Shown: in pieces, positions 1 through 39,000 of the stretch | Layout: every line of letters starts with the position of its first letter | Numbering within the stretch: the stretch's first letter is position 1 | Origin: a virus | Reading direction: 5' to 3' (one strand) | Virus record (IMG/VR): IMGVR_UViG_3300033155_001115 | Span: 1-39,000 of that record | Length of the DNA stretch: 39,000 bases | Translations under genes and position numbers: made by a program | The notes under the pieces: model-generated | What the model was told of the DNA's origin: nothing | The model's input: the letters and a program-made list of their open reading frames with translations, nothing else | The model's database searches: none

Positions 1-348
1 ACGTTCATCCGCTTCCTCGACAAGAACTACAAGAAGCCTGTCGCAGGCAGTGAGATCCTCAAGGAGTTCGACAAGCACAAGGAGCGACTGAAGAAGCAGC
101 GCAATGACGAGACCTTCGCGACGATCACGGAGCTCGTCGGACTTCTCGGAGATGGTATGAAGCTCAAGAAGTCCGAGTTGAAGAACGTCGTTAACTTCTC
201 CTTGACAATCAAGGAAGAGGAGAAGATGGCCTTCCTGAAGAAGCTGCCGAATCCGATGCTGTCGAAGCTCGGTACGGCGTCTCAGGAGCTGTGTAACGCC
301 ATTGCAAGCATAGCAAGTGCCATGAATGCAGAATCGGGGAAGCGCTAA
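1..348 (+). CDS. C-terminal part of a probable MoxR-type AAA+ ATPase (5' end outside window)
   Basis: The frame is open from base 1 to TAA at 346-348, giving 115 visible residues; the start lies upstream. What remains is an all-helical, Lys/Glu-rich tail (FIRFLDKNYKKPV... then a lid-like helix near NFSLTIKEEEKMAFLKKLP). This resembles the C-terminal lid and helical region of MoxR-like ATPases, but no Walker motifs are visible. The best support is context: VWA/metallopeptidase proteins like those at 2842 and 6553 are classically paired with MoxR ATPases, which remodel partners through the VWA domain. Base composition is more GC-rich than the next gene. It could be another helical protein. Confidence 0.5.
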   Translation, partial: TFIRFLDKNYKKPVAGSEILKEFDKHKERLKKQRNDETFATITELVGLLGDGMKLKKSELKNVVNFSLTIKEEEKMAFLKKLPNPMLSKLGTASQELCNAIASIASAMNAESGKR

Positions 349-359
349 CGCAAAGGGAG

Positions 360-378
360 AGTTAGAGTTACTCTAACT
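360..378 (+). terminator. Hairpin terminator after the ATPase gene
   Basis: A perfect 8-bp stem AGTTAGAG/CTCTAACT with a TTA loop begins 12 bases after the stop codon and is followed by a short T run (TTTGTGT). It is a plausible intrinsic terminator separating the ATPase gene from the endonuclease gene. Confidence 0.5.
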
Positions 379-383
379 TTGTG

Positions 384-417
384 TATAAATAACAGCCCAT
401 CAGAAACTGGTGGGCTG
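384..417 (+). promoter_or_regulatory. T4-late-like octamer TATAAATA followed by a 9-bp hairpin
   Basis: TATAAATA (384-391) matches the T4-type late promoter core. It is followed directly by a stem CAGCCCATC/GGTGGGCTG (393-401 with 409-417, one GU pair). Both lie between the upstream terminator-like hairpin and the ribosome site (AAGGTGAT, 431-438) of the endonuclease gene. The stem has no T run, so it is more likely a 5' leader structure than a terminator. Use as a promoter is inference from one motif copy. Confidence 0.3.
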
Positions 418-440
418 GAACTTATACATAAGGTGATAGT

Positions 441-1217
441 ATGAAAGAAGTGTGGAAAGATGTAGAAGGTTTTAATTATGAAGTCTCGAATATTGGAAGA
501 GTTAGAAATAAAAAGGTAGGCTCTATAAAGAAAACCTTTAGGAAGGGAGGAAGAAAAGGTAAGGACTATTATGTGGTTTGCCTCTCCAGAAAAGGAAAGC
601 CTCACACAAAGTTAGTGCACAGAGTTGTAGCTGAGGCTTTCTTAGGACCTTGTCCTGAAGGGTTAGAAGTTGATCACAAAGATGCTCATAAAGAAAACAA
701 TTGTATAGACAACCTAGAGTACGTTACTAGAAAAGAAAATTTACGTCGTAGTGTATTAATGGGTTTAGGTAAGAGAGGTGGATTACCAAAAGGGAATATC
801 CCTTGGAACAAAGGGCTAACTCAAGAAACATCGGAATACTTTTTAGGTGGACGCCCTGACGATTTTGAGTTTACAGAAGAATCTAAAGAGAAGATGTCTA
901 AATCTCTAAAGAAACATTATGAGACCGAGACCGTTTGGAATAAAGGAAAAACCAAAGATAGTGACCCTCGTGTTAAAGGATGGGAGATGGGGAAGAAAAG
1001 AGGGACTACCTGGAATAAAGGTAAGAAAGGTGTTTCTGAAGAAACACAACAAAAGATGAAAGAAGCTGCTAAGAAGCGACATGCTAGAATATCTAAGGAA
1101 GACAGAAAGAAACTGACTTCGAACGCAAACAAAGCAGCTAGAAGAGTCCCTAACATTAATAAGGAAAAGAAACTGAAACGTCATGTTAAATCGAAAGATT
1201 CAGAGAATAAAACCTAA
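441..1217 (+). CDS. HNH homing endonuclease with NUMOD4 and NUMOD3 modules
   Basis: 258 aa. Order: NUMOD4 at about residues 1-25 (EVWKDVEGFNYEVSNIGRVR); an HNH_3-type core at about 60-105 (VHRVVAEAF, then EVDHKDAHKENN and NLEYVT); then several NUMOD3-type DNA-recognition repeats (IPWNKGLT, TVWNKGKT, TTWNKGKK). It would cut DNA at a specific site and promote its own spread. The gene is freestanding, more AT-rich than its neighbours, and sits right after the ATPase gene, whose homologues may be the target. The SD is AAGGTGAT. Family assignment is secure; the target is not known. Confidence 0.9.
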   Translation: MKEVWKDVEGFNYEVSNIGRVRNKKVGSIKKTFRKGGRKGKDYYVVCLSRKGKPHTKLVHRVVAEAFLGPCPEGLEVDHKDAHKENNCIDNLEYVTRKENLRRSVLMGLGKRGGLPKGNIPWNKGLTQETSEYFLGGRPDDFEFTEESKEKMSKSLKKHYETETVWNKGKTKDSDPRVKGWEMGKKRGTTWNKGKKGVSEETQQKMKEAAKKRHARISKEDRKKLTSNANKAARRVPNINKEKKLKRHVKSKDSENKT

Positions 1218-1548
1218 GTTGATTTTCTCACTGAAAGTTAGAGGCTTCTCTCTAGAAGAAAGGTGTTGTGCTTTAGCAACTTCTATTTTAAAAAAATATC
1301 TAGAAGAAGAGAGGTTGTCGTCGGTAGTTGTGGTATCAAAACACCACTCTTTCATAAAAGTTGATAATCTTATTATTGATCCTACAATAAGACAATTCTT
1401 CCTATCGGAGTCAGGAAAAACGTTAAAGACGATCCCACAGATCTTTGTCGGAACAAAGAAGCAACTAGAACAATTGTTTCAAAAACACAAGTCACAAAGG
1501 TTTCTACCTATATCAGTAAATGAGCTTTATGGATTTTCATCAACCTAG
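1183..1548 (+). CDS. Putative papain/transglutaminase-fold protein (Cys-His-Asp)
   Basis: 121 aa, starting 35 nt inside the endonuclease gene; no later ATG exists. The order is a Cys pair on a helix (ERCCALATSILKKYL), then KHHSFIKVD, then LIIDPTIRQFF. This reproduces the C...H...DPT pattern of papain-like/protein-deamidase folds, including some polymorphic toxins and phage-encoded proteases. If active it would hydrolyse, deamidate or crosslink a protein side chain. I infer the fold from pattern only. It might have moved together with the endonuclease. Confidence 0.35.
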   Translation: MLNRKIQRIKPKLIFSLKVRGFSLEERCCALATSILKKYLEEERLSSVVVVSKHHSFIKVDNLIIDPTIRQFFLSESGKTLKTIPQIFVGTKKQLEQLFQKHKSQRFLPISVNELYGFSST

Positions 1549-1565
1549 GTGCTAGCAGTAAGTGA

Positions 1566-1631
1566 GACACGGTTATCAAGATAGGATTAACGAGGAACTT
1601 AATGAACTCCCTACCCTCTGATAACCGTGTT
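1566..1631 (+). promoter_or_regulatory. Long stem enclosing the ribosome site and start codon of the next gene
   Basis: ACACGGTTATCA (1567-1578) and TGATAACCGTGT (1619-1630) are exact inverted repeats. An inner stem TAGG/CCTA (1582-1585 with 1610-1613) is also possible. The SD (GAGGA, 1592-1596) and ATG at 1602 fall in the apical loop. The element could control translation of the small Cys-rich gene it surrounds; this is inference from the pairing. Confidence 0.45.
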
Positions 1632-1784
1632 AACAATTTAATATGTCTTGTGAAAGGACATATGAAATGTGTAAGTTATATAGGTTGTCTTAATCGAGAA
1701 ACAACTGAGAATCATTGTCGTAACTGTGGACTTGAAATATCAAAGTGGGGGCACAATGCAAACGAGGACGCCAAAGGTTCTTAA
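1602..1784 (+). CDS. CNIKGH-family small zinc-finger-like protein
   Basis: 60 aa. NLICLVKGHMKC at residues 11-22 is the family signature; CLNRETTENHCRNCG follows with a probable CxxC knuckle. Start ATG has a GAGGA SD 6 nt upstream, inside the stem-loop at 1566-1631. It is the first of about seven such proteins in the window. Zinc binding is inferred from Cys/His spacing; the function is unknown. Confidence 0.65.
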   Translation: MNSLPSDNRVNNLICLVKGHMKCVSYIGCLNRETTENHCRNCGLEISKWGHNANEDAKGS

Positions 1785-2094
1785 GAAGGAAGATTTAGCC
1801 AAACTCTTCCAGAAGAATTACAACCGAAGAAAGTTCGCGATCGACGATCTTCGAGAGTATGCCTACCTGTTGACCGAACAGCAATCGTTCGTCTTCTCCC
1901 GACTCGCTCCAAGAGAGGTTCTTAAGGAACTATTTGTGGGCCCACGCGGGAACGACATGATGAACAAGATTGTCAACCATGCCGCCACTCTCGACAAGGA
2001 TCCAGTGAAGCAGGTGCTTCAAGTCAAAAAGTCCGAAGAGGATTTCATCCTCGCTCATAGTAACATTCTAATACAGAACATCGGAGGAGAGTAA
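1756..2094 (+). CDS. Hypothetical helical phage protein
   Basis: 112 aa from ATG 1756 (GTGGGGGC upstream as ribosome site), overlapping the previous gene by 29 nt. Predominantly helical and charged, with LFQKNYNRRKFAIDDLREYAYLL and a C-terminal HSNILIQNIGGE. The sequence turns GC-richer here, like the ATPase fragment at the window start, suggesting an older core gene. No family recognised. Confidence 0.6.
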   Translation: MQTRTPKVLKKEDLAKLFQKNYNRRKFAIDDLREYAYLLTEQQSFVFSRLAPREVLKELFVGPRGNDMMNKIVNHAATLDKDPVKQVLQVKKSEEDFILAHSNILIQNIGGE

Positions 2095-2309
2095 TGGAAG
2101 AGGTTCAACGTGAAGTGAAGGCTTTAGAAAATCATCTGGGGACTCTAAAGTCCACGGAGGAGAAGGTCAAATATCTGGTGCAGGGTGATTTCAAGACCCC
2201 TATACTGAGTGGACTCGCCGAAGGTAACGAACCTTTGAAAGAGGAGCTCGGTAACTGGATCAAAGACAATCCGGAGAAGATGAAGACATTCCGTGGTGAA
2301 AACACCTAG
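2094..2309 (+). CDS. Small helical hypothetical protein
   Basis: 71 aa, with TAATG overlap to the preceding stop, so probably translationally coupled. Charged and largely helical (MEEVQREVKALENHLGTLKS), without Cys. No recognised family. The product may act together with the preceding protein, given the tight coupling. Confidence 0.6.
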   Translation: MEEVQREVKALENHLGTLKSTEEKVKYLVQGDFKTPILSGLAEGNEPLKEELGNWIKDNPEKMKTFRGENT

Positions 2310-2466
2310 AGAAAGGTGCGACGACTGCGGGAGAGTCATCGAAAACAAGTACGGTGACTTCTTCGGATGTTATGGGGAGTCAGACAAGATACCTCGATGC
2401 AAGAGATGTTGCTGCTGTGTACCTTGCATCGATGACTCTCTACTTGACGTGGAGACGTTTGAGTAA
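2296..2466 (+). CDS. Short Cys-rich zinc-ribbon-like protein, GTG start
   Basis: 56 aa reading from GTG 2296 (GTG 2293 is also possible) to TAA at 2464-2466, with the next gene's ATG starting on the last base of the stop. Cys pattern: RCDDCGRV, GCYG, then RCKRCCCCVPC. At least two CxxC knuckles suggest zinc or Fe-S binding. Overlaps the previous gene by 14 nt. Reality is supported by codon-frame continuity and the stop/start coupling. Confidence 0.5.
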   Translation: MKTPRERCDDCGRVIENKYGDFFGCYGESDKIPRCKRCCCCVPCIDDSLLDVETFE

Positions 2467-2828
2467 TGCCTGAGAGTCTTTGTTGTCAGGTCAATCCGCT
2501 CCTCTATGGAGGATGTGCTCATTGTGGTAGAAGATACTGTGATGACTGTTACAAAATCTTAAGGATATCAAGCACCTTCAAGAGACCTCTACGTAGTGGA
2601 TCTGGTGGATCAGATTATATTTGTATTGATTGCCGCTACCCCATAAGCCAACTTCAGTATGATGTTGGGATGAAGATTTGGGAAGATCCTTACAAGAAGA
2701 ATGGTGATCCTTTTAATTCCATAATGAAGAGGGAGATGGGTCATAATCGTAAAAAGAGATGGTCAAAGCGTCAAAGGTACCACGAGTGGGAGAAGCTAGT
2801 GAAGGAAGGTAAGATCATATGGATTTAG
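2466..2828 (+). CDS. LCCLVNP-family Cys-rich protein with basic tail
   Basis: 120 aa. SLCCQVNPLL at residues 4-13, then GGCAHCGRRYCDDCY and a distal CIDC, a plausible two-site zinc finger. The C-terminal half (REMGHNRKKRWSKRQRYHEWEKL) is strongly basic and could contact nucleic acid. Start ATG overlaps the upstream stop by one base. Role unknown. Confidence 0.65.
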   Translation: MPESLCCQVNPLLYGGCAHCGRRYCDDCYKILRISSTFKRPLRSGSGGSDYICIDCRYPISQLQYDVGMKIWEDPYKKNGDPFNSIMKREMGHNRKKRWSKRQRYHEWEKLVKEGKIIWI

Positions 2829-2841
2829 TACGGAGCTATGG

Positions 2842-4062
2842 ATGGACCTGATACAGAAAGCAACAATCAGTCTGCTCAACGGTAACGGTGCATTCTATGC
2901 TTCTCTTTTAATGCAGATGATCCGTGTCGAAGGAAAGGATGCACTTCCAGAGGGAGCGTTGATGGGAGTCAACGTTGTCAACGGAAGAATCTATCTATAT
3001 ACCAACTGCGAACTATATGGAAAGATGACGATGGATCAAGTCGCTAAGGGCCTAGAGCATGAAGCACTACACTTAATTTTAGAACACGGATCCAGAGCTC
3101 CAGGTGGCGAATGGAGTACACTTTGGAACGTAGGGACCGATCTTGCTATCAACAGTATCATTCCAGAAATGGATATTGGATTAATCCCAGGAAATAAACC
3201 CTTCGAGAAGCTACCTAAAAATAAGACAGCGGAGTTCTACTACGGCCTCTTGAGAGACAAAGAACAAGATGGTGGTCTCACTATTAGCTCCGACGGTAAA
3301 AGTGTCACCGTCAAAGACGGAAAAGGAAACTCGGTCACTATCAAGATACCTAAGCATAAAGAAAATAAGGGATCATCCGCTGACGGAGAGAAGATAGCGC
3401 GAGAGGTTGTCAAACAGGCAGTACAAGAAGCGAAGGAGTATTCAGACAGAACGGGAGGAGGCCCTCCAGGACATCTTACGTCTATCATCGAGAAGTTCCT
3501 TGAGAAGAGCGTTGTCAGCTGGAAGCAGCTACTACGACAGTATGTTGGAAACGCTGTCAAGTGTGGCCATTATCGTACGTGGAAGAGACCCAGTAGACGC
3601 TTTGGTGAAGACCAAAAAGGGAAGACTCCTGAACGCATTTTAGAAGTGGCAGTCGCGATCGATACATCAGGGTCGGTGACTGATGCAGACCTGAAAGAGT
3701 TCATGACGGAGATTCAAGGTATTCGTAGTTCCTACAAGTCTAAGATCCACGTCGTAGAATGTGGTACGCAAGTCGATAGGACATACGATCTGACTACGTT
3801 CTCTCAGATCAACTCAGAGTTCTTTGGAAGAGGTGGTGGAGACTTTAGACCTGTGTTCGAATACTATGAGCACAAGAGGAAGAGGCGTCCAGATGTCTTA
3901 GTCTACATGACAGACTGCTACGAAGCATTCCCGAATGTTCCTCCGAAGTTTCCAACAATCTGGGTAAGACCATCTCAGGTTGACGGATCAGAAGTTACAG
4001 TACCTTTTGGTCGGGTGATTCAAGTTCCACGAAAGAAGGATAGAGATTATGACAACTGGTAA
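2842..4062 (+). CDS. DUF2201-type protein: zinc metallopeptidase-like domain plus VWA-like domain
   Basis: 406 aa. The N-terminal half carries HEALH at residues 73-77 (context LEHEALHLILEH), the HExxH site of the putative metallopeptidase domain, then LWNVGTDLAIN. A Lys/Glu-rich linker follows. The C-terminal half is a VWA-like domain with DTSGS at 274-278 (MIDAS-like metal site) and GGGDFRP. Family members are typically encoded with MoxR ATPases, consistent with the gene at 1-348. They are thought to form ATPase/VWA assembly or remodelling systems. Substrate unknown. It is the intein-free paralogue of 6553-8835. Confidence 0.85.
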   Translation: MDLIQKATISLLNGNGAFYASLLMQMIRVEGKDALPEGALMGVNVVNGRIYLYTNCELYGKMTMDQVAKGLEHEALHLILEHGSRAPGGEWSTLWNVGTDLAINSIIPEMDIGLIPGNKPFEKLPKNKTAEFYYGLLRDKEQDGGLTISSDGKSVTVKDGKGNSVTIKIPKHKENKGSSADGEKIAREVVKQAVQEAKEYSDRTGGGPPGHLTSIIEKFLEKSVVSWKQLLRQYVGNAVKCGHYRTWKRPSRRFGEDQKGKTPERILEVAVAIDTSGSVTDADLKEFMTEIQGIRSSYKSKIHVVECGTQVDRTYDLTTFSQINSEFFGRGGGDFRPVFEYYEHKRKRRPDVLVYMTDCYEAFPNVPPKFPTIWVRPSQVDGSEVTVPFGRVIQVPRKKDRDYDNW

Positions 4063-4477
4063 AGTAATAGAAGAAACTCTCTTTGACTTGGTGAACGACT
4101 TTAGGAAGGGGACTAAGTCAATAGAAAGTTTCCTGTCTCGAAACAAAGTCAAGATCACTTCTCTAAAGAGAGACCAGAGAGCGAGGAACTCTGCGAAATA
4201 CTTACTGAGAGCTACATACGCCGAACATCTTCCTCTTCTGGGACAGTTAGACTATGATTTCAATCCTAAGGGAGACAGAATAAGTTTGAGTCTGAGAACT
4301 CATGGAACCACAAAAGGTGTCTATTGGCGCATGCACAGATCAGACTGTCTTAGACTCTATTGGGACAGGCAGAAGGGACTTCGTGTAGAGGACAAGCTGT
4401 TCAAAGAGTTTCTCGAGACCGTAGGAAAGAAGAAAACCAAGGTTGCTCCACTAAAGGGAGCGAAGGTGGTAAAGTGA
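4049..4477 (+). CDS. Hypothetical basic protein downstream of the VWA protein
   Basis: 142 aa, starting 14 nt inside the previous gene. Basic overall, with mixed alpha/beta character (LRLYWDRQKGLRVEDKLF) and a Lys-rich tail (VGKKKTKVAPLKG). No Cys-finger motif. Coupled translation with the VWA protein suggests a partner, but I do not recognise a family. Confidence 0.6.
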   Translation: MTTGKVIEETLFDLVNDFRKGTKSIESFLSRNKVKITSLKRDQRARNSAKYLLRATYAEHLPLLGQLDYDFNPKGDRISLSLRTHGTTKGVYWRMHRSDCLRLYWDRQKGLRVEDKLFKEFLETVGKKKTKVAPLKGAKVVK

Positions 4478-4495
4478 AGAGGTTAGGGGAGTAAG

Positions 4496-4729
4496 ATGTT
4501 CAAGATGCCTTGGGAGCCCCCATCTTTGATAAATGATATACGTCACTGGATGGGAAGACATTACAAGATTATATGGATAGTTCATCTTCTCTTGATGATG
4601 ATAACAGCCTCTCTTCACCCTATCTGTCGTGACGTAACAGAATTATGGTTAATAGCATTAGGTATAACAATCAGTCTGGGGTTGTGTACTTTCTCGGCTC
4701 TGTGGCCTAATAGAGGAGATAAGAAATGA
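4496..4729 (+). CDS. Small two-helix membrane protein
   Basis: 77 aa. Two hydrophobic segments at about residues 26-43 (IIWIVHLLLMMITASL) and 50-69 (LWLIALGITISLGLCTFSAL), with a short basic tail. SD AGGGGAG upstream. Overlaps the next small membrane gene by 4 nt, forming a pair. Function unknown. Confidence 0.6.
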   Translation: MFKMPWEPPSLINDIRHWMGRHYKIIWIVHLLLMMITASLHPICRDVTELWLIALGITISLGLCTFSALWPNRGDKK

Positions 4730-4932
4730 TCGGACATATGATACAAGGTATATTCGAATTCATACGTTACAATTTCGTTGGAAAGATGGTGCTCGGGATC
4801 TGTCTTCTTGGAACAGGTTTTGAACTATGGCACCACAATTTAGGGCTGGCTCTGTTATGGCCAATACTAGGAGTCCTGCTCCTAGCGATCTACTTCTGCT
4901 GGGAATGCAGTCGTAAGAAGATGTTCTTTTGA
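4726..4932 (+). CDS. Small two-helix membrane protein
   Basis: 68 aa, ATGA overlap with the preceding membrane gene. Two hydrophobic stretches (MVLGICLLGTGFELW and LGLALLWPILGVLLLAIYF), ending in a Cys/Lys tail (CWECSRKKMFF). The pair may form a heteromeric membrane complex; there is no sequence clue to its role. Confidence 0.6.
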   Translation: MIGHMIQGIFEFIRYNFVGKMVLGICLLGTGFELWHHNLGLALLWPILGVLLLAIYFCWECSRKKMFF

Positions 4933-4958
4933 TTCGAAGAACTTTTGTAAGAGGCTAA

Positions 4959-5189
4959 ATGGCTAAGAGAGCGGACGTAATTCCAGGAAAAGTTCTTCGG
5001 ATCAAAAGTAATCTGATAGTAGATGGTCATTTGTTTCTTGGTAACAAATCGTGGATAACCCCTTCGGGAAATTCAATAATGGTTTTAACTAAACCACGCA
5101 AGATAGGAAGAATTAATCTAGTCAGGATTAGTTTCTCTGGACGCGAAGGAGAAGTGTTCTACTGCGACGTTTTAGGGAAGTGTCACTAA
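4959..5189 (+). CDS. Small beta-rich hypothetical protein
   Basis: 76 aa, SD GAGG-like (AAGAGGC) upstream. Alternating hydrophobic strands and turns (VLRIKSNLIVDGHLFLGNK, VRISFSGREGEVFYCDV) suggest a small beta-barrel/SH3-like fold. No family recognised. Coupled to the following short gene by TAATG. Confidence 0.55.
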   Translation: MAKRADVIPGKVLRIKSNLIVDGHLFLGNKSWITPSGNSIMVLTKPRKIGRINLVRISFSGREGEVFYCDVLGKCH

Positions 5190-5356
5190 TGGACAAGAAG
5201 AGATGCCAAAAAAGACATACACACGTTATGGAATATGGATATCTTGTTGATCACAACGACGGCTCGACTCCTATTGTGTACGGGTGGCTTCCAGAACTTG
5301 GGAGTATATCCGGGAGTGTTACGATCCGTCGAGTCCATATATTAGTGGAGAAATAA
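5189..5356 (+). CDS. Short hypothetical protein
   Basis: 55 aa from ATG 5189 to TAA 5354-5356; the start overlaps the preceding stop by one base. Sequence begins MDKKRCQKRHTHVMEYGYLV and ends SVTIRRVHILVEK, probably beta-rich. Supported mainly by tight coupling on both sides. Function unknown. Confidence 0.45.
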   Translation: MDKKRCQKRHTHVMEYGYLVDHNDGSTPIVYGWLPELGSISGSVTIRRVHILVEK

Positions 5357-5358
5357 TC

Positions 5359-5520
5359 ATGAAAAGTAGATTAGACTTTCTATACGTACCGAAAAGAGGC
5401 TTTCTGAAGCGAGCGTGCTTACTCACGAAGGCATTCCTCAGTATGTCAAACAAGGAAAGAGATGCCTTGATCAATGATGCTAATAAGTACATTGGCTGTA
5501 GAAGCATGCCGGAAGCATGA
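5359..5520 (+). CDS. Short basic helical protein
   Basis: 53 aa from ATG 5359, with GTGGAG as SD 8 nt upstream; a longer frame from 5284 lacks an equally good ribosome site. Carries FLSMSNKERDALINDANKYIG, a helical segment resembling FELPSRERSKILRYVKKYIS in the protein at 38481. The two may be distant paralogues. Function unknown. Confidence 0.5.
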   Translation: MKSRLDFLYVPKRGFLKRACLLTKAFLSMSNKERDALINDANKYIGCRSMPEA

Positions 5521-5660
5521 CGAGTCGAAAACTATGTTGTATGATACATCCTTTCGTCGTGTGTAAATGTAGCGCAGCTTTTTGTTTTGAGTATCAAAGA
5601 GAAGGCGTTCCTTATAACGAGATAGAGCGAGGTACTATCTGCCCGAATGTGGAAGAATAG
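5517..5660 (+). CDS. Short LCCLVNP-family protein
   Basis: 47 aa, ATGA overlap with the previous stop, ending TAG 5658-5660. KLCCMIHPFVVCKCSAAFC at residues 5-23 is a clear family signature with a compressed CxC knuckle. The second Cys pair is reduced to a lone Cys (TICPNVEE), so this is a minimal or decayed member. It lies directly upstream of the antisense endonuclease gene, whose insertion may have shortened it. Confidence 0.6.
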   Translation: MTSRKLCCMIHPFVVCKCSAAFCFEYQREGVPYNEIERGTICPNVEE

Positions 5661-5703
5661 GTTCTTTCTGTATTATGGGTACTACGTGGGCTGCAAATTT
5701 AAA

Positions 5704-6471
5704 TTAGTCATTTTCACTATGAAGGTTAGATTGAACAGTCGCTCGAAGAGCTTTAACTTTAGCAACGGCAGGGCCTATAATTGTTTCCATTTCTTTATGA
5801 GTCCAAATATCATTACGTGTCCAGTTACATTCGTGACAACAAGACACTACGTTATCTAAGGAGTATCCTTTAGAATTGTCAATTCGGTCAAGACCAATAG
5901 TATCAATATTATACTTACAATAATGACAAAGTTTTTGCCAGAAAGTCATGAACTCTTCAAAGGTAATTTCAAGAGATATATTACGAGTTTTAGCATTCCC
6001 TTTGTAAGAAGTGTATCTACCCTTAGGAGTTTGAGCCCAAGCCTTGATCTTGTCGCGGTTTTCTTTACTGTATTGTCGATGTTGCTCTCTAAGCTTTTCC
6101 GCATTTTCTCTATAGTATTGAGCGTTACTCTCTTTGACCTTTTCTATGTTTTTGAGGTAGTTAGCTTGCCTCCAAGCCTTTCTATCTTTAGAGGTTCTAA
6201 TATTATATTCTTTTTGGCGAACTAATACTTTGTCGCGGTTAGTTTCGTAGTATTCTTTTTGTTCAGTAACTCTTTTAGTTTGATGTTTCTTATAAGTACG
6301 TTTAGCGTAGTCTTTAACTTTGTCACGGTTTTTGTCGTCCCACTCTTTGCGTTTAGGTTTTAGTTTGTCATAGTTCTTTTTCTTATACTTCTGATTGTAT
6401 GTGCGAATTTTGTCGTGGTTCTTACGATTCCATTCGTGGCGACGTTTTTGTTTTTCTTCGGGTGTAAGCAT
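5704..6471 (-). CDS. HNH homing endonuclease, the only minus-strand gene
   Basis: 255 aa. The N-terminal two thirds is a charged coiled coil built from repeated NRDKV/ENRDKIK-like units. The C-terminal HNH domain has Zn-site CHYC and CCHEC flanking GLDRIDNSKGYSLDNVVSC. The domain closely resembles that of the + strand endonuclease at 36611 (GLDRCEKESYTLDNVVPC). Orientation opposite to every other gene marks it as an inserted selfish element between the first VWA-protein block and its paralogue. Confidence 0.9.
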   Translation of the reverse strand: MLTPEEKQKRRHEWNRKNHDKIRTYNQKYKKKNYDKLKPKRKEWDDKNRDKVKDYAKRTYKKHQTKRVTEQKEYYETNRDKVLVRQKEYNIRTSKDRKAWRQANYLKNIEKVKESNAQYYRENAEKLREQHRQYSKENRDKIKAWAQTPKGRYTSYKGNAKTRNISLEITFEEFMTFWQKLCHYCKYNIDTIGLDRIDNSKGYSLDNVVSCCHECNWTRNDIWTHKEMETIIGPAVAKVKALRATVQSNLHSEND

Positions 6472-6552
6472 ATGAATTACCTCTCTAATCTATATAACAA
6501 TGATACACTAAAGTGGAAGAGTTGTTACCCTCTCAGTTAAGGAGATACATTA
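6472..6552 (+). promoter_or_regulatory. Divergent intergenic region upstream of the intein-bearing gene
   Basis: 81 bases between the antisense HNH gene and the + strand VWA gene. It contains an AT-rich TATATAAC stretch (about 6491-6498) and a strong SD (AAGGAG, 6539-6544) before ATG 6553. A promoter for either direction is possible but not demonstrated. Confidence 0.3.
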
Positions 6553-8835
6553 ATGGACAAGGTACAAAAATCAGTAATCCACCTGTTAAATGGTGACGGG
6601 GTGTTCTATGCCAGTCTCCTAATGCAAATGCAAAGGAGAGAAGCTCCTGACTTACCAGAGGGTGCTTTGGCAGGAGTCTCTGTGGAGAACGGAAGAATCA
6701 TTCTTCATGTCGATCCTCCTCGCCTCGAAAAGTTCAGCTTAGACCAGTGTGCTCGGATCATGGAGCACGAGTGTCTTCCCGCCGGTACTTTTTTGACGGG
6801 GGTAAATAAGCCCATCGAAGAAGTAAAGGAGGGTGACTTAGTTCTAGACTCCAAGGGAAATATGATTCCTGTACTTCATGCTATGAAACGCCCCTACAAG
6901 GGAAAGATGTATACCATCAAGACAGCGATGATTCCTTCCTTTGACCTCACGTATAACCATCCATTATTGGTCTCTGAGTTCAAGAGGAAGAATCACAAAA
7001 GAGAACTATCTGAGCCCAAGTGGATAAGAGCGGACGAGCTAAAGTCTTGTACCAGAGAATCGGGACATTATCTACTCGTACCCAAATATGAGAAACGAGA
7101 CTTCGGAGAAACAGTCTCAATGGCTTCTTTTGTCAAAGTGGATAACCATTGTATCAAAAATGTAGACCTACTCTTGAATGAAGAGCTTGCGTGGGTCTTA
7201 GGGTTCTATACCGCAGAGGGAAGTTACACGGAACATAAGACCGGTACAGTTGAGGTGGCATGGGGTACCCATGCGGAGAAGGACAAACCTCACAGAAAGA
7301 GAGTTCTTTCTTTCCTCGAAAAGAATGGGTATAGTGGGAGAGAGTATGTTACCAACGGAAAGGTTACCAAGTTAGTAACACAGTCTCCCATTCTGGGAAG
7401 AGCTTTTTCTTCTTGGTGTGGTAAGGGAGCTTCTAATAAAAAGATTCCGGACTTCATTCTCTTCAATAAGGATGAGAAAATCCTGAGGAGCTACCTTGCG
7501 GGATACGTAGCTGGAGATGGCTGTGAGTGGAAAGGGACTAATTTACCCTCCACAGTAAGTCCAACGTTAGCATATCAGTTACAACTCGCGATCCTAAACT
7601 TAGGAGAATCAGCCTATGTGTCTCTTAAGAAAGACAATACCAGTAGATTAGTTAAGAAAGCTCTACCTCTCTATACTGTAGGTTGGAGGAAAGAAACCTA
7701 CCATACCATCAAAAGCCTAGATAGGTATTATGCTCTTCCTATCCGAGAGCTCTCTCACAGAGCTTTCGAGGGGGATGTCTATAATATAGAAACGAAGACT
7801 AATACATACACCTTACAGAATATCGTTTCTCATAATTGTATGCACCTGGTCATGGAGCACATTTCAAGAAAGCAGGGTAGAGATCATCTGCTCTGGAACG
7901 TTGCAGGTGACCTTGCCGTCAATAGTCTTATTCGAGGAATGGACTTAGGTCTTATTGCGGGTAAGACCGATCCGTTTAAGGACTTCCCTTCGAAGAAGAA
8001 CGCTGAATATTACTATGCCCGAGTCGCCGACAAGACTAAGAAAGGGAAGGTCACTCTTAACCCGGACGGCTCCGTCACAGTCAAAAATCCTGACGGTTCC
8101 GAGGCAACATATAGACCGACAGGTGACCACAAGGATTGGGATAAGTCGGATGATGGATCCGCGGACTCTCTAACGAAAGAGGTCATCAAGCAGGCCGTCG
8201 CGGAAGCATACAGTCAAGCTAAGAAGGCAGGTAAGCTTCCCGGAGGAATCGAAGATCTCATTGAGGAGCTACTGGGTAAGGAAAAGATTCCGTGGCAGCG
8301 TCTGCTTAAGCAGTACATCGGAAATAAGGTGAGAGCTGGAAAGAAGTACTCCTGGAAGCGGGAGAGCAAGAGGTTCGGGGACTTGCAGAAGGGTAAGATT
8401 CCGACTCGTATGATCAAGCTCGGCATCGCGATCGACACCTCTGGCTCTGTCAGTCAGGAAGAGTTTCAGGAGTTCATGGCGGAGATCTACGGAATAATGA
8501 ACTCCTATAAGACCGAAATCACTATCGTGGAGTGTGACGCGAAAGTGCAGAAGGTCTATCAGCTCAAGAAGTACCAGAAGATCGATGCAAAGTTCAAGGG
8601 CAGAGGTGGAACGGACTTTCGTCCTGTCTTTGAATACTTCACCGAAGGAAAGGGAAGAGCGAAGAAACCGGAGCTTCTGGTCTTCTTCACTGACTTGGAA
8701 GGCCCATTCCCAAAAAGAGAAACCGTAAGAACGGTATGGGTAAGAACATCTCAAGGGTACGCTGAAACTGTCCCCTTTGGAAAATTGCTTATAATACCTC
8801 CAAAGGATGGAGCATCGAGGAAACGCCGATGGTAA
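6553..8835 (+). CDS. DUF2201-type VWA/metallopeptidase protein interrupted by an intein
   Basis: 760 aa precursor; the spliced host protein would be about 405 aa, matching its paralogue at 2842 (406 aa). N-extein residues 1-73 end ...MEHE; C-extein resumes CMHLVMEHISRK at 429. Splicing therefore rebuilds HECMH, the HExxH zinc site. DTSGS at 628-632 is the VWA metal site, and GGTDFRP follows. The C-extein linker (KVTLNPDGSVTVKNPDGS) is diverged from the paralogue. Probably works with the MoxR-type ATPase. Without splicing the peptidase-like site would be broken. Confidence 0.9.
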   Translation: MDKVQKSVIHLLNGDGVFYASLLMQMQRREAPDLPEGALAGVSVENGRIILHVDPPRLEKFSLDQCARIMEHECLPAGTFLTGVNKPIEEVKEGDLVLDSKGNMIPVLHAMKRPYKGKMYTIKTAMIPSFDLTYNHPLLVSEFKRKNHKRELSEPKWIRADELKSCTRESGHYLLVPKYEKRDFGETVSMASFVKVDNHCIKNVDLLLNEELAWVLGFYTAEGSYTEHKTGTVEVAWGTHAEKDKPHRKRVLSFLEKNGYSGREYVTNGKVTKLVTQSPILGRAFSSWCGKGASNKKIPDFILFNKDEKILRSYLAGYVAGDGCEWKGTNLPSTVSPTLAYQLQLAILNLGESAYVSLKKDNTSRLVKKALPLYTVGWRKETYHTIKSLDRYYALPIRELSHRAFEGDVYNIETKTNTYTLQNIVSHNCMHLVMEHISRKQGRDHLLWNVAGDLAVNSLIRGMDLGLIAGKTDPFKDFPSKKNAEYYYARVADKTKKGKVTLNPDGSVTVKNPDGSEATYRPTGDHKDWDKSDDGSADSLTKEVIKQAVAEAYSQAKKAGKLPGGIEDLIEELLGKEKIPWQRLLKQYIGNKVRAGKKYSWKRESKRFGDLQKGKIPTRMIKLGIAIDTSGSVSQEEFQEFMAEIYGIMNSYKTEITIVECDAKVQKVYQLKKYQKIDAKFKGRGGTDFRPVFEYFTEGKGRAKKPELLVFFTDLEGPFPKRETVRTVWVRTSQGYAETVPFGKLLIIPPKDGASRKRRW
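6772..7836 (+). mobile_element. Intein with LAGLIDADG homing endonuclease
   Basis: 355 residues, precursor positions 74-428. Block A: CLPAGTFLTG with Cys1, then EVKEGDLVLD. Block B: LTYNHPLL. Two LAGLIDADG-like helices, WVLGFYTAEGSY and YLAGYVAGDGCEW, each ending in the acidic residue expected for cleavage. Block F: YNIETKTNTYTL. Block G: IVSHN followed by Cys+1 of the extein. All splicing residues (Cys1, block-B His, terminal His-Asn, Cys+1) are present, so it should be splicing-competent and mobile. Confidence 0.95.
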
Positions 8836-9143
8836 TAGAGGCAGCGGTTGGAGTAATTCTGGTAGGGTATCTAACTATCCGACTAGCAACAGCTGGTCTA
8901 CTAAGGGTAGCTAGATCTCAACTGAATCATGTCCTAGCGAGAATCGAAGCTGAAAGATCAGTGATGGAGACCATCACTAAAGTCAATACCACCATGAAAC
9001 AAGACGTAGAAAAGACAATCAAGGGCTACGAAACAAGGCTCGAGAACCAGACAAATGTGGTGAAGCTCCTCACGCAGAAGATGCAAGATCCTAAATGGAT
9101 GGATGACTTCGATCGGGGACGTGATAACAGTCGATGGAATTAA
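8829..9143 (+). CDS. Single-pass membrane protein with coiled coil
   Basis: 104 aa, overlapping the VWA gene by 7 nt. N-terminal hydrophobic helix (AAVGVILVGYLTIRLATAGLL), then a long heptad-rich segment (RIEAERSVMETITKVNTTMKQD). Topology is probably a membrane anchor with a cytoplasmic coiled coil. Coupling to the VWA protein hints at anchoring that system, as inference. Confidence 0.6.
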   Translation: MVIEAAVGVILVGYLTIRLATAGLLRVARSQLNHVLARIEAERSVMETITKVNTTMKQDVEKTIKGYETRLENQTNVVKLLTQKMQDPKWMDDFDRGRDNSRWN

Positions 9144-9430
9144 AGAAAGGTGATAGGGTCCTCTACGTTGGAAAGGACTCTAGTGAATACAAGGTCAACG
9201 TTGGGACCTTCGTCAAGCGTATAAAGAGTCCGAGAGGGGAGTCTTTTGTTGAGATACTCTGGGACGATGGTAGTCAAGGACCTTCTAGAGAAGGTGACCT
9301 CAAGAGGTTTGATCTCACTAAGTCAAAGAAGATTCTAGAAGAACTGGGCATAGTTTTTCTTGGCTACTTTGATAAACACGTAACAGAAAGAGAACTTCTC
9401 GAAGAGATATCAAGGTTCTTTAATGATTGA
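9134..9430 (+). CDS. KOW/SH3-like small protein
   Basis: 98 aa. The N-terminus LKKGDRVLYVGKDSSEYKV...GTFVKRIK...VEILWDDGS has the GDxV...G.V strand pattern of KOW/SH3-like barrels. The C-terminal half is helical (KILEELGIVFLGYF). Overlaps both neighbours by 8-10 nt. Could bind nucleic acid or protein; the family is not certain. Confidence 0.5.
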   Translation: MELKKGDRVLYVGKDSSEYKVNVGTFVKRIKSPRGESFVEILWDDGSQGPSREGDLKRFDLTKSKKILEELGIVFLGYFDKHVTERELLEEISRFFND

Positions 9431-9881
9431 TTGGAAAGAGCTCATCAACGCAAAAGTCAAACGTCTCCAGGAGTTAAAGGAGCATCCTGAGTGGCAGTAC
9501 AGACATAGATTCTGGGGAGTGGTTCCATTAATACCTGAATGGCAAAAGGCTAAGAACGCTGCAGCTTGCGATAGAAAGATTCAGTTTGTGAAAACCGAAG
9601 GTGAAAAACGTGGTATAGCTATACTGGCGAAAGCTAAAGAACGAGGTTACCTTCTTCATCCAAGGCGTATAACAACTCGGGGAGTTGTCTCTCTAGTAGG
9701 TAAAAGAGGACCTTTACACCTTTATGGCTTTCTAGATCCTATAGGGAAGCTGATGCTAAACAAACAGAGCCGCTCAGATCACAAAGCTATGGATAAAAAC
9801 CTCAACGTTCTCACCATCAATTTCATGCGGAAAAACATGGTAGTTCATGATTCCTTCTTGAAAGCAGTCTTGGGAAAATGA
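9423..9881 (+). CDS. Hypothetical basic protein
   Basis: 152 aa, overlapping the previous gene by 8 nt. Trp- and Lys-rich N-terminal helix region (WKELINAKVKRLQELKEHPEW) and a mixed C-terminal half with LHLYGFLDPIGKLML. No recognised motif. Confidence 0.55.
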   Translation: MIDWKELINAKVKRLQELKEHPEWQYRHRFWGVVPLIPEWQKAKNAAACDRKIQFVKTEGEKRGIAILAKAKERGYLLHPRRITTRGVVSLVGKRGPLHLYGFLDPIGKLMLNKQSRSDHKAMDKNLNVLTINFMRKNMVVHDSFLKAVLGK

Positions 9882-9940
9882 AATTTTGGAAAGACTTAAG
9901 TGAAGGATCTGGTGCCTCCGATCCTTCACTCCCTTTATGA
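9878..9940 (+). promoter_or_regulatory. 20-codon leader-like ORF containing a perfect 11-bp hairpin
   Basis: ATG 9878 reads MKFWKDLSEGSGASDPSLPL and stops at TGA 9938-9940, with ATGA junctions on both sides. Within it AGTGAAGGATC (9899-9909) pairs perfectly with GATCCTTCACT (9920-9930), followed by CCCTTT. This can be an intrinsic terminator or a leader peptide with a translation-sensitive hairpin upstream of the gene at 9937. Confidence 0.4.
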
Positions 9941-10278
9941 TTAAAGTTGGAGATAGAGTAGTGATAGCTGACCAAAGAGATGTTTGGGGCTGGGGTACAG
10001 ATATGGAAAAACATCTCTACCATTTCGGAGAAGTTGCCCGTGTCATACCTTTTGTTGAAGCAGAATCCCATAGATCTACCATAAGGGATGATCTTATAGG
10101 AGTAAGACTTGATCGTTTAGATCTAAGAGCTAGTCACAACGGTTTTTATTCTACAGAAAATCTGGATCTCTGGTGGTACTACCCAGACAATCTTATGAAG
10201 GTCTCTTCTGAGGAAGAGATAAGAGTTTGGAAAATGATTCGAACCATAAGGGGAAAGCCATGGCAGACGGTGGAGTAA
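9937..10278 (+). CDS. SH3-like hypothetical protein
   Basis: 113 aa. Begins MIKVGDRVVIADQRDVWGW, and the GDRV start followed by FGEVARVI suggests a KOW/SH3-type barrel like that of the gene at 9134. A Trp/Tyr-rich stretch (LDLWWYYPDNL) follows. Translation may depend on the 20-codon leader just upstream. Function unknown. Confidence 0.5.
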   Translation: MIKVGDRVVIADQRDVWGWGTDMEKHLYHFGEVARVIPFVEAESHRSTIRDDLIGVRLDRLDLRASHNGFYSTENLDLWWYYPDNLMKVSSEEEIRVWKMIRTIRGKPWQTVE

Positions 10279-10541
10279 AGGAAAAGAAAGAGACAGTAGA
10301 CCACACTCGAACAGGGTTCGGGTGGAAAACAGTTCTTTTGAACTGCTCTTGTCATTCTTTTGATCAAGTTGAGGGACAACTTGTTAAGGCAATCAAGTGT
10401 TCAATTGGTCAAGCTCGACAGTTCTCACATCAAGTCCACACACAAGGAAGTGCTATCGTCTTCACAGGGTCTCCTGAAGAGTGTGAAAATGTAGCTATGA
10501 TATTAGAAGACATCCAACTCAACGTCAAGGTTGTTCAATGA
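10260..10541 (+). CDS. ClpS-like protease adaptor
   Basis: 93 aa from ATG 10260 (SD AAGGGG 9 nt upstream). WKTVLLNCSCHSFDQVEGQL then AIKCSIGQARQFSHQVHTQG then SAIVFTGSPEECENV follows the ClpS core: beta strand ending in Asn, helix, A...vH..G strand, helix, and final strand LNVKVVQ. ClpS delivers N-degron substrates to ClpAP/ClpCP. The acidic NDD of canonical ClpS, which contacts the substrate amino terminus, is replaced by NCSC, so specificity may differ or be lost. A phage copy could redirect host proteolysis. Homology is from pattern, not a search. Confidence 0.6.
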   Translation: MADGGVKEKKETVDHTRTGFGWKTVLLNCSCHSFDQVEGQLVKAIKCSIGQARQFSHQVHTQGSAIVFTGSPEECENVAMILEDIQLNVKVVQ

Positions 10542-10891
10542 AGGCGGTACACGTAGGCGGCGGTGTACCATTTCCAGTGGATAAAGACGATATGAACCGT
10601 AAGACCAAGGAGAACCGTATGAAGGTATTCAAGCACAGAACGGGACTAATTTGGTCAATCATGGTTAGACCTGTGATGAAAGTAGTATTGATTATCAGCG
10701 GAGTTATACTGTCTGTGACATTTTGTATTTTCTTTTGGCACACACTAGCGTGTTGGCTAACTTCGGATAGAGATGGTCAAATACTAATAACAATATTTAC
10801 ATCAATCGCCTCTATGGCAGGTATACCTGCCTATTGGTTTAACTTCGGAGAAGATGCCGTCAAAAACATTCGTGATAGATGGAATCCGTGA
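10538..10891 (+). CDS. Two-helix membrane protein
   Basis: 117 aa, ATGA overlap with the ClpS-like gene. Basic cytoplasmic N-terminus (NRKTKENRMKVFKHRTG), then two hydrophobic segments (VVLIISGVILSVTFCIFFWHT and ILITIFTSIASMAGIPAYWF) separated by a short charged loop. Resembles small holin-like or inner-membrane proteins in topology only. Confidence 0.55.
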   Translation: MKAVHVGGGVPFPVDKDDMNRKTKENRMKVFKHRTGLIWSIMVRPVMKVVLIISGVILSVTFCIFFWHTLACWLTSDRDGQILITIFTSIASMAGIPAYWFNFGEDAVKNIRDRWNP

Positions 10892-11298
10892 AGAACAATC
10901 TATGCTGTCTTATCAACGGAGACCTTAACTTTAAAGGGAAGCCTCGATGTGAGAAGCACGCAGAACCCCTCTTCTGGGATATCATTCACAGAGCGGGCGA
11001 AGACAGCAAGAAACTAAAGAAGATTCTAGAGAAGCTTCCGACTGAGGAAGTCTACTCCTACGATAAGATGTTCAGTAGGATGGTTGGAGGACTATATCAT
11101 TCTTCTCAACCTTGTAGAGATGGAGTCGACTACGAGAAGTTCTATCATGTCGCTTGTGGTAAGAAACATTACTACACAATGTTGAAATGTAAAAAGGATA
11201 TAGAGGGTGAAGATGGTGACGGTGAACTTTTCAGTTATGTTCCTTTAGATGTTCTTGAAGACAGAGGAGAAGATCCGTACGGTGAGAATTATCATTGA
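10888..11298 (+). CDS. LCCLVNP-family protein with long acidic tail
   Basis: 136 aa from GTG 10888, which overlaps the previous stop as GTGA; ATG 10879 is the alternative. KNNLCCLINGD at residues 2-12, then RCEKH. The rest (KKLKKILEKLPTEEVYSYD, later KDIEGEDGDGELF) is unlike other members and adds a second domain of about 100 residues with scattered Cys and His. Role unknown. Confidence 0.65.
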   Translation: MKNNLCCLINGDLNFKGKPRCEKHAEPLFWDIIHRAGEDSKKLKKILEKLPTEEVYSYDKMFSRMVGGLYHSSQPCRDGVDYEKFYHVACGKKHYYTMLKCKKDIEGEDGDGELFSYVPLDVLEDRGEDPYGENYH

Positions 11299-11537
11299 TG
11301 AAACTTGGAAAGTGTAGTCTTTGTGACCAAGTTCTCACCCTTCTTAAGAAGACTGCTAAGTGTAGTTGTGGAGAAATTAAACTTCCGCCGAACTTCCCAA
11401 GAGAAATACCGTCACTTTGCTGTTCTGTGAACCCAACTAATTGGTGTATGGAATGTGGTAAGAGTCTTTGTGAAGACTGTTGTGACGATGGATCTCCAAT
11501 ATGTCCCTACTGTGGGACAAGTCGTTCATACAACTAA
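11298..11537 (+). CDS. LCCLVNP-family protein with an N-terminal zinc ribbon
   Basis: 79 aa from ATG 11298. First knuckle pair CSLCDQV and KCSCGE, then the family signature SLCCSVNPTNWCMECGKSLCEDCC internally at about residue 42, ending CPYCG. The signature is normally near residue 5; here an extra ribbon has been added in front, showing modular assembly. Start and stop are coupled to both neighbours. Confidence 0.65.
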   Translation: MKLGKCSLCDQVLTLLKKTAKCSCGEIKLPPNFPREIPSLCCSVNPTNWCMECGKSLCEDCCDDGSPICPYCGTSRSYN

Positions 11538-11761
11538 TGAACACAATGAACAATCTATGTTGTCTTGTCAATGGACTATTTCGTTGCGACGCCTGCAACA
11601 GAAAGGTTTGTGAGAAACATATGCTGGATTTAAGTACTCTTCCTACAAAAAGTGGAAAGAGATGGTATCGTTGTGAGTGCGGTGATTTCCGAAAATGGTT
11701 CTCATTGACTGAGAACAACCGTCATTACTGTAATAAAGACGGAAAAGAAAAATGGGGGTGA
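11537..11761 (+). CDS. LCCLVNP-family small protein
   Basis: 74 aa from ATG 11537 (TAATG coupling); ATG 11546 is the alternative. NNLCCLVNGLFRCDACNRKVCEKH is textbook: signature, CxxC, then C..H. A distal CECG and a lone late Cys follow. The start region ATGAACAATCTATGTTG is identical in DNA to the gene at 12357. Confidence 0.7.
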   Translation: MNTMNNLCCLVNGLFRCDACNRKVCEKHMLDLSTLPTKSGKRWYRCECGDFRKWFSLTENNRHYCNKDGKEKWG

Positions 11762-11870
11762 TGCCGGGTCTATAAAAATAATCTCAGGTAAACGAGATGG
11801 TAATAACTAGTGATCAGCGTATGTACAATTGATCACAACCCTTGACAACCTGAGCAAGGGGATATTTAAA
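11762..11870 (+). promoter_or_regulatory. Intergenic region with palindromic operator-like site and promoter-like hexamers
   Basis: GTGATCA (11810-11816) and TGATCAC (11830-11836) form an inverted repeat with a 13-nt spacer. TTGACA at 11842-11847 is a perfect -35 hexamer; TTTAAA at 11865-11870 lies 17 nt further on, with TATTTA two bases earlier. A smaller hairpin ATCTC/GAGAT lies upstream (about 11781-11798). Together this looks like a regulated sigma70-type promoter in the middle of the mini-protein run. It is unproven. Confidence 0.4.
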
Positions 11871-11879
11871 GTAGTTTCC

Positions 11880-12077
11880 ATGTACTCGTCAGCTAAACCA
11901 CGGAGGTACAAACAATGGAATGGCCACGCGCCCCTTAATCAGACTCCTCGGACAGACGAGTTATTTATAGAGCTAATTGTTAAGGATAGAATATATCCGC
12001 CGATCGGAAGAGCGTTGCTCCGGATCATTGAGAGTCCGAGCATTGAAAAGTTGCGACTGCGTCGATCGGTTAATTAA
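11880..12077 (+). CDS. Possible small basic protein (doubtful)
   Basis: 65 aa from ATG 11880, with no good ribosome site, sharing sequence with a 7-codon ORF (ATG 11915, MEWPRAP) that has a strong GGAGG at 11902-11906. The translated protein (ELIVKDRIYPPIGRALLRIIE) is plausible but unlike anything recognised. It fills an otherwise 320-base gap. Either a real gene or a leader with a short regulatory peptide. Confidence 0.3.
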   Translation: MYSSAKPRRYKQWNGHAPLNQTPRTDELFIELIVKDRIYPPIGRALLRIIESPSIEKLRLRRSVN

Positions 12078-12081
12078 AATC

Positions 12082-12360
12082 ATGAACTCATTTCCAATAG
12101 ATTTTGTCAAGTCCCTTATAGAACGTGGTGGAGAACCGCGAAACCTTGTAGTTAAAGGGCTCTGTTGTTTCATAAAGAAACATGCTCATTGTCCTAAATG
12201 TGATGTAGCATATGACATATATGGAAAAGGAAGAGGTAATGGCTATTGGCATTGGATCTATATGTGTGAAGATTGTTGGGATGATTTGAGTTCAAAAGAT
12301 CAAGGCAAGATAATAGAGCGTGATGGACAAGGTTTTTACGGACCGGATCTATTCAAATGA
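12082..12360 (+). CDS. LCCLVNP-family protein (divergent)
   Basis: 92 aa from ATG 12082; the upstream in-frame extension lacks an ATG with a ribosome site. The signature is displaced to about residue 28 and altered: KGLCCFIKKHAHCPKCDVAYD, which mixes LCC with the K..H of the CNIKGH class. A CEDC knuckle follows at about 62. Ends with ATGA overlap to the next member. Confidence 0.6.
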   Translation: MNSFPIDFVKSLIERGGEPRNLVVKGLCCFIKKHAHCPKCDVAYDIYGKGRGNGYWHWIYMCEDCWDDLSSKDQGKIIERDGQGFYGPDLFK

Positions 12361-12704
12361 ACAATCTATGTTGTCTTATCAACCCAGTTGCTAAGTGTAA
12401 CGACTGTAACGCCCGGATGTGTTCCTCTCATTTATATGTAGAGATTCCTAATTCTAGTATGTACTGGTGTGAAGAGTGCGGAGATAATCACCAAACTTGT
12501 ATTGAAGAGATAAATTCTCTTCAAGAGAGATTGGAAGTTTATGAGGAAGCATTAAGGGATTGGGATGAAGTTGTAGACCATTGGTGTCAAAACTGTAGGG
12601 AAGGAAAAGAACCTTGCCCGAGGTTAAACGATCTCAAAGAAATGGCGAGCAGCACTCACGACAGAACAAAAAGAACCGCACGCTCCATGGGAGGAGGGTG
12701 GTGA
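12357..12704 (+). CDS. LCCLVNP-family protein with coiled-coil tail
   Basis: 115 aa. MNNLCCLINPVAKCNDCNARMCSSH starts at residue 1, followed by CEECG; then a heptad-rich segment (IEEINSLQERLEVYEEALRDW), then a third Cys cluster (CQNCREGKEPC) and a basic tail. Could dimerise through the coil. Overlaps both neighbours by 4 nt. Confidence 0.7.
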   Translation: MNNLCCLINPVAKCNDCNARMCSSHLYVEIPNSSMYWCEECGDNHQTCIEEINSLQERLEVYEEALRDWDEVVDHWCQNCREGKEPCPRLNDLKEMASSTHDRTKRTARSMGGGW

Positions 12705-12970
12705 AAGGAAAGCTTTGCTGCATTATCAATCCTATGTGGAACGACACAGGAGAGAAGCTGACTTGCCACTACTGCGGCAAGGTAGTTTGCCAAGAATGCT
12801 GGATAAAGGGATCTCATTGGATAAATCCCCTCGTGATGCAAAAGGTTCATGGCTTTTCTGGTACCTTTCATATACCTCAAGTCGGGAAAAGAAAGAAGTA
12901 TCCAGACTGTATAGATCCATGGAAGGCGCGATTAATGGAAATCAAGAACATCCTAGAGTTGGAGGATTGA
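12701..12970 (+). CDS. LCCLVNP-family protein, GTG start
   Basis: 89 aa from GTG 12701, which overlaps the upstream stop as GTGA and follows GGAGGAGG, a very strong SD. KGKLCCIINPMW then LTCHYCGKVVCQECW; a longer insertion separates signature and finger than in most members. C-terminal helix LMEIKNILELED. Longer ATG starts upstream are not needed. Confidence 0.65.
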   Translation: MKGKLCCIINPMWNDTGEKLTCHYCGKVVCQECWIKGSHWINPLVMQKVHGFSGTFHIPQVGKRKKYPDCIDPWKARLMEIKNILELED

Positions 12971-13137
12971 TGGATACGTTGTTAGTTGTCGATGTCGTTG
13001 AGATGAATCTGGCCGGTAGTACAAATGAAGACATCCAAAAAGAACTGCAGCTGACTCCGGAAGAGGTGCAGGAAGCTCTCAACTACTACAAGAAACATCG
13101 AATGGAGATAGATACCTATCTTCGGGAGGAGGCATAA
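12970..13137 (+). CDS. DUF433-like small HTH protein
   Basis: 55 aa from ATG 12970, sharing one base with the upstream stop. VVEMNLAGSTNEDIQKELQLTPEEVQEALNYYKKH fits the C-terminal half of DUF433 proteins (aG.s.eeI...l.lt.eev..Al.Y...h), a small HTH family often found as antitoxin-like regulators. The N-terminal part of the family is missing or very short. No toxin gene is evident next to it. Confidence 0.45.
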   Translation: MDTLLVVDVVEMNLAGSTNEDIQKELQLTPEEVQEALNYYKKHRMEIDTYLREEA

Positions 13138-13574
13138 TGGCTAGGGGTTGCGAAGGAGATAAAGTAGCAGGCATTAATTACGAGGCGGAGTGTTACGCCA
13201 AGGATGCATGTCCAGGCTGCTGGAACTGCTGGCTCAAGTGCGAGGGGTGTGAAAACTGTGAGGAGCTAGAAAATGAAAAGCTCCGTGACCCTAGAGTAGG
13301 AGACTACATAGTCGTCCACCAGAAGCTCACTCTCGATCCTAACTGGACCGGAACTTGGTCTGGAGCTATGGATGAAGGCCTGGGCAGAGTCGCCTATATT
13401 GCTGAGGGAAATCCCAGAGACGGCTTCAAACTGAAGTTCACTACAACTAATACAGAAGTTCTTGATCACTTCGTTTGGCCTGCGGGATGTATGAAACTAG
13501 CTATGCTAGACGATAATCGATCCGACGTCCTGATTAAGCGGGTCAAAGGGGAGTCTCATAACACTAACTTATGA
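13137..13574 (+). CDS. Cys-cluster protein with beta-rich C-terminal domain
   Basis: 145 aa. The N-terminus has a dense cluster ECYAKDACPGCWNCWLKC then EGCENCEE, with six or more Cys in CxxC steps that suit zinc or Fe-S. After a linker come RVGDYIVVHQKLTL and LGRVAYIAEG, probably an SH3/KOW-like barrel. Lacks the LCCLVNP signature. Function unknown. Confidence 0.55.
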   Translation: MARGCEGDKVAGINYEAECYAKDACPGCWNCWLKCEGCENCEELENEKLRDPRVGDYIVVHQKLTLDPNWTGTWSGAMDEGLGRVAYIAEGNPRDGFKLKFTTTNTEVLDHFVWPAGCMKLAMLDDNRSDVLIKRVKGESHNTNL

Positions 13575-13756
13575 GTGTCATCCGCGATAACCTACGCTTC
13601 GGTATCAAGAAGGAACGGTTTGTTTGCCTCGTTAAAGGACACGATTGGGAAGAGAGCGAAGCCACACACGAGATTAAAAAGGACTGGTACTGGCGCGGCC
13701 AGATATGTTTAGTGTGTGGTAAGATGGATCCTTACCCCGAAGACTTAAATGAATAA
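13571..13756 (+). CDS. CNIKGH-family protein
   Basis: 61 aa, ATGA overlap. RFVCLVKGHDWEESEATHEIKK then QICLVCGKMD: signature at residues 17-25, a His in the middle, and a terminal CxxCG knuckle, suggesting a C-H-C-C zinc site. Coupled to the next member of the same class by an 8-nt overlap. Confidence 0.65.
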   Translation: MSVIRDNLRFGIKKERFVCLVKGHDWEESEATHEIKKDWYWRGQICLVCGKMDPYPEDLNE

Positions 13757-13934
13757 CAATTTCATCTGCAACGTAAAGGGACATCAGCGATGTGAGCACG
13801 ATGCATGTACTCACGAGGAACTATATTATTTTGTACACTGTAAAATATGTGCTAAGGTTCGTTTTCTAGATAGGACCTGGGCTGTTTGGGGAAAAGAGAG
13901 ACTGGGATGCTGCCAAGACAAAATGATATCGTAA
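13749..13934 (+). CDS. CNIKGH-family protein
   Basis: 61 aa. NNFICNVKGHQRCEHDACTHEEL at the N-terminus, then HCKICAKVRF. Layout matches the gene before it, so the two form a tandem pair with diverged sequence. Function unknown. Confidence 0.65.
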   Translation: MNNNFICNVKGHQRCEHDACTHEELYYFVHCKICAKVRFLDRTWAVWGKERLGCCQDKMIS

Positions 13935-14254
13935 GGACGATAGAGGACTGTGAAGGAGAAGGATGGATTCCTAATATGTATAACTCCTGGATAGAACTCT
14001 CTGATGGAGATAAGGTAAAGCTTCCAAAGGGAACCTTTCTTCGTTATTCCAAGACAGGGCAGTTTGGAACAAAAGTATTTGTTATTCCCCCACCCTCTAA
14101 GGCACGGAGATTCATTAAGAAAATCAAAGGAAAAGATATTCACTTTTATCAGATACAGGTGATAATAAACCCTTACATGTTAAAGTTTTATTGTAAGAGA
14201 GAAGACTTTGATATCAAGGATGTAGAAAGGTTCTACTGTGGAACAGAAGATTAG
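13907..14254 (+). CDS. Hypothetical beta-rich protein
   Basis: 115 aa from ATG 13907 (a purine-rich AGAGAG precedes it; TTG 13886 is an alternative). IVRTIEDCEGEGWIPNMYNSW then IELSDGDKVKLPKGTFLRY suggests a strand-rich fold. C-terminal part YMLKFYCKREDFDIKDVERF. No family recognised. Confidence 0.5.
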   Translation: MLPRQNDIVRTIEDCEGEGWIPNMYNSWIELSDGDKVKLPKGTFLRYSKTGQFGTKVFVIPPPSKARRFIKKIKGKDIHFYQIQVIINPYMLKFYCKREDFDIKDVERFYCGTED

Positions 14255-14507
14255 GCTCTGCTGTCTTGTCAACGGAAACGAGTGTTTCTTCTGTAAATGT
14301 TGTCCTTCCCGAGGAAAGAAATTTTGTACAACTCATTCTAAAGGGAACTGTTGTCCTGACTGTGAGACTCTTCTCCGACAAAAAGATGAACCAAAAATTG
14401 AATGTAAATGGAAACATTGTGACCAATCGGGAATGTGTCACTTCGCAAAGGTTCTCAAAGAAAAAGGATATGGATCGAGACTTCGTCTGCAACATAAAAG
14501 GCCATAA
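14238..14507 (+). CDS. LCCLVNP-family protein, GTG start
   Basis: 89 aa from GTG 14238 (AAAGG SD), 17 nt inside the previous gene. RLCCLVNGNECFFCKCCPSR then KFCTTH, CCPDC and later CKWKHCDQSGMCHF: ten or more Cys in three groups, the most Cys-dense member. Probably binds more than one zinc. Ends RLQHKRP overlapping the next gene by 38 nt. Confidence 0.65.
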   Translation: MEQKIRLCCLVNGNECFFCKCCPSRGKKFCTTHSKGNCCPDCETLLRQKDEPKIECKWKHCDQSGMCHFAKVLKEKGYGSRLRLQHKRP

Positions 14508-14643
14508 GGAATGTTGGAAGTATGAAAAGCCTGATCTAAAGTGTACCCACTTTGGGAGAGTGGTAAAGCAGTTCCACTCTCATTGTAGTAGGTGTGGACG
14601 TTATCGTCTTGTTTCCGGAGAATGGAGGTTTGCGACAGTATGA
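14470..14643 (+). CDS. CNIKGH-family protein
   Basis: 57 aa from ATG 14470; a longer open frame upstream is the shadow of the previous gene. DRDFVCNIKGHKECWKYEK then LKCTHFGRV and HCSRCGRYRL. All metal-ligand positions of the class are present. The ribosome site AAAAGGA is close to the start, so efficiency may rely on coupling. Confidence 0.6.
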   Translation: MDRDFVCNIKGHKECWKYEKPDLKCTHFGRVVKQFHSHCSRCGRYRLVSGEWRFATV

Positions 14644-15026
14644 AACTAGTTTCTAAGGGAGAACTTAAAGTAGATAAAGTTGCAGCTATCAAGAAGCTAA
14701 GAGAGGACGTTAACAAGCTCTCCGCTCACTGTGTCCAACTCCTCTTTAGAGGTATATTGGTCCCGATCCTTTTAGGGACACTTGTAATCGTAACACCTAT
14801 ATACTTCTTGATCTCGGTATTTGGAGGCTTCGCTATACTTATGATACCCATACTACTCTTATCAATACCCGCAACATTTGCAATTTATCTCTTTGGGTGT
14901 TCCTTGATGGGAAGAAATTCTCGTATAGCTATCAACGCCTTTGAAGATACTTGGATAAGATTACGAAAAGCCGTGAGTAGACTTGACACTGTTACTTATA
15001 AGGTAGATGTTAATGACAACTGGTAA
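14640..15026 (+). CDS. Two-helix membrane protein
   Basis: 128 aa from ATG 14640 (ATGA overlap). Basic/amphipathic N-terminus, two long hydrophobic segments (LLFRGILVPILLGTLVIVTPIYFLI and GFAILMIPILLLSIPATFAIYLF), then a helical cytoplasmic tail ending VNDNW. The last codons and following bases repeat the junction at 4049. Function unknown. Confidence 0.6.
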   Translation: MKLVSKGELKVDKVAAIKKLREDVNKLSAHCVQLLFRGILVPILLGTLVIVTPIYFLISVFGGFAILMIPILLLSIPATFAIYLFGCSLMGRNSRIAINAFEDTWIRLRKAVSRLDTVTYKVDVNDNW

Positions 15027-15210
15027 AGACAAACTTTGTTGTCTCGTAATGAGAGTTTGTCCGATATCGGGCAAAGCGTCTTACTGTATGAAATGTGGAA
15101 AAATTTGGTGTGAAGAGTGCGTTCCTCCTTGGAAGAGTTATTGCTGTGGCGTCAGGACGTTAATGTACGTTCCACCTAATTGGTCTCCAAAAATAAATGA
15201 AGATAGTTAA
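15013..15210 (+). CDS. LCCLVNP-family protein
   Basis: 65 aa from ATG 15013 (ATG 15007 also in frame; AAGGTAG spacing favours 15013). GKDKLCCLVMRVCPISGKAS then YCMKCGKIWCEECV and CCGVR. The N-P of the signature is replaced by M-R. Overlaps both neighbours. Confidence 0.65.
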   Translation: MTTGKDKLCCLVMRVCPISGKASYCMKCGKIWCEECVPPWKSYCCGVRTLMYVPPNWSPKINEDS

Positions 15211-15541
15211 TTTAGGACGTATGGCTGTCTTTTATGTCCCGAAGAGTAAGTGGGATAACCTTGAGTATAGCCAAAGGAAGAAAACTATCAAGACTTTAGT
15301 TGATGAATTTCTCATAGCAAACTATAATGGATATACCATTAGAGGAGCGTTCGCTGGAAGGTGGCGGGAAAGAAAAGGACAGCCAACCTTCGCTGAAGAA
15401 GTGATAGAAATAAAAGCGTCGTTCAGAGGAAAAGAAAGAATTCCAAAGCTTCAGAAGTTCCTAGCAGGGATGTGTCGCCTTATGAAAGAAGAGTGCTTAT
15501 ACTTGGAATGTGGAGAGGATGCTTTCTTAGTGTATCCATAA
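15197..15541 (+). CDS. Hypothetical protein
   Basis: 114 aa, 14 nt inside the preceding gene. Begins MKIVNLGRMAVFYVPKSKW; middle part GYTIRGAFAGRWRERKGQPT, then FAEEVIEIKASFRGKERIPKL; a late Cys pair (MCRLMKEECLYLECGEDAF). Alpha/beta in character. No family recognised. Confidence 0.55.
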   Translation: MKIVNLGRMAVFYVPKSKWDNLEYSQRKKTIKTLVDEFLIANYNGYTIRGAFAGRWRERKGQPTFAEEVIEIKASFRGKERIPKLQKFLAGMCRLMKEECLYLECGEDAFLVYP

Positions 15542-15547
15542 CACCAA

Positions 15548-15913
15548 ATGTTAAAATACGAGGTTCTTAGAACGGTAAAAGATTTGAATGTAACAAAAGC
15601 TATTAACAAATCAGATGAATTATCTCTCCCTGAGGATACGTCTTGGTGTGTATTAAAAATAATTAAACCATGTTTGGCATGTCTAATACATCCAACTATG
15701 AAGTGTACTACGTGTAACGCTACTATTTGTAGCTCTTGTGTAAAGGCTCTTGAAGACAAAGGTATGTTTGCCATAATAGAATGTCCTAAGAAGAAGGGAT
15801 GGTCCCAAAAACAACTGGAAGAGAATTTCACAAAGAGTAATATCTTAATACCCGAAGTAGCTAAAAACACATGTATTTGGAAAAGAGGTCTCGATAAGAG
15901 ACCCACCGCATGA
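15548..15913 (+). CDS. LCCLVNP-family protein with internal signature
   Basis: 121 aa. An N-terminal 38-residue extension (MLKYEVLRTVKDLNVTKAIN) precedes KPCLACLIHPTMKCTTCNATICSSCV, the CLxCLV variant of the signature plus the finger. C-terminal part KKKGWSQKQLEENFTKS is basic and helical. Shows the signature is not tied to the start codon. Confidence 0.65.
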   Translation: MLKYEVLRTVKDLNVTKAINKSDELSLPEDTSWCVLKIIKPCLACLIHPTMKCTTCNATICSSCVKALEDKGMFAIIECPKKKGWSQKQLEENFTKSNILIPEVAKNTCIWKRGLDKRPTA

Positions 15914-15936
15914 CGGTAAAATAACAGGAGGAAGAG

Positions 15937-16317
15937 ATGAAAAATCATCCCGAAGTAAGGGAGTTACGAAAGAAGTTCGACAGAGTCGTTGTGAGGCATT
16001 ATAGAGAAAAAGATGGAGATCAGTTTACTCACGCGGCTGTTGTTACTGGTACCGATATCTTTATCGGCATCAGCCGATGTGATAAGCGCGATCAGTTCTG
16101 TAAACGTATTGGACGCTCCATTGCTCTCGGGAGAGCAATTCATGAATTTCATGAGTCGGTCGGAGCTACAGCGAAGAGAGACCGCTCCGGAAGAAAGAAC
16201 AAGTTGAGCTACAGGGTGGTAGTACCCAGCTCCGCTGAGGTCGACCAGGTCTTGAAGAAGGAGATCTTCAAAGACTCAGAGAAAAAGACAGAGGAGACTC
16301 CCGTCGAGTTGCTCTAA
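15937..16317 (+). CDS. Conserved phage-type hypothetical (SRCxxxDxFxxxxGR motif)
   Basis: 126 aa with AGGAGGAAGAG SD. The central motif FIGISRCDKRDQFCKRIGR then SIALGRAIHEF resembles a widespread small phage/bacterial family of unknown role with a C...D.F.R..GR.iA.gR core. Higher GC than the flanking mini-proteins, suggesting a different age. Coupled to the next gene by TAATG. Confidence 0.55.
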   Translation: MKNHPEVRELRKKFDRVVVRHYREKDGDQFTHAAVVTGTDIFIGISRCDKRDQFCKRIGRSIALGRAIHEFHESVGATAKRDRSGRKNKLSYRVVVPSSAEVDQVLKKEIFKDSEKKTEETPVELL

Positions 16318-16607
16318 TGGCCTACGGGATCATCTATACTTCCATGCACTCGGAGCTCGTTAAGGGCTCCGAGGTGCATGGGAAGTTACTCAATAAGTAT
16401 ACGTTCGGTATCTTTACTGGGCTCTACTGGATGAGAGTTAAACTCTCCAATGGAGTAAACAGGGACATTTTGGTAAAGCCTATTGAGAAACCTAAACCAA
16501 AGGTGACTTTACCACCACCTCCACCTCCACCGAAGCCAAAAGAACCAACTAAAGGGGATTTGGAAGAGATGGATTTCATCAAGAACTTGTTTGAAAAGTT
16601 GTACTGA
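16317..16607 (+). CDS. Small protein with polyproline hinge
   Basis: 96 aa. An N-terminal beta-rich domain (GIIYTSMHSELVKGSEVHGKL, GLYWMRVKLSNG) is followed by a Pro hinge (LPPPPPPPKPKEP) and a C-terminal helix (LEEMDFIKNLFEKLY) that could be a docking peptide. No family recognised. Confidence 0.55.
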   Translation: MAYGIIYTSMHSELVKGSEVHGKLLNKYTFGIFTGLYWMRVKLSNGVNRDILVKPIEKPKPKVTLPPPPPPPKPKEPTKGDLEEMDFIKNLFEKLY

Positions 16608-16819
16608 TGAGATCTTCCTTCACCAGAAAACGATGGAAAAGTAAAAGAAAAGCACTATGCTGCCTCGTTAATACGAGGTGGGTCTGTAAGGTATGTGGGT
16701 GGAAACTCTGTAGTCAATGTTACGACACCCTTTACATGTTAAGGACTCACGTATATAAGGGCCCCTTATGGTACGATTATGACTATTGTGAATTTTGTTC
16801 AAAGAGGAAAAATGACTAA
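16607..16819 (+). CDS. LCCLVNP-family protein with basic N-terminus
   Basis: 70 aa, TGATG overlap. The basic lead RSSFTRKRWKSKRK precedes ALCCLVNTRWVCKVCGWKLCSQCY; a distal CEFC completes a second knuckle. The first 15 residues could bind nucleic acid. Confidence 0.65.
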   Translation: MRSSFTRKRWKSKRKALCCLVNTRWVCKVCGWKLCSQCYDTLYMLRTHVYKGPLWYDYDYCEFCSKRKND

Positions 16820-16964
16820 ATCCTTTACGTTTGTCGTCAGCCGCATTAGAATAGATACTTGCGGACATATCTACTCTGTTGAGGTTCCTCAGGGAACTAC
16901 AATGGAAGAGGTCACAGCGAAGCTGGACCGGAAACTTCAACGTTCTTGTACCGAATGTGAATAA
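16812..16964 (+). CDS. Small protein with terminal Cys knuckle
   Basis: 50 aa from ATG 16812 (AGAGG SD); the longer in-frame start at 16779 is weaker. FTFVVSRIRIDTCGHIYSV then TTMEEVTAKLDRKLQ and CTEC at the end: beta hairpin, helix, knuckle. No family recognised. Confidence 0.5.
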   Translation: MTKSFTFVVSRIRIDTCGHIYSVEVPQGTTMEEVTAKLDRKLQRSCTECE

Positions 16965-17086
16965 TGTTTATCTGCAGAAAGTGTGCTGTAAAGAGTCGAG
17001 AAGCAGAGATGTGGGATCAACTATTCTCTAGAAGTTATGGTCCCTGTGAAAATTGTAGGCGACAGCGCGACTGTAAGAATATGTAA
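16964..17086 (+). CDS. 40-residue zinc-knuckle protein
   Basis: ATG 16964 shares its A with the preceding TAA; stop 17084-17086, with the next ATG immediately following. FICRKCAVKS and GPCENCRRQRDC give two CxxC knuckles separated by a helix-like linker, enough for one zinc. FIC at the start recalls the CNIKGH signature without K-G-H. Confidence 0.5.
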   Translation: MFICRKCAVKSREAEMWDQLFSRSYGPCENCRRQRDCKNM

Positions 17087-17359
17087 ATGAATCACAACTA
17101 CAAAAGGTGTCTTTGTTGTCAAGTAAATACATTTGTAGACTGCTTACTATGTGGACATAGATGGTGTGAAGATCATTGGGTGGATAATTCCACAGAAAAT
17201 GTAGAGGGTTGTTGTTATCCTTCAAGAAGACACTTCACTTGTATGTTCAACGAGAGTATTGAATATCGAGACCATTATAGAAAGGAGGCTCTAAAAATAG
17301 AGAGGGGTTATATAAAGACCGGAAAACGTCATACTGTAAATGTCTACCATAAAACTTAG
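17087..17359 (+). CDS. LCCLVNP-family protein
   Basis: 90 aa. RCLCCQVNTFVDCLLCGHRWCEDHW is a full signature plus finger ending CEDHW, shared with the C-K-D-W type ending at 23559. GCCYPSRRHFTC follows, then a charged helical tail. Function unknown. Confidence 0.65.
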   Translation: MNHNYKRCLCCQVNTFVDCLLCGHRWCEDHWVDNSTENVEGCCYPSRRHFTCMFNESIEYRDHYRKEALKIERGYIKTGKRHTVNVYHKT

Positions 17360-17603
17360 AATTGAGGACTACTCGGATGGCTTTATCCGGGTGAAGTGTC
17401 AACATCATGCTATCACCGGAGAGATCATTGACGAGATAGATATCACAAGAGACATACTTGTTGAGGATGAATTTAACATTATTATAGATCATCCGAAGAT
17501 ACGATTCTATAGGGACCTAGGAAAAATAAAACCTCGAGCAGGTATTTGTCCGGTGTGTACAAGTATAATTCAGGAGATGTGGCAAACACATGAGTCAATA
17601 TAG
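17340..17603 (+). CDS. Hypothetical beta-rich protein with CxxC
   Basis: 87 aa, 20 nt inside the previous gene. TIKLRIEDYSDGFIRVKCQHH then IDEIDITRDILVEDEFNIII indicates consecutive strands; ICPVC near the C-terminus could be half a zinc site. No family recognised. Confidence 0.5.
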   Translation: MSTIKLRIEDYSDGFIRVKCQHHAITGEIIDEIDITRDILVEDEFNIIIDHPKIRFYRDLGKIKPRAGICPVCTSIIQEMWQTHESI

Positions 17604-17844
17604 TAGATGGCGTCAAAGACATTATAAGGGATATCGTATCCCATCAAGAGCTAAAAAGTGGAAACACGAGATCGACAGGATAATGCAGTTCGAAGCAAAG
17701 TCCAGAGACGAAGATCATTTTAGACAACTTCTTTTAACGAGAGCGTCTCGATGCGGAGCAGAGAAGAAGGAACGCTTTATCAGAGCCCTGAGAGAAATGG
17801 AGCTTGATGACATCGCAGGTTTTATTCAGATGCTAATGACATGA
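17590..17844 (+). CDS. Small basic helical protein
   Basis: 84 aa, 14-nt overlap. SRWRQRHYKGYRIPSRAKKW then helices HFRQLLLTRASRCG and ERFIRALREMELDDIAGF. Rich in Arg; could bind nucleic acid. No family recognised. Confidence 0.5.
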   Translation: MSQYSRWRQRHYKGYRIPSRAKKWKHEIDRIMQFEAKSRDEDHFRQLLLTRASRCGAEKKERFIRALREMELDDIAGFIQMLMT

Positions 17845-17880
17845 CTAAATGGAAATACATATTTGCAAAGGAAGTAAAGA

Positions 17881-19266
17881 ATGAAACTGCAATACTTTAG
17901 AAAAGGGTTCGCTTACAATTCCTCATCTAGTCACGGTATCGTCTTTATAAGACCAGGTGATTCCGATCATCTCCCGTATGATGATTACGGAAGAGAGAAG
18001 TTTCTTCTTGTCTCCGCTAAGGAAAAGGCAAAGTATATAGCGGCTCAAGCTCGGACAGCCCTCGAAAACTCCTTGGGAGGTAGTAGTTACTACTCAGGAA
18101 CTAAGGGTAAGGGGAACATAGCTAACATGCTAGTCGCTCGAATGTTCGGAGAGGAAGTAACAACTGACCTCTACGTTGATCACCAGTCTACACTAACCTT
18201 TCCAAGTGTACTTAATGGTACTATGAATGACTTTATTGAGGACTTCGGGTGGCACGTGATAAACAATGACAAGATAGTTATTCACGGAGGCAGTGATGAG
18301 GATGAGGATAACTATTCTGAACATAAAAATACTGAGCTAAATAGTGCTCTTCACGGCTACAAAAGAACGGTAGCTAGAAAAGAAAGAGATGGGACGTGGA
18401 TACTCTTTGATAAGGAGAATGGAACTAAGATAAGATTCTCTCCAGACTTTGTTAGGACTCTTAACAGGAAAGCAGACACTCCTGAACTTGTAGACATCAA
18501 GATAACTAACAGGTGTTCTCACGGCTGTAAGTTCTGCTACCAAGACTCTAAGACTAATGGACACCACTGCTCTCTAGGAGACTATAAGAAACTAATAGAC
18601 AAACTGTCAGAGCTTCATGTGTTTGAAGTAGTCCTCGGAGGAGGGGAACCTACAGAACATCCAGAGTTTGCTCTCATGTTAGAGTACGCGAAAGAAAAGG
18701 GAATTGTTCCCAACTTCACTACTAGATCCATAGATTGGCTCTCTCAAGACGAGAGTATGTGTAAGATAGTAGGAGCTTCTATAGGAAGCTTTGCTATATC
18801 TTGTAACAACCTAACAGAGGTAATAGAAGCCCAAGCTTCTATGGAAGGAGGTTATTATGATCAACTACGTAACCCTTATGACTCAATAGCCTATCAAGTC
18901 ATAGTAGGAATCACGCCTATTGACGAGATAGAAAAGATAGCGAAGTGGGTTGATAAGAATTGGCCTAATAGTTTATCCTTAGTAGGGTATAAAACTACGG
19001 GTAGAGCAAACAAAGAGGTTCCATTCGTCAACGGTATTGAGCTGAAGAAGGCTCTTGAAAAGAGTAACATCTCTTCAGTATCAGTTGATACATCACTACT
19101 TAAACAGTGTCCCGAGTTGATGCAGGAATACACATGTGAGACCGAAGAGGGCTTGCATTCAATGTATGTTGATCTTGTTGACAAGAAGATGAGCCTTTCA
19201 AGCTACAGTGGAACGCCTCAGACACTAGACCTAAATAATCTAAGGAAGTTCTTTACGAAACTGTAA
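17881..19266 (+). CDS. Radical SAM protein with N-terminal NSSSSH motif
   Basis: 461 aa. CSHGCKFC at residues 212-219 is the CxxxCxxC cluster that binds the 4Fe-4S for S-adenosylmethionine cleavage; GGGEPTEHPEF follows as the SAM-binding GGE motif. The N-terminus FRKGFAYNSSSSHGIVFI matches a motif (F..NSSS.H) seen at the start of many phage and bacterial proteins of unknown role. A late Cys pair (CPELMQEYTC) could bind an auxiliary cluster but is short of a full SPASM domain. SD AAGGAAG. Substrate unknown; it could modify a peptide or protein, including the local Cys-rich proteins (speculation). Confidence 0.85.
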   Translation: MKLQYFRKGFAYNSSSSHGIVFIRPGDSDHLPYDDYGREKFLLVSAKEKAKYIAAQARTALENSLGGSSYYSGTKGKGNIANMLVARMFGEEVTTDLYVDHQSTLTFPSVLNGTMNDFIEDFGWHVINNDKIVIHGGSDEDEDNYSEHKNTELNSALHGYKRTVARKERDGTWILFDKENGTKIRFSPDFVRTLNRKADTPELVDIKITNRCSHGCKFCYQDSKTNGHHCSLGDYKKLIDKLSELHVFEVVLGGGEPTEHPEFALMLEYAKEKGIVPNFTTRSIDWLSQDESMCKIVGASIGSFAISCNNLTEVIEAQASMEGGYYDQLRNPYDSIAYQVIVGITPIDEIEKIAKWVDKNWPNSLSLVGYKTTGRANKEVPFVNGIELKKALEKSNISSVSVDTSLLKQCPELMQEYTCETEEGLHSMYVDLVDKKMSLSSYSGTPQTLDLNNLRKFFTKL

Positions 19267-19583
19267 TGGCTGACGTTACAATAACTATATCAGGATGGTT
19301 GTATTATTTCTCCTGGGTAGTAATACTACCTATGTTGCTGTGGCTAGCAGGAGCTGTGTTGAGTGTTATTGTAGGTCATTTCATGTTTAGGAAACATCAT
19401 CCCTTATCAAACTATACCTTTCCCTGTGGGAAGAGAACAGATCCTTTACTCTCAGACAAGACACCTGATAAAATACTGATACTAATAATACCTTTAATGT
19501 CGTTCTATGGAATCTTTTTGTTCATTAGATCTTACTTTCACAGGAGGAGATGCTTAGAATGTCTTGTAAAAAGCGTGAAGTAA
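19266..19583 (+). CDS. Two-helix membrane protein
   Basis: 105 aa, TAATG overlap with the radical SAM gene. Hydrophobic segments YYFSWVVILPMLLWLAGAVL and ILILIIPLMSFYGIFLFI flank a cytoplasmic loop; the basic end RRRCLECLVKSVK contains CLECLV, very like the start of the LCCLVNP signature. Function unknown. Confidence 0.55.
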   Translation: MADVTITISGWLYYFSWVVILPMLLWLAGAVLSVIVGHFMFRKHHPLSNYTFPCGKRTDPLLSDKTPDKILILIIPLMSFYGIFLFIRSYFHRRRCLECLVKSVK

Positions 19584-19972
19584 GGTGCCTCCCTTGTTTA
19601 GTCAACCCGGATCATCTGTGTGAAACCTGTAAGGGAATATTTTGTGTAGACCATATATACGAGGGTAACACTGGTTGGGGGTCTGCTAAGCCTAAGTGCA
19701 GACCTTGCGCTACTAAAGAAGGAAAGATGAAGATACTTCCCCAAGAAACGCCAGCTGTACGAATGTACTTCAAGCTAGCGAGAGAGTTAATGCCTCAAGG
19801 ATATTTAAACGTCTGCCTAAATATAAACGACTTTCGTCCAGGAATAGACAATCCTAAACTATATTTCTCCATCTACCACGAAGCTTTTCGTGAGCACGCA
19901 GAAGGAGACTCTTTAGCAGAGGCCTATGAAAAGTTTGTACTTCTAGTAGAAGAGCACAAGGCAAATCAATGA
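19559..19972 (+). CDS. LCCLVNP-family protein fused to a C-terminal helical/beta domain
   Basis: 137 aa. ATG 19559 lies 11 nt after AGGAGG; ATG 19550 is only 2 nt after it. RCLPCLVNPDHLCETCKGIFCVDH, then KCRPC, then about 80 residues (VRMYFKLARELMPQGYLNV, LYFSIYHEAFREHAEGDS) forming a separate alpha/beta domain. Compare the frame-split pair at 25237/25307. Confidence 0.65.
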   Translation: MSCKKREVRCLPCLVNPDHLCETCKGIFCVDHIYEGNTGWGSAKPKCRPCATKEGKMKILPQETPAVRMYFKLARELMPQGYLNVCLNINDFRPGIDNPKLYFSIYHEAFREHAEGDSLAEAYEKFVLLVEEHKANQ

Positions 19973-20670
19973 CTAAAATTGTATGTATAGCTGACTCACA
20001 TACCATGCTCAACGAAGTTAAGGTGCCGGATGGAGATGTCTTAATCATAGCGGGTGATTTTACTTATCAGGGGTATCAATCGGAAATCATCCAGTTTAAT
20101 AAAGACATAGGTTTGTTACCTCACGAGCACAAAATAGTTATAGCAGGTAACCATGATTTTCTTTTCGAGAAACAGCCCTACTTTGCTAGGTCACTTCTGA
20201 CGAGCTGCACCTATATTCAGGATGAATCAGTCATTGTGAATGATAAGGGTATCCATATTGGAACTGAGAAAGAAGATGGAGACATCAAGATATGGGGATC
20301 TCCGTGGCAACCTCGCTTCTTTAACTGGGCGTTCAATCTCGACAGAGGTTCACCTCTAAAGAAAAAGTGGGACCTAATTCCTGACGATACCGATGTTCTG
20401 GTAACTCATGGACCGCCTCATGGCTTCGGAGATACTGTAAGAAGGTCTGTAGGAGATAGTTTGATCGGAACACTTACTAAAGTGGAGGAGCAAGTTGGCT
20501 GCGAAGAGCTACGTAAAGCTGTACTTAGAGTTAGACCAAAGTACCATATCTACGGTCACATACACGTCGGGTACGGAACTTATTCAAATGGACATACCGA
20601 GTTTATCAACTGCTCCGTGTGTAATTATATGTACAATCCCGTAAACGCTCCAATAGTCATTGAGGTATAA
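19969..20670 (+). CDS. Calcineurin-like metallophosphoesterase (MPPED/UPF0046 type)
   Basis: 233 aa. All five metal motifs are visible: IADSH (D and H), GDFTYQ, GNHDF, THGPPHG and GHIHVGYG. The arrangement and length fit the class including MPPED1/2, which hydrolyse phosphodiesters or cyclic nucleotides. In a phage it could degrade cyclic-nucleotide defence signals or serve nucleotide metabolism; the substrate is not readable. ATGA overlap with the previous gene. Confidence 0.85.
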   Translation: MTKIVCIADSHTMLNEVKVPDGDVLIIAGDFTYQGYQSEIIQFNKDIGLLPHEHKIVIAGNHDFLFEKQPYFARSLLTSCTYIQDESVIVNDKGIHIGTEKEDGDIKIWGSPWQPRFFNWAFNLDRGSPLKKKWDLIPDDTDVLVTHGPPHGFGDTVRRSVGDSLIGTLTKVEEQVGCEELRKAVLRVRPKYHIYGHIHVGYGTYSNGHTEFINCSVCNYMYNPVNAPIVIEV

Positions 20671-21044
20671 TGTTTTGGCAATCCAAGAAGAATTTTGTCT
20701 GTAACATTAAAGGTCATGAATGGGTAGATCTAAAGAGTGATCACCCAGTCTACTATTTCTTCCAATGTAAGAACTGTAAAGTTGCTGGGCGTAGACGTGG
20801 TAGTGCTACCCAAATCGATATCTGTAGAAAGAGTGGGTACTACATAATAGCTCTCATTTCAAGTCTAAACTGGAATTGGAAAAAACACCTTGAACGACTT
20901 TGGGCAGGCTTCTTATCGTGTGGATTACTTCTTGTCGGAAGTATTGCCATTTATAAAGTAGCATCCATGCTAGGATGGTGGACATTATGGGTAATTCCAG
21001 GAGTAGCTATAATCTACCTAGCAGGAGCTTGGTTGATAGAATGA
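20670..21044 (+). CDS. CNIKGH-family protein fused to a membrane domain
   Basis: 124 aa. KKNFVCNIKGHEWVDLKSDH then FQCKNCKVAGRRRG forms the soluble N-terminal finger. Two hydrophobic helices follow (LWAGFLSCGLLLVGSIAIYKV and WWTLWVIPGVAIIYLAGAWL). The fusion would place the zinc module at the membrane, on the cytoplasmic side by the positive-inside rule. Confidence 0.65.
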   Translation: MFWQSKKNFVCNIKGHEWVDLKSDHPVYYFFQCKNCKVAGRRRGSATQIDICRKSGYYIIALISSLNWNWKKHLERLWAGFLSCGLLLVGSIAIYKVASMLGWWTLWVIPGVAIIYLAGAWLIE

Positions 21045-21367
21045 AAAGTAGTAAGGTAAAAAGTAAGTCACAGCTTTGTTGTCAAGTAAACGTTCACACC
21101 AGGTGTAAAAGATGTGGCGGCCCTATATGTAAAAACCATGCTAGGATGTGGGCGAGTTATGCTAATTGTTCAAACTGTTTTGATATTGGTCGAGCAAAGT
21201 CTCATATCCAAAGAGCCTTAGATCAAGATGGACCATACACTCATAATATCTGTTCAATCAACTTGAGACTCATTGAGACTTTCAAAGGAAGAAAGGAAGC
21301 TAACAAAGTCATAGACGAATTTGATCTTACGGAACTATACAATATATCTAAAGAGATAGAGGAATGA
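21041..21367 (+). CDS. LCCLVNP-family protein
   Basis: 108 aa from ATG 21041 (ATGA overlap). The basic lead SSKVKSKS precedes QLCCQVNVHTRCKRCGGPICKNH and a second CSNC. The C-terminal 55 residues are helical (LRLIETFKGRKEANKVIDEF). Function unknown. Confidence 0.65.
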   Translation: MKSSKVKSKSQLCCQVNVHTRCKRCGGPICKNHARMWASYANCSNCFDIGRAKSHIQRALDQDGPYTHNICSINLRLIETFKGRKEANKVIDEFDLTELYNISKEIEE

Positions 21368-21807
21368 GCTGGTGCCATCACAGCTACAAGTGTGAAGAAG
21401 AGCCTACGGAAGGGTGTCCTGCTCATCACTACGTTAGTCAATACTACTGTAAGAAGCACTTTCGGTGTGATGGATGTAAGAAAATAGAGAAGGAAATCGC
21501 GGGAGGATGTCCTACATGTAAAGAAAATCCTCAGATCAAATGTAGAGGATGTGGGAAAAGAACATGCCAAAAACATAAGTACAGCCCAGATCTATGTGTC
21601 TTGTGTTTTGTAAATTGGATCAAATTTCAGAAGGAAAAGAAGAAGATAAAAGTTCCGCAGAAGCTTTGTTGCTTGGTAGGTAGTGAGACAAGAAGATGTG
21701 CGACTTGTCAAAATAAGTTTTGTGAGATACATAGACATGAAACTAAAGACTGTCCGGGTTGGAAGAAGTGGATCAACAGAAAGAAGCGAGAACGTAAAGG
21801 CTATTGA
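21364..21807 (+). CDS. Multi-finger LCCLVNP-family protein
   Basis: 147 aa. Three finger units: residues 1-50 (CHHSYKC, CKKHFRCDGCKK, GCPTC), 55-80 (IKCRGCGKRTCQKH) and the signature unit KLCCLVGSETRRCATCQNKFCEIH at about 102. The last two share the CxxCxxxxCxxH core, direct evidence that the unit duplicates within a protein. Basic tail KKWINRKKRERKGY. Confidence 0.65.
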   Translation: MSWCHHSYKCEEEPTEGCPAHHYVSQYYCKKHFRCDGCKKIEKEIAGGCPTCKENPQIKCRGCGKRTCQKHKYSPDLCVLCFVNWIKFQKEKKKIKVPQKLCCLVGSETRRCATCQNKFCEIHRHETKDCPGWKKWINRKKRERKGY

Positions 21808-21964
21808 AAAGTTTATCTATGCCATCAGGGGACATGCTCTCTGTAGGAAGATTGGTCTCGCGCAAGGACAATGTATGTTGGATCCAGAGTGTTGGGATAA
21901 AGTAATGGATGGTACAGAAATACCTCTACCAGATCATTGTACTTATTGTGGTAAACAGCTATGA
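21737..21964 (+). CDS. CNIKGH-family protein (signature Cys replaced by Tyr)
   Basis: 75 aa from ATG 21737, though the overlap with the previous gene (71 nt) is long and the true start may be later at a non-ATG codon. EKFIYAIRGHALC, then GQCMLDPECWD and HCTYCGKQL. Parallel to the next gene (FICDIKGC..., CILDPHCW, HCTYCGK): an obvious tandem duplicate with degenerate signature. Confidence 0.5.
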   Translation: MKLKTVRVGRSGSTERSENVKAIEKFIYAIRGHALCRKIGLAQGQCMLDPECWDKVMDGTEIPLPDHCTYCGKQL

Positions 21965-22128
21965 AATTTATCTGTGATATCAAAGGTTGTGTCCCTTGTG
22001 ACATAGAGGATCTTCCAGAAGGAGAATGCATCTTAGATCCTCATTGCTGGGCTAGAGGTCAATGTAAACCTCACGAGCCAATCCTAGATAATCACTGTAC
22101 ATATTGTGGAAAAGACTTAGGGGGTTGA
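21961..22128 (+). CDS. CNIKGH-family protein, tandem copy
   Basis: 55 aa, ATG 21961 (ATGA overlap) to TGA 22126-22128. KFICDIKGCVPCDIEDL, GECILDPHCWARGQC, HCTYCGKDLGG. Signature His is replaced by Cys. Shares three blocks with the preceding product. Confidence 0.6.
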   Translation: MKFICDIKGCVPCDIEDLPEGECILDPHCWARGQCKPHEPILDNHCTYCGKDLGG

Positions 22129-22130
22129 AA

Positions 22131-23384
22131 ATGTTTGAAGTACTAGAAAAGCTAGAAGCAGCTGGTAATGCTAGAAATAAAAAGCTAGAGATTCTCAAAG
22201 CAGCAAAGAGCGACGAGATTCTCAAGGAGTCATTCGTATTAGCATATGACTTCACTAGAACATTCGGAATCACTGTCAAAAAGTTTACTGTAGGATCTAC
22301 TACTATAAAAGGTAAGACTGCTTGGGAGAAGTTCAAGAAGCTTACTGACCAGCTTGCTAATAGAAAGTTGACTGGTAATGAAGCTAAAGACAAAGTCGAC
22401 AGCTTCTTAGGCTCTGTGCCTGAAGGTGAATCTAAATGGTATCAGAGAATCTTAAACAGAGATCTCCAGATCGGAGCAACCTCCAACACGGCCAATAGAG
22501 TGTGGCCCGGATTGATCTACAGCTTCAAGGTGATGGCTGCGAACGAAGCTAAGATGGATAAGCTCAAGTTCCCTTATCTAGTTGATTCCAAGCTTGATGG
22601 GATGAGGATGATGTTCTTTATCTACCCCAAGAGAACCCTCATTCTCAGCCGAGGAGCAAAAGAATATCCACAGTTACAGTTCGTAGCCGATCAGCTACGG
22701 AGTAGTTATGGTATTGGTATCTACGACGGGGAGATGCTTGCAGCCAATTGGAATGATACTATTCATCTTGTCAAGAAGAGTGTTGGAAAGATGGACGATC
22801 TTGAACTAGCACGACGTGACGCTACGTTATTCTTTCATTGTTTTGATTGGCTTCCAATCGACAAAGACAAGACTCTTACTTGGGATAAACCTCTCTCGGA
22901 GAGACGTTCCGAGCTTCAAGAAAAGGGTAAAGGAAAGATACTAAACAACGTCAAGCTTGTGCCCGTTCATGTTATTAACAATAGAACTGAACTTGATGAG
23001 ATATATGAACGGTTCCTCGAGAAAGGATTTGAAGGAGCAATGCTTAAGGATCCGAACGGTCCTTACGTTCCGAAGAGAAAGGATTGGTGGCTGAAACTCA
23101 AACCTATCAAGACTGTCGACGGAAAGATTGTTGATGTGGTTGTTGGAGACTCTCCAAGGACTAAAGGAATTCTCGGAAAGTTTATGGTTGAACTAGATAA
23201 TGGCAAAGTCATTGGGGTTGGTTCTGGATTTACTTTAGAACAAAGAAAAGACTTTTGGGCTAAGAGATCTAGTCTGATTGGTCAGTGGTTAGAATTCAAG
23301 GTGCAGGACGACTCCAATGATGTAGCGTCCGCTCGATTCCCTATCTACCAAAGAATCCGAGAAGACATCCCAAATGGAAAATAA
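22131..23384 (+). CDS. ATP-dependent DNA ligase
   Basis: 417 aa from ATG 22131. Adenylation motif KLDGMR with the catalytic Lys at about 154; IYDGEMLA (motif III); EGAMLKDP (motif IV); WWLKLKP (motif V); C-terminal OB-fold with GSGFTLEQRKDFW. The N-terminal 140 residues are a helical DNA-binding part. It joins nicks using ATP in phage replication and repair, as T4 and T7 ligases do. Probably the only core replication gene in the window. Confidence 0.9.
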   Translation: MFEVLEKLEAAGNARNKKLEILKAAKSDEILKESFVLAYDFTRTFGITVKKFTVGSTTIKGKTAWEKFKKLTDQLANRKLTGNEAKDKVDSFLGSVPEGESKWYQRILNRDLQIGATSNTANRVWPGLIYSFKVMAANEAKMDKLKFPYLVDSKLDGMRMMFFIYPKRTLILSRGAKEYPQLQFVADQLRSSYGIGIYDGEMLAANWNDTIHLVKKSVGKMDDLELARRDATLFFHCFDWLPIDKDKTLTWDKPLSERRSELQEKGKGKILNNVKLVPVHVINNRTELDEIYERFLEKGFEGAMLKDPNGPYVPKRKDWWLKLKPIKTVDGKIVDVVVGDSPRTKGILGKFMVELDNGKVIGVGSGFTLEQRKDFWAKRSSLIGQWLEFKVQDDSNDVASARFPIYQRIREDIPNGK

Positions 23385-23559
23385 ATGTCTTCCTTGTCTT
23401 GTCAATGGTAGCTTAAAACATGCTAAATGTGGCTGGAGAGTATGTAGTAAACATTGGAGTAAGTTTCTTAGGTCATTGGAGAAACACTTAAAAGGTAAGC
23501 CTTGGGTGTCGCTAGAAAAATATTGTCCAAAGTGCGGAAAGGAAAAGATTACATTCTAA
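23374..23559 (+). CDS. LCCLVNP-family protein
   Basis: 61 aa, 11 nt inside the ligase gene. NKCLPCLVNGSLKHAKCGWRVCSKHW, with the first CxxC of the finger reduced to a single Cys, and a terminal CPKCGKEK. TAATG coupling to the next member. Confidence 0.65.
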   Translation: MENKCLPCLVNGSLKHAKCGWRVCSKHWSKFLRSLEKHLKGKPWVSLEKYCPKCGKEKITF

Positions 23560-23759
23560 TGACTAATTTATGTTGTATGGTTAATCCATATAAAAAGTGT
23601 AAGTGTGGAAGAAGATGGTGCAACAAAGACTGGTATAAGTTCTCCAGAGCTAGTAAAAAGAACGGACAGTTTACCAGAAATAAGAAGAGCTCTAAGTGGA
23701 TACACAAGTGCGATAGGTGTAGTCACCAGACTATCAAGAGGATTAAAGCTAATGCCTAA
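23559..23759 (+). CDS. LCCLVNP-family protein
   Basis: 66 aa from ATG 23559. TNLCCMVNPYKKCKCGRRWCNKDW, the shortened CxC type, then KCDRCSHQTIKR. Strongly basic (many Lys/Arg). Tandem with the previous gene; the two share the layout including Trp after the finger. Confidence 0.65.
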   Translation: MTNLCCMVNPYKKCKCGRRWCNKDWYKFSRASKKNGQFTRNKKSSKWIHKCDRCSHQTIKRIKANA

Positions 23760-24144
23760 ACCGTTAAAATGGTTCTACCTGTTTGCACAGAACAACTCCG
23801 GGGGCTCCTTTCAAGAAGATGATAACGTAGCCGGATACGTCATCATTGAAGCGGAAAGTGCTAATGACGCTAATGATAAAGCAGAGGACGTAGGCATCTA
23901 CTTTAACGGTTGTGCTGATGGGTTCGACTGTGGCTGCTGCGGGGATAGGTGGTACACTACTAGTGATTACGAGGCATATGAAAGACCTGCTATATATGGT
24001 CTACCTGTAGCAAAGTATAAAACCGGCTTCAAGGATAAATGCATTATCTACCGTCTTGATGGGAGTAAAAAGAAGATTGAGTTAAGTGAGGGAAGTAATC
24101 CTCAAGAGGATTGGAAGAAGTTTGGAGTGGCGAAAAAGAAATGA
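23752..24144 (+). CDS. Conserved phage hypothetical with CCGDRW motif
   Basis: 130 aa from ATG 23752. WFYLFAQNNSGGSF, then YVIIEAESANDANDKAEDVG and IYFNGCADGFDCGCCGDRW: a ferredoxin-like strand/helix followed by a Cys knuckle, typical of a small protein widespread in tailed phages, without a known role. Confidence 0.55.
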   Translation: MPKPLKWFYLFAQNNSGGSFQEDDNVAGYVIIEAESANDANDKAEDVGIYFNGCADGFDCGCCGDRWYTTSDYEAYERPAIYGLPVAKYKTGFKDKCIIYRLDGSKKKIELSEGSNPQEDWKKFGVAKKK

Positions 24145-24383
24145 CCTACATCAAATGGCCTGTACATGGACACTCTTCTTGTAACTGCTGTAGACATGAG
24201 AATCGTCCGAAGTTTGTATGCTGGAAACATAGGTTCGTAGCTAAGAAACCAGGCAGTTGTCCCACGTGCAGAATACCCCTATCCAACGTTGGAGCAGGAG
24301 CTAAGATACCTCGAAAGAGTAATGTTCGGGGATGGAAGAAGTTAAAAGCTTGGTGGAGTACTACAAGACATGGCAAGAAATAA
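24141..24383 (+). CDS. Small Cys/His-rich zinc-binding candidate
   Basis: 80 aa from ATG 24141 (ATGA). HGHSSCNCCRHEN, FVCWKHRF, SCPTCRIPL: a possible two-knuckle zinc module without the LCCLVNP signature, followed by a basic tail (RKSNVRGWKKLKAWW). Function unknown. Confidence 0.55.
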   Translation: MTYIKWPVHGHSSCNCCRHENRPKFVCWKHRFVAKKPGSCPTCRIPLSNVGAGAKIPRKSNVRGWKKLKAWWSTTRHGKK

Positions 24384-24558
24384 ATGTGGATATCCTAATT
24401 GTAAAGGTAAGCCAACGTGTCGTAAGAAGTCACATGGACTGTGCGATTTCAATTTGAAGAAGGATCCATACGAAGGTGATAGGTGCGTCTGGATTTGTGA
24501 CAAGCACTATGACATTATAGATTTCCTGAGGTATTGTGATGAGCGGACAGACGAATGA
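24370..24558 (+). CDS. Small Cys-rich protein
   Basis: 62 aa, 14-nt overlap. NKCGYPNCKGKPTCRKKSHGLC then RCVWICDKHYD: C/H spacing suits one or two zinc ions. Acidic end DERTDE. No family recognised. Confidence 0.5.
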   Translation: MARNKCGYPNCKGKPTCRKKSHGLCDFNLKKDPYEGDRCVWICDKHYDIIDFLRYCDERTDE

Positions 24559-24937
24559 ACTTTGTTGTTTAGTTAATCCACACCAGCTTTGTGAGAAGTG
24601 TAATAAGAAAAAGTGCAAGGACCACTCTACCATTTGTAGTAACTGTGGAACCATATGCAGAGAGTGTGCTGGAAGTATGCACCGCTGCATGGGTCTATGT
24701 AGTACAGAACTGTGCGGTTCCTGCGTGAGTTCAACTGGAAAAACATGTCATACATGTTTTGAGTATGAAAGACTTGCTAAGGAATATAAGCGAAGATGTA
24801 TTTTCGACTCGGCGGACAAAGATCCGGGCTATAAATTATCTAAATGGACCACTTCGTTCACTACAAGCAGCACCTCTTTTACTGGTTGGACCACAAGTAA
24901 CACAACAGACTTCACAGAGTATACTAGCGGATCTTAG
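24539..24937 (+). CDS. LCCLVNP-family protein with Thr/Ser-rich tail
   Basis: 132 aa from ATG 24539 (GAGG SD). NELCCLVNPHQLCEKCNKKKCKDH, then three more Cys clusters (CSNCGTICREC, CMGLCSTELCGSC, CHTC). The last 30 residues are a low-complexity Thr/Ser/Trp tail (WTTSFTTSSTSFTGWTTS, then NTTDFTEYTSGS), unlike any neighbour and possibly a modification or surface-exposed segment. Last gene before the promoter-like repeat. Confidence 0.65.
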   Translation: MSGQTNELCCLVNPHQLCEKCNKKKCKDHSTICSNCGTICRECAGSMHRCMGLCSTELCGSCVSSTGKTCHTCFEYERLAKEYKRRCIFDSADKDPGYKLSKWTTSFTTSSTSFTGWTTSNTTDFTEYTSGS

Positions 24938-24946
24938 TTACTCATA

Positions 24947-24990
24947 ACCTCGCAAATTTTTATAAGGGCTATTAGTATAATTAATAGAGG
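24947..24990 (+). promoter_or_regulatory. Candidate phage promoter, copy 1
   Basis: ACCTCGCAAATTTTTATA, an 11-nt spacer, then TATAATTAATAG (TATAAT at 24976-24981) and AGGCTT. The identical blocks with identical spacing recur at 33419. It lies in the 61-nt gap between two genes and just before an SD (GAGG) and ATG 24999. The -35 region (CAAATT) is not sigma70-like, so a phage- or host-specific factor may read the upstream block. Confidence 0.6.
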
Positions 24991-24998
24991 CTTATGCT

Positions 24999-25268
24999 AT
25001 GAAGACTAAATCATACCTGATAAAACTCAAACAGATATTAGTCAAAGTGGTTCGAGAACAATATGATAACGGCTACGGTGGGAGAGCTGCTATCAGGAGA
25101 TATTCCTCGTTCTGTTACCGGATAAAGGATGCAAAAACAGTAGGAGAACTTTTTCTCCTTATGAAGGAAATGAGACTAGATCTTGATTCTGTCCTAGAAT
25201 TAGCTTTCTATCCCTTGTTAAAAGACACTTCTAAAAATGAATTCGCAGACTTCCCAAGTAGGTGGTAA
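24999..25268 (+). CDS. Small helical hypothetical protein
   Basis: 89 aa, first gene after the promoter-like element. Entirely helical by eye: LIKLKQILVKVVREQYDNGY, ELFLLMKEMRLDLDSVLEL. One Cys. No family recognised. Confidence 0.55.
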   Translation: MKTKSYLIKLKQILVKVVREQYDNGYGGRAAIRRYSSFCYRIKDAKTVGELFLLMKEMRLDLDSVLELAFYPLLKDTSKNEFADFPSRW

Positions 25269-25425
25269 GTGCCTTGTTTGTTTAGTAAATCCAGAATATA
25301 TCTGTAGTGTACCTACATGTAAGGAAACAGCATGTTCTGAACACTCAGAGGGCTGGTGTCCAAGGTGGAAGAAGCGTTGGGCTTGTCCAGAGTGTTATTC
25401 TCGTCCATTCTCTCAACGTTGCTAG
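25237..25425 (+). CDS. LCCLVNP-family protein
   Basis: 62 aa, 32-nt overlap with the preceding gene. KCLVCLVNPEYICSVPTCKETACSEH then RWACPECYSRPFSQRC, ending at TAG 25423-25425. The finger has an enlarged CxxxxC spacing. The following frame may be a continuation (see 25307). Confidence 0.6.
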   Translation: MNSQTSQVGGKCLVCLVNPEYICSVPTCKETACSEHSEGWCPRWKKRWACPECYSRPFSQRC

Positions 25426-25777
25426 CAACCCCCAGACTTATGACGAAGTTGAAGAGAAGATTAGGGCTGTCGTGAAGAGAGTTGAAGAGGAGGGAATAGA
25501 ATTCTTAACCGTACGTGGGCATGGAGACTACCCATCCTACATGTCTTATTACCGCGAAACCATAGAAAAAGCTGCTCGCTACAAAAAGGGTGACGTAGAT
25601 ATTTTGATGGATCTTCAATTGTTTATAAACGAAAAGAAGGAAGTAGAGTTTGTTTTTCGAGTAAAGGCTGACGCTCATAAAAACTATTGGCGCTATAACC
25701 AAGTCTTTCGTTTCTGCTACAAGAAACAGCTCCGTACATATAACGACCTTCTCAAGTTTTTAATGGATAAGAATTAA
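25307..25777 (+). CDS. Hypothetical protein in the next frame; start uncertain, possible frameshift product
   Basis: Open from GTG 25307, but the part before about 25410 is shadow-like and no ATG with a ribosome site exists. The convincing protein begins near NPQTYDEVEEKIRAVVKR and runs to FLMDKN. It contains YYRETIEKAARYKKGDVD and EFVFRVKADAHKNYW. The arrangement (finger, then alpha/beta domain) parallels the single-frame fusion at 19559. A +1 shift from the gene at 25237 near its stop would create the same fusion. Confidence 0.45.
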   Translation: MYLHVRKQHVLNTQRAGVQGGRSVGLVQSVILVHSLNVASNPQTYDEVEEKIRAVVKRVEEEGIEFLTVRGHGDYPSYMSYYRETIEKAARYKKGDVDILMDLQLFINEKKEVEFVFRVKADAHKNYWRYNQVFRFCYKKQLRTYNDLLKFLMDKN

Positions 25778-26571
25778 TGAAGAAGACGAGAAATTATTTT
25801 ATAACGCCAACGCGACTGACGAAGTATGACCACTTTCACAAGACCATTGACATGATGAAAACTCTCAATCCTGGACAAAGCATCATGACTCCTCAGTACA
25901 CAATAGACTGGTTAAATAATGGTAACTGGCATAAAATCACAACAAAGAATGCAGCCATGTGTCTAGATTATATGTCTCAGGTTGGTTACAACCATTCCAG
26001 TAAATTTCAATGGAGCGAGAATGTTGAAGCTGCCAATAAGATATTCAACATTCTTCTTGACGAGAAGAGAGAAGAGAAGATGGTACTTGGGGAGTCTGAA
26101 CTCTATGAAGACCGGCTCACTCAATATATAGAACAAAGTTTCGACGAAAAGTTAAAAGCGGCTCATACGGATTATAAAAAATATGATCACTACTACTCCT
26201 CTAATGACATTGCAGTTTCTCTTTTAAGAAACGGGTCACTTAAAGTATATCAATACGAGATGATCTTCAATAAGGTAAGAGCAATAGGACTTTTGAAACC
26301 GTTAGTGTCTAACTTTAGTGGGTTTAAAGTTAAGGAGATTCCTGATTATATATTAGAAGTGCTAATAGATTCTCCAGAAGATTCTAGCTACTACTCTTCT
26401 AGTCTCAAAACTAAACTTCTAGAAGAAGCTATAATTCGCCGAATGCTTGTGCGACAAAAGCTATCTGTACCAGTAGTTAAATCACAATCAAAGCCACTAC
26501 CAAAGGCTAAAACTCTTAACAAACCTGAGAAGGAGCCGACAAAAATGGTCTACAGGACCTTCACTTTTTAG
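25777..26571 (+). CDS. Hypothetical protein of 264 aa
   Basis: TAATG coupling. Mixed helical protein with KTRNYFITPTRLTKYDHFHK, two winged-helix-like stretches (MTPQYTIDWLNNGNWHKIT; SSNDIAVSLLRNGSLKVY, then QYEMIFNKVRAIGLLKPL) and a Lys/Pro-rich tail (SQSKPLPKAKTLNKPEKEP). May bind DNA; no family recognised. Confidence 0.6.
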   Translation: MKKTRNYFITPTRLTKYDHFHKTIDMMKTLNPGQSIMTPQYTIDWLNNGNWHKITTKNAAMCLDYMSQVGYNHSSKFQWSENVEAANKIFNILLDEKREEKMVLGESELYEDRLTQYIEQSFDEKLKAAHTDYKKYDHYYSSNDIAVSLLRNGSLKVYQYEMIFNKVRAIGLLKPLVSNFSGFKVKEIPDYILEVLIDSPEDSSYYSSSLKTKLLEEAIIRRMLVRQKLSVPVVKSQSKPLPKAKTLNKPEKEPTKMVYRTFTF

Positions 26572-26580
26572 GGAGGACGT

Positions 26581-26838
26581 ATGCCTAAGAGAAAGGCTAA
26601 AAAGGCGAAGACAAAGAAAAAGTCTCGTAAACGTATACTCAGAGAAGGAACGCAAGAAACTCTTACTGTCCGAAGATTTATGGGAGATATAAGCGCTTCT
26701 CTGCCGCGCAACGCACTCCGTTATCTTAAGGTAAGCGTTGGTGACAAACTGAAGATGACAGTACGAAATGGGCGTATAGAAGTAACGTCCATACCTACGC
26801 TTGCGCAAGAGATTGATAAGTACGTTTCACAGAGGTAG
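26581..26838 (+). CDS. AbrB/SpoVT-like DNA-binding protein
   Basis: 85 aa, SD GGAGG. A basic lead (KRKAKKAKTKKKSRKR) is followed by TVRRFMGDISASLPRNALRY and LKVSVGDKLKMTVRNGRIEV, the swapped-hairpin pattern (iP..l...l..GD.l.....g.i.i) of AbrB/MazE-type regulators. Probably a transcription regulator or nucleoid-type protein; it sits just ahead of the amidoligase genes and could control them. Confidence 0.6.
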   Translation: MPKRKAKKAKTKKKSRKRILREGTQETLTVRRFMGDISASLPRNALRYLKVSVGDKLKMTVRNGRIEVTSIPTLAQEIDKYVSQR

Positions 26839-26840
26839 TC

Positions 26841-27797
26841 ATGGCTAGTATACGTTTATTCAAAATGGGAGCCGATCCCGAGTTCGGCTTTGTGAGACCA
26901 GATGACCTAGATGATCTTGTTTCTGCCTGTGATCTAATTGAGCATAATCTGGGTGGTAGATTTGGTCTAGATGGTCATTCGGACATAGCAGAACTTCGTC
27001 CATTACCTTCAATCAACCCTTCAAAGGTTGTTCAGAATATCTATGATGATATGGTATTTGGATACACTAGAAATAAAGAAACAAGGAAGTTCTACTGGAG
27101 GGCGGGAAGCTACGTAGGTACTCCCATAGGGGGACATATACATTTTGGTACTCGGGGGTTATTAAGGTCTGAGAAGAAGAAGTATGCAGTAAGAAGTCTT
27201 GATAATTACTTAGCACAGATTGTCCTCCTCCTTGAAAACGCAAAAGAGGTTTCTCTTCGTAACGAAGAAGATTTCGGCTTCTTTTCTGACTACAGGGGTA
27301 ATGACTGTGGTGGATTAGAGTACCGTGTACTAGGAAGTTGGCTGACTTCTCCTAGAGTAGCTGAAGGTGTTTTAGCTTTAGCACAAACGGTAATGTACCA
27401 GATATTGTGGGAAATAAGACCAAAATGTAAAGTCAGGAAACTTAAAACGTCCCCCAAACTTGCAGCACCGCACTCTCTTGGGTGCGACGGTGATTGTTCC
27501 AATGGAGAATGGGGAGAAGATCCATGTGAGTGCGGTGATACTAACTTTACTGCAAAGTTTATTACAGACACGAGGAAAAAGTTCCCGGAGATACGTAGAC
27601 GTATTAGAAACTTTAAATTGTACAAGCGTCATGAAGTAGCTATAGAGTTTCTGTTTCGTTTGATCGAAAAGAAGAAGACGTGGTTTCCTGGATGCGATAT
27701 GAAGGAAGCTTGGGGCATTACAGAAGCAGCTCCAATCAGGATTCTCTCTAGTGTCCAGTTCAATGACATTTGGAAGCGAGCACGGAGAAGTAGATGA
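26841..27797 (+). CDS. phiEco32-type COOH-NH2 ligase (type 2 amidoligase)
   Basis: 318 aa, GAGG SD. MGADPEFGFV at the start, GLDGHSDIAELRPLPS, PIGGHIHFGTRG, and EYRVLGSWLTSP are the conserved acidic, His and Arg motifs of this glutamine-synthetase-fold ligase family, predicted to join a carboxylate to an amine using ATP. A Cys-rich insertion (GCDGDCSNGEWGEDPCEC) near residue 220 may bind zinc. It shares the region with a class-II amidotransferase (28390) and a cyclotransferase-like gene (32735), the usual partners of such ligases. Substrate unknown. Confidence 0.85.
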   Translation: MASIRLFKMGADPEFGFVRPDDLDDLVSACDLIEHNLGGRFGLDGHSDIAELRPLPSINPSKVVQNIYDDMVFGYTRNKETRKFYWRAGSYVGTPIGGHIHFGTRGLLRSEKKKYAVRSLDNYLAQIVLLLENAKEVSLRNEEDFGFFSDYRGNDCGGLEYRVLGSWLTSPRVAEGVLALAQTVMYQILWEIRPKCKVRKLKTSPKLAAPHSLGCDGDCSNGEWGEDPCECGDTNFTAKFITDTRKKFPEIRRRIRNFKLYKRHEVAIEFLFRLIEKKKTWFPGCDMKEAWGITEAAPIRILSSVQFNDIWKRARRSR

Positions 27798-28384
27798 TTT
27801 CCTTTACAGAAGATGATTTTAATCTTGACAGAATAATCAATCGGGACATTCGTAAGTATGATATGTTTGACATGGGTGACTACCACATTTTTGGGTTGAA
27901 AACGATAGACCGGCCACATGTAAGAATTCTTATTGACGAAGAGGATCGAAGAAGTAACCAGCTCAAAGAGATATTTACTCACTCAGGATATTCTTTAGAA
28001 ATTTATCCTGACCCGGACTCTAGTAATATAAGTATTGGTTTAAGAAGAGACATTAGAAAAAATGTTTCTCTTTCAAGGAAACTTATCAAGATGGTAATCC
28101 TTTCTTTTGAAGGCAAGCTCGTTTGGGATAAGAAGAAGAAGTTCAATCTCGGAAAGATTGAAAAGAAACAAGCGAAGAAGAAAGAGAAGAAAGAGAAGGT
28201 CCCGAAGTTAGACCTAGGCGAAATTAATGGTACTGGAAATGATTCTTATCCAGCAATAATGGCGTTTAAGGCCTCAACAATATCAACTGAAAGCTTAACG
28301 AGATACGAGTCGACATTGACATTTCTTGATGACTATATTTATCAGGCAGAGTTAAACTTACAAAGAGAGCAGAGAACGAGGTAA
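27794..28384 (+). CDS. Hypothetical protein in the amidoligase operon
   Basis: 196 aa, ATGA overlap with the ligase. N-terminal alpha/beta region (DYHIFGLKTIDRPHVRILID, YSLEIYPDPDSSNISIGL), a very Lys-rich linker (KKQAKKKEKKEKVPK) and a helical end. Position between ligase and amidotransferase suggests a partner or substrate carrier. No family recognised. Confidence 0.6.
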   Translation: MISFTEDDFNLDRIINRDIRKYDMFDMGDYHIFGLKTIDRPHVRILIDEEDRRSNQLKEIFTHSGYSLEIYPDPDSSNISIGLRRDIRKNVSLSRKLIKMVILSFEGKLVWDKKKKFNLGKIEKKQAKKKEKKEKVPKLDLGEINGTGNDSYPAIMAFKASTISTESLTRYESTLTFLDDYIYQAELNLQREQRTR

Positions 28385-28389
28385 CTACC

Positions 28390-29199
28390 ATGTGCAGGCT
28401 CGCTTGTTTTCCCCCAAACTTCCCGCGCAGGGAAGCACTTAAAGTTATGGCCCATATGTATCTCGGCAACGAGGATGGTACGGGAAGTGTATACGTAAAG
28501 AATGGTAAGTTTGTAGTGAACAAATGGAGGTACTCCTTTGAAACTGTTGTCAAGGGAAGATACCCTTTGTTTGATCATATGCCTTATCCCGGATGGACCG
28601 TTGCCCACGTGAGAGCTGCTTCTCATGGAAGCATCCGAAAAAGAAACACTCACCCCTTCCTTTTAGGGGAGTGGTCTATGGCTCACAATGGCGTGTTTCT
28701 TGAACACAAGATTGTCAAAGCTGCTCTGTCACCTCACTATCAGTTCAGTTCACAAACTGATAGTGAGGTAGCTCTCGCGCTATGGGATGCTGCGGGCGCT
28801 TCAAAGTTCATCAAAGCTATGGACTCAGGAGTCTATATGTTCCTGAAGAAAGATGGGTCTCTGTATACCGTTGTTTGTAACGGGGGAGACTTAAATATTA
28901 AGAGGACACGTTACGGTACATTAATGGCATCCGAGCTAGATAAAGATACATATAGAAATACTAAAGCTGTCCTCGAGGGTTGGCTTAAGTTTGACAAGAA
29001 AGGTAAAGCTAAGAAGAGCTCCTACGAAGAGGATAAACCCTTCGAGTGGAGTAAACGTGACTACTACAAGAGTCATGACAGCTACTTCAAGTCTCGCGAT
29101 TATAACTACGAGTACAGCGACTCATACAAAAGACACAATAAAGACTCAATGGGTATGGAGGAAGAAGAATACCTAGATAAAATGTTTCCAGGTATCTGA
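28390..29199 (+). CDS. Class-II glutamine amidotransferase
   Basis: 269 aa, GAGG SD 8 nt before ATG. MCRLACFPPN places the catalytic Cys at residue 2; HVRAASHGS, NTHPFLLGEWSMAHNGVF and SQTDSEVAL are the Ntn-hydrolase motifs of GAT-II enzymes. It releases ammonia from glutamine, or acts on gamma-glutamyl amides, for a partner ligase, here plausibly the one at 26841. The C-terminal 70 residues are a Tyr/Ser/Lys-rich low-complexity tail (YYKSHDSYFKSRDYNYEY) not seen in typical members. Confidence 0.85.
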   Translation: MCRLACFPPNFPRREALKVMAHMYLGNEDGTGSVYVKNGKFVVNKWRYSFETVVKGRYPLFDHMPYPGWTVAHVRAASHGSIRKRNTHPFLLGEWSMAHNGVFLEHKIVKAALSPHYQFSSQTDSEVALALWDAAGASKFIKAMDSGVYMFLKKDGSLYTVVCNGGDLNIKRTRYGTLMASELDKDTYRNTKAVLEGWLKFDKKGKAKKSSYEEDKPFEWSKRDYYKSHDSYFKSRDYNYEYSDSYKRHNKDSMGMEEEEYLDKMFPGI

Positions 29200-29210
29200 G
29201 GAGGTAGTTA

Positions 29211-29795
29211 ATGGACGTCAAACGTGTACTTAGAAGTGCGGCTACAAAGACAAAAGCTGAACCTGTTACTGACATGGTGGAAATTCCTATTCCACCTGGC
29301 GTACTGATTAAGCATAGAGAGAAGTACAATACAGCTAAGTCAGCGAAAGCTGATCTAGCTCTTTCTGAAGAAGAGCTCATGAGAGAAGTTGAACCGCAGT
29401 ACAAAGAGGCTATTAAGAAGAGTTATGTTTCGTCCGCACGACTTAAGGGTGATGGGGTTGAAGCAACCGCATCTTGGAAGGATGCTTACACTAAGATTCC
29501 CTTAGAAAGAGAGCAGGAGCTTAAGGATGTCGTTGGAGCGAAGTTCGACGACTACTTCAGGGTAGTAAATGACATTCAGGTCAAACCTGAGATTGCTGAG
29601 GATGAGCACTCCTTAGCTGAGCTTATCGAAGCCGTTGGACCTGAAGTATTCTCGAAGTACTTTAATGTGAAACAACACATTAAGCCTACGACACGATTTA
29701 CTAGGAGTCGCCATAAGGACTTAGACATTGATGCTAATGAACAACTTGATGTAACCGTCAGACAACACAAACCGGCCGTTCGCGTTAAAGTATGA
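29211..29795 (+). CDS. Hypothetical protein after the amidotransferase
   Basis: 194 aa, GGAGG SD. Charged, alpha-helical middle (KSAKADLALSEEELMREVEP) and a C-terminal AELIEAVGPEVFSKYFNVKQ with a basic end. Ends at the strong terminator 29801-29831, so it closes the amidoligase transcription unit. No family recognised. Confidence 0.6.
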   Translation: MDVKRVLRSAATKTKAEPVTDMVEIPIPPGVLIKHREKYNTAKSAKADLALSEEELMREVEPQYKEAIKKSYVSSARLKGDGVEATASWKDAYTKIPLEREQELKDVVGAKFDDYFRVVNDIQVKPEIAEDEHSLAELIEAVGPEVFSKYFNVKQHIKPTTRFTRSRHKDLDIDANEQLDVTVRQHKPAVRVKV

Positions 29796-29800
29796 GGGGC

Positions 29801-29831
29801 AATGGCTGGGAGGATTATCCTCCCAGCCATT
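29801..29831 (+). terminator. Strong terminator-like hairpin
   Basis: AATGGCTGGGAGG (29801-29813) pairs perfectly with CCTCCCAGCCATT (29819-29831), a 13-bp GC-rich stem with an ATTAT loop. It lies 6 nt after the stop of the previous gene and is followed by TAAAAG rather than a T run. Best candidate transcript end in the window. Confidence 0.7.
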
Positions 29832-29839
29832 TAAAAGAT

Positions 29840-30013
29840 ATGACAAAGAAAAAGATTAAGGCCATAGCTAAAGTCGCAGCTCGGATACGTCTATCAGATG
29901 TTTCTCTTGTCGCTTGGCATGAAGCCGACGAAGAGGGCTTCGACAAAGAGTTGTTATCCCAGCATGATCTTTATGAAGACGAGATGCACATGAAGTGTGA
30001 TTCCTATGACTAA
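29840..30013 (+). CDS. Small acidic hypothetical protein
   Basis: 57 aa from ATG 29840, just after the terminator hairpin; an in-frame start at 29792 would read through the hairpin and is unlikely. MTKKKIKAIAKVAARIRLSD then EADEEGFDKELLSQHDLYED: basic helix then acidic helix. Function unknown. Confidence 0.45.
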   Translation: MTKKKIKAIAKVAARIRLSDVSLVAWHEADEEGFDKELLSQHDLYEDEMHMKCDSYD

Positions 30014-30560
30014 AGAAGAATTCTTGTCCCTTAAGAGAGGAGACATCGTCAAGTCTTCTAGTATGAAAAGAAGAGTGAGTGGTGGCTACGCAAGAACAAT
30101 ACCCCATAAGTCGTGGAAGAGAGGTGTTGCTGTGCTAGCTACTGGGTATGCTATGTCTTGGCAACATAAAATAAGTAAGGACTCTGAGAATGGTCCTTTA
30201 ACACTTGCTACGTGGTGGGGTAGATTATACCACGTCCATCCAGAAGAATGGACTCTGGACGTGGAAGAAACTAAGAAGGCGGTAAAGAAGAGAGATCGCG
30301 AAAGAGTACTTAAAGTAGAAAGGGAGAAGAGAAGAAGAGTTAAAAATTTGCTCTACAGAGCACAACAGTGTTTAGCAGACACTAAACATAGTTTGGAAGA
30401 GGTAGTGGACTATGGTAACCATATGAATCGTAATCTTGATGCACTTCCTATTCAAGATAAATTCAAGTTTCTAGCGAGTCGTTCTATAGAAGAAAAGAGA
30501 CTATTAGAGATAGCTTCATTGTCTTATGAACAGCTGCTAGAGTTGGTGGCAGATGACTGA
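30006..30560 (+). CDS. Hypothetical protein, paralogue of the next gene
   Basis: 184 aa from ATG 30006. MTKEEFLSLKRGDIVKSSS (SH3-like start), then a WWGRLYHVHPEEW strand region, a long charged coiled coil (KRDRERVLKVEREKRRR), and LDALPIQDKFKFLASRSIEE. Shares start, coil and this last motif with the gene at 30553. Function unknown. Confidence 0.6.
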   Translation: MTKEEFLSLKRGDIVKSSSMKRRVSGGYARTIPHKSWKRGVAVLATGYAMSWQHKISKDSENGPLTLATWWGRLYHVHPEEWTLDVEETKKAVKKRDRERVLKVEREKRRRVKNLLYRAQQCLADTKHSLEEVVDYGNHMNRNLDALPIQDKFKFLASRSIEEKRLLEIASLSYEQLLELVADD

Positions 30561-31095
30561 AAAAGAATTTTTAGCCTTGAACGCAGGAAAGCCTGTCGTA
30601 CTTAAATATGTTGGGAAGAACAGGGGGATACTATCCCAGCTCACACCGTATGCTCGAAAGAACGGAATAAGTATTTCATATATACAAGACGGTAGAAAAT
30701 CTAGTTGGTATCGTAAGGAGGGTCTAACTTTTACTACTTGGAACGGTAAAAAGTTTGTTTTGATCAAACCTAAAGATTGGATCCGCTATACTACAGGAGA
30801 ACTAAGAAGAGAAAAAATTAAGGCCAAAGCGACAACTGCTAGAAAGAAAAAGATGACTCAACGTCTTATAGATATAGCTAATGAAGATGTCCCTGCTGAA
30901 TTAGATACACTATTTGAGAATGTATATGACGTTTTGCAGGACGTAAAATATCGTATAGACGTTTTAGATCAGATCCCATTTGAACATAAGTTTAAGTTGT
31001 TGAGTAAGTTAACACTGAAACAAAAAAGAGCACTACAGTTTATTGAGATGGAGAGAGAGGACTTTGAAAAAATCCTAATGAAGGTAGTTAAATAG
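30553..31095 (+). CDS. Hypothetical protein, paralogue of the previous gene
   Basis: 180 aa, 8-nt overlap. MTEKEFLALNAGKPVVLKYV, FTTWNGKKFVLIKPKDW, coil REKIKAKATTARKKKMTQ, then LDQIPFEHKFKLLSKLTLKQ. A diverged tandem copy of the preceding gene, retained in the same order of parts. Confidence 0.6.
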   Translation: MTEKEFLALNAGKPVVLKYVGKNRGILSQLTPYARKNGISISYIQDGRKSSWYRKEGLTFTTWNGKKFVLIKPKDWIRYTTGELRREKIKAKATTARKKKMTQRLIDIANEDVPAELDTLFENVYDVLQDVKYRIDVLDQIPFEHKFKLLSKLTLKQKRALQFIEMEREDFEKILMKVVK

Positions 31096-31098
31096 CTT

Positions 31099-31608
31099 AT
31101 GGCTAAGAGACGAAAGAGGAAAAAGAGACAGCTAGTCAACCTGAAGAGGTTCACACGGCAAGAGCTCAAGAGGGTAGCGGATCAGGCTCATGAGAGGTGG
31201 ATCAAAGAGAACACAAAGTACTACACCTCAACCTGTTTTAAACCAGGTACCTGGGTACGCTTCCGAGAAGCATTCCCGAAAGGTGACGACTACCGCCAAC
31301 GACTTGCAGACCGATGGCGAAGTGTGAGGATGAATCCGGACGGAGAATTTATAACAGGTAGAGTGAGCTTCGGCTACATACAGAAGACAGGCAGAATCTC
31401 AAGATATACTATTAAGTATCTCGACCTCAAAACAGGATATCATACGGAAACTACTAGAGGTATTAAACAGGTAGAAGAAGCTATACAGCAAGATATTGAT
31501 GTCATCAATATGATTTGTGAGCTTAAGGGCTATCCTAAGCTAACTATTCTCGCCGATGAATTTGTTGGACCGGCTCTCACAAAAAGGCGCAAATATGGAA
31601 GCAGATAA
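31099..31608 (+). CDS. Basic hypothetical protein
   Basis: 169 aa. A strongly basic N-terminus (AKRRKRKKRQLVNLKRFTRQ) then FKPGTWVRFREAFPKG, GRVSFGYIQKTGRISRYTIK: an SH3/barrel-like middle and a helical end. May bind nucleic acid through the basic lead. No family recognised. Confidence 0.55.
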   Translation: MAKRRKRKKRQLVNLKRFTRQELKRVADQAHERWIKENTKYYTSTCFKPGTWVRFREAFPKGDDYRQRLADRWRSVRMNPDGEFITGRVSFGYIQKTGRISRYTIKYLDLKTGYHTETTRGIKQVEEAIQQDIDVINMICELKGYPKLTILADEFVGPALTKRRKYGSR

Positions 31609-31828
31609 GAAAGAATCTGATTGGTCAGAAGATTCTGGGTTTATTCCTCCCCAAAGGGATCTGGCTTGTATTCTCAATGGTTGCATCGCTTGCGATCATG
31701 AAAGAGGTTGGTGTGAGGAGCATGAGAAGGTAGGTAACCTTGAAGCGAGAGATATTCCTTACCATTGTAAGCGTTGTGGTGAATACATGGAAGGAGAAGG
31801 AAAAAAGAACAAGGGGATGTTCGGATGA
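31595..31828 (+). CDS. LCCLVNP-family protein (divergent)
   Basis: 77 aa from ATG 31595. An acidic lead, then DLACILNGCIACDHERGWCEEH and HCKRCGEYM. The L-N-G core of the signature is kept, with LACIL for LCCLV. ATGA overlap to a second member. Confidence 0.6.
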   Translation: MEADKKESDWSEDSGFIPPQRDLACILNGCIACDHERGWCEEHEKVGNLEARDIPYHCKRCGEYMEGEGKKNKGMFG

Positions 31829-32007
31829 AAGGCTGTTTGGCTTGTTTAGTAAATCCTATGAAGTTTGAGGGAGGTTACAAAATTTGTGGGAGATGTAGAG
31901 AAGCTATATGTGCATTGTGTATTAGTAACAATAGAGATGCGGACACTTATGTACACTACCATTCTCAGTGTTTTCCTTTAGGTCAGCCTAGACTAGGAGG
32001 CTTATGA
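31825..32007 (+). CDS. LCCLVNP-family protein
   Basis: 60 aa. GCLACLVNPMKFEGGYKICG then RCREAICALCISN: signature at residues 3-9 with an inserted turn before the finger, ending CxxC instead of CxxH. AGGAGG within its last codons serves the next gene. Confidence 0.65.
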   Translation: MKGCLACLVNPMKFEGGYKICGRCREAICALCISNNRDADTYVHYHSQCFPLGQPRLGGL

Positions 32008-32129
32008 AAGATAGATGTCTAGTCTGTAGGGAAGAGAAAGAGTTATATCTTTGTGATAACTGTAGAATACAAATTTGTTCTGAATGTACTCGGCACGGAT
32101 GCGAAGATAACTGGAGATTTTCATTATGA
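32004..32129 (+). CDS. 41-residue zinc-finger protein
   Basis: ATG 32004 (ATGA overlap, AGGAGG upstream) to TGA 32127-32129. KDRCLVCREEKELYLCDNCR then IQICSECTRHGC: a compact CxxC..CxxC..CxxC..H unit reminiscent of B-box-like fingers. It matches the LCCLVNP finger core without the V-N-P part. Confidence 0.6.
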   Translation: MKDRCLVCREEKELYLCDNCRIQICSECTRHGCEDNWRFSL

Positions 32130-32488
32130 AAGTTCTCATCTGTGGAGATAGAAACTGGAACGACTATATCACTATCTGTAATAGAATACAGAAGCTACCC
32201 TATGGTACAATAGTTATTCATGGTGATTGTAGGGGTGCTGACAAGTTAGCAGGTAAGGCTGCTGAGGTATTCGGGTTTAAAGTTCAGAAGTTTCCCGCTA
32301 ACTGGGAAACTTTCGGACTAGCAGCTGGGCCTATTAGAAATATTGAGATGCTGGATGAAGAGCCCGATCGTGTTATAGCTTTTCATGAGGATATAGATAA
32401 ATCTAAAGGGACCGCTCATACAGTCAAGGAAGCTTTAAATAGAAGAATTCCCGTGGAGATAATTTCCTGTGAAGAAGACGTGCGATAA
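32126..32488 (+). CDS. DUF2493/YspA-like SLOG protein
   Basis: 120 aa, ATGA overlap. VLICGDRNWNDYITICNRIQ, TIVIHGDCRGADKLAGKAAE, AAGPIRNIEMLDE, and VIAFHEDIDKSKGTAHTVKE are the Rossmann-like nucleotide-binding motifs (GxRxw, hGxCxGaD, gpiRN) of the YspA/DUF2493 SLOG family. These proteins are thought to bind nucleotides or NAD-derived ligands and occur in phage and defence contexts. Length is full for the family. Confidence 0.8.
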   Translation: MKVLICGDRNWNDYITICNRIQKLPYGTIVIHGDCRGADKLAGKAAEVFGFKVQKFPANWETFGLAAGPIRNIEMLDEEPDRVIAFHEDIDKSKGTAHTVKEALNRRIPVEIISCEEDVR

Positions 32489-32735
32489 GTGTGACTTCAT
32501 ACATAGAGTCAAAGGTGTGCCGATAGGTAGACAGCTACACTGTGCTAAATGTGGTACTTACATTTGTGATGACTGCAGAAGTAAATACCACAATCGAGGA
32601 TCAAGTGATTCAGCATTCAACGGATGGTTCCACAAAGACTGCTGGCCTTTAGAGGGCTGCCTATGTAACAAGGTAGGATGTGACTGTCAAATACCTGAAA
32701 TGGAGTTGGATACAAACCCCAAGTATTCACACTAA
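32469..32735 (+). CDS. Cys-rich zinc-finger protein, GTG start
   Basis: 88 aa from GTG 32469 with GGAG upstream. KKTCDKCDFIHRVKG opens, then LHCAKCGTYICDDC with a distal CLCNKVGCDC cluster. The finger core equals that of LCCLVNP members, while the signature is absent; FIHRVKG resembles CNIKGH. Function unknown. Confidence 0.6.
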   Translation: MKKTCDKCDFIHRVKGVPIGRQLHCAKCGTYICDDCRSKYHNRGSSDSAFNGWFHKDCWPLEGCLCNKVGCDCQIPEMELDTNPKYSH

Positions 32736-33130
32736 TGAATTTTAATCTATTTGTATATGGTACCTTAAGGACCGACGGAGCTCTTCATGATACTTTCGCC
32801 CTACGCGGATTAAAGCCTGAGGGTATTTTCTATACGAAAAGAAAGTATTTCTTATACGACTGTGGCTGCCCTCTTTTAGTATCCGGCGGAGATACTAGTG
32901 TCAAAGGAGAAATATACAAAGTTGATCTCTATCAAATAATAGATGTCCATCTAATGGAGATACGTGCTGGCTATGCTTTAAAGACAGTAGAAATGGAAGA
33001 CTTCGCTGATCCAGCTATGGCTTACCATCACGAGTTGATGTCCCAGTGTGATTACTTTCCAACAATACCTAGTGGAGATTGGATTTCTTATATTTCGAGG
33101 AAGTCAGAAGAGCCGCCACCTGGTGTATAA
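32735..33130 (+). CDS. Gamma-glutamylcyclotransferase-like (GGCT/AIG2) protein
   Basis: 131 aa, TAATG overlap. LFVYGTLRTDGALHDTFALRG gives the family's YGTLR loop; YDCGCPLLVSGG and SVKGEIYKVDLYQIIDV follow, where the Glu after G is the expected catalytic acid. GGCT enzymes release gamma-glutamyl groups as pyroglutamate. Together with the ligase (26841) and amidotransferase (28390) this suggests a gamma-glutamyl add/remove cycle, as such trios do elsewhere. Confidence 0.85.
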   Translation: MNFNLFVYGTLRTDGALHDTFALRGLKPEGIFYTKRKYFLYDCGCPLLVSGGDTSVKGEIYKVDLYQIIDVHLMEIRAGYALKTVEMEDFADPAMAYHHELMSQCDYFPTIPSGDWISYISRKSEEPPPGV

Positions 33131-33138
33131 TAACAGTT

Positions 33139-33414
33139 ATGAAGATCAAGCTAAAGAAAGAAAGGAAGATGGATCTTGTTATTGACAACAGAGTCTTTAT
33201 GGTTGGAGGACTATACCAGATAGTTTCAGGAGAGGATACTGGCGAAGTATTCGAATTAGTCGACATCTACTACGACAATAAGACCTCAGCCTACTTTCTA
33301 AATCTTGGGGGAGTGCATTTCATTAATGCCAACTTCGCTGCTAACAAGCTCAAAGAAGAAGTTTATGAAGATTTTATACAGTGCCCTCACTGTAGAAAAC
33401 ACTTTCTGAAGTAA
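33139..33414 (+). CDS. Hypothetical beta-rich protein with terminal knuckle
   Basis: 91 aa from ATG 33139; ATG 33169 is the alternative (AAAGGA very close). GGLYQIVSGEDTGEVFELVD then YFLNLGGVHFINA suggests a small barrel; IQCPHCRKHFLK at the end is a CxxC..H half-knuckle. Last gene before the second promoter-like repeat. Confidence 0.5.
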   Translation: MKIKLKKERKMDLVIDNRVFMVGGLYQIVSGEDTGEVFELVDIYYDNKTSAYFLNLGGVHFINANFAANKLKEEVYEDFIQCPHCRKHFLK

Positions 33415-33418
33415 CAAT

Positions 33419-33465
33419 ACCTCGCAAATTTTTATAGGGAAAAATAGTATAATTAATAGGAGGCT
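33419..33465 (+). promoter_or_regulatory. Candidate phage promoter, copy 2
   Basis: ACCTCGCAAATTTTTATA, 11-nt spacer, TATAATTAATAG (TATAAT at 33448-33453), then GAGGCTT, matching copy 1 at 24947 base for base in both blocks and in spacing. The intervening 11 nt differ (GGGAAAAATAG against AGGGCTATTAG), which argues for selection on the blocks. It precedes a leader of about 45 nt to ATG 33498. Confidence 0.6.
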
Positions 33466-33497
33466 TGCGCTCGCTGCATAAAGTGTCATGAGTGTCT

Positions 33498-34184
33498 ATG
33501 AGTTATATAAAAATTAAAAGGAATGGTGTATTTGAAGAGTATGATAGTTCTAATACTCTAAAGAGAATCATTCCGAAGAACAAATTAGAAACTTACTTGT
33601 CCGCTAAGGTCCGATTAGAAGACAAAATAACGCTAGAAGAGCTTTTGAAGGCGTGGCCGCGTGTGTACGACTTTATTCCCTGGGACTTCAAAGAGCATTT
33701 AATCGAAATGGAGAAACCTGCTAAAGAGGATAAAGAAATAGAATATCTCCAAATAGATCAGCTCTTATGTATAGACAAGAGGGAACCTAAAATTAATATA
33801 GTAGATTGCTACCCAAGATTTCATGGGGTAGGTCCTGTAAAGGGAGAAACAATATACTACGCTATTGAATTTACCCCTCTTAACGAACTGAAAAATCTTC
33901 CGGTGTCTATTCAACATGCTAACCCAGCATACATCACGAAAGGGAAAGCTGGCGACTCACGTTCTTGGGAGAATGATGTAGTAATACCAGATAAAGACGA
34001 CTACAACTTTAATCCAAGCCTTTTGGATCTCTACAACGAGATCGTTTATGAGCTAACATGGTTTGGTTCTCCATCAATAAGAGACGCCAAGATGAAGGAT
34101 ATCAAAAAATCTGTCGAAGATATAGAAGATATAAAAGAGGAATTAAAAGACGATGAATCCGAAGATAACGGAAAAACATCTTGA
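33498..34184 (+). CDS. Hypothetical protein of 228 aa
   Basis: ATG 33498; ATG 33488 is out of frame and GTG 33492 in frame. YIKIKRNGVFEEYDSSNTLK, then LEELLKAWPRVYDFIPW, YAIEFTPLNELKNLPVSIQH, and an acidic helical tail (DIEDIKEELKDDESEDNG). First gene behind promoter copy 2. No family recognised. Confidence 0.6.
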   Translation: MSYIKIKRNGVFEEYDSSNTLKRIIPKNKLETYLSAKVRLEDKITLEELLKAWPRVYDFIPWDFKEHLIEMEKPAKEDKEIEYLQIDQLLCIDKREPKINIVDCYPRFHGVGPVKGETIYYAIEFTPLNELKNLPVSIQHANPAYITKGKAGDSRSWENDVVIPDKDDYNFNPSLLDLYNEIVYELTWFGSPSIRDAKMKDIKKSVEDIEDIKEELKDDESEDNGKTS

Positions 34185-34461
34185 TCATCTCATTCGTAAG
34201 TTCATGGCGGAAAAGAAAGTCGCCTATGACGAGATTACAGCAAGAGACTTACAAGCCTACGTTAATAATATAGCTGAGGATCATATAACCCGTGGAGACT
34301 TAAAGAAGATTGATAAATACTTTGAGGAGCATGATGGGTCCGTTTATATGTCGGACATAGCAGAGAAGCTAGAAATGGATATGAGAACGGTAGTCACTGG
34401 GTGCAAGAAGTTGATGCGAGCAAAATTAATTGGAGTCGTATCTCTGAAGGAGAAAGAATAA
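34153..34461 (+). CDS. Winged-helix-like small protein
   Basis: 102 aa, 32-nt overlap. The C-terminal 45 residues, GSVYMSDIAEKLEMDMRTV then VTGCKKLMRAKLIGVV, follow a winged HTH pattern (recognition helix RTVVTGCKKL and wing). The N-terminal part is helical. Probably a transcription regulator acting on this late-window unit; the family is not named. Confidence 0.45.
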   Translation: MNPKITEKHLDHLIRKFMAEKKVAYDEITARDLQAYVNNIAEDHITRGDLKKIDKYFEEHDGSVYMSDIAEKLEMDMRTVVTGCKKLMRAKLIGVVSLKEKE

Positions 34462-35021
34462 TGGATAAGAGAACAATAACCATAGTAGAAGCGCTTAAGA
34501 TGAAGAAGCGTCTTCACAAGAGATTGGAAGACTACCGTAGTAAGATTAAGTATCATTGTGCTCATATGGACAATGAGAAACCCGTTTATGGATCTCAAGA
34601 GGATCAGCGTAAGCGTGTGCAGGGGTGGGTGCAGTCTCATCATGACACCGTTAAGAATATCGAGGATCTTTCTATCGCTATTCAGAAGACGAATTTAAGC
34701 ACCGAAGTAGAGATCCTGCTCGGTGGAAAGCCCGTGAAGAAGACCATTGCACAGTGGATCCTTCGCCGTCAAACACTCGCCTCTGAAGAGGAGACGTGTT
34801 ATAAGTCCTTGACGGATCGAGGTCTTCGAGATACCATTCAGACTGGGCCGGATGGTAAAACCAAGATCGACTACAAGGTCGTTCGTTATTACGATGCTGT
34901 GGATCGGGACGAGAAGAGAGACACGTTTAGGCATGAGCCTAGTATGATTGATGCTAAATTAGAAGTGGTAAATGCGACCACCAATCTGGTGGATGAAATT
35001 AATGTTCCGGAAGGAGAGTGA
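34461..35021 (+). CDS. DIP1984/septicolysin-like helical protein
   Basis: 186 aa from ATG 34461 (TAATG). ITIVEALKMKKRLHKRLED, then IEDLSIAIQKTNLSTEVEIL and IAQWILRRQTLASEEETC: the leading A-l..R..l..rl.., later l...i...N pattern of the DIP1984 family, a helical protein family of unknown role that also occurs in phages. A GC-richer gene. Confidence 0.45.
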   Translation: MDKRTITIVEALKMKKRLHKRLEDYRSKIKYHCAHMDNEKPVYGSQEDQRKRVQGWVQSHHDTVKNIEDLSIAIQKTNLSTEVEILLGGKPVKKTIAQWILRRQTLASEEETCYKSLTDRGLRDTIQTGPDGKTKIDYKVVRYYDAVDRDEKRDTFRHEPSMIDAKLEVVNATTNLVDEINVPEGE

Positions 35022-35026
35022 GGAGA

Positions 35027-35242
35027 ATGGCAAAGAGAAAGAAAGTATCAACTAAGGAAGTACTGAAGCTGGTGGAGAAGGCTCTCACCATAAGGGACGA
35101 GTTTACTAAGATCGAGGAGAAGCTCAATACAGAGGTCGATACCAAGCTGTTTAGTAAGCTTGACAAGCAAGCAAGCCGTCTAGACAAGGACTTGTCTAAG
35201 ACCAATAGTAAGCTCGTGAAATTCGGAATCGAGGTATACTAA
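35027..35242 (+). CDS. Small coiled-coil protein
   Basis: 71 aa from ATG 35027 (GAGGAG SD). Entirely heptad-like: KEVLKLVEKALTIRDEFTKI, LNTEVDTKLFSKLDKQASRL, LSKTNSKLVKFG. Directly follows the helical gene at 34461 and may bind its product. No family recognised. Confidence 0.55.
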   Translation: MAKRKKVSTKEVLKLVEKALTIRDEFTKIEEKLNTEVDTKLFSKLDKQASRLDKDLSKTNSKLVKFGIEVY

Positions 35243-35347
35243 GTTTCGCTACTGACTGCGAATGCCGGCATAAGTCAGAGTTAGCCCAGAGGGCAAGTCC
35301 TCATACCCATTATGGCGTATTGGTATGGGGCACACTTTGGAGGAACA
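35243..35347 (+). other. 105-base noncoding stretch with stacked hairpins
   Basis: CTGACT/AGTCAG (35252-35257 with 35273-35278) encloses the palindrome ATGCCGGCAT. GCCC/GGGC (35284-35287 with 35291-35294) follows, then CATACC/GGTATG (35302-35307 with 35322-35327). A strong SD (GGAGG) comes before ATG 35348. Too short for a tRNA fold; could be a structured 5' leader or small RNA. Confidence 0.4.
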
Positions 35348-35545
35348 ATGTCACTCTCAAAGAAGGAAGAAAGGTTAATAACTAAAGAAGCAAAGAAGGT
35401 AAAGGATGGAGATCTATACGATGCGTTACATCGTGTTGGAGATGATCCTGTCAAGTCTGAAATAGAAGATTGTCTAAAAGACATACTTGACGACAAAACT
35501 TTTAAGAGAGTAGTAGCCATATTCAATATTGCTACGAAGTGGTAA
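35348..35545 (+). CDS. Small acidic helical protein
   Basis: 65 aa from ATG 35348 (GGAGG 6 nt upstream); the in-frame ATG 35312 lacks an SD. LSKKEERLITKEAKKVKDGD then DALHRVGDDPVKSEIEDCLK and KTFKRVVAIFNIATKW. All helical. TAATG coupling to the next gene. Confidence 0.5.
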   Translation: MSLSKKEERLITKEAKKVKDGDLYDALHRVGDDPVKSEIEDCLKDILDDKTFKRVVAIFNIATKW

Positions 35546-35715
35546 TGGGAAAGCAATGTTCCAGTAAGTGCCTCAAAACTAAAGATGGAAATCATCGCCC
35601 AAAAGATTGGGATTGTATGTGTTCTTTCAGTTGTGACTGTTGCTGGATAGCTTCCAGATGCAAAGCTTGTGGGATGGCCCTTAATAGTCAAGTAACGGAG
35701 GCCGCGCGGAAATGA
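35545..35715 (+). CDS. 56-residue Cys-rich protein
   Basis: ATG 35545 (TAATG) to TGA 35713-35715. GKQCSSKCLKTKDGNHRPKD then CMCSFSCDCCW and RCKACG: nine Cys in three clusters, suitable for zinc or disulfides. The signature is absent but the next gene is a canonical LCCLVNP member, ATGA-coupled. Confidence 0.55.
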   Translation: MGKQCSSKCLKTKDGNHRPKDWDCMCSFSCDCCWIASRCKACGMALNSQVTEAARK

Positions 35716-35933
35716 AGTTATGTTGTCAGATAAATCCCGTCTTTAGATGTAGATGGTGTGAAGGCAATCTTTGTGATGACTGTATGGATGTCTTACCGCA
35801 TTTTTATAAAGACTCGAAGAAATCTGGTAATCAAATGAGAGCTTGTTCATGTGGTCAAACTAAAGGTCATATAGGGAAGTCTGATTGGGATATACGTCCT
35901 TGGGATTATTGCTGTGATGAAGAGTGTGATTAA
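35712..35933 (+). CDS. LCCLVNP-family protein
   Basis: 73 aa. MKLCCQINPVFRCRWCEGNL then CDDCMDV at the very start, then ACSCGQTKG and a final acidic CCDEECD. Last gene before the tRNA-Val. Confidence 0.7.
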   Translation: MKLCCQINPVFRCRWCEGNLCDDCMDVLPHFYKDSKKSGNQMRACSCGQTKGHIGKSDWDIRPWDYCCDEECD

Positions 35934-35935
35934 TA

Positions 35936-36008
35936 GCCCGAGTCGCCTAGCGGTATGGCACCTCTCCTACAAAGAGGAATAATGCTGGTTCAACTCCAGC
36001 CTCGGGCA
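35936..36008 (+). tRNA. tRNA-Val (anticodon UAC)
   Basis: Perfect 7-bp acceptor (GCCCGAG/CTCGGGC), D stem GCC/GGC, anticodon stem CCTCT/AGAGG with loop CCTACAA (anticodon TAC at 35968-35970), T arm GCTGG/CCAGC with TTCAACT. Position 33 is C instead of the near-universal U. No encoded CCA. All arms pair fully, so it should fold. Confidence 0.85.
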
Positions 36009-36013
36009 ATATA

Positions 36014-36099
36014 GGGCCTGTAGCTCAGTGGTTAGAGCACGTGTTACCGAGGGTCGCTCCCTCACTACGGGGTCAAGGGTTCGAATCCCTTCGGGTCTA
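36014..36099 (+). tRNA. tRNA-like gene with enlarged anticodon arm (isotype unresolved)
   Basis: A clear D arm (GCTC/GAGC, 36023-26 with 36035-38), T arm (AAGGG/CCCTT with TTCGAAT) and 7-bp acceptor with three GU pairs (GGGCCTG/CGGGTCT). Between D and T arms there are 36 bases instead of about 23. An outer stem CGTG/TACG (36040-43 with 36066-69) leaves a normal 5-nt variable loop. It encloses a perfect inner hairpin GAGGG-TCGCT-CCCTC (36049-36063), so no 7-nt anticodon loop forms. Either an interrupted tRNA, a pseudogene or an unusual class-II tRNA. Confidence 0.5.
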
Positions 36100-36103
36100 T
36101 TTT

Positions 36104-36310
36104 ATGACAGAAGAGCAACTCTTCGCAAGAAAAATGATCAAACGAGATCAAGCCTTAAGAAGGAAATGTTTGGTTTGCTTACTAAGGGTAGAGGATCACT
36201 CCCATGGATGTGCTTACTGCCATGAGTACATATGTGATGACTGTTACCCAGAAAGAAGAAAGCTTCACTGGAAGGGATTAGGCTCCCATTGTTGGAAGGA
36301 ACTTGTATGA
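36104..36310 (+). CDS. LCCLVNP-family protein (CLxCL variant)
   Basis: 68 aa from ATG 36104, 5 nt after the tRNA-like gene. A basic lead (RKMIKRDQALRR), then KCLVCLLRVEDHSHGC and AYCHEYICDDCY. The V-N-P is changed to L-R-V. Overlaps the next gene by ATGA. Confidence 0.6.
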   Translation: MTEEQLFARKMIKRDQALRRKCLVCLLRVEDHSHGCAYCHEYICDDCYPERRKLHWKGLGSHCWKELV

Positions 36311-36525
36311 AATGTGATGCTTGTGGTGCGGAAGGATCTTCTTTAAGAACTCAAAAGGACGTAGTGAGTTGCAGCGAAGTCCATATGACAGTGAAAGAGC
36401 TTTGCGCAGAATGTCTGCCTAAGTACGGTTATTACCATCAGTCGCTGAAAGGTTGTAATACATTAATATACGTATGCATAGCTATTCTATTAGTATGTAC
36501 TGTAATTATATTATGGATTGTTTAG
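36307..36525 (+). CDS. Zinc knuckle plus membrane helix protein
   Basis: 72 aa from ATG 36307. MKCDACGAEGSSLRT and KELCAECLPKYGYY form a four-Cys ribbon; a single C-terminal membrane helix (LIYVCIAILLVCTVIILWIV) ends the protein. It would tail-anchor a cytoplasmic zinc ribbon, like the topology at 20670. Confidence 0.6.
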   Translation: MKCDACGAEGSSLRTQKDVVSCSEVHMTVKELCAECLPKYGYYHQSLKGCNTLIYVCIAILLVCTVIILWIV

Positions 36526-36566
36526 TCTGTCTCGTTAAGCCTGAAGATTGCTTTGGGAGCCAATGA
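36513..36566 (+). pseudogene. Truncated LCCLVNP-family fragment
   Basis: ATG 36513 reads MDCLVCLVKPEDCFGSQ then TGA. The signature is intact but the whole finger is missing, and no Cys-finger continues in any frame to 36611 where the HNH gene begins. Probably a family member cut off when the endonuclease inserted, or an isolated signature cassette. Confidence 0.5.
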
Positions 36567-36610
36567 CTAGACCAGGATTGTAACAAAACTTTTGTCGTCT
36601 CCAAATTGAT

Positions 36611-37126
36611 ATGCGTAAATGTAAAAAGTGTTCTAAGACAAAATCCTTAGAGGAATTTCACAAGGGGCATAATGGTAAGTCCAGATACACTTGTCTAAAA
36701 TGCTGGAATAAACATATTTATGAATACAAAAAGAACAAAGACTTCTCTCTACGTTCTATAAAAAAGTATGCTTATAGCAAGAAGGGAAGAGAAAGACAGC
36801 GAGTTTATGCTGAACAGCTCCCTTCACGATTTAATAGAGCTAAAAGACAAGCTGAATGGAAAAAGGTCGGGTGGAATATAGAGTATGAACAATATGTCCA
36901 ACTGATGCGTGAACATTGCTTTTATTGTAATAGCCCCTTAAATTCTCAGGGGATAGGCCTAGACAGATGTGAAAAGGAATCTTATACGTTAGACAATGTA
37001 GTTCCATGCTGTGGAGAATGTAATCGTATCAAGAGTGATGTATATTCTCTCGCAGAGATGGTAGAACATTTAGGTCCTGCTGTAAGGAAAATCAAAAAGA
37101 GGCGGGGTAAAGCTTCGGTAAGCTAG
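36611..37126 (+). CDS. HNH endonuclease within the tRNA cluster
   Basis: 171 aa. An N-terminal zinc ribbon (RKCKKCSKTKSLEEFHKGHN, CLKC), then a basic helical linker and an HNH domain: HCFYCNSPLNSQGIGLDRC then YTLDNVVPCCGECN and IKSDVYSLAEM. The HNH half is similar to the antisense gene at 5704. Its last 26 nt are also the 5' part of tRNA-Met, so the gene ends inside the tRNA. Likely a tRNA-associated homing endonuclease. Confidence 0.9.
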   Translation: MRKCKKCSKTKSLEEFHKGHNGKSRYTCLKCWNKHIYEYKKNKDFSLRSIKKYAYSKKGRERQRVYAEQLPSRFNRAKRQAEWKKVGWNIEYEQYVQLMREHCFYCNSPLNSQGIGLDRCEKESYTLDNVVPCCGECNRIKSDVYSLAEMVEHLGPAVRKIKKRRGKASVS

Positions 37127-37173
37127 AGAGGTTCATAACCTCTATCAAGTGGGTTCAACTCCCACCTCCGCTT
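37101..37173 (+). tRNA. tRNA-Met (anticodon CAU)
   Basis: Acceptor GGCGGGG/CTCCGCT (two GU pairs), D stem AGC/GCT, anticodon stem AGAGG/CCTCT with loop TTCATAA (CAT at 37134-37136), variable ATCAA, T arm GTGGG/CCCAC with TTCAACT. U33 is present. Could be elongator Met or, if C34 is lysidinylated, Ile. It overlaps the end of the HNH gene by 26 nt. Confidence 0.8.
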
Positions 37174-37192
37174 CCTTTTATGAAAGAAGGTA

Positions 37193-37264
37193 GGGCGCGT
37201 AGCTCAACGATAGAGCACTCCGCTTGCACCGGAGAGGCTGTGAGTTTGAATCTCACCGTGTCCA
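37193..37264 (+). tRNA. tRNA-Ala (anticodon UGC)
   Basis: Acceptor GGGCGCG/CGTGTCC (two GU pairs), D arm GCTC/GAGC, anticodon stem CTCCG/CGGAG with loop CTTGCAC (TGC), variable AGGCT, T arm GTGAG/CTCAC with TTTGAAT. Canonical, 72 nt; the encoded 3' end is followed by CAG, not CCA. Confidence 0.85.
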
Positions 37265-37279
37265 CAGTTTAAAGAAACC

Positions 37280-37504
37280 ATGAATAATTGTCTAATATGT
37301 TCGGTTCGCGGCAAAGTCTACCAGATAGTCATTTGGCCTAGAGATTCGAACTCGACTATTTTCAACGTCAGAGCCTTCTCTGCAGAAGACGCTGTACGGA
37401 AAGTAGCAAGGATGACCTCTAATGAGGATCCTAACGATACAGTTCGTTGGTATAAAGAAGACAATCTCGATTGGGATGTGACTGAATTGGAGATATCTGA
37501 GTAA
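37280..37504 (+). CDS. Small protein with CLICSVRGK start
   Basis: 74 aa. NNCLICSVRGKVYQIVIWPR: the first residues echo the paralogue signatures (CLxC.V.G), but no finger follows. The rest is a ferredoxin-like strand-helix unit (FNVRAFSAEDAVRKVARM) as in small phage proteins. Possible chimera of a signature with another domain. Confidence 0.5.
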   Translation: MNNCLICSVRGKVYQIVIWPRDSNSTIFNVRAFSAEDAVRKVARMTSNEDPNDTVRWYKEDNLDWDVTELEISE

Positions 37505-37515
37505 GGGCGTAAAAC

Positions 37516-37881
37516 ATGAGAAAGGTAAATAAAATTTGGAAGGAAGAAGAAGTTTGGCTTGACGACTCAGAAGACATCTTTAGTGGGAATATAGATGAGA
37601 TCATTCAGAAGCTTCAAAGTATAAAGGAAGACCTAGCAACTAGAGGATACAAAAATATTCGTCTAAATGAAAACGCCGGGTATGAAAATATAAGCCACAG
37701 CGCCTACGGGAAGCGAATAGAGACAGACAAAGAGTTTGAAAGACGAATGAAGAATCGGGAAGCGCAAAAACAAAAGAAGTTAAGAGATAAAGATAAAAAG
37801 AAGGATAGGGAGCTTAAAGAGCTGGAAAGACTAAAGAAGAAGTATGAGAAGCTTGGGACCAAGATCAAGGATTTGAGCTAA
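37516..37881 (+). CDS. Charged coiled-coil protein
   Basis: 121 aa. An N-terminal helical unit (NIDEIIQKLQSIKEDLATRG), a short loop (YENISHSAYGKRIETD), then a long Lys/Glu coiled coil (RMKNREAQKQKKLRDKDKKK onward). No Cys. No family recognised. Confidence 0.55.
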   Translation: MRKVNKIWKEEEVWLDDSEDIFSGNIDEIIQKLQSIKEDLATRGYKNIRLNENAGYENISHSAYGKRIETDKEFERRMKNREAQKQKKLRDKDKKKDRELKELERLKKKYEKLGTKIKDLS

Positions 37882-37888
37882 TAACGGC

Positions 37889-38137
37889 ATGGATAAAGAA
37901 AAAGCTGCGAGGATTTCTACTGCGTCTATCCCCTTATGCTGTTTGATCAACCCAATGATCTGGAGGGAATATCAGTATTGTACTTGCATTATTTGTGACA
38001 AACAAATATGTTCCACATGTATGGGAAAGTACGCTGGTGGGACAAACTGGAATCATCATGAGAAATGCTTAAAGACGTGTCCTCATACAGAAGATTACCA
38101 CAACCAGAGAAACAAGGAAATAGATGAGAAGCACTAG
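37889..38137 (+). CDS. LCCLVNP-family protein
   Basis: 82 aa. A 15-residue lead, then PLCCLINPMIWREYQYCTC then IICDKQICSTCM, and a His/Cys tail (HHEKCLKTCPHTEDYH). An insertion of about 6 residues between signature and finger. Last clear member in the window. Confidence 0.65.
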   Translation: MDKEKAARISTASIPLCCLINPMIWREYQYCTCIICDKQICSTCMGKYAGGTNWNHHEKCLKTCPHTEDYHNQRNKEIDEKH

Positions 38138-38145
38138 GAGAAATT

Positions 38146-38322
38146 ATGCCAAGAAGAGATGGAACAGGGCCTGACGGAAAAGGCGCAAGATCTGGAAGAG
38201 GAAGAGGAAGATGTGGAAGTGGTCAAGGTCGTCGAGGTGGAGGTAATACTGACCTTTGGGATGCATTAGATTTGATCAAGGATCAAATCAAAGCTTTGGA
38301 AAAGCTTATCACTAAGAAGTAA
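38146..38322 (+). CDS. DUF5320-like Gly/Arg-rich small protein
   Basis: 58 aa, ATG 38146 (AGGAG SD) to TAA 38320-38322. MPRRDGTGPDGKGARSGRG then RGRCGSGQGRRGGG matches the MP..DGTGP.G.G..tGRG.G.C start of DUF5320, small proteins mostly known from anaerobic bacteria and archaea, some beside metal-cofactor genes. The C-terminal helix LWDALDLIKDQIKALEKLI is the usual coil end. Unusual in a phage. Confidence 0.6.
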   Translation: MPRRDGTGPDGKGARSGRGRGRCGSGQGRRGGGNTDLWDALDLIKDQIKALEKLITKK

Positions 38323-38480
38323 TCCTTAGCAAGAGCTGTATCTAAAGAACGCTACGCGGAGAGTTAAACTGGTAAACAAAGACGCTTATCTATAGTGTCA
38401 TATAGATCATAACGACTGGGCTTATACCCCAATGCTGTTAGCTTATAAAGCTAACAAGCAAGGTACATACTCGTAAGAGA
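38323..38480 (+). other. Intergenic region with hairpins and tRNA-like remnants
   Basis: Perfect stem-loops ATCTATA/TATAGAT (38388-38394 with 38401-38407) and GTTAGCTT/AAGCTAAC (38437-38444 with 38448-38455). GTTAAACTGGTAAAC near 38362 resembles a tRNA D arm, followed by GACGC/GTGTC, but no acceptor or TTCRANY T loop closes. Possibly a decayed tRNA or leader. No ORF is convincing. Confidence 0.35.
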
Positions 38481-38723
38481 ATGTGTCTTAAGGCTAAAGA
38501 ATTAAGCGCGGAAGTGCGAAAGTTCATAAGGTCGAAAGGGGGAAGGGTCAAGGCTAATCCAAGTGGTAGTGCGCTTGGTAAATCTCAAGACAAGTTATGT
38601 TTTCTTTGTTCTCATCCAGAACTTTTTGAGCTTCCTTCTCGGGAGCGTTCTAAAATTTTAAGATATGTTAAGAAATATATTAGTAGTACTGTTCTCAATG
38701 GTGTGTCTCTTCGCTTTCTATAA
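38481..38723 (+). CDS. Small helical protein
   Basis: 80 aa. Weak SD (AAGAGA). Basic helix start (LKAKELSAEVRKFIRSKGGR), then KLCFLCSHPELFELPSRERS and KILRYVKKYISS; the latter resembles the protein at 5359. KLCFLCSHP may be a faint relative of the CLxCLVNP signature. Function unknown. Confidence 0.45.
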   Translation: MCLKAKELSAEVRKFIRSKGGRVKANPSGSALGKSQDKLCFLCSHPELFELPSRERSKILRYVKKYISSTVLNGVSLRFL

Positions 38724-38946
38724 GGGCGGATGGCATAATGGCTATAAAGTTGGAGCCCAGTATGGCTATGAGATAGGATCATACTCGGCTAGAATTGTAG
38801 CTAAATCACTCGGAAGCCTTCGAAAGACAGTACCTCCTAAAGGGATAGTTCCTCCTATTGAGATTCATCTCAATAGGAGGGACATGAAATGCATAACTAT
38901 TATTGACGGTGAATATGTAATTTGTAAGGTGAAGAAGCGACCGTGA
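38665..38946 (+). CDS. Membrane-anchored protein with Gly/Tyr repeat
   Basis: 93 aa, overlapping the previous gene by 59 nt. N-terminal hydrophobic helix (LVVLFSMVCLFAFYKGGW) then HNGYKVGAQYGYEIGSYS and a short basic end. An internal ATG (38884) just after an AGGAGG gives a possible 20-residue C-terminal product MKCITIIDGEYVICKVKKRP. Either may be the main product. Confidence 0.45.
   Translation: MLRNILVVLFSMVCLFAFYKGGWHNGYKVGAQYGYEIGSYSARIVAKSLGSLRKTVPPKGIVPPIEIHLNRRDMKCITIIDGEYVICKVKKRP
38851..38880 (+). promoter_or_regulatory. Perfect hairpin that hides an AGGAGG ribosome site
   Basis: CCTCCTATTGAG (38851-38862) pairs with CTCAATAGGAGG (38869-38880), extendable to 14 bp. The 3' arm carries AGGAGG, three bases before ATG 38884, so the anti-SD CCTCCT would sequester it. 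It also lies inside the longer reading frame. Could be an RNA switch or a terminator without a T run. Confidence 0.45.
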
Positions 38947-38952
38947 AACAAC

Positions 38953-39000
38953 GGGCGTGAGGTCCGATGGACGGACAGCCGTCTGTAAAACGGCCGTCGG
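38953..39000 (+). tRNA. tRNA-Tyr (anticodon GUA), cut by the window end
   Basis: 5' acceptor GGGCGTG, D arm GTCC/GGAC, anticodon stem GCCGT/ACGGC with loop CTGTAAA (GTA), then CGTCGG, consistent with the long variable arm of bacterial tRNA-Tyr. The T arm and 3' end lie outside the window. Confidence 0.75.

Follow-up and report, generated by a model that had tools for sequence, protein, structure and literature searches.

An expanded family of small Cys-rich, putative zinc-finger proteins in one arm of a large uncultured tailed phage

Results

The window, a stretch of 39,000 nucleotides (positions 1 to 39,000 of IMG/VR record IMGVR_UViG_3300033155_001115), comes from an uncultured giant bacterial virus and is collinear with part (positions ~70-95 kb) of a 210-kb tailed phage relative (G001) that encodes TerL, portal, sheath, DNA polymerase, RNR and 36 tRNAs. 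Small genes scattered along it (Table 1) encode family A, proteins of ~40-160 residues with a very high Cys content. Their signature lies at the N-terminus and reads L-C-C-x-[VIL]-N-[PGT] or, alternatively, C-L-x-C-L-[VI]-N-P; the core CxxC-x4-Cxx[CH] comes next, in most cases with a final CxxC or C/H pair after it. The strict motif has 20 matches in the window, all on the + strand, compared with a mean of 0.18 and a maximum of 2 in 60 Markov shuffles, confirming the dispersed Cys-rich family of LCCLVNP type proposed in an initial annotation. All 23 starts listed there lie at or within a few codons of open frames, each with the signature. The approximately 25 genes claimed come down to 24 with signature and core, the 24th being 12082-12360, and 19-22 of these are recovered at E<=0.01 by profiles built from the window and related phages (weakest members 15013, 36104 with CLVCLLRV, 37889 and 21364). 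The gene at 1602, from which the family had been said to extend, belongs instead to a sister family B (ICLVKGH...CxxC). The core follows the signature as described in most members, whereas the finger is incomplete in 10879-11298 and in 15013-15210; free variation outside the finger was borne out.

Table 1 Family A and B genes and associated features of the window
Position	Strand	Family	Features
1602..1784	+	B	LICLVKGH...CxxC
2466..2828	+	A	LCCQVNP, 8 ligands, C-terminal basic extension
5517..5660	+	A	LCCMIHP, short
10227-10541			ClpS-family gene; match at G001 45754
10879..11298	+	A, reduced	tag LCCLING + CEKH fused to helical body
11298..11537	+	A	LCCSVNP after a second Cys-rich finger
11546..11761	+	A	LCCLVNG
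12082..12360	+	A-like	LCCFIKKHAHC, 24th member
12357..12704	+	A	LCCLINP, 8 ligands, helical/coil C-terminus
12698..12970	+	A	LCCIINP, long loop
13571..13756	+	B	FVCLVKGHDW...CxxCG
13749..13934	+	B	FICNVKGH...CxxC
14238..14507	+	A	LCCLVNG, divergent finger
14470..14643	+	B	FVCNIKGH...CxxCG
15013..15210	+	A	LCCLVMR, weak, partial finger
15548..15913	+	A	CLACLIHP, 41-residue N-terminal extension
16607..16819	+	A	LCCLVNT, 8 ligands; model of 16649-16816, pLDDT 78
17087..17359	+	A	CLCCQVNT
19559..19972	+	A	CLPCLVNP, additional domain at the C-terminus; clear ortholog at G001 79410-79829, among the few
20670..21044	+	B	FVCNIKGHEW fused to hydrophobic C-terminal half
21041..21367	+	A	LCCQVNV
21364..21807	+	A	multi-finger protein, family A unit (LCCLVGS) C-terminal
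21961..22128	+	B	FICDIKGC...CxxCG
23374..23559	+	A	CLPC/HAKC/CSKH/CPKC, modelled, pLDDT 78
23559..23759	+	A	LCCMVNP
24539..24937	+	A	LCCLVNP, extra CxxC pairs, Ser/Thr-rich tail
25237..25425	+	A	CLVCLVNP
31556..31828	+	B	LACILNGC...CxxCG; match G001 79203-79409
31825..32007	+	A	CLACLVNP
32469..32735	+		related finger without tag (CxxC-x4-CxxC, weak B-box/IBR match)
35712..35933	+	A	LCCQINP, immediately upstream of tRNA-Val
36104..36310	+	A-like	CLVCLLRV, weakest, profile E 0.048
36474-36566		A	truncated copy, CLVCLVKPEDCFGSQ-stop
37889..38137	+	A	LCCLINP, long loop

Of the 24 family A genes, 23 start no more than ~40 bases after an upstream stop codon and are therefore packed in operons. They had been described as sitting singly, which does not always hold (10879/11298/11546, 12082/12357/12698, 21041/21364 and 23374/23559 are neighbours). 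A scan for sigma-70-like promoters gave no excess. Third codon positions are close to background while Leu, Cys and Asn are fixed, so that conservation acts on the protein and not on the DNA; the same near-background synonymous sites rule out a repeat or recombination site. A lipobox or secretion signal was likewise rejected, no hydrophobic segment lying ahead of the signature.

Family A reaches 61-68 copies in the 210-kb relative, against about two dozen in the window, and two further fragments hold 46 copies in 54 kb and 17 copies in 28 kb. The four expanded carriers count 21, 61, 46 and 17 copies compared with 1-3 in other, distant relatives, and family A makes up 19/98, 57/288, 37/139 and 15/67 of their arm genes (20-27%). 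As a control, the profiles gave one match of >=20 bits in 2.6 Mb of non-carrier loci and 130 in carriers. The 210-kb relative was reached through a loose gapped DNA pattern, whose 118 matches are nearly all due to chance. The DUF2201 protein encoded directly downstream of the family A gene 2466..2828 retrieved, as bait, nothing beyond these expanded carriers and two distant homologs; the window DNA and a COOH-NH2 ligase protein gave no match to cultured or IMG/VR relatives.

No shared family match was obtained for family A in Pfam, PHROGs, NCBIfam or PADLOC, and no member was found in cultured phages or 84,980 prokaryote genomes. Bacillus phage G, the nearest cultured relative by TerL (31% over 89%), lacks a copy, and tblastn with one representative and one core copy gave no credible match among cultured phages. 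A prophage or host origin found no support in a GTDB pattern scan, in which a single locus (L223, 22 bits) among 75 exact DNA matches exceeded 20 bits with the profile and did not look gene-like. Literature searches returned no description of the family, which appears unnamed and virus-specific and whose carriers all fall within a single lineage of large tailed phages that are uncultured. With no known family hit and copies ranging very unequally from 1 to ~68 among relatives, the proposal of a dedicated, expanded zinc-finger family in one phage arm is supported, and the refutation test set out in the initial annotation did not overturn it.

Of 59 copies, 21 have their best paralog less than or equal to 3 kb away, compared with 5.3 at random, and 1:1 orthologs are very few; copies arise through local duplication and diverge fast. 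These two features, together with truncated copies such as that at 36474-36566, would also fit a largely neutral or selfish expansion, in which a duplication-prone arm copies a short, easily folded finger and most copies are unimportant. We consider this improbable: zinc ligands and LxCL[VI]N are kept in nearly all copies despite near-background synonymous sites, from which we conclude that most copies are under selection, and the share of genes is alike across the four genomes.

In some distant relatives with 1-3 copies, the family A gene adjoins recombination or replication genes. Two probable conserved copies in the replication/recombination core had escaped the initial annotation, as had family B: one next to AAA/SMC-like ATPase and RecA genes (G001, G010, G012) and one next to DnaB-like helicase genes (G008, G009, G011). 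Such a core position would also suit a role in DNA metabolism. Family A proteins could more generally be nucleic-acid-binding regulators, either small zinc-finger transcription or translation factors (like P2 Ogr or TraR/DksA) in control of phage or host genes, or replication and recombination helpers, as the probable core copies inside these operons, a slightly basic character (median pI 8.2) and one fused body that looks winged-helix-like by eye (G003 34552-35049) would suggest. This explanation is unlikely, given that the pI spread is too wide for a general nucleic-acid signature (quartiles 6.4-8.9), that it is not evident why a phage should require 60 divergent regulators, and that the profile matches are protein-protein fingers (FYVE, RING, B-box) and not DNA-binding ones.

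These matches, ligand spacing and structural models suggest a binuclear (two-zinc) treble clef of RING/FYVE-like type, in which the signature makes up the first half and forms the knuckle of the first zinc site. In this predicted fold, the LCC knuckle and the Cxx[CH] where the helix begins would coordinate zinc 1; the middle CxxC would coordinate zinc 2 together with the last pair. All four Cys/His ligand pairs are visible in a subset of 43 sequences, and in 119 of 124 cases a C or H fills the sixth ligand position. The last pair is CxxC in 39 and HxxC in 13 of 126 members, with none recognised in 46 (about a third). Searched against the PDB, an 8-ligand profile (A5) matched the FYVE domains of VPS27 (E=7e-5) and of Rabphilin, EEA1 and HRS (0.002-0.003), followed by TRIM/RING and ATRX, whereas the reversed-sequence control reached only 0.008, with mixed fingers. 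The basic PI3P-binding motif of FYVE domains, R(R/K)HHCRxCG, does not occur, and residues ahead of and within the middle CxxC are free to vary. Both AlphaFold models (pLDDT 78, no zinc placed) consist of helix, knuckle hairpin and helix in treble-clef order, a topology read from secondary structure with moderate confidence; Foldseek gave no match at E<=0.001 for either (best E 0.37, to RING1B, and 1.5). In RING-like treble clefs the last ligand stands at the start of the C-terminal beta strand of a three-stranded sheet (PMC4506424). The C-terminal part is of low confidence in both models, the first showing only a short EE at 59-60.

The resemblance to RING, U-box and B-box fingers and the ClpS-family gene of the window, which has a match in the 210-kb relative, would fit proteolysis adaptors whose fingers or shared dock recruit host proteins to proteolytic or ubiquitin-like machinery. 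We regard this as very improbable: the resemblance is at fold level only, and no E1, E2 or ubiquitin-like gene is among the Pfam matches of the window.

Many members have changed or lost the predicted second zinc site, while reduced or fused members keep the zinc 1 site and the LxCL[VI]N tag. An adaptor role, put forward in the initial annotation, is backed in part, in that the LCC tag is found on other bodies too, accompanied by some or all of the finger: an FGE-sulfatase domain (E=1.9e-43), the winged-helix-looking body mentioned above and a DUF4240-like body, the helical part of 10879..11298 being weakly DUF4240-like (E 2.8e-4, below the cut-off). The N-terminal segment is also common to family B (LxCL[VI][NK]GH...CxxC), with weak homology in hhalign (probability 60%, E 8e-5, one comparison). 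A constant segment shared by two finger families and fused bodies, mostly within 20 residues of the protein start, might be an address tag, LxCL[VI][NK][PG] serving as a localisation or packaging signal (virion or phage compartment), in the manner of the capsid-targeting sequence of T4 internal proteins, with the finger as scaffold. We hold this to be quite improbable, as the signature contains putative zinc ligands, no cleavage site is seen, members with a C-terminal unit exist (21364) and the copy number is large for virion cargo. A metallothionein-like zinc store or metal/redox buffer would account for the Cys content but is extremely unlikely, fixed spacing, invariant Leu/Val/Asn and domain fusions being needless for a buffer.

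Discussion

The reading that we prefer, and to which we give an even chance, is that family A provides a shared N-terminal zinc docking module on fast-turnover early effectors of host takeover or counter-defence, which would trace back to a copy in the recombination/replication core. The shared anchor (LxCL[VI]N tag and zinc 1) would dock, while the variable helix, loop and C-terminal body would bind different partners; a docking module is suggested because tag and zinc 1 persist in reduced and fused members and family B keeps the tag on a different finger. Counter to it, the unit is C-terminal in a small number of members (21364). The arm that bears the tRNAs would multiply these genes in tandem, and with fast divergence and loss the set of small effectors would keep changing; its products would most likely be made early and act on a variety of host proteins. 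We infer zinc binding, early expression and host targets as parts of this reading. A bolder version, which we advance tentatively, envisages a library of ~60-100 small effectors, many of them built on a portable N-terminal LxCL[VI][NK][PG] + Cxx[CH] plug that docks one common partner. The bodies joined to it would be exchangeable and range between no more than a variable helix and the enzyme-like FGE-sulfatase domain, and tandem duplication would renew the set as hosts change.

To our knowledge, no tailed phage has been described in which paralogs have expanded to such an extent (~68 profile matches within the 210-kb relative). If the copies are effectors, they would form an arms-race gene family traceable through duplication and divergence and, given different targets, a ready-made library for host weak points and new counter-defence proteins. 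If the plug-and-body library is real, it would represent a modular, evolvable phage effector repertoire on a RING/FYVE-like fold. Such folds are commonly regarded as eukaryotic, and family A bears on the existence of two-zinc versions outside eukaryotes.

T4-type internal proteins have a common N-terminal capsid-targeting sequence, unrelated variable bodies and high turnover. Family A shares with them the constant N-terminal segment, variable bodies and high turnover but, unlike them, holds predicted zinc ligands and fold in its constant part. DUF1660-type phage zinc ribbons follow the pattern CxxxGHkW...CxxCG, which family B resembles (FVCLVKGHDW...CLVCGK), although the seven members scanned have no Pfam match, DUF1660-type ribbon included; family A differs by an additional CxxC and Cxx[CH]. 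The takeover genes of phage SPO1 are not known to be related to one another or to encode zinc fingers. The SPO1 host takeover module comprises 26 small early genes, and Gp53 is an adaptor-like ClpC ligand (PMC6873191). Both systems group small genes closely in a single region of the genome, a likeness known here from gene size, packing and position; unlike in SPO1, one family accounts for between a fifth and a quarter of the arm.

With RING-like binuclear treble clefs (RING, B-box, ZZ, FYVE/PHD; PMC4506424), family A shares, in the members that show all four, the order of ligand pairs (C2, C2, C2-or-H, C2), and further the CxxC-x4-Cxx[CH] core and a knuckle followed by a helix. It departs from them in a loop of only 7 residues between pairs 1 and 2, a first pair of mostly adjacent CC, an optional second zinc site, the lack of a significant fold match, and its phage-only, stand-alone and massively paralogous nature. 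Many small zinc-finger proteins per genome are also found in Haloferax volcanii, with 43 micro-proteins bearing two C(P)XCG motifs, several with phenotypes (PMC10716476). Those proteins are cellular, bind one zinc and are defined by motif, whereas the family A proteins share one signature and are encoded together in an arm of a phage.

A family of small zinc-finger proteins in the window

In the 39,000-base window record, which comes from an uncultured virus, almost every gene lies on the + strand. The strict LCC/CLxC signature that marks family A, small zinc-finger proteins carrying it in an N-terminal segment (the LCC tag), is matched 20 times, all 20 on the + strand; shuffled sequences average 0.18 matches. 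All 23 genes named in the initial annotation are present together with a 24th, and profiles built from the window and related phages recovered 19-22 of these 24. An upstream stop codon lies within about 40 bases of the start in 23 of the 24, fitting the expectation for real, tightly packed genes. Where the spacing is standard (53 copies), Leu, Cys, Cys and Asn are invariant, as is the finger Cys; third codon positions are near background (0.07 bits at the Leu third base), and the choice between TGT and TGC for Cys, like that of Asn codons, approximates genome usage. Conservation therefore acts at the protein level, and third positions this close to background rule out a DNA repeat.

One truncated copy is likely a decayed or partial member. 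Two HNH-like endonuclease frames, one of them between tRNA genes, contain CxxC cores resembling that of family A (CFYCNSPLN... and CHYCKYNID...) and are probably homing endonucleases.

Positions of family A-related and neighboring features
Feature	Record	Position	Detail
24th family A gene	window	12082-12360	
Truncated family copy	window	36474-36566	CLVCLVKPEDCFGSQ, then stop codon
Small Cys-rich proteins	window	24111-24383, 24370-24558, 35539-35715, 2293-2466	no tag; adjoin family members
HNH-like frame	window	36611-37126	
HNH-like frame	window	5704-6471	minus strand
FGE fusion	G003 (L373)	41987-42706 (L373 1987-2706)	zinc module directly before complete FGE-sulfatase domain
Ortholog pair	window / G001	19559 / 79410	clear
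Ortholog pair	G001 / G004	54200 / 24032	clear
tRNA-rich region	G001 (L160)	103383-116053	32 tRNA genes in 13 kb, interspersed with family A genes
Que-like region	G001 (L162)	151463-159993	around RecA and AAA/SMC-like ATPase
ClpS-family N-end-rule adaptor	window / G001	10227-10541 / 45754-46047	Pfam E 1.7e-11 (window)
Second DUF2201 VWA/metallopeptidase-like protein	window	6553-8835	split by intein with LAGLIDADG domain
DUF2201 copy	window	2842-4062	uninterrupted
COOH-NH2 ligase (phiEco32 type), small gene, class II glutamine amidotransferase	window	26841-29199	order preserved in G001 and G004

Distribution, copy number and duplication

DNA-pattern scans over 2.9 million viral contigs identified 13 carrier records besides the window, and one further record has the core copy. 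Profile A2 counts 61 copies in G001 (IMGVR_UViG_3300027807_000001, 210 kb; 68 by profile A1), 46 in G003 (54 kb), 17 in G004 (28 kb) and 21 in the window; these four expanded genomes are all metagenomic and linear, and the remaining carriers hold 1-3 copies each. Used as a negative control, 2.6 Mb of sequence from 290 non-carrier loci yielded one match of at least 20 bits versus 130 in carriers. No credible member was found in GTDB genomes, none in cultured phages with two baits, and no copy in Bacillus phage G, which is the closest by TerL. A widely annotated family with equal copies in relatives, the counter-case of the initial annotation, does not describe these data: Pfam, PHROGs, NCBIfam and PADLOC offer no family common to the members, and copies range from 1 to 68.

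G001 is a tailed phage. Its genes for terminase, portal, head protease and contractile sheath, together with those for DNA polymerase, helicases and ribonucleotide reductase, lie for the most part on the - strand. Its + strand arm (20-117 kb) holds family A and 36 tRNAs, and about 70-95 kb is collinear with the window (DUF2201, COOH-NH2 ligase, GATase and others). By crude, mechanical gene calls, family A contributes 19/98 arm genes in the window, 57/288 in G001, 37/139 in G003 and 15/67 in G004. The phage-borne ClpS shares the arm with family A. The ligase-amidotransferase group is a possible peptide or wall modification cassette.

The closest paralog lies less than 3 kb away for 21 of 59 G001 copies versus 5.3 at random. 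Few clear orthologs exist across genomes; neighboring large genes are well conserved. Two family A copies are probably conserved in the phage core. One, in G001, is flanked by a gene judged QueE-like by eye (Pfam gave no match) and an AAA/SMC-like ATPase, near RecA, with counterparts 56-63% identical in G010 and G012; the other adjoins a DnaB-like helicase gene, recognized via its G001 homolog, in G008, G009 and G011. The simplest reading is that an ancestral core gene expanded into the arm. The Que-like genes of L162 (QueD-like, PTPS E 2.2e-25; QueE- and QueC-like by eye) possibly serve 7-deazaguanine DNA modification.

The tag on other bodies

Sister family B (LxCL[VI][NK]G[HC]...CxxC) has seven members in the window and another 20 in relatives. 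When profiles are compared, its signature and last CxxC align with those of family A (hhalign probability 60%, E 8e-5 in one comparison), suggesting, short of proof, a relationship. In four genomes, 137 coding-strand frames carry the common N-terminal segment (99 from family A, 22 from B and 16 others), versus 2 antisense frames; one of the others is a 239-residue G003 protein joining tag and CPAHW to an FGE-sulfatase domain (E=1.9e-43). The invariant part exceeds the zinc ligands, including Leu, Val/Ile and Asn-Pro/Gly; because it also recurs in a second finger family and joins unrelated bodies, we infer that it probably acts as a common docking or address module, the variable remainders being putative target-binding parts. 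Among five rival readings, regulators of nucleic acids rank first and neutral expansion second; next come a tag that addresses the proteins to the virion or a compartment, then adaptors for proteolysis and, last, metal buffering.

Ligand pattern and fold

The consensus is x-L-C-C-[LIVQ]-[VIL]-N-[PGT]-x3-C-x2-C-x4-C-x2-[CH]-x(n)-[CH]-x2-C, the nearest Met lying a median of five residues upstream. Of 124 members, 119 have C or H as the sixth ligand. The fourth pair is CxxC in 39/126 and HxxC in 13/126, is replaced in others by a late C-P-x-T or C..GH[WY], and is not recognized in 46/126. Reduced members (for example, 10879-11298 and the FGE fusion) retain just LCC...N-P and Cxx[CH][W], the predicted first zinc site. 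Two AlphaFold models, computed without zinc (pLDDT 78), place a short helix at the signature, then a knuckle hairpin and a helix beginning at Cxx[CH]; fold searches with both gave no significant match, RING-type proteins heading the first list. The profile of 8-ligand members matched FYVE domains best in the PDB (VPS27, E=7e-5), followed by Rabphilin, EEA1, HRS, TRIM/RING and ATRX, whereas the reversed alignment retrieved mixed fingers only (best E 0.008). We therefore describe family A as RING/FYVE-like in architecture only, rather than as a proven member.
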